From positions 1-21,814 of IMG/VR virus record IMGVR_UViG_3300031566_000420: a DNA stretch of 21,814 nt; one strand, given 5' to 3'. The stretch's first letter is position 1. Each line of letters starts with the position of its first letter. The notes below the pieces were generated by a model. The model did not search any database. It saw nothing but the letters and a program-made list of their open reading frames with translations, and was not told the DNA's origin. This DNA is from a virus. This document shows, in pieces, positions 1 through 21,814 of the stretch. The translations under genes were made by a program, and so were the position numbers.

Positions 1-1
1 G

Positions 2-61
2 TTTGCTGTATACCAACTAATTGGAGTAAGTAAGAAGTCTGTGCGCCACCCGCTAGTCTGA
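2..61 (+). CDS. Possible C-terminal end of an upstream gene (partial)
   Basis: The reading frame starting at base 2 is open to a TGA at 59-61 and encodes about 19 residues ending KKSVRHPLV. The other two forward frames stop earlier (TAA at 16-18 and at 31-33). The next gene begins about 30 bases later behind its own ribosome binding site, the usual spacing in this operon. This is therefore probably the tail of the preceding gene, but the fragment is too short to assign a family and could be noncoding. Confidence 0.4.
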   Translation, partial: FAVYQLIGVSKKSVRHPLV

Positions 62-81
62 TTGATTTATTGTACGTAATT

Positions 82-87
82 GGAGGA
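82..87 (+). promoter_or_regulatory. Ribosome binding site that decides the start of the first complete gene
   Basis: GGAGGA lies 4 bases before the ATG at 92. An in-frame TTG at 80 would place this Shine-Dalgarno sequence inside the coding region, so ATG 92 is the better start. Confidence 0.8.
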
Positions 88-91
88 TCAT

Positions 92-439
92 ATGGATCGC
101 TACCGCATAATTGGAAAGACAAAACAAATAACTTCGGTTTACCTGAAGGATAAGGATAGTGATAAGCTCTCCCAACACAGAATTATTCTGGGTAAACAAC
201 TTGAGGTAGATGAAGACCAGCTTACATTTCATGTGGATCGTCTCCTAGCTAGGAAACAGATCCAGCTTGTACGTTTGGGAAATACCCCGGAAGTAGTTGC
301 CGCCTTGGGGTTCGCAGAAAACGGAGACGCTCCTGAGTTCTTTGTTTCTGAGGAAACCGCAGGTGTCAACATTGTTGAAACTCAATCGGAAGAAGCTATC
401 GCCCCCAGAAAACGTGGGCGTAAGAAGAAGACTACATAA
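92..439 (+). CDS. Small unknown protein upstream of the tail sheath
   Basis: This encodes 115 residues starting MDRYRIIGKTK and ending in a basic tail (RKRGRKKKTT). I do not recognise a family. The N-terminal two thirds looks like a compact mixed alpha/beta domain with alternating hydrophobic and charged residues. Residues of about 75-105 are acidic and low in complexity, followed by the lysine/arginine tail. There is no signal peptide, membrane segment or cysteine. It sits 23 bases upstream of the sheath start and just after the end of another gene, so it is co-transcribed with the structural genes. By position (between head/neck and sheath genes in many myoviruses) it may be a connector, neck or other minor virion protein, but that is inference only. 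The CDS call is firm because of the clear ribosome binding site and operon spacing. Confidence 0.82.
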   Translation: MDRYRIIGKTKQITSVYLKDKDSDKLSQHRIILGKQLEVDEDQLTFHVDRLLARKQIQLVRLGNTPEVVAALGFAENGDAPEFFVSEETAGVNIVETQSEEAIAPRKRGRKKKTT

Positions 440-462
440 GACCTTTCTAGGAGGATAAGACT

Positions 463-2304
463 ATGGCCGTTTATGTTTCTCCAGGTGTTTACGTTCGAGA
501 GGTAGACCTTTCGTTGTACATTCCTGCTCTGTCCACTACTATTGTGGGTATGGTTGGAACGTCTAACAAAGGACCGACTCAAACACGTACCTATATTACC
601 AACCAGCAACAGTTTATCGACGTGTTCGGTGAGCCGGATTCCAGCATTGGTTTCGAGAGCTATGCCGCACTCCAGTATCTCCGCCGTGGTCGTCAGCTTT
701 GGTTCGTGCGGGTAGTCGGCCCCAGTGCCGCTGCTGCCGACGAGAGCTTTACCTATGAAGATGTCCAAGCCCAAGAAATTGCGAATACGGACCCCGATGG
801 CATTCTGTTGACTTTTGCTGACATTGATGCTGGTGGTGCCGTTCTTGGTTCCCTTCCTGTACTCCCAGGTTCGGTAACGTTTACGGTCACAATCGGTGCT
901 GCGGACTACGAAATCCCGGATGATGGAGACGGTGCTCTTTTCCTGACTGATGTCGCTCTAACCGGCGATGTTACCGGAACTATCGACTATGTAACCGGGG
1001 CGTGGACCCTGGTCTTTGTAGCCGGTGATGAGCCTGACGACACTACTGACATCTTGGTTGACTACAGCAACGCTACCGCAGCGTTTGTAGCCGAAGCCCT
1101 GAGTGAGGGTGAGTGGGGTAACAACATCTCGATTCACATCGAGCCGGGTACCCAAGGAACCTCTTCACGCATCGTGGTTTACTACGAAGGTAACGTGGTT
1201 GAGCGTTGGGATAGCGTAAACCTGGATGACACCAGCGACCGCTATGTCGAAACTGTGATCAATGGGGTTTCGGACTTCATCACGGTTACTGTGGACGCTC
1301 TGATCCCCACAGCATCACTTTTGCTGCCGATTGACTTCTACACCCCGGTATTGCTGACTGGTGGCGACACAGATGCCGCAAACATCCTTGCCGCAGACAT
1401 CATTGGTCAGGCATGGGATGTTGGTTTGGCACAGCCTACGGGTATGCAACTCTTTGCTTCCCCGGCTGCGGTGGACCTTAATCTGATAGTTGCTCCTGGC
1501 TGGTTTGACATTGCTGTGGTAAACGCAATGATTCAACTTTGCGAAGCCCGCTATGACTGCATGGCAGTAATTGATCCGCCGAATGATCTGACCCCGCAAG
1601 AGGTTGTAGACTGGCATAACGGACAGGGAATTTGGGACGGACAACACGCTGCCCTAAATAGTTCATATGCTGCTCTGTACTACCCCTGGGTTAAGATCTA
1701 CGATAACTACAACGGGCAGTACGTGCTAACCCCACCGTCCGGTCATATCCTGGCTGTCTATGCCTTCACTGACCAGACGACTGAGAGTTGGTTCGCTCCT
1801 GCTGGTCTGAACCGGGGTCGTGTGATCTCGGGTATCGACGTGGCTTATGGCCCGACTCCTGGGGAGATGGATCTTCTCTATGGTGATGGCAATGCGGTTA
1901 ACCCCATTGCTAGCTTTACCAAGGACGGCATCGTGGTTTGGGGTCAACGTACCCTGCAACGTAAACCTTCGGCTCTGGATCGGGTTAACGTTCGCCGCCT
2001 GATGCTGTATCTCCGGAAGGTGATTTCAACCTCGGTACGCTACCTCGTCTTCGAGCCTAACGATGAGAAGACTTGGAAGCTCTTTGGTCACCTCGTGATC
2101 CCGTACCTGAATGAGGTTCGTCAGCGTCGTGGTCTGTACGACTTCCGCGTGAAGTGCGATGAGACAACCAATACTCCTGAGGTTATTGATCGGAATGAGA
2201 TGAAGGCCCAGATCTTCTTGAAACCGGTTAAGGCCGCTGAGTTCATCCAGGTTGACTTGGTTATCACTTCAACTGGTGCGAACTTCGACGAAGTACTCTA
2301 CTAA
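463..2304 (+). CDS. Contractile tail sheath protein with an inserted extra domain
   Basis: This is a 613-residue tail sheath subunit, which polymerises around the tail tube and contracts to drive it into the host. The N-terminus (MAVYVSPGVYVREVD, then IVGMVGTSNKGP and a VFGEP segment near residue 55) is the classical sheath start. The C-terminal domain (about residues 495-613: RRLMLYLRKVI, TWKLFGHLVIPYL, LKPVKAAEFIQVDLVI) is the conserved sheath core that forms inter-subunit strands. Between them, residues of about 104-203 form an extra beta-rich domain also found in the gpI homologue at 19093. AGGAGG at 449-454 lies 8 bases before the ATG. All arginine codons I read are CGN, none AGA/AGG, which fits selection for high expression; the tape measure does use AGA. 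The gene is first in a sheath-unknown-tube set ending at the terminator near 3740. Identity is very secure. Confidence 0.97.
   Translation: MAVYVSPGVYVREVDLSLYIPALSTTIVGMVGTSNKGPTQTRTYITNQQQFIDVFGEPDSSIGFESYAALQYLRRGRQLWFVRVVGPSAAAADESFTYEDVQAQEIANTDPDGILLTFADIDAGGAVLGSLPVLPGSVTFTVTIGAADYEIPDDGDGALFLTDVALTGDVTGTIDYVTGAWTLVFVAGDEPDDTTDILVDYSNATAAFVAEALSEGEWGNNISIHIEPGTQGTSSRIVVYYEGNVVERWDSVNLDDTSDRYVETVINGVSDFITVTVDALIPTASLLLPIDFYTPVLLTGGDTDAANILAADIIGQAWDVGLAQPTGMQLFASPAAVDLNLIVAPGWFDIAVVNAMIQLCEARYDCMAVIDPPNDLTPQEVVDWHNGQGIWDGQHAALNSSYAALYYPWVKIYDNYNGQYVLTPPSGHILAVYAFTDQTTESWFAPAGLNRGRVISGIDVAYGPTPGEMDLLYGDGNAVNPIASFTKDGIVVWGQRTLQRKPSALDRVNVRRLMLYLRKVISTSVRYLVFEPNDEKTWKLFGHLVIPYLNEVRQRRGLYDFRVKCDETTNTPEVIDRNEMKAQIFLKPVKAAEFIQVDLVITSTGANFDEVLY
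772..1071 (+). repeat. Shared beta-rich domain, copy in the sheath
   Basis: Sheath residues of about 104-203 match three segments of the gpI-like protein. The common frame is PDGI, then a PGSV turn, then a DDG turn, then TGTIDY-x-TG-x-WTL-x-F, then a DY end. In this copy I see PDGILLTF, VLPGSVTFTV, IPDDGDGALF, TGTIDYVTGAWTLVF and ILVDYSN. The similarity is at protein level; the DNA copies have diverged. Confidence 0.82.
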
Positions 2305-2316
2305 AGGTAGGCTAAG

Positions 2317-3087
2317 GTGGGCAAGCACGTAAAGCACTGGCGCGAGTTATCTAGGAAGAGTCGTAGACCCTTCCCAGTTAATACCCGTGAAGTCGAACCT
2401 GCTGTTCGGGAAGTAACGCAAAAAGCTTACCGGGCACATATGTTGGCTAAGAAGCGGGATAAACTCAAAGAGGCGCTGGTTGAAATGCGGCTTCACCCCA
2501 AAGACTTTGCTCATGTTGCTGCTGGTGGGAGTATCTCCCACCTCCAGCGACTGGGTTCTTATGGTCGAAACATCGTCCGAACCACCAAACGTGATTTCAG
2601 AGGAATCCATAAGCAACAAGGGGTTCGTAAAGATACTGCCTTTGCTGCTGGAACGATTGCGGCTGGTGGTCAGAAATACCGTACTCCGCAGTTCCAAGGG
2701 GTTATGAAGAAGGATGCTGCACGGCACAAACAGGCCCGTGCAATGCAATATCGTTATGGTGGAGATCTCTCCACGAAAATTGGAGCCGGAGTTCTGGCGG
2801 CAGGGGTTGCTACTAGAGGATTTAAAGCGTACAAAAATTGGCGTCGAAAAGCTTCGGCTCGTCCGAAGTTCAGGGGGTATGACATCTACCCTGAGCATAG
2901 TTATTCTGCGGTGGGTATACAGCCCTACAATCAACCGTACTACCCCGATGAGGATACCCACCGGGCTGGTCCTCCTCGCCACGTCAGAGCGCATGTAGGT
3001 GGCTTAGACGTGTATGAAGAGTTTCAATTGGACGGGAATACCCGTCGAGACTTAATTGAGTGTATTACTCGAACTCCATTCGAGTAG
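2317..3087 (+). CDS. Very basic protein of unknown function between sheath and tube genes
   Basis: This encodes 256 residues from a GTG start, 12 bases after the sheath stop, with AAAGG at 2303-2307 as the likely ribosome binding site. I recognise no family. The protein is unusually rich in Arg, Lys and His through residues 1-185 (KHWRELSRKSRRPF at the start, YKNWRRKASARPKFRG near 170-186). Ala/Gly-rich stretches (AFAAGTIAAGG, GAGVLAAGVATRG) are too short and too charged around the edges to be convincing membrane spans. The last 65 residues turn Pro/Tyr-rich and then acidic. The position inside the highly expressed sheath-tube block suggests a virion or assembly protein, perhaps binding nucleic acid or the acidic inner surface of the tube. 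Other frames in this interval are open too (including a 215-codon minus-strand frame), but only this one has operon spacing and a plausible start. Confidence 0.8.
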   Translation: MGKHVKHWRELSRKSRRPFPVNTREVEPAVREVTQKAYRAHMLAKKRDKLKEALVEMRLHPKDFAHVAAGGSISHLQRLGSYGRNIVRTTKRDFRGIHKQQGVRKDTAFAAGTIAAGGQKYRTPQFQGVMKKDAARHKQARAMQYRYGGDLSTKIGAGVLAAGVATRGFKAYKNWRRKASARPKFRGYDIYPEHSYSAVGIQPYNQPYYPDEDTHRAGPPRHVRAHVGGLDVYEEFQLDGNTRRDLIECITRTPFE

Positions 3088-3124
3088 GACTTTATTCTAA
3101 GGACAGTGATAGGAGGATTTTGAC

Positions 3125-3673
3125 ATGCCGTATTGGGAACCAATCGGATCTGATCTTTTGGGAGCGAAGCACATTGCTAACCCCGGTGGTGGGTATGAGC
3201 CGCAAAGAGGGCACAACTTTGAGCTGCTTATCTCGGTTCCCGGTGGTGGAGGTGAAGGTGCCGAAATCCTTCTGAGATCAGTCGAGACATCGCTAGGAAT
3301 CAGTCATAACAGTGAACCGCTACCCTTGCCGTACATGAACGAAACGGTGTATATCGCCGGTCGTCCGTTGTATGCTCCGGGGCCTGTGGTTTACCGTGAT
3401 ATGGTCAACATGGGTACGTACTCCATTCTGGAAGGTTGGTATAACCTTGTGTACAACCCAATTACATCTGAAATCGGTTACGCTGCCGACTATAAGAGCA
3501 TGGCTACATTGACCATGTACGACGTTAAAGGGCAGTTTGAGCGGTCTTGGGACATCATCGGTATTTGGCCGCAAGACCTCTCGCAGGAAGCGCCATCTCA
3601 CGTTAATGGTGACATTATGCGTATTAACGTAACATTCCAATTTGATAAAGCAGTTGCACAATTTGCATACTAA
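3125..3673 (+). CDS. Tail tube protein, T4 gp19 type
   Basis: This 182-residue protein is the right size for the tail tube subunit, which forms the hexameric rings of the inner tube through which DNA passes. The beta-sandwich pattern is clear: HNFELLISVPGG near residue 30 (gp19 proteins open with a similar N-F-x-V-x-I strand), LRSVETSLGI near 50, PVVYRDMVNMGTYSILEGWYNLVYNP at about 86-112, then ATLTMYDVKGQFERSWDIIGIWPQDLS and INVTFQFDKAVAQ at the end. The stretch giving a small tweak in the molecule followed by W-x-x-x-G-x-WP is typical of gp19-type tubes. AGGAGG at 3111-3116 lies 8 bases before the ATG. This is the last gene before the terminator, consistent with sheath and tube being made in large amounts from one message. 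Confidence 0.92.
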   Translation: MPYWEPIGSDLLGAKHIANPGGGYEPQRGHNFELLISVPGGGGEGAEILLRSVETSLGISHNSEPLPLPYMNETVYIAGRPLYAPGPVVYRDMVNMGTYSILEGWYNLVYNPITSEIGYAADYKSMATLTMYDVKGQFERSWDIIGIWPQDLSQEAPSHVNGDIMRINVTFQFDKAVAQFAY

Positions 3674-3674
3674 T

Positions 3675-3700
3675 ATAATTTTCGATCTTTACGAAATTAT
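3675..3700 (+). other. A/T-rich imperfect hairpin just after the tube gene
   Basis: ATAATTTTCG (3675-3684) can pair with CGAAATTAT (3692-3700), leaving a single bulged T and a 7-base loop. It starts two bases after the tube stop codon and precedes the stronger terminator hairpin. It could protect the 3' end of the sheath-tube message or simply be a chance A/T palindrome. Confidence 0.45.
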
Positions 3701-3715
3701 CTCTATAAGAACTTT

Positions 3716-3759
3716 CAGCCTGCCTTACTTTTATTTCATAAGAGGCAGGCTGTATTTTT
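3716..3759 (+). terminator. Intrinsic (rho-independent) terminator after the tube gene
   Basis: CAGCCTGCCT (3716-3725) pairs perfectly over 10 bp with AGGCAGGCTG (3743-3752), followed by TATTTTTA (3753-3760). Three further inner pairs (3728-3730 with 3740-3742) shorten the loop. It lies in the 117-base gap between the tube gene and the next start, the longest gene-free stretch in the window, and separates the abundant sheath/tube block from the assembly and baseplate genes. Confidence 0.92.
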
Positions 3760-3790
3760 AAGGGAACCTACATTCAATTAGGAGGATGTA

Positions 3791-4663
3791 ATGAGCGAGT
3801 TTGATTTTCTAAAACCAATTCCGAAGACCACGATTTCCGTGAAGCTTCCCTCCCGAGGTATGCTCTATCGAGATGATACTCCTGCTGGGAAAGGCAAGGT
3901 AACTCTTGCTCCAATGACAATGGTAGAAGAGTCATATTTTTTGGACCCGGACCTTCCGTTCGAAAAAGCAATTGATAAAATCCTGAAACAGTGTATTCAG
4001 GAAAACCTAGATGTCAACACTCTTTTGTCCTCGGACAAATTCTTTCTCTTTATGATGCTCCGGGCGGTAACTTATGGCGCAGAATACCCTTTTACATGGG
4101 TATGCCCTGCGGACAAAGAGGGGGGTGGTACGTGTAGGAACAAAAATTCTGCGGTAGTACATATCCCAGATGATTTCAAGGTCAAATATCTTGCCGATGA
4201 CGACAAAGAACCTTTCAAAGTTATCCTTCCCGACTGTCAGAAAGAGATTTCTTTCCGATTGCTCCGTGGGTATGATGACGAACATATTGACCGCTTCCAG
4301 AAGGAAGGGAAAGCAAAACAACAAGAAAATATCCGGGTTATTGATAGGACTGCGATTTTTCGTTTATCCCGGCATATTACTCACGTGGATGGTAAAGCAG
4401 TTAAAGATGCCCCTCAAGACTTGTTGCTTACTTTCGTGTCGTCTTTCAGCGCAAAAGACCGCCAGTATCTGCAACAGAAGATTAATTTTTATACGCCGGG
4501 ACTAGACACAGCCGTGACCCTCACTTGTGAGAAATGCGGTACTGTGCATGAATGGGATATGCCTTTTACGGCGAACTTTTTTCGCGCAGTCATTGAACCT
4601 GACGAGGCAAACGCAGTGGCAGATGAAGTTCGATCTGATGTACCACATGGGACTGAGGCATAA
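3791..4663 (+). CDS. T4 gp26-type baseplate/tail assembly protein with zinc-ribbon cysteines
   Basis: This encodes 290 residues. The start (KLPSRGMLY, then VTLAPMTMVEE at about 37-47), the helical ILKQCIQENLDVNTLLSSDKF segment, and MMLRAVTYGAEYPFTWVCP at about 88-106 match the T4 baseplate gp26 family, whose members act in hub assembly. Cys105 and Cys115 plus Cys246 and Cys249 (CEKC) look like the two halves of a zinc ribbon, the second pair just before the conserved aromatic segment WDMPF. AGGAGG at 3780-3785 is ideally placed. Between tube and tape measure this is the slot usually taken by the tail-assembly chaperone. The last 40-50 codons overlap another frame (4623-4820) that looks like the natural C-terminus of the same family, so a frameshifted form of about 342 residues is likely. 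Confidence 0.8.
   Translation: MSEFDFLKPIPKTTISVKLPSRGMLYRDDTPAGKGKVTLAPMTMVEESYFLDPDLPFEKAIDKILKQCIQENLDVNTLLSSDKFFLFMMLRAVTYGAEYPFTWVCPADKEGGGTCRNKNSAVVHIPDDFKVKYLADDDKEPFKVILPDCQKEISFRLLRGYDDEHIDRFQKEGKAKQQENIRVIDRTAIFRLSRHITHVDGKAVKDAPQDLLLTFVSSFSAKDRQYLQQKINFYTPGLDTAVTLTCEKCGTVHEWDMPFTANFFRAVIEPDEANAVADEVRSDVPHGTEA
4577..4582 (+). promoter_or_regulatory. Candidate frameshift site (TTT TTT C)
   Basis: Six T residues form codons Phe263-Phe264 of the upstream protein, followed by C. A slip of +1 (UUU to UUC) or -2 on this run enters the frame of the 4623-4820 reading frame. That frame is open from 4518, after a TGA at 4515-4517, so the shift must occur between 4518 and 4663 and the T run lies inside this window. 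It is the only homopolymer run of this length that I see there. No experimental support is available from sequence alone. Confidence 0.4.
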
Positions 4664-4820
4664 CGAATTAATGTCGTTGGATTTAGCAGAGCTAAATTGG
4701 TATTACAAAAAACTGTCCGAACAAAAAGAAAATGAGAACGAAGTTGAAAAACTAAAGCTAGAGGCCATGTTAATGGCGATGGGCGTAGGGACAGCAAAGA
4801 GGACCACGCCGCTACCATAA
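4623..4820 (+). CDS. Overlapping small protein or frameshift extension before the tape measure
   Basis: From ATG 4623 this gives 65 residues starting MKFDLMYHMGLRHNELMSLD and continuing with a helix containing AELNWYYKKL, then a charged KENENEVEKLKLE segment and a basic end. The first 41 bases overlap the end of the gp26-type gene in another frame. No Shine-Dalgarno sequence precedes ATG 4623, and the later in-frame ATGs (4638, 4647, 4671) have none at good spacing. The sequence reads like the C-terminal helices of gp26/chaperone proteins (short helix, then E-L-x-W-Y-x-x-L). It is therefore either translated by coupling or fused to the upstream protein by +1/-2 frameshifting, as tail-assembly chaperone pairs are. 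The tape measure starts 9 bases downstream. Confidence 0.68.
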   Translation: MKFDLMYHMGLRHNELMSLDLAELNWYYKKLSEQKENENEVEKLKLEAMLMAMGVGTAKRTTPLP

Positions 4821-4829
4821 GGAATTACG

Positions 4830-7508
4830 ATGACTCCAGATCTTGACCAAAACCTGTCGTTAAAAGCGAGTCTTGAAGACAAGGTATCCCCTGCTCTACA
4901 AAAGATTAAGCAGGGGGTGCGGAGCACTCGTGATGCTCTAAACGAGCTTGTGCAGTCTGCTACCACTACTGAGGGCGGAGTTAGTCGTGCTGCGGAAGGT
5001 ATGGCGAGTAAAACTGCCAACGCAACAGATAGATTGCAGGGAGACCTTAAAAAAACTGGCGGAGCTTTTGAGAGTCTTAGTAAGGAAGCGTCTACCAGTT
5101 CTCAGGAAATTGGTAAAGCAGTCCAAGAGTCTCTTTATGGGCGAGAATCACAACAGAAACTCAAAGAGCTTGACAAAGAGTTGGGCGGTTTAAAGAGTAG
5201 CTTAGAGGGGATGGCTTCTACGGCTCGTCCTATAAGTACCCGGTCTAAGAAATTACAGGCTATTGGTCGGGATACGCTCAACAAGCAAGTTATTCCTGCT
5301 TTCCAAGAACTGCACGCTACTCTAGACCAGTACCCCAATGTTTTGGAAGAAATTAGTATGTTAGAAAATCGTCGCATGGAAAACATGGGGCGTTTTGGGG
5401 ATTCTATATCTGGTGTAAATGATCGTGTTTCGGGCTTTGGGGAGAAGATTAAAGAATTCGCTTTAGGGATGGAAGATCTTGCTGCGGGGATTGCTACTGG
5501 AGTGCTTTTCCTCCAGGGGCTTAAACTTCGAGACCTTCAGACAGAAGCGGGGCGTGTCGGAGGTATTGGGGCCTTTAGCAGTACCGAGCACGCTGCTCTA
5601 GATATTAACACGGCTACCGAAGCTCCTGTAGACGTTTGGAAAGAGGCATATCTAACCTTACTAGACATTAGCCGGGAGTCTAAAAGCACTTTTCCTTATA
5701 TGCTAAAGAAAATGGTAGAACTAGAAAAAGTTACGGGGATAGCTGCTGAAACTTTTGCTAGTTTAAGAGTTCGAATGGTAGAGATCGGTAATGTAAAAGC
5801 AAATGCCTGGGAAGATCTCACCAAAAAAATCCATACTTTCGCCACTAGTTCTCGTGCCAGTATCGAAGAAATGACTGTTTCAATTCAAGATGCTGCTGAC
5901 TCAATGTTGATGTTTAGCCGAGATGCCCGTAGATCTTACGCGGAATCAATGATGGCGAGCGCAGCAGCTTCCAAAAATCTTGGTTTAGATGCCAATGCTG
6001 CTAAAACTGCTTGGGAGGCTGCACACACCTTCACCGGGCGAGCACAAGCGATTGGGCTACTCGCTAAGGGTGGTGTAAAAGAAGATGTTACGCAGCTTCT
6101 TAGCGGGGGTGAAGTAGGTAAATTTACTGAAGCAATTTTTAAAGCAGCCGGTAGAGTAGCCCAATCCGAGCGTCGTCGAACAGGAACTGAGAACTTAGCA
6201 ATGGAGGAAATTGCGGGTCCTCTGCAAGCACAATTCGGGGAGTTGGGTTTCACCCCCCAAGATTGGGCAAAGTTAGCTGAAGCGGATAAAAACGGTCAAC
6301 TGGGTGATGTTGTAGCTCGTGCAATTGCGGCTGCCGGGGATACTGGGGATTTTGATGCTGCACTACAAGCAATCCGTGGTACTTTCAAGGAAACGTCGGA
6401 AAAATTCGGTGCAACAGCCGAGACGCTAGGTATGCAGATTGGTAAGCAACAGGTTATGGCTGTTGAAAAAGCCATGAATGCGGGGTTGCCGTATGCTCAA
6501 CAGTCAGCCGGGTATCTCTTAGACTTGGACAGAGCCTCTAAAGAACACTTTTCGAAATCGGCTGGGTTCTTTTTACTGGCCCAGAATCTTTTGTCTGGGT
6601 TATCTAGTGTTGTAGGTCTTATTCCTTTTGGAATAGGAGAAAAACTCCAGGGAGTACTTAGTGGCCCGCTAGAAAAGTTGGCTGGGGGAGCCGCGATAGC
6701 TTACGGAATTCATCGTCTTACAGGAGGAGATTCTATTTTCGGCGGAGGTGATGGTGAGAGTGCTGGGGGTGTTGTAGGTACTGTTGTCCCGGCAGCCGCA
6801 AAAATACTAGGAGCGAGTGAAGAAACCCAGGCGAAAATAGGTCATGCTATAAATACGTTTGATACGTTTAACAGAGAACAGAACCAGAAAGTAGAACAAC
6901 AACAAGCAATCCAAACGGTCATGGGAGAGCGGCCAGCAGAATTGGATACCTTAGGCCGCTTTTTGTTCCCTAAAGCTGCTGAGGAAAAACGGGACGCAGC
7001 CATTGCAGCCTATGATGAAAAAGCAGCAATGCTCTCTCATTTGACTGCTCCACAGATTGAAACATATAGTCAAATTGGAGAGCAAAAATCGCAGTTTCAG
7101 GAGGCGGCAAAATCTTGGGGAGAATCCCCGGATATGGCAGTTCGGCAGAATTACCAGAGAACACTATCGGGGTTTGATGAAGCCCAAAAGCAGTTAGAAA
7201 TTCTATCGGCACAAAATGCCGTAGAAAATGCTCCTATGCGGGCAGCAACTCCCGGAGAAAAATTACAGGGGATTTATGCCGATCAAAAGGTACAGTTAAG
7301 TGACAAGATAGTGAATACTGCTGCGTTGAATACAGGGGCGTCTAATGCAGAAGATCTTATTGCTGCGGCATCAAAACAAACCGCACTGTCTACTGACGAG
7401 TTAGTAGCTATTGGACGGCAAGCCCTAACATATATGGGTGAGAAAAGGAACCCTCAACCGGCTAGAGGGTCCGCTACAGATCCTGAATCAGATCGAGCGA
7501 TGCAGTAG
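4830..7508 (+). CDS. Tail tape measure protein
   Basis: This 892-residue protein sits directly after the chaperone position and before the hub genes, the invariant place of the tape measure, which spans the tube lumen and sets tail length. The N-terminal 200 residues are strongly helical and rich in Ala, Lys, Glu and Ser with coiled-coil character (ALQKIKQGVRSTRDALNELV). Hydrophobic segments occur near residues 215-235 (GIATGVLFLQGLKL) and 575-630 (FFLLAQNLLSGLSSVVGLIPFG, then an Ala/Gly-rich stretch), as expected for the part that may enter the host membrane. The C-terminal third is again charged, Gln/Ala-rich helix. I see no lytic or peptidase motif. At the usual 1.5 angstrom per residue the tail would be roughly 130 nm. 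ATG 4830 has TAAGGA at 4818-4823. Confidence 0.93.
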   Translation: MTPDLDQNLSLKASLEDKVSPALQKIKQGVRSTRDALNELVQSATTTEGGVSRAAEGMASKTANATDRLQGDLKKTGGAFESLSKEASTSSQEIGKAVQESLYGRESQQKLKELDKELGGLKSSLEGMASTARPISTRSKKLQAIGRDTLNKQVIPAFQELHATLDQYPNVLEEISMLENRRMENMGRFGDSISGVNDRVSGFGEKIKEFALGMEDLAAGIATGVLFLQGLKLRDLQTEAGRVGGIGAFSSTEHAALDINTATEAPVDVWKEAYLTLLDISRESKSTFPYMLKKMVELEKVTGIAAETFASLRVRMVEIGNVKANAWEDLTKKIHTFATSSRASIEEMTVSIQDAADSMLMFSRDARRSYAESMMASAAASKNLGLDANAAKTAWEAAHTFTGRAQAIGLLAKGGVKEDVTQLLSGGEVGKFTEAIFKAAGRVAQSERRRTGTENLAMEEIAGPLQAQFGELGFTPQDWAKLAEADKNGQLGDVVARAIAAAGDTGDFDAALQAIRGTFKETSEKFGATAETLGMQIGKQQVMAVEKAMNAGLPYAQQSAGYLLDLDRASKEHFSKSAGFFLLAQNLLSGLSSVVGLIPFGIGEKLQGVLSGPLEKLAGGAAIAYGIHRLTGGDSIFGGGDGESAGGVVGTVVPAAAKILGASEETQAKIGHAINTFDTFNREQNQKVEQQQAIQTVMGERPAELDTLGRFLFPKAAEEKRDAAIAAYDEKAAMLSHLTAPQIETYSQIGEQKSQFQEAAKSWGESPDMAVRQNYQRTLSGFDEAQKQLEILSAQNAVENAPMRAATPGEKLQGIYADQKVQLSDKIVNTAALNTGASNAEDLIAAASKQTALSTDELVAIGRQALTYMGEKRNPQPARGSATDPESDRAMQ

Positions 7509-7518
7509 GAGATAGTAG

Positions 7519-8187
7519 ATGGCTAACACAGGTGAAGTGCCGATTGCACAAGTTCTAGCGCCCGATTCTTTTTGTTTTATACAGGATTTGGACTCAGGGG
7601 GAGCTTCAGATAGGTTGGAGTTTCAACTTATGCCTGAGTCTATTGGGGAGAGTAAGTCTGCGATATATAACGAGATCCCAATTCTTGGGCGGAGTCTTCC
7701 TTTGTTAGGGTACGCCGGGTCTACTTCTCGTCAGATTTCTTTAAGTATTAGTTTTGCTGCATTATACGCTCCTGGTTCAGGCGGGTATTATGATATTTTT
7801 TGGGTACAAAAACAGGTAAGATGGTTGGAGTCTAAAGTTTATCCTGAGTACAGGAGTGGTTTTACTTTTCCCCCACATAGGCTTCTAGTAATTATGGGGC
7901 AGGCTGTGCGTATGCAAGCGATTATGATTGCCTGCAATACTACATGGTTGGGACCGTGGGCAATAGACCATAATGAGGGGCAAGCATATTCTCATAGGGC
8001 TACAGTGGATTGCCAGTTCCAAGAATTTGGTATGAATGACGATTCTCTTGGACACCCGCATGATACTACGGATGCTCTTGAAGGACGAAACCAAGCCGAT
8101 GCTCAAGCTGGCCCCGGAGAGAATGACTATGTAGCTATTCCTCTAGCGGCCCAACAACCTGTAGCCCAAAATACTCCGGGAGGTTAA
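7519..8187 (+). CDS. Baseplate hub/tube-initiator protein, gp48/gp54 (CIS tube N-domain) type
   Basis: This encodes 222 residues. The core at about 33-85 (LEFQLMPESIGESKSAIYNEIPILGRSLPLLGY, then a strand with RQISLSISF) has the F-x-x-x-P-E-x-I pattern of the contractile-injection tube-initiator domain. The second half (RWLESKVYPEY, then FPPHRLLVIMGQAVRMQAIMIACNTTW and ATVDCQFQEF) has the matching hydrophobic strands. Proteins of this kind cap the hub and nucleate tube polymerisation. The final 50 residues are Ala/Gln/Pro-rich and probably disordered. It follows the tape measure by 10 bases and precedes a LysM-like protein, the same order as in many myoviruses where the two are separate or fused. 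The exact T4 equivalent (gp48 or gp54) cannot be settled by eye. Confidence 0.75.
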   Translation: MANTGEVPIAQVLAPDSFCFIQDLDSGGASDRLEFQLMPESIGESKSAIYNEIPILGRSLPLLGYAGSTSRQISLSISFAALYAPGSGGYYDIFWVQKQVRWLESKVYPEYRSGFTFPPHRLLVIMGQAVRMQAIMIACNTTWLGPWAIDHNEGQAYSHRATVDCQFQEFGMNDDSLGHPHDTTDALEGRNQADAQAGPGENDYVAIPLAAQQPVAQNTPGG

Positions 8188-8188
8188 G

Positions 8189-8551
8189 ATGCCTGTAGTT
8201 AAAACACTTTTGACTCCATTACGGAAAGGCCAGATACCTCAGAGATCACTGAATATCCCTGGACGGTATAGAAAAGCTTGGGCATACCAAGATGAGAACT
8301 CCAGGTATTTTTTTGGGTCTTTCCCCACGAAGCAGATCCCGCCGCATGATACAGACCAGTATTACACCCTGTCCGCAGGAGACGTGGGCCGACCAGATCT
8401 GATTTCATATCAGTTTTATGGGACACCAGCTTTTTACTGGATAATTTTGTGGATTAACAATATTGCTGACCCCTTTGAGGGGATGTACCCAGGGATGCTT
8501 TTGCGTATCCCGACTCGGCATCGTTTGCTCAAATATGATGTTCCGGGATAA
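8189..8551 (+). CDS. LysM-like baseplate protein, T4 gp53 / P2 gpX type
   Basis: This encodes 120 residues. Residues 58-108 contain YYTLSAGDVGRPDLISYQFYG, then AFYWIILWINNIADPFEGMYPGMLLRIP, the LysM-like fold of baseplate gp53 proteins: D-L-I/S-Y-x-F-Y-G, W-x-I-x-x-x-N and P-G-x-x-L-R-I-P. In T4, gp53 clamps neighbouring wedges together. In P2-like phages the LysM protein gpX lies near the hub. The first 50 residues are basic and Pro-rich. The ribosome binding site GGGAGG (8178-8183) lies inside the end of the previous gene, and the start is one base after that gene's stop, so translation of the two is probably coupled. In this setting the LysM fold is more likely structural than peptidoglycan-binding. 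Confidence 0.78.
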   Translation: MPVVKTLLTPLRKGQIPQRSLNIPGRYRKAWAYQDENSRYFFGSFPTKQIPPHDTDQYYTLSAGDVGRPDLISYQFYGTPAFYWIILWINNIADPFEGMYPGMLLRIPTRHRLLKYDVPG

Positions 8552-8560
8552 GAGGTAACA

Positions 8561-10105
8561 ATGACACGTAGACCGATGTACCAAACTTCCGCCCCCTTTG
8601 TGGAGATGGAAATTAATGGCTATGATATTTTACGCTCTAAGAGTGGTAAACCTAGAACCTTACTTTCCTTCTCTCATGATATTTTTGCGGGTACTGGTGG
8701 TTTTTGGACACTAGAGGTTTTTGATCCTGATTATATTGGACTGGAGGGGCTACTAGTTTCTACTGCCGTAGATGTTTCTGAGAGTGAAAGCACGGATACA
8801 ACAACAGATGATGGGAAAGAACAATCCCACGTCAATATTTCTCTGGCTAAGTTTCGGTATGGTTATGTCGGGCATTCTGAAAATGAGGTTGTGTCCTCTT
8901 TGTCCCCTAGTTTTCAGGAGTATTTTTGGGGAACGGTACATGCGTATGTTCCGCGTTATGAAACCAATGGTACCTATTTAACTATCCGGGGAGATTCCGC
9001 AGGAGCACGAATTGCTCAGGTTCCCATGGTGTACAACAGCTTCCCGAACATGAGTGTTTACCAAATTTTTAAGTTTGTGTGTGAACAACACGAATGGGAT
9101 CTTACTCCTATTGGTCAAGAGAGCTTAGAAGAATTAGAAGCTAAGCTCGACGCTTTACCTCGGGATTTTCTTGTACCAGATGGTGGTGCTTTGGACACAG
9201 AAGCTTTGCAGGTTCAACATAGAAAGAGAGAAAATGAGGATGCCCTGGACTTTTTAAACCGTTTATGTGGCTATGTTCGTACTGCTGGGCCAGATTATAA
9301 CAATTTTATTTGCCGCTTAGAGTGTCGAATAGCAGGGGATGGTACTCCTATAAGACGCCTCTATTTTGGTGCTGAAACCTTTGCCCAAGGGCCGGTTAGA
9401 GAATATACATACATGCGTGACCCGAAATCGGATGTTATTGCTTTTGCGCCTAATGTCCAAGTGTATGTAGCAACTTTAACTGGTGCTGCGGGGATGACGT
9501 ATAAGATGGATGATCTCCGTAAGGGCGAGATGGAAATCTACACGCTAGATGAAGTCAACCGAGAAATGCACAAATTTAAGGATATGCGTAGTCGCATAGC
9601 TTTTACTCATTCGGAGTTTGGTGCTCTTCAAAGGGGTTTCGTAGATAGCGATGGTGACAAAGCTGAGGGACACGCGAGTGGTTCAGGGAGTGCTGCTAAT
9701 CCTATTGCTACAAGGCAAGATGACCAAGGAATGGAAATGACTGTTCCAATTACAGATTCATACAAAGGTGATGAACAGGTAGTACAGTACTGGTTATCCA
9801 TGCAATCTTTCATCAACCGAGCCACTTTAGAGGTTTTTGGCGATCCAGACGAAGCGATTCAACCAGGAAGAACAATTGTAGTTTATGTGTACGTCCCTGT
9901 GTCGGACGAACAAATGCGTATCCATTGGACAACCACTTTATGGACTATTACAGGTGTTAATCATGAAATCCGTGGTGGCGAGATGCGAACTAGGATGGAA
10001 TTGACTCGTCTTGGTTGGGATCGTGGTGGTGTGCTTACTAAGAGTGCTGTTTCTTCTTACAACGAGCAAGCCTCTGAAGGTAAGCAGAAAGATACGGGGG
10101 GCTAG
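8561..10105 (+). CDS. Baseplate hub protein, gp27 / gpD type
   Basis: This encodes 514 residues in the hub slot immediately upstream of the OB-fold spike. The start (FVEMEINGYDI, then LLSFSHDIFAGTGGFWTLEVFDPD) is the first hub beta-barrel, where the strand-turn-D-x-D pattern is typical. MSVYQIFKFVCEQHEWDL near residue 163 and ENEDALDFLNRLCGYVRTAG near 224 correspond to the helical elements of gp27/gpD proteins. The last barrel ends with LWTITGVNHEIRGGEMRTRMELTRLGWD. The trimeric hub adapts the sixfold tube to the threefold spike. Two low-complexity acidic stretches (about residues 70-90 and 360-390) look like surface loops. Its stop TAG abuts the next ATG with no gap. Confidence 0.82.
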   Translation: MTRRPMYQTSAPFVEMEINGYDILRSKSGKPRTLLSFSHDIFAGTGGFWTLEVFDPDYIGLEGLLVSTAVDVSESESTDTTTDDGKEQSHVNISLAKFRYGYVGHSENEVVSSLSPSFQEYFWGTVHAYVPRYETNGTYLTIRGDSAGARIAQVPMVYNSFPNMSVYQIFKFVCEQHEWDLTPIGQESLEELEAKLDALPRDFLVPDGGALDTEALQVQHRKRENEDALDFLNRLCGYVRTAGPDYNNFICRLECRIAGDGTPIRRLYFGAETFAQGPVREYTYMRDPKSDVIAFAPNVQVYVATLTGAAGMTYKMDDLRKGEMEIYTLDEVNREMHKFKDMRSRIAFTHSEFGALQRGFVDSDGDKAEGHASGSGSAANPIATRQDDQGMEMTVPITDSYKGDEQVVQYWLSMQSFINRATLEVFGDPDEAIQPGRTIVVYVYVPVSDEQMRIHWTTTLWTITGVNHEIRGGEMRTRMELTRLGWDRGGVLTKSAVSSYNEQASEGKQKDTGG

Positions 10106-11377
10106 ATGTCAATCAGACCTTTTGAGAAAAAAGCCCCACATAACTTAGGGATGGATTGGAAGCAGGGTACCGGTGTCCATGCTAGAGATCGTACTACTGT
10201 CCGTAGAGGAATTGTAGAATACAATCGTGATCCTGATCATCGTGGTCGAATTAAGGTTCGTGTGGCTGAAGATGGCCCCGAGTACAGTGCTCGTTTTCCC
10301 GAGCAACCACGGTCGCCAACTCTTTCTCTAGAGTGGTGTTCTCCTTTATTTGGGAGTTATGCAGGTATGGGTTTTGGGTCGTTCACGGTGCCCCCTGTGG
10401 GTGCTCGGGTATATGTGATGTATGAACGTTCCCATCCAGAACAGCCCGTCTACTTTGGTGGTTGGTATGCAAACAGTGTCCGTCGTAGGCGATATGGTGT
10501 TACAAAAACGACTCTAGAACCCCCGATGAAGCAATTCGAAGAGCAGGATGGGTTCAGTGAAGCAGGAACTCCTGGGGGGGACTATATGTATCCTCCACGT
10601 CCTACAAAGTACCAGGGGCACTGGGAAGAGGAACAAGGGCCAGAATTGCCCCTAGAACTCGCGGATATGGTAGACCATACTCCGGACACCCAAATGTTTT
10701 TCAAGACGCTCAAGGGGGCTTCTCTGCTCGTGAAAGAACGGGATGAAGTAGAAGAGATGGTTTTAACTGACCGTCTTGGGGCAGAACTTCGTTTCGAGTC
10801 CAATACCCCGCTTTTAGAGAATGGTGTTCTTCGCCGTGGTCGGGTTTCAGGCACGCAACACGAGCCTATGAGTTTGGATAACCTATCCCATTTTACTCAC
10901 AATGTTTCATTAGTGAATGCTGTTCGGTCTGGGTTGGAGATTAGTTCGGGAACTATTGGGGATGATAACTCAATTAAACTAGACATTCATCCTGAGCAAA
11001 CGCAAAAGAAGAACACAGAATTATTTGATACACGAGCTGCTATGGAACTAGATCCTGGAGAAGATAGAATTAAGCTCCTTTATCGTGAAGAAGGAGAAGA
11101 CTTAGGCTATATTCTTTTTGACCGGTTAGGTCGAAGATTAGATATCGTAGGGATGCAGTCTATGTCAATCACATCTACTGAAGAGATTGACATCCGTGCT
11201 CCTAAAATTAAATTAACAGGGGATATAGATATAGAGGGCGAAGTCAGCTATTTTGGTAATCAAAAGTCGGTGTTTATAGAGGCGGATATGGAACCGTGCG
11301 CTACTCCTTTTAGAAACTATATTCCGTGTTCTACGCGGTCTTCAATTTGGCGGGGTACGCGGGAGTATAAAAGATAA
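10106..11377 (+). CDS. Baseplate spike protein, gp5 / gpV type, without lysozyme domain
   Basis: This encodes 423 residues. Residues of about 31-126 form the OB-fold of the gp5/gpV/VgrG family: RRGIVEYNRDPDHRGRIKVRV, then FGSFTVPPVGARVYVMYERSHPEQPVYFGGWY, with the family's P-P-x-G-x-x-V-x-V and P-V-x-x-G signatures. The middle (about 195-345) is beta-rich. The C-terminus has a few octad-like strands (SMSITSTEEIDIRAPKIKLTGDIDIEG) of the type that build the triangular needle. No lysozyme domain is present, and there is no terminal H-x-H iron-binding motif. Instead the protein ends with an unusual segment carrying Cys398 and Cys408 and a basic tail. The tip may therefore be supplied by another protein. 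The stop overlaps the next start (TAATG at 11375-11379). Confidence 0.92.
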   Translation: MSIRPFEKKAPHNLGMDWKQGTGVHARDRTTVRRGIVEYNRDPDHRGRIKVRVAEDGPEYSARFPEQPRSPTLSLEWCSPLFGSYAGMGFGSFTVPPVGARVYVMYERSHPEQPVYFGGWYANSVRRRRYGVTKTTLEPPMKQFEEQDGFSEAGTPGGDYMYPPRPTKYQGHWEEEQGPELPLELADMVDHTPDTQMFFKTLKGASLLVKERDEVEEMVLTDRLGAELRFESNTPLLENGVLRRGRVSGTQHEPMSLDNLSHFTHNVSLVNAVRSGLEISSGTIGDDNSIKLDIHPEQTQKKNTELFDTRAAMELDPGEDRIKLLYREEGEDLGYILFDRLGRRLDIVGMQSMSITSTEEIDIRAPKIKLTGDIDIEGEVSYFGNQKSVFIEADMEPCATPFRNYIPCSTRSSIWRGTREYKR

Positions 11378-14300
11378 TGCCTAACACGTTTAAAGGAGAC
11401 ATCAAAACTCTGTATACGTTCTACAGGTTGTCTGATTATGAGATGACCAATATTGCGCTTACAGACAAGGTACTGGAAGCAGGTACTGGTCCTCTACACT
11501 TTGAAGGGCACATGACCTGGAGTTTTAATAAGTGTATCTTCCAGGATGTTTTTGTTTATGGTATCGCGGGGCCAAGATTAGATGGAGATAAACGGGGTGA
11601 AGAAGGCTTTGATCCGTACCCTCCTTATGGCAGTAATGGTATAGTTTTTGATGGGTGTACTTTTGATAAAGAGTTCGAAATTTGGGACAACTGTGTTGTT
11701 GTTTTTAAAAGCTGCGTATTTAACAACACAGAACCAGTAAAAATAGGCCAAAATACCAGGGTTGAATATATTGATTGCGAATTTCATGGCCCAGTAGAGT
11801 TCACATATTTTTGTGAAATTCGTATGCGAGACTGCAAATTTTCTGGTATGCCTTACGCGATTAAAGCTACAGCGGGATGTAAATTCTTTATCGACGAAAC
11901 TACCGCAGAAGGTATTGACGAGTATTTCATTTCTGTTGAAGATGATTGTCAGGTGGATGTTTCTTCAAAAGAAGCCACTAGTTACACAACTACTAGTGGT
12001 CCTGTTTTCAAAGGAACAGATCACTCATCTATCCGTCTGTACGGTCTTGGTACGGTAGAAAGCCAGATAGGGCCAGCACTTGAAGTATCCGATAGTTCCA
12101 AAATTGAAGTTAGAAAAACCACAGAGATTAAGTCTCCTCAAGGGGACGCCGTTTCTATTTCTGAGGAGAGTGAGGGGTACTTCAACTCCCTCCAATTAGT
12201 AGAGTCCACCCAGAGTAATGCTTTCCTTTTGGACAAAAGTGTGCTCAGAATCAAAGATGTGGCGCAGGTTTTGTCCACACAACAGTCGGCTATAAACGCT
12301 ACGGATTCCAAGATTTACGGTCTGACCGTGATTGAGTTTAGTAGCTCTGAGGGCGTAGCCATTAAAGGAGTGCGCTCTAGTTTCGATCTTGCGGAGGGGG
12401 AACAGATCTCCTCTACAGGAGAAGAGGCGGTTAACCTTACTGGGGAGAGTAAATCTGTTTTCCGAGACTTTACAAAGGTTGAGGGTAAGACAACCGGAGC
12501 CAGTATCAATGATTCGGCCCAAGCCTTTTTCCAACGAGTTCAAGATGCTGTTCGTGGTTTGGAAGAGGCTGGGTGCGAGGTTGATGGTGGAATTCTTCGT
12601 GTCGCAGACTGTAATCTCATTGAGGGACTAACCTCTGGTGTGATCGCATCAAACTCAGCCAGAGTTCAAACAAGAAGTGTCAAGAAAATCCTGGGCATCC
12701 AAGAGGTTGGCTTGCTTATGGAGGACAGTGCCTATGATATCCACACAGCAACAGAGGGGATCTTTGGTGTTGATGCTGCGGTATACCTAGGGAACTGTCA
12801 AGGAGTAATTACTGACGTAGAGGCTATTGTCGGTGAAGATCTCGCCGGGATTATCGTGAATGAGACTTCTGGTCCATCAGAATTTTCACGGATTAAATTG
12901 ATACAAGCCCCTTCCGATGTTGCTGCTTATTTCTCTGTTGGAGAGAATAGCCAAATTCAAGTGACTGAGGTAGATGAAATTACATCAGAGCAGGGAGATG
13001 CCGTTCGGGTATACGTTGGCGAGGGGAGTACGCTAGATTTCTATGATGTGACAAAGATCACGGCTGTAGAGCAAGCGGCTATCCGGGGTGATATCGCGGG
13101 TAGGTTCACGTTGGCTAAATCAGAAGCCATCACTAGTCAGACCAACCAGATTGTTGTTTTGACTGCTCAGGGGATCAATTCATACGTCCGTTTTGCTGAT
13201 GTTGACTCCATGACGACCGATGAAAGTGAAGAGTCTCCTGTCTTTGTTTCTGGGGCGAACACCATAGAGCTAGAGGGTATTGGAGAAATTACTGTAACCA
13301 AGACCGAAGCCAGCGTTGTGGAGCTTCAAGGTAGGGGCGTAGAGTACGGGTCTATTAAGGTTCTTGACTGTCCGAAGATCGAAGCAGATGAATGTAGCAA
13401 TGGTCTGTTCACCCATAATGCTTTGATAACGGACATTGTTGGTACGAATGAGGAGTGCGAAATCCTTTGCAATATTACGAAGTTTGCTGCCTTGTCTGTT
13501 AAAGACACTAACCTGTATCTAAGTAACTACAACAAAATCGAGGCTCAGAGTGAAGGACACGCTATTGATCTTGAGGTGATTAATGCTCGTGGTGTAGAAA
13601 TGAAAATCTACACAGTACGACAAATTATTGGGGGGAAAGATGGTATTCACTACGAGGGACGTGGAAGCCTCAAACTTGTGGACCTTCCTCAAATAGCTGG
13701 TAAGGCGGCTGAAGATCACAGCCTGTTTATCCTAGGAACCGATTTTGTTACTTTTGAAGCTCATAACAGCCATACTGTTTCCGGTCGAGGAAAGGTGAAT
13801 TTTGTTAATGGGCATGGTGCGTTCTATAAATGCTCTCTTAAGGGGGATGTTAATCAGGTTGGCGCACGTTTGGACTTTTTCAACACGCCCATTACCCTCG
13901 ATGCTGCTTTTGACACAGACGTAGCCTCGTCAACATATTTCTTTCACTCGGATGTAACAAACGGGAAAGTTACATCAGCCGGGGTTATTACTTCCGACTT
14001 GAGTAGCTTCCCGCAAGGAGATATCCAGGGTGCTGGAATATTCAACAAGAGTGTTTTCACTGATTATTGGCACCTAGACACCGGAGCCGCAGCTATTTTT
14101 AATGCCCATGAAACAGCACATATACTTCATGTACAGGGTGGTGTGGGTACCGCAGCCTTATTGAATGGATACAAAGGGACAGGTGCAGATGGTTTAGAAA
14201 TTTCAGATGGTGCCGGAGTTATTGCCAACAGTATTGAACTAGCAGATGGGAATATTACTATAAATAACAACTGCGGTTTTATCGGTAATAGAATCGTTGG

Positions 14301-15072
14301 TTTGGCTACCAAAATTCTTACCCAAGCTAATGCTGGATCAATTTTAAACCAAATCGAAGTAGAGGAGCTTGAATTAGACTCTTATGCTGCTTCGATAGCA
14401 AACTACTTGATATTGACCGGGCAAATTACTTTGGGTGGTGCTGATGGTCTACTGCTCAACCGGGCCGAGTGTACAGATATTGTTAGCCAGTATGGGGGCA
14501 ATGCTCTGTTGTTTAACTGGCTTTCTGCCGGGGATATATCTACCAGCACGGATGCGTCCCTAGTAGGTTCTGGTATAGCGGCTACGGGTCTCACATTAGG
14601 TACCGGATCAGGAGTCTCTATTGCTGGGGGTAGTATTGGGAGCGCCCCAGTAGTTCCTAACGCAGCTAGTTTCTTGTCTGCTGGGGCAGATTTAGGTGGT
14701 GATCCTACGGGGCAAGGAAATGCCTTAGTTTTAACGTCGGGGAACACTGTAAACCCAGCCAATGCCGGAATAGTTATCCGTGGATCGGGAACTTTGGCTG
14801 AAGTATACATAAAAACACCTAAAACTTCCATATTACTAGGAGATGGCGGTACAAATTCTGATCTTCTTATTCGGGCAACTTCTGGTTTAGCTAAGTTGCT
14901 TGCTAAAAATATTGAGCGAATAGCTTCTGCGGATATCTTTGATGAAGCTACAGGAGACATTATTAGAAATGCTACCGGAGATATCGTAGACATCGCTACT
15001 GATCTTGACCGCCAGGGTTCTGGAACGATTACAGATACGGCTACTGCGATTGTCCACGTTCCGCCAGTGTAA
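11377..15072 (+). CDS. Giant beta-solenoid (parallel beta-helix) baseplate protein
   Basis: This encodes 1231 residues made almost wholly of repeats. Residues 50-160 have a motif hydrophobic-F-x-x-C-x-F recurring every 19-21 residues. Residues 208-615 form about 17 rungs of 23-26 residues (G-x-A-V/I start, a D/E-x-S turn, then I-x-x-V-x-x-I), with less regular rungs to about 780. Residues 886-1086 form 11 rungs of 18-21 residues, nine with a fixed Asn. Residues 1186-1209 show 8-residue steps (ATGDIIRN, ATGDIVDI) like the gp5/VgrG needle. This predicts a very long parallel beta-helix. I see no pectate-lyase or other polysaccharide-cleaving active site and no typical tailspike head-binding domain. 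Placed between spike and gp25 and starting by TAATG overlap with the spike gene, it is probably a baseplate or spike-associated structural protein. A depolymerase tailspike remains possible. Confidence 0.85.
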   Translation: MPNTFKGDIKTLYTFYRLSDYEMTNIALTDKVLEAGTGPLHFEGHMTWSFNKCIFQDVFVYGIAGPRLDGDKRGEEGFDPYPPYGSNGIVFDGCTFDKEFEIWDNCVVVFKSCVFNNTEPVKIGQNTRVEYIDCEFHGPVEFTYFCEIRMRDCKFSGMPYAIKATAGCKFFIDETTAEGIDEYFISVEDDCQVDVSSKEATSYTTTSGPVFKGTDHSSIRLYGLGTVESQIGPALEVSDSSKIEVRKTTEIKSPQGDAVSISEESEGYFNSLQLVESTQSNAFLLDKSVLRIKDVAQVLSTQQSAINATDSKIYGLTVIEFSSSEGVAIKGVRSSFDLAEGEQISSTGEEAVNLTGESKSVFRDFTKVEGKTTGASINDSAQAFFQRVQDAVRGLEEAGCEVDGGILRVADCNLIEGLTSGVIASNSARVQTRSVKKILGIQEVGLLMEDSAYDIHTATEGIFGVDAAVYLGNCQGVITDVEAIVGEDLAGIIVNETSGPSEFSRIKLIQAPSDVAAYFSVGENSQIQVTEVDEITSEQGDAVRVYVGEGSTLDFYDVTKITAVEQAAIRGDIAGRFTLAKSEAITSQTNQIVVLTAQGINSYVRFADVDSMTTDESEESPVFVSGANTIELEGIGEITVTKTEASVVELQGRGVEYGSIKVLDCPKIEADECSNGLFTHNALITDIVGTNEECEILCNITKFAALSVKDTNLYLSNYNKIEAQSEGHAIDLEVINARGVEMKIYTVRQIIGGKDGIHYEGRGSLKLVDLPQIAGKAAEDHSLFILGTDFVTFEAHNSHTVSGRGKVNFVNGHGAFYKCSLKGDVNQVGARLDFFNTPITLDAAFDTDVASSTYFFHSDVTNGKVTSAGVITSDLSSFPQGDIQGAGIFNKSVFTDYWHLDTGAAAIFNAHETAHILHVQGGVGTAALLNGYKGTGADGLEISDGAGVIANSIELADGNITINNNCGFIGNRIVGLATKILTQANAGSILNQIEVEELELDSYAASIANYLILTGQITLGGADGLLLNRAECTDIVSQYGGNALLFNWLSAGDISTSTDASLVGSGIAATGLTLGTGSGVSIAGGSIGSAPVVPNAASFLSAGADLGGDPTGQGNALVLTSGNTVNPANAGIVIRGSGTLAEVYIKTPKTSILLGDGGTNSDLLIRATSGLAKLLAKNIERIASADIFDEATGDIIRNATGDIVDIATDLDRQGSGTITDTATAIVHVPPV
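11533..11835 (+). repeat. Cys-ladder repeats in the solenoid N-terminus
   Basis: Residues 53, 94, 113, 134 and 153 are cysteines in the same motif context (CIF, CTF, CVF, CEF, CKF). The spacings are 41 (twice about 20), 19, 21 and 19. This is the signature of a residue stacked in successive turns of a beta-helix. Confidence 0.8.
11998..13221 (+). repeat. Array of about 17 protein repeats of 23-26 residues
   Basis: Successive repeats begin at residues 208, 232, 256, 280, 303, 326, 349, 373, 397, 420, 443, 466, 489, 514, 540, 566 and 590. Typical units are GPALEVSDSSKIEVRKTT and GDAVSISEESEGYFNSLQ. The DNA has diverged, so the array is old or maintained by structure rather than a recent tandem duplication. 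Confidence 0.8.
14032..14634 (+). repeat. Second repeat array with an asparagine ladder
   Basis: Asn residues at 890, 909, 930, 951, 971, 991, 1009, 1028 and 1047 each follow two or three small/hydrophobic residues (IFN, IFN, LLN, IAN, IGN, ILN, IAN, LLN, LFN). Spacings are 18-21. Two further rungs have Ser1065 and Gly1084 at the equivalent place. Stacked asparagines of this kind are known from parallel beta-helices. Confidence 0.82.
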
Positions 15073-15083
15073 GGAGGTAGCGC

Positions 15084-15755
15084 ATGTATGACTACAGGCT
15101 ACAGATGCCGAACATAAACGTAGGTTTTTATGAGCCTCGTTATGCACGGGCACACCAGTTAGACAAGGTGGACAATATCGCGGTTGATACTTCTGCCTTG
15201 TCTCGTACAGAAGGAGTCTACATCCCGTTGGGGTTTCCGAGTCAAACTCTAAGCGCGATATGGTTATCCGCCGTTATAAACAGTCGGCGGAGTAATAAGC
15301 CTAACACTGAGTTCCTTATGGAAACTGAAACAGATTTCATGGCGGGAGAAAAGTCACCAACGGATTTGCTTTCCGCTGTAGCGTTACTTAACCGAAAAAG
15401 TAAGGCTCATGGCTGGTCTTACACGCTTTCATGTATTGGCTCCTGGGAGAATCTCCTCCTTTGTCTCATGGAGGGGAACACGGTGATGGTAGGTGGGTCC
15501 GTGTACGAGAGTTTTCAGCAAGCGGAGATCAGCGGTATCGTGCCCATGCCTAAGCCCGGAGAGGCTTTATTGGGTGGTCAGATTGTTAACATCGTGTCTT
15601 TTGACCAGAAGGCCGAGACGGGGCAGGTGTTTGGCAATATGGGGACCAAGACTGGACGCAGAGGAATATTTACCTATCGGGGGTCATATTTCCGGAACCT
15701 ACAGATTTGCCGAGACTTTTTTGTGTTGATACCGAGGTTTGAACATGCCAATTAG
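15084..15755 (+). CDS. Papain-like (peptidase C1 family) pseudoenzyme in the baseplate cluster
   Basis: This encodes 223 residues from ATG 15084 behind AAGGAGGT. Residues 110-217 read like the second half of bacterial C1-family cysteine peptidases: a W-E-N-L-L-L-C-L-M-E-G helix, GGSVYESFQQAEISGIVPMP, LLGGQIVNIVSFD, VFGNMGTKTGRRGIFTY and RDFFVLIP. Family members have VYESF, G-x-V-P-M-P, GGHAV-x-x-V-G-Y-D, R-N-S-W-G and D-F-W-x-I at these places. The catalytic His of GGHAV is replaced by Gln166, and NSWG is reduced to Asn185-Met-Gly. In the N-terminal helix where Q-x5-C should occur (about residues 53-62) there is no cysteine at all. The fold is therefore probably kept and the activity lost, with a structural or binding role in the baseplate. 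The gene overlaps gp25 by 11 bases. The family call rests on visual motif matching. Confidence 0.72.
   Translation: MYDYRLQMPNINVGFYEPRYARAHQLDKVDNIAVDTSALSRTEGVYIPLGFPSQTLSAIWLSAVINSRRSNKPNTEFLMETETDFMAGEKSPTDLLSAVALLNRKSKAHGWSYTLSCIGSWENLLLCLMEGNTVMVGGSVYESFQQAEISGIVPMPKPGEALLGGQIVNIVSFDQKAETGQVFGNMGTKTGRRGIFTYRGSYFRNLQICRDFFVLIPRFEHAN
15734..15737 (+). promoter_or_regulatory. Ribosome binding site that decides the gp25 start
   Basis: GAGG lies 7 bases before ATG 15745. The upstream in-frame TTG at 15739 is only one base from it and cannot use it, so ATG 15745 is preferred. Confidence 0.7.
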
Positions 15756-16272
15756 TGAAGAAGACAAACGACAATTAGCTATAGAACAAACAGTTTATAC
15801 TAATCTCACTGAAATCATTGGGAATGGTATCAACTTTCCTATGGAGTTTACTACTAGTAAGAAAATTGGGGCAATTAAAGAGTCAAATGCGGGCGAACGC
15901 ATTTCAGACTCTATTCACCTTATTTTAGCTACGCGAATTGGCGAACGACCGTTCAATCCTGAGTTTGGAAGTAGGCTCCCTGAGCTTGTATTTGAACCTT
16001 TAGACGGTGCCTTGAAAGAATTGTTAAGGCACTACACTGTGGATGCCCTTGCTCGTTGGGAAAAACGTATAAAAATCGAACAGGTTGTTTTGACGGAGAA
16101 CTATGAATCCAACCCCAATGCAGTTGGGATTTCGATCTATTACGCTATTCGGAATTCACATATTAAGGGTAGCTATGTGTACCCCTTTGTTCTTGGTGGG
16201 ATGGCTACCACGGCCCAATACACAGGATCAGAGTCCAACAAGATGTTGGCCCAGCGAAATGTGAGGTCATAA
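15745..16272 (+). CDS. Baseplate wedge protein gp25 / gpW family
   Basis: This encodes 175 residues (MPISEEDKRQLA start). The core matches the GPW/gp25 family: ISDSIHLILATRIGERPFNPEFGSRLPELVFEPLD at about residues 55-89, with the family's L-x-T-x-x-G-E-R and E-F-G-S, then a helix LLRHYTVDALARWEKRI and the strand pair IEQVVLTENY and AVGISIYYAIR. gp25 is the core wedge protein that contacts the first sheath ring and the gp6/gpJ dimer and links baseplate change to sheath contraction. About 45 residues precede the core and 25 follow it, so this copy is somewhat longer than the compact family members. It overlaps the previous gene by 11 bases and is followed 3 bases later by gpJ. Confidence 0.95.
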   Translation: MPISEEDKRQLAIEQTVYTNLTEIIGNGINFPMEFTTSKKIGAIKESNAGERISDSIHLILATRIGERPFNPEFGSRLPELVFEPLDGALKELLRHYTVDALARWEKRIKIEQVVLTENYESNPNAVGISIYYAIRNSHIKGSYVYPFVLGGMATTAQYTGSESNKMLAQRNVRS

Positions 16273-16275
16273 GTT

Positions 16276-17829
16276 ATGGCTGTTGTTAAGTATAAGACCG
16301 ATTATTTCCTCAAAGATTACGCGACTATCCGAGAGGAAATGATTGAACGTTTGCCTATTATTTCTGAGGGCAAACTGACAGATTTAAACGAGTCTTCTAT
16401 TTCTGTCACTCTCGTTGAGGTATTTGCGGCTATCGCTGATATGCTGGGGTTCTATTTAGACTCAAACGCTTTAGAAGCTTTTTTACCAACAGTTAGGCAG
16501 CCGGAAAACGTATATCGTTTGACTGAGTTAATTGGTTATAGAATTCGTGAAGTTACTTCGGCCAAAGCTAGAGTTCAGTTTACCTTGGCTGCACCGTTAA
16601 CTGAAGAGGTTTTTATCCCCGTTGGGACAGAGCTTGGAACAGTTGTAAGTGGTGGAATCGGCCAAGATACCATGTTCCGGACTATAGAGAAAACAACTAT
16701 CCCAATTGGAGAAACTGTTAGTGAAACCGTAAATACTGTTCAAGGAGTCCCATATTCTGAGACATTTGTTGGGGATGGGAACGCAGGACAATATTCGGAG
16801 CTATCTCAAATTTCAGTGGATATAAGTACGATTAGAATTATGTCGGGGGATGTCCTTTGGACACAACAAGATAGCTTTCTTTACAGTGAAAGTGAAGACA
16901 GAGACTTTGTAGTCAAGGTAGACTATCTAGGGGTTGTTCGGGTCTATTATGGTGATGGAAAATACGGAAAAGTTCCTGGTGTTGGTGAAATGCTCACCGT
17001 TAGCTATCTTCGTTCGTCAGGAGAAGCAGGCAATGTAGGAGTGAATTCTATTCGGGTTATTGCATCTAATATTAAAACTATAGATACCAACACGGTTATT
17101 TCTAATATTACTGTAACCAACCCAGACTCTGCTGCGGGTGGGAGTGGCAAGCAGTCTCTAGAACACGTAAAAGTGAATGCCCCAGGGTCTCTGTCTGCTT
17201 TGTACCGCCCGTTGACGAAATATGACTATAACGCTCTGCTCGCTCGGTTAGGTGGGATTGCTCATGTAAACGTGTGGGGTGAGCAAGAAGAGGACCCCCC
17301 ATCATATGAAAACATGAACTGGGCCAACGTAGTCTTAGTCCCCACAGGTGGAGGGTTACCTTCTCAAAACTTGATGGATCAAGTTAAAGACTATCTCCTA
17401 CAATATCAACCAATTACAGTACGAGTACGGTTTATTGACCCCGAGTATATCTATATCAATGTTCCTTTGGACATCTATGTTCTTCCTGGGTACTCACAGA
17501 ATGACTTGCGTATCTGGGTAACGGATGAAATTCGAACATTTTTCAAACTAGAAAATGTTAGGTTTGGACAAGATCTTCGTGCCTCGACTTTCTACAGAAT
17601 TGCTATGACACCAGATAAAGTGGCCTACGCCTTTGTTGGGGATCTTGGTACTTATGATAGTGACACGGGTATTGTAACCCCCGTTGGTCAAGAAATTATT
17701 TTACAGAAGTGGCAGATCCCTGTGCTACACAAGGTAATCGTCACTCCGCATGAAGCCACTGAGCTTCCAATTCCAGACCTTTATCCCGATGAAGACGTGG
17801 ATAACGTGATCTGGGACATTGATGGCTAA
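16276..17829 (+). CDS. Baseplate J-like wedge protein (gpJ / gp6 family)
   Basis: This encodes 517 residues. The N-terminal helices (YATIREEMIERLPIISEG, then SSISVTLVEVFAAIADMLGFYLDSNALEAFLPTV at about 40-74) are the standard gpJ start. IPVGTELGT near residue 115 and VRVYYGDGKYGKVPGVGEMLTVSYLRSSGEAGNVG near 218-252 are the diagnostic Baseplate_J motifs (G-D-G-x-x-G-x-x-P, then G-x-x-G-N-V). The C-terminal half contains the two-layer domains (SALYRPLTKYDYNALLARLGGIAHVNVWGEQE) also seen in the family. In the baseplate, dimers of this protein ring the hub together with gp25 and gpI. GAGG at 16263-16266 within the gp25 end serves as ribosome binding site. Confidence 0.96.
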   Translation: MAVVKYKTDYFLKDYATIREEMIERLPIISEGKLTDLNESSISVTLVEVFAAIADMLGFYLDSNALEAFLPTVRQPENVYRLTELIGYRIREVTSAKARVQFTLAAPLTEEVFIPVGTELGTVVSGGIGQDTMFRTIEKTTIPIGETVSETVNTVQGVPYSETFVGDGNAGQYSELSQISVDISTIRIMSGDVLWTQQDSFLYSESEDRDFVVKVDYLGVVRVYYGDGKYGKVPGVGEMLTVSYLRSSGEAGNVGVNSIRVIASNIKTIDTNTVISNITVTNPDSAAGGSGKQSLEHVKVNAPGSLSALYRPLTKYDYNALLARLGGIAHVNVWGEQEEDPPSYENMNWANVVLVPTGGGLPSQNLMDQVKDYLLQYQPITVRVRFIDPEYIYINVPLDIYVLPGYSQNDLRIWVTDEIRTFFKLENVRFGQDLRASTFYRIAMTPDKVAYAFVGDLGTYDSDTGIVTPVGQEIILQKWQIPVLHKVIVTPHEATELPIPDLYPDEDVDNVIWDIDG

Positions 17830-17839
17830 GGAGTAAGTA

Positions 17840-19093
17840 ATGTCGTTTCCGATTATTAGTACAACGAGTGTTTGGGAAAACTGGGATGGCTTTGGAATTG
17901 GTGCTTGGAACATGTGGTTCATGGCCCCCTATGGATCATGGTGCTATTCCGCCTTTGTAAAAGATGGGATTACTTACTTCAAGAAGATCAACATTGGAAC
18001 CAGTGATCCTAACTATGAAATCTCCGACTGGGATTTTGGCGTAACACCAGACCCCCCCTCTTCTGTTTTTGCTTATGAGCAACAGGATGGTTACCCTAAC
18101 GGGTCTATGGGGTTGGGTTGTATTCGTGGCGCTACTCCAAAGTTGTATCTAGCTGGGAGATCTTCGGGTGTTCCTACCATTAATGACACAATCATCCACA
18201 AGTTTGTTGTAGCAGATGGTTTTGATGCTGAGAATTTGGCGAACGGACTTATCCCCATGCTAGGCGGGACTGTGCTGGATATTAATCTTCTGTGTGGCCT
18301 AGAGGTTGTACAGGGGGATGCGCTGTACCTCGTCACAAACAATAACAGTGGTGCCCTGTTCACACTTATGCGGTATGACTATGCTTATTTCGATGGAGGT
18401 GCCCATAATCCTACACATTTTGTGAATATGACCCCACAATTCCTAGAAGATAATGCTGCTGCACGTATTCGGGCAATTGGAATTGCTCGGGATGGGCATA
18501 TCCTAGTCTTTGCTAATACAGGACTTACTTCAACAGAGACTCGCGTGTTCAAATTTGACAAGGACAACTTGGATTATCTTGGACAAACGACCTGGACCCC
18601 CAATATTTCAACGGGGACTTGGGCGTACATGGTTCAACATTCAGACGTATTTATCCACTTCCAAGGGTTAAACAAAACTAGCTTATATGATTGGAAGACT
18701 GCTATCTATTATGACCGGGCTACTGGTATCCCGAATGAGGATAAGAGTAACTTTATCATCGAGGATAACTTGACCACTTTTGGTTCGGAGACTCCCATTG
18801 AACTCAAGTACGAGGCGCGGGACGCTTTTAATAACTTAGTCCCTGGGGCGAATACTAAATTTGTAATTGATGGTGAAGACCCCGATGCTCCGGATACATG
18901 GACAGACCGTGTTGGGGGCATTCAGGATAACCCGCTGAATGACTTTTTTGATGGGGATGGGGTGCCAGAGGCAATCCAAGTTATTGTTCCTACAGATGTT
19001 AATGGCGTAGCTTTGGCATATTACAAACCTATGCGTTCTGGTTCTGGTACTGAGCGAGACGCTATCAACGTATTCTGCCCAACGGATAACTAA
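17840..19093 (+). CDS. Probable baseplate/receptor-contact protein: propeller-like region plus Ig-like domain
   Basis: This encodes 417 residues with no family I can name. Residues of about 40-300 show five or six blade-like units, each with a hydrophobic strand, a polar turn and a second strand (KLYLAGRSSG, then HKFVVADGFDAENL; ALYLVTNNNSG, then LMRYDYAYFDGG; HILVFANTGL, then RVFKFDKDNLDYLG; VFIHFQGLNK, then AIYYDRATG). This suggests a beta-propeller. Residues of about 318-412 look like a bacterial Ig-like domain (IELKYEARDAFNNLVPGANTKFVI, later PTDVNGVALAYYKP) with an acidic insertion. The N-terminus carries a Trp-rich segment (VWENWDGFGIGAWNMW), echoed at the C-terminus of the next gene product. 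Lying between gpJ and gpI, it is likely a virion surface protein. Host binding is inferred from fold type only. Its stop overlaps the next start (TAATG at 19091-19095). Confidence 0.65.
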   Translation: MSFPIISTTSVWENWDGFGIGAWNMWFMAPYGSWCYSAFVKDGITYFKKINIGTSDPNYEISDWDFGVTPDPPSSVFAYEQQDGYPNGSMGLGCIRGATPKLYLAGRSSGVPTINDTIIHKFVVADGFDAENLANGLIPMLGGTVLDINLLCGLEVVQGDALYLVTNNNSGALFTLMRYDYAYFDGGAHNPTHFVNMTPQFLEDNAAARIRAIGIARDGHILVFANTGLTSTETRVFKFDKDNLDYLGQTTWTPNISTGTWAYMVQHSDVFIHFQGLNKTSLYDWKTAIYYDRATGIPNEDKSNFIIEDNLTTFGSETPIELKYEARDAFNNLVPGANTKFVIDGEDPDAPDTWTDRVGGIQDNPLNDFFDGDGVPEAIQVIVPTDVNGVALAYYKPMRSGSGTERDAINVFCPTDN

Positions 19094-21519
19094 TGTCTTG
19101 GTGGGAACCTGTACCAGTTGCGCCTCCGGTGACAGCTTACGGCGTGGTGTATGCCACGGGTGAGGTAGCTGAAGATCAAAACAGCATAAATCTATACCCA
19201 CCAATGTTCCTCCAGGCTTCCGTATCGGTTATCTCCCCTTATGAGGTTGCCACCGCTCAGGGAGAGATCTGGATCGAGTTAATTACCCAGACATATTTCA
19301 GAGACCATTTGAAACAGTACATCCCCTCAGAATACTGGCGTATGGATGCTAGACCCACATCGGAGGGAGGTGGTGGCGGAGCACTGAACGAGTTCACTCA
19401 GGTGTTTGCTATCACTTTGGATGAGATCAAGCAGGCCGTAGATGACTTTACAAAGATTTTCGACATCGAAAATTGCCCGCCGAAGTACCTGCCGATTATT
19501 GCAGATATGATTAACTTCCCCTTGGAGGCCACAGATACGACCGCTGAGCAGCGCAGGCAGCTTAGAACAGCCGTAGAGTGGTACAAATCTAAGGGCAGCC
19601 GTAGGGCCTTCAGAGCCATCCTGTATGCCTTTGGCTTCTACACGGAGATTGTCCCTCTTTGGACAGAGCATACGGATGAGTCTACCATCCTTGATGAGGA
19701 TGGAAATCCCCAGACCAACCTTTATGAGCGATTCTACGAAACGATTCCTGGTGTGGCTACAGGAAATGACCCCCCGAATGACTTTCCGCTGTTGGTGGAG
19801 AACGGGGGGACATGGTTCCGCAGCCCGCACTATGGGATTAAGTTGCTGGGGATCATTGGAGATCGACACGTGTCTATCAACTGGGGGACTATGACCCCTG
19901 GGGAATTGAACGTGTTCGATGAAACGATATCTAGCGAACCTAACGGTGTTATCACGGATTTCACAGGTACTCTGGATTATATCCCGGTCATCCCCGGATC
20001 AGTTTCGATGGACACCTATGTCGTAGGTCTCCCAGAGGTTATTACCGATGATGGACTTGGTGTCCTTTCTGGGGATGATGTGTTTGGTGACCCCATTACG
20101 GGGACCATTGACTACGACACGGGGGAGTGGACACTATCGTTTACTACTGCACCTACTACAAGTACGATTATCTGTGACTATACCTACGATTTCTATGAGC
20201 TTGTGGATCAGATAGGGTTACACCGAGCCTTCTATGACAGGGTGGATCAGCTATCTACGGCGGGAGCCTTGCTCCAGTATTACTTCCCAATTGAAGCTTT
20301 TAACTATCTGTTCCGTAGGATTGAGTTCTTACGCCCGGTGTTTGTTGTTCTCGAATGGCTATCCCTAGCGATAGAGATGCAGGAGAGTTATGACGTTCCT
20401 GAGGGAGAGAACCCTGTTATCATCGTCAATCCTGTCCGCAAAGATAAGGGTTGGTATTTAGGCTACTGTGACCTAGACGATATTACCTACACTCGGCTGG
20501 ACGAGAAGCTCTTAGGCTCAAGCATGTTGACCTTACCTTCCCCTCTAGACCCGCTTGTAGGACCAGGAGTTCATCCTGTTGTTGGTGAATTGGTGGGGAC
20601 GTATAACCCAGTGAACGAGACGGTATCTACAGAACCTGATGGTATTATCTTAAGTTTCTCTGGGCAATTAGATTACCCTGTATTTGCTGGTTCGGTAGAG
20701 ATGACCGCCACAGTAGGTGTACCTGAAACTATTACGGATGACGGGGCGGGGAATCTAACTGGCGCAGGAATAACCGGGACAATTGTGTACAACACAGGCG
20801 AGTGGACACTCGATTTTGTTACGGCTCCCACAGGGACGATTGATGCTGAGTATAGACGGACAGTTATGAGTGGGGCCTTAGGTAATTACTGGATCTTTCC
20901 GGATACCGTATCCCTGGAGTTCACTGTTTCAGCCGCTCCCTATACTATTGAGGATGATACTGAGGGTGTTCTTAATCGGAACAGCCAGGAAGTTACAGGG
21001 CTGATAAATTATGTGAATGGAGACTGGGTAGTCACTTTCGACGGTGCTTTTGTCCCAGATGATGGTTCAAGTGTCTGGGCAGCATACTCATATGCGACGG
21101 AGATACCCCCTACGGATCGTTCTGGGGCACTCCCACGTGGTTCTACTGAACTACCTTTCCCGCACTTGCGCGACCCGCAGGAGGGCTATTGCCACCCACC
21201 TGAGGACTTACTTGTAACGGTTGGCGCAATCTTGCCTGACCCTTATCGCTTGGCCTTGACTCGGGACGGGATGAATCTTTACCCACCCGCAGGACCAGTA
21301 CCATACATTGATCACGCAGACTTCCCCTCTCGTGGATTCACGGACATGTTAGGCGACCCACGACACGCGAATACCTTTACCCGAGAGTTTGGGTATTCTG
21401 ATCGTCCCCTATCTTTATTGAGAGTGGAGGTTAATCCCGTTCCTTCAGCAGAAAACTGGGAGAACCAGGAGACTGAGTGGGAGAACTGGGTCGGGCCTTG
21501 GGAAAATATAGGAGACTAG
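19093..21519 (+). CDS. Enlarged gpI-family tail protein with three copies of the sheath-shared domain
   Basis: This encodes 808 residues, against about 180 for P2 gpI. Residues of about 62-195 are the gpI domain: WIELITQTYFRDHLKQYIP, then FDIENCPPKYLPIIADMINFPLE, RRQLRTAVEWYKSKGSRRAFRAILYAFGF and TEIVPLW, with the family's cP-x-x-x-L-P-x-x-A and K-G-S/T-R-R-A-F patterns. gpI-type proteins sit at the wedge periphery and usually carry fibre attachment. Beta-rich repeats follow at about residues 276-366, 507-588 and 592-669, homologous to the insert in the sheath. The last 21 residues are Trp-rich (ENWENQETEWENW, then GPWEN). The start overlaps the previous stop by one base (TAATG) with no clear Shine-Dalgarno sequence, which implies translational coupling. 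The extra domains may form a baseplate collar or a fibre socket. Confidence 0.9.
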   Translation: MSWWEPVPVAPPVTAYGVVYATGEVAEDQNSINLYPPMFLQASVSVISPYEVATAQGEIWIELITQTYFRDHLKQYIPSEYWRMDARPTSEGGGGGALNEFTQVFAITLDEIKQAVDDFTKIFDIENCPPKYLPIIADMINFPLEATDTTAEQRRQLRTAVEWYKSKGSRRAFRAILYAFGFYTEIVPLWTEHTDESTILDEDGNPQTNLYERFYETIPGVATGNDPPNDFPLLVENGGTWFRSPHYGIKLLGIIGDRHVSINWGTMTPGELNVFDETISSEPNGVITDFTGTLDYIPVIPGSVSMDTYVVGLPEVITDDGLGVLSGDDVFGDPITGTIDYDTGEWTLSFTTAPTTSTIICDYTYDFYELVDQIGLHRAFYDRVDQLSTAGALLQYYFPIEAFNYLFRRIEFLRPVFVVLEWLSLAIEMQESYDVPEGENPVIIVNPVRKDKGWYLGYCDLDDITYTRLDEKLLGSSMLTLPSPLDPLVGPGVHPVVGELVGTYNPVNETVSTEPDGIILSFSGQLDYPVFAGSVEMTATVGVPETITDDGAGNLTGAGITGTIVYNTGEWTLDFVTAPTGTIDAEYRRTVMSGALGNYWIFPDTVSLEFTVSAAPYTIEDDTEGVLNRNSQEVTGLINYVNGDWVVTFDGAFVPDDGSSVWAAYSYATEIPPTDRSGALPRGSTELPFPHLRDPQEGYCHPPEDLLVTVGAILPDPYRLALTRDGMNLYPPAGPVPYIDHADFPSRGFTDMLGDPRHANTFTREFGYSDRPLSLLRVEVNPVPSAENWENQETEWENWVGPWENIGD
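19918..20190 (+). repeat. Shared beta-rich domain, copy 1 in the gpI-like protein
   Basis: Residues of about 276-366: EPNGVITDF, VIPGSVSMDT, VITDDGLGVLSG, ITGTIDYDTGEWTLSFTTAP and IICDYTY. This is the closest match to the sheath insert at 772-1071 in order and spacing of motifs. Confidence 0.85.
20611..20856 (+). repeat. Shared beta-rich domain, copy 2 in the gpI-like protein
   Basis: Residues of about 507-588: NETVSTEPDGIILSFSGQL, FAGSVEMTATVG, TITDDGAGNLTG, ITGTIVYNTGEWTLDFVTAP and IDAEY. It matches copy 1 nearly motif for motif. Confidence 0.85.
20866..21099 (+). repeat. Shared beta-rich domain, copy 3 (diverged) in the gpI-like protein
   Basis: Residues of about 592-669: FPDTVSLEFTV, YTIEDDTEGVLN, VTGLINYVNGDWVVTF and WAAYSYAT. 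It keeps the DD turn and the TG-x-I-x-Y-x-x-G-x-W core but lacks the leading PDGI strand. It follows copy 2 almost directly. Confidence 0.7.
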
Positions 21520-21520
21520 T

Positions 21521-21814
21521 ATGGCCTTTACAGGAAAAGACCCAAAAGATACTTATTTAGCAGTACTTAATATTGGTGATGCTAATGATTCTTTGCAACC
21601 AATCGCAGCCAGTGTTGTTAGAGATGCCGCAGGCAACAGCTCTTTGCTTGAGTTAAGTCAGTCAGTTGTTGCCTTTACGGGGATCATGAGTGCTGATGTT
21701 GTTGGTGGTATGGTCTTTGATGCGGGGATCACTGTTGAAGCTGATAACTTCATCACTGATGCTCTTAAGGATAAGACCGATAATAACGTAGGTGTCTATT
21801 TCACTTCGGGAGAT
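21521..21814 (+). CDS. N-terminus of a probable tail fibre or minor virion protein (cut by the window end)
   Basis: The frame from ATG 21521 is open for 98 codons to the end of the window, with AGGAG at 21510-21514 as ribosome binding site. The protein begins MAFTGKDPKDTYLAVLNIG and continues with VVRDAAGNSSLLELSQSVVAFTG. Short openings of this style (F/I-T-G-x-x-P-K-D-T-Y-x-x-L, a V-x-D-G/A-x-G turn, then L-x-L-S) are common at the start of phage fibre and minor structural proteins that follow baseplate genes. No further domain is visible. Position after gpI supports a fibre or fibre-attachment role, but the family cannot be fixed from this fragment. Confidence 0.65.
   Translation, partial: MAFTGKDPKDTYLAVLNIGDANDSLQPIAASVVRDAAGNSSLLELSQSVVAFTGIMSADVVGGMVFDAGITVEADNFITDALKDKTDNNVGVYFTSGD

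Follow-up and report, generated by a model that had tools for sequence, protein, structure and literature searches.

The four beta-rich segments found in the tail sheath protein and the gpI-like baseplate protein of this contractile-tailed phage all derive, in our judgement, most likely from a single mobile beta-sandwich domain, which serves as a general virion surface module of a phage group. The copies in the sheath, the gpI-like protein and the major capsid protein are homologous, and all three proteins carry the module within one virus group. Its copy number varies, from one to four in gpI-like proteins and from one to two in sheaths, and it evolves far faster than its host proteins. Taken together, it is probably a promiscuous, exposed and fast-evolving Ig-like virion domain with an adhesive or cementing function.

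The window, by which we mean the whole 21.8-kb virus record that was analysed, contains a tail operon with genes for sheath, tube, tape measure, hub, spike, W/gp25-like, J/gp6-like and gpI-like proteins (Table 1). Operon genes outside the library scans were named by gene order, as in SP-15. Two other proteins of this region stand out: a 1,231-residue protein inside the baseplate operon (11377-15072), with a weak right-handed beta-helix match and no PHROG of known function, and a 417-residue protein whose gene separates the J-like from the gpI-like gene (17840-19093), for which Pfam gave no match and the PHROGs no clear one.

Table 1. Module copies, their host genes and one context gene in the window.
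Feature	Position (nt)	HMM core (nt)	Strand	Evidence
Tail sheath protein, 613 aa	463..2304		+	phrog_23 tail sheath 2e-103; Pfam Phage_sheath_1, _1C; PDB T4-type sheaths 1e-52 to 1e-58
Module copy in sheath, residues 104-206	772..1080	844-1068	+	BLASTP to gpI 7e-10; HMM 2.7e-24
Baseplate J/gp6-like protein, module not found, context gene	16276..17829		+	Pfam Baseplate_J 3e-12; phrog_219 3e-54
gpI-like baseplate protein, 808 aa	19093..21519		+	Pfam Tail_P2_I 1.2e-9, residues 101-192
gpI module copy 1	19918..20190	19960-20187	+	HMM 2.2e-24; AlphaFold2 model
gpI module copy 2	20611..20856	20656-20853	+	HMM 5e-19
gpI module copy 3, directly behind copy 2	20866..21099	20869-21093	+	HMM 1e-22

An earlier note on this DNA had proposed that the sheath and gpI share one homologous beta-rich domain, and all the comparisons agree with it. 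Translation confirmed that the four segments are in frame, and BLASTP of the sheath against gpI returned three separate matches, one per gpI copy (E 7e-10, 2e-9 and 2e-9). Every pair of segments scored beyond 2,000 shuffles, with fitted p of 8e-6 or lower. The profile-profile comparison suggested in the note was run with hhalign on independently aligned copy groups, and gave probabilities of 99.7% for sheath-gpI, 99.1% for sheath-capsid and 98.9% for gpI-capsid, against less than 2% for all reversed-column decoys. The module is about 80-90 residues long, with one copy in the sheath and three in the gpI-like protein. Copies 1 and 2 of gpI are 65% identical over aligned columns, and no repeat remains among the copies at the DNA level. 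The ordered motif set that had been read in all four copies holds for the sheath copy and nearly so for gpI copy 1, where PNGV replaces PDGI; copies 2 and 3 deviate from it. Copy 2 has AGSV in place of PGSV and ends in EY, and copy 3, the most deviant, shows DDTEG and TGLINYVNGDW and has no PDGI, no PGSV and no terminal DY.

Sheath and gpI are both genuine carriers, but the list of two was incomplete, since the capsid protein, encoded upstream of the window, almost surely carries the module as well. The capsid copies were first detected with an HMM built from only the four window segments and run over ORFs from related contigs. It matched the gp23-type major capsid proteins of Bacillus phage SP-15 (4e-11), Listeria phage LIS04 (2e-11) and GXN1 (7e-9), while the best reversed ORF reached E 1.3 and the best shuffled ORF 0.63. 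The corresponding capsid ORFs of IMG/VR relatives gave weaker initial matches, which became firm after one round. In SP-15, LIS04 and GXN1 the carrier is annotated as the major capsid protein, and the carrier proteins of LIS04 and of two relatives, L005 and L013, belong to Pfam Gp23 at about 1e-70. In related contigs, the module-bearing capsid ORF precedes the sheath gene by about 5.6 kb. One of these relatives, L005, overlaps bases 1-2932 of the window at 99.0% identity and encodes a module-bearing capsid protein, and the capsid gene of the window phage, which lies outside its contig, therefore almost surely carries the module too.

The search for the module in other tail proteins, also proposed in the note, found no further carrier among the ORFs of the window, but did reveal additional virion proteins in the relatives. 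On a single 176-kb contig (G013), the carriers are the capsid protein, the sheath, gpI (three copies), a 1,716-residue protein and a 221-residue protein. Scans of whole records identified the capsid protein, the sheath, gpI, a protein of about 1,700 residues (with NHL repeats in L022), a collar-like protein of 779 residues and 220-residue proteins. The module has thus spread between unrelated virion proteins, as had been claimed, and it is not a feature of sheath and baseplate only, given its presence in the major capsid protein, the NHL-repeat protein and the free-standing 220-residue proteins. In other phage groups, the carriers include a 1,215-residue sheath, capsid proteins and SU10-adaptor-like proteins; in Acidovorax phage ACP17 the profile matches gp6 at 2e-7 and the sheath weakly at 3.7e-4. 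Copy gain or loss is clean at one sheath slot, which holds two tandem copies in L014 and is empty in SP-15 and LIS04.

An AlphaFold2 model of gpI copy 1 (38 rows) has a mean pLDDT of 90.1 and seven strands. A full-length model of the sheath (12 rows) had a pLDDT of 40 and was set aside. Among 350,542 chains searched with Foldseek, the best solved match of the copy 1 model is the major capsid protein gp23 of phage P1, with a probability of 1.00 and an E of only 0.013. Residues 210-300 of P1 gp23 align to the model with Z 7.9 (2.6 Å, 81 of 92 residues), ahead of the next row at Z 6.5; as this Z is just below 8, the structural match alone is no proof. The sequence profile, run against the whole P1 genome, also gave a single match, in gene 23 at residues ~242-297 (E 7.9e-6), which is weak at 22.5 bits and weak as well with a smaller profile (13.5 bits). 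Structure search and sequence profile thus converge on one stretch of P1 gp23. From its position and from a text that gives no residue limits (PMC12810830), we take this stretch to be the I-domain, which is beta-rich and protrudes outward from the capsid. Among predicted viral structures, the best matches were two capsid proteins, one sheath and the ACP17 gp6 wedge. Ig variable domains reached Z 5-6 against the model, a common level, with Foldseek E of 0.06 and up, and an assignment of the module as Ig-like is tentative. We take the further structural rows, for superoxide dismutase, TCR and VHH, to reflect the general resemblance among beta-sandwiches.

When 41 copies were compared with Pfam-A, no Pfam family matched the module, no Ig-type family (Big_2, I-set and similar) appeared at E <1, and no lectin or carbohydrate-binding family matched, a result with which glycan binding is still compatible. 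A domain without a Pfam model is missed in annotation. No sequence match to the module was found in the PDB, and tblastn of single copies and of the consensus against 50,697 phage records returned nothing, because single module sequences are too divergent. Searches with gpI as a whole found no relatives among phages or, by peptide pattern, in IMG/VR. One protein family, phrog_6128 (1,200 aa), matches 30 of the 41 module copies; it holds several module-like stretches and is annotated only as of unknown function.

That virion proteins of phages exchange Ig-like domains is already known, and the promiscuity of these domains was reportedly described by Fraser et al. in 2006. Like those domains, the module would be a small beta-sandwich that phages exchange and attach to proteins of the capsid, tail and baseplate. 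Unlike them, it has no Ig-type Pfam match, it is inserted inside capsid and sheath proteins, and several proteins of one particle share a single module family. By alignment, the module occupies the same slots as domain I of T4 gp18, the limits of which we take to be residues 98-188, and the insertion domain of T4 gp23. In the window sheath, the insert spans residues ~98-206, between the N-terminal region of the gp18-type domain III (25-84) and domain II (206-254). The module profile had no match at E 1 in the T4 genome, and E 0.59 at best against gp18 alone. Like the P1 gp23 I-domain (PDB 9ukm), the module of the SP-15-like relatives is inserted in an HK97-fold capsid protein. This insertion applies to the gp23 copies of the relatives; the copies in the sheath and in gpI, though homologous, belong to different proteins. 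In P1, by contrast, only the capsid protein matched. In the excerpts of Evseev et al. (2022, PMC9230969) that we refer to here, Ig-like domains of phage virion proteins are discussed, and the extra domains of tail sheath proteins are described as Ig-like and, in published structures, face outward rather than towards the tube. The module is like the type 2/3 extra domains in splitting the conserved sheath core, one part of which lies on either side of it, and the same excerpts connect such domains neither with baseplate repeats nor with the I-domain of a capsid protein (PMC9230969).

With both the protruding I-domain of P1 and the orientation of the extra sheath domains in those excerpts pointing the same way, we infer that the copies face outward. 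Exposure of the module, as the earlier note had proposed for a surface domain, is therefore likely; for the sheath copy it would follow from the slot position and the published sheath structures. The module is inserted at the I-domain position of the gp23-type major capsid protein, lies in the outer sheath slot that corresponds to T4 gp18 domain I, and is repeated within the gpI-like protein. New copies would arise when the domain is exchanged inside one gene or from gene to gene. Its exposed face may make weak, changeable contacts, most likely with polymers of the host surface or the environment, and a stabilising role between neighbouring subunits is also possible. Glycan binding and particle contact, which had been suggested earlier, are candidate roles.

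The rate of change of the module bears on these roles. Among ten relatives, the capsid protein is 92% identical in its core and 46% in the module, and the sheath is 76% identical outside the module and 42% within it. For the closest usable pair, L010 and L015, dN in the capsid protein is 0.053 for the core and 0.40 for the module (dS 0.59 and 1.2, respectively), and in the sheath 0.077 and 0.20. The conserved module columns are the turns (DDGxG, GTIxYxTG), and strands and loops both vary. Such fast evolution fits an exposed, adhesive role without proving it, and the combination of high dN with raised dS may instead reflect recombination or relaxed constraint, rather than selection for binding.

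The main rival explanation is that the module is a cementing domain, joining capsomere to capsomere and sheath ring to sheath ring in place of separate decoration proteins. It has precedents: in P1, the I-domain touches the P-domain belonging to the adjacent capsomere, a contact to which the authors ascribe stability (PMC12810830), and subunit cementing is the role that the excerpts of Evseev et al. (PMC9230969) propose for extra sheath domains. A cementing interface would nevertheless be expected to be conserved, yet no part of the otherwise 92%-identical capsid proteins varies more than the module. Moreover, the copies in gpI and in the 1,700-residue protein sit outside any lattice, and the sheaths of SP-15 and LIS04 do without the module. 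We therefore consider cementing as the principal function possible, though rather doubtful; the sequence variability of the module is easier to reconcile with a binding face that can change than with an interface in a lattice.

A tree of the copies, based on 76 columns, places the group of the window sheath copy with the group of gpI copy 3 (support 93/91). Taken by itself, this would be in keeping with a narrower form of one idea of the earlier note, contact of the sheath with the baseplate arms, in which each specifically recognises the copy of the other. Apart from the small number of columns on which the tree rests, this proposal is at odds with the single gpI copy in L071 and L072, the two sheath copies in L014, and SP-15 and LIS04, which have the module in the capsid and not in the sheath. 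A dedicated sheath-baseplate contact is very unlikely, because it leaves the capsid and 220-residue copies unaccounted for. In the same tree, the sheath copies are scattered over four groups, and repeated exchange of copies between genes is suggested; it is only suggested because a single origin of the sheath copies (p-AU 0.11) and of the gpI copies (p-AU 0.19) was not rejected. Shuffling at the protein level has been documented for receptor-binding and baseplate proteins (PMC10684548).

That separate beta-rich sequences have converged on shared turn motifs is barely credible: the turns do dominate the conserved columns and the broad profile gave E 0.002 to one shuffled ORF, but this reading is already contradicted by the full-length alignments, the hhalign probabilities of about 99% against below 2% for reversed decoys, the pairwise shuffles and the confident model.

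Returning to a mobile surface domain as the preferred explanation, it is tempting to speculate, with all due reserve, that all outer layers of the particle, from the head through sheath and baseplate to additional virion proteins, might display a single hypervariable domain that is passed between their genes by exchange within the genome and forms a changeable, particle-wide adhesion coat. Among the open-licence papers searched, we found no link between the capsid I-domain, the sheath insert and the gpI repeats, and the module family and its use from head to baseplate appear to be undescribed. Linking by sequence a capsid insertion domain, extra sheath domains and baseplate repeats offers an origin of these extra domains that can be tested. 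The much faster change of the module in near-identical capsid proteins marks it as the region of the head where constraint is weakest or most varied, and this question of constraint can be tested in the cultured phages SP-15, LIS04 and P1.

Several minor observations concern individual carriers. The free-standing proteins of about 220 residues in L074 (G013:82500-86500; 1488-2147) and L075 (G012:115500-119500; 1618-2283) have one module each and a common C-terminal part (WxYPAGDxRATF), are encoded far from the tail operon, and are possibly separate decoration proteins. Proteins of about 350 residues from other phages (L023 4549-5598, L025 4614-5654) also have one module each; that of L023 has a weak SU10-adaptor match, so the head-tail adaptor may be a further carrier. 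The 168-kb contig G012 has partial sheath genes at both ends (L016 9980-10783; L076 2-1675), which overlap by ~213 residues with only 78% identity and different modules, indicating either two sheath genes or an assembly join. A gpI relative (L069 4320-7148) has, at residues 583-663 between its module copies, a weak match to the concanavalin-A-like Laminin_G_3 (E 1.8e-4, below the curated cut-off). Finally, the ACP17 sheath (L068 1870-3831) has at residues 221-361 a stretch with matches to PHROGs for head closure, for the wedge and for further virion proteins, which looks like another shared domain in a sheath.

Follow-up and report, generated by a model that had tools for sequence, protein, structure and literature searches.

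P0001, a gene of the window (the whole stretch of viral DNA analysed, 21,814 nt), encoded a protein homologous over its full length to the xylellain-type C1A (papain-family) peptidases, and, judged from its residues and its predicted structure, no catalysis is plausible for its family. Since the predicted papain fold lacks the residues for cutting proteins, P0001 has probably taken on a structural or binding role. The preferred reading (probability roughly 0.6) is that a C1A peptidase was acquired and disarmed and, alongside a solenoid gene, became established in the baseplate operon as a non-enzymatic structural adaptor; its presence in the virion, its partner, and its adaptor role are what we infer. 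The carriers are a group of uncultivated contractile-tailed phages. The locus had the following features:

10106..11377, + strand, gpV-like spike / OB-domain baseplate gene
11377..15072, + strand, gene for a repetitive solenoid protein (1231 aa, weak Beta_helix match)
15072..15077, + strand, Shine-Dalgarno-like stretch AAGGAGGT, 5′ of ATG 15084 (from sequence)
15084..15755, + strand, P0001, pseudopeptidase gene of predicted papain fold (C1A, xylellain-type; 223 aa, ATG start; from homology and predicted fold)
15084..15143, + strand, N-terminal segment, residues 1–20, counterpart of the YGWxPDLPDxRD segment in intact enzymes
15225..15227, + strand, Pro48 at the oxyanion-hole Gln position (Pro in 7/7 orthologues)
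15243..15245, + strand, Gln54 at the catalytic Cys position (hhalign), start of helix 54–70
15579..15581, + strand, Gln166 at the catalytic His position (Gln in three orthologues, His in four)
15633..15644, + strand, GNMG in the place of NSWG, residues 184–187 (N185 invariant)
15678..15725, + strand, lineage-specific C-terminal motif RGSYxRNLxICRDFFV, residues 199–214 (from the orthologue alignment)
15745..16272, + strand, gp25-like baseplate wedge gene (Pfam GPW_gp25, E = 5e-18)
16276..17829, + strand, Baseplate J-like wedge gene

The pseudopeptidase gene was located in a contractile-tail cluster with the order sheath, tube, T4-type baseplate protein (Pfam T4_baseplate), long gene in the tape-measure position, wedge gene, hub, gpV, solenoid, pseudopeptidase, gp25, J, unknown gene, and P2 gpI. 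It had a good ribosome-binding site, AAGGAGGT, whose 3′ edge lay about 6 bases before the ATG, and its 3′ end overlapped gp25 by 11 nt (gp25 start at ATG 15745) or 17 nt (start at TTG 15739). Orthologues were found via the neighbouring genes in seven viral contigs, six of them distinct (L005 and L007 differed by four bases over 21.5 kb), with 39–62% identity and in the same place. The initial annotation had put the gene between the solenoid and gp25 genes with an overlap into the latter, and this was true of the window and of all seven relative contigs, the overlap being 11 nt or similar; the proposed membership of the baseplate set was borne out as gene position, a fixed place in the baseplate cluster being kept in every relative found. 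The solenoid protein was fast evolving, with residues 1–150 best conserved.

Further variation was seen around these genes: (i) an extra ORF of about 100 codons lay between the solenoid and pseudopeptidase genes in L005 (8411–8778), L006 (8491–8824), and L010 (8472–8800) and was absent from the other relatives, and its three predicted products did not resemble one another; and (ii) the gpV-like gene of L011 (3370–4746) was composed of two ORFs (306 and 120 aa), while the others had a single ORF. The gene between J and gpI (17840–19093) encoded a 417-aa protein, 57–79% conserved in relatives, which had no Pfam match and a nonsignificant PHROG match (E = 0.18) and looks lineage specific. A beta-rich module of ~70 residues (PGSV...DDG.G.L...ITGTIDY.TGEWTL.F) was inserted in the tail sheath (463–2304, residues ~105–205), was present about three times in the gpI-like protein (19093–21519; residues ~280–370, 510–590, and 590–660), and was also found in proteins of relatives, as a decoration domain common to different tail proteins.

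Neither P0001 nor any orthologue had a usable match in Pfam, PHROGs, or NCBIfam, and a scan of viral contigs with the single P0001 sequence found no relative, the family having surfaced via the neighbour-gene and alignment scans. The relationship to C1 peptidases was seen at three levels: (i) P0001 alone matched xylellain (3OIS; phmmer E = 3.2e-6) and an intact C1 enzyme of a 595-kb uncultured phage (tblastn E = 1e-9); (ii) the profile of the seven orthologues (the window plus the six distinct relatives) aligned with a profile of 19 intact enzymes over 208 columns at an hhalign probability of 99.6%; and (iii) an HMM of the 19 intact enzymes matched the window at E = 3.9e-22 and found each of the seven phage records (E = 1.8e-18 to 3.9e-22). 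The intact C1 enzymes, from phages and bacteria, had been gathered by pattern scans with the orthologue alignment, and the 19 used in the comparison all matched Pfam Peptidase_C1, while P0001 itself fell below it. Within C1, the xylellain-type C1A enzymes are the closest relatives. A C1 pattern had initially been noticed in the C-terminal half of P0001; the resemblance stood, but its restriction to that half did not, because the homology was full-length and included the N-terminal segment.

A two-lobe papain fold is predicted for P0001. The AlphaFold2 model from the seven orthologues only, with no intact enzymes in the alignment, had pLDDT 72 and pTM 0.74; its first Foldseek match was xylellain (E = 5e-7), and VIA-align superposed 191 residues on xylellain with Z 12.7. 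The deeper model, built from 27 alignment rows including intact enzymes, had pLDDT 92.5 and pTM 0.89 and matched xylellain with Z 20.6 over 206 residues at 2.7 Å (Foldseek E = 4e-13); the intact enzymes in its alignment could bias it toward the papain fold, but the orthologue-only model led to the same top match. The earlier assignment to the papain superfamily was thus recovered by structure prediction and fold search, with xylellain rather than an unrelated fold in first place. The superposition began with residue 1 of the model against residue 32 of xylellain, which places the N-terminal segment as in xylellain, where it reportedly blocks the active site of the enzyme. This segment contained the invariant residues Y4, Q7, P9, N10, N12, and R19 (motif YxxQLPNxN), and, since it superposes on that of xylellain and its motif is strongly conserved, the old cleft in the modelled structure is probably filled from within.

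The catalytic residues of papain are Cys25, which starts the L-domain helix, the oxyanion Gln19, His159, and Asn175 in NSWG. For the first two, hhalign paired VYDQGxLGSCT of the intact enzymes with VYIPLGFPSQT of P0001, turning Cys into Gln54 and the oxyanion Gln into Pro48. MAFFT placed the Cys site at Phe51, three residues away and likewise not Cys; Gln54 was favoured because helix 54–70 of the deeper model begins there, as Cys25 begins its helix in papain. Across the seven orthologues, the Cys position held Q, Q, Q, Q, V, P, and P. The His position was Gln in the window, L008, and L010 and His in L011, L005, L009, and L006; since L011 lies between Gln-bearing lineages in the tree of gp25, J, and gene 17840, this site has changed at least twice. 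The NSWG counterpart in the family was GN(M/R/L)G or similar, and the Asn175 position corresponded to Gly184 in the ungapped alignment and to the invariant Asn185 after a one-residue shift. The initial annotation had reported Gln166 in place of the catalytic His, a broken NSWG box, and a nucleophile helix without Cys, and comparison with the intact C1 enzymes at the Cys25 and His159 equivalents (Gln54 and Gln166 in the window) agreed with it on each point, P0001 having GNMG for NSWG and its first Cys at residue 117, while L009 contained no cysteine at all. An alternative Cys–His pair drawn from Cys117, Cys127, or Cys209 had been envisaged as a rescue of activity and was not found: Cys117 and Cys127 were unique to the window, Cys209 was replaced by Phe or Ser in two orthologues, the only His residues of the window protein (24, 109, and 221) were not conserved, and the family had no conserved His.

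The seven orthologues formed one clade (support 100/100) on a long branch. Their identity among relatives was 39–62%, compared with 58–70% for gp25 and 63–84% for J. Relative to the nearest relative, pN was 0.25 and pS was 0.75, i.e., nonsynonymous differences per site were about one third as frequent as synonymous ones, and second codon positions changed least (0.16 versus 0.59 at third positions); over the whole gene, pN was 0.25 to 0.46 and pS was 0.73 to 0.82, these proportions being given instead of dN/dS because synonymous sites were saturated. The reading frame was open in all seven, and lineage-specific invariant residues occurred throughout; the invariance of Ala222 is accounted for by the gp25 start overlapping there. 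The substitution pattern indicates that the gene is not decaying. A search of the seven records (which may be fragments) with the intact-enzyme profile found no second, intact C1 copy that might be a partner.

In the proposed course of events, an ancestor of the myovirus lineage of the window would have acquired a xylellain-type C1A peptidase, catalysis would have been lost, and the gene, along with that of the solenoid, would have been fixed in the baseplate operon. The two-lobe papain body would then serve as a rigid bracket at the wedge or spike rim of the baseplate and would probably link the solenoid protein with the wedge (gp25/J). The zymogen-like N-terminal segment would remain docked in the dead cleft, and new contacts might form through lineage-specific surfaces, e.g., RGSYxRNLxICRDFF. 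The inert papain body, the conserved lineage motifs, the overlap with gp25, and the solenoid neighbourhood fit such an adaptor; its faster divergence than gp25 and J, less typical of a core structural part, was counted against it.

Gene position by itself would also fit an assembly factor or dedicated chaperone of the solenoid protein: the dead papain body would bind to the solenoid chain while this folds or is attached, and would be missing from the finished particle. The pseudopeptidase gene directly followed the solenoid gene in the window, L008, L011, and L009, and papain-like pseudoenzymes act as scaffolds elsewhere (PAN2, menin, and Rad4/XPC; PMC10318531). However, in L005, L006, and L010 the two genes were about 330–370 nt apart, and the place of the pseudopeptidase gene and its overlap with gp25 were kept despite this gap, which points to a tighter tie to gp25 and leaves the chaperone explanation unlikely.

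Host recognition, initially suggested for a surface peptide, would have the dead fold bind a cell-surface peptide or glycan. The divergence of the pseudopeptidase beyond that of the wedge genes is consistent with this, as is its adjoining the fast-evolving solenoid, which may be an adhesin; but the best-conserved stretches were motifs common to all relatives rather than variable loops, and the N-terminal segment appears, in the model, to cover the old cleft, which argues against a free peptide groove, so this explanation is doubtful. The same segment could have been retained as a mechanical part, namely an uncut, displaceable latch in the dead cleft that would be displaced, e.g., at the baseplate switch before contraction; this is rather improbable, and, if true, a protease-zymogen switch would have been turned into a structural switch.

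That P0001 is still an enzyme, with another nucleophile or residue set, is very improbable: Asn185 is invariant and His is kept in four of the seven orthologues, but the Cys position is Gln, Val, or Pro and never Ser or Thr, the oxyanion Gln has become Pro, no Cys–His pair is conserved (with L009 devoid of Cys), and the repeated change of the His position is as expected without function. Least probable is that the gene is a decaying remnant retained solely for the ribosome-binding region and start of gp25 in its 3′ end, a view that would explain the overlap and Ala222 but not the frame open in 7/7, the gene-wide excess of pS over pN, or the lineage-specific invariant residues along the whole gene.

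The outside homologues examined retained Cys, His, and NSW. Among 18 records with intact C1, gp25 was present in one and lay far from the C1 gene on that contig, and no C1 gene was found at the other gp25-type loci scanned with C1 profiles; the intact-triad homologue adjoining gp25 that the initial annotation had thought worth seeking was accordingly not encountered in these records and loci. Streptococcus phage vB_SagM-GXN1, a distant relative (J 28%), had the same gene order with gpV overlapping gp25 directly, and, since gpV runs straight into gp25 there, the solenoid and dead papain genes appear to have been inserted between these two in the lineage of the window. Another distant baseplate relative, phage DP SC_2_H4_2017 (L109 23575–24156), had a gene roughly 10 kb downstream of J for a short C1-like protein in which Cys, His, and NSWG are retained.

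Where phage tails contain papain-like domains, these are usually active lysins. P0001 would be a clear example of an enzyme turned into a structural part of a contractile machine: a C1 peptidase that was disarmed and became fixed among baseplate genes, and whose intact relatives in other phages allow comparison. It also gives baseplate structure work a named target, namely what the dead protease holds and whether the pro-segment is still in the cleft. Because Pfam, PHROGs, and NCBIfam miss P0001, such baseplate parts stay unannotated. Acquisition of xylellain-type C1A peptidases by Myoviridae and Siphoviridae has already been published (PMC10380794). The disarmed baseplate form did not turn up in the literature searched, which covered few subscription papers and described no papain-fold pseudoenzyme in a phage baseplate.

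P0001 and known systems compare as follows. Xylellain (3OIS), a short bacterial C1A cysteine peptidase from Xylella fastidiosa, shared with P0001 the full-length fold, as predicted, together with the N-terminal segment, VYxSF, LGGH/Q, the NxxG region, and the DFF/W ending, but the P0001 orthologues had neither the catalytic Cys nor the oxyanion Gln, His was gone in three of the seven, and P0001 lacked about 30 residues of the middle part and was encoded in a phage baseplate operon. Intact phage xylellain-type C1A enzymes (LR756511, Burkholderia phage FLC9, and IMG/VR contigs L060–L084) belonged to the same subfamily and shared the TGIVPMPKxxExLGG motif, but they kept Cys, His, and NSW, unlike the P0001 family. 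The CHAP domain of the phi812 hub protein (9EUM; Foldseek E = 0.042 and rank 38 with the orthologue-only model) was likewise a papain-like domain in a phage baseplate, but its title names a lytic cleaver, meaning an active lysin domain within the hub, and it belongs to a different family. PAN2, menin, Rad4/XPC, and ARMC3 are non-catalytic papain-like folds reused for binding or scaffolding (PMC10318531) and resemble P0001 in this loss of catalysis, but they are cellular and belong to other papain-like clusters, and their inactivation arose separately from that of P0001.
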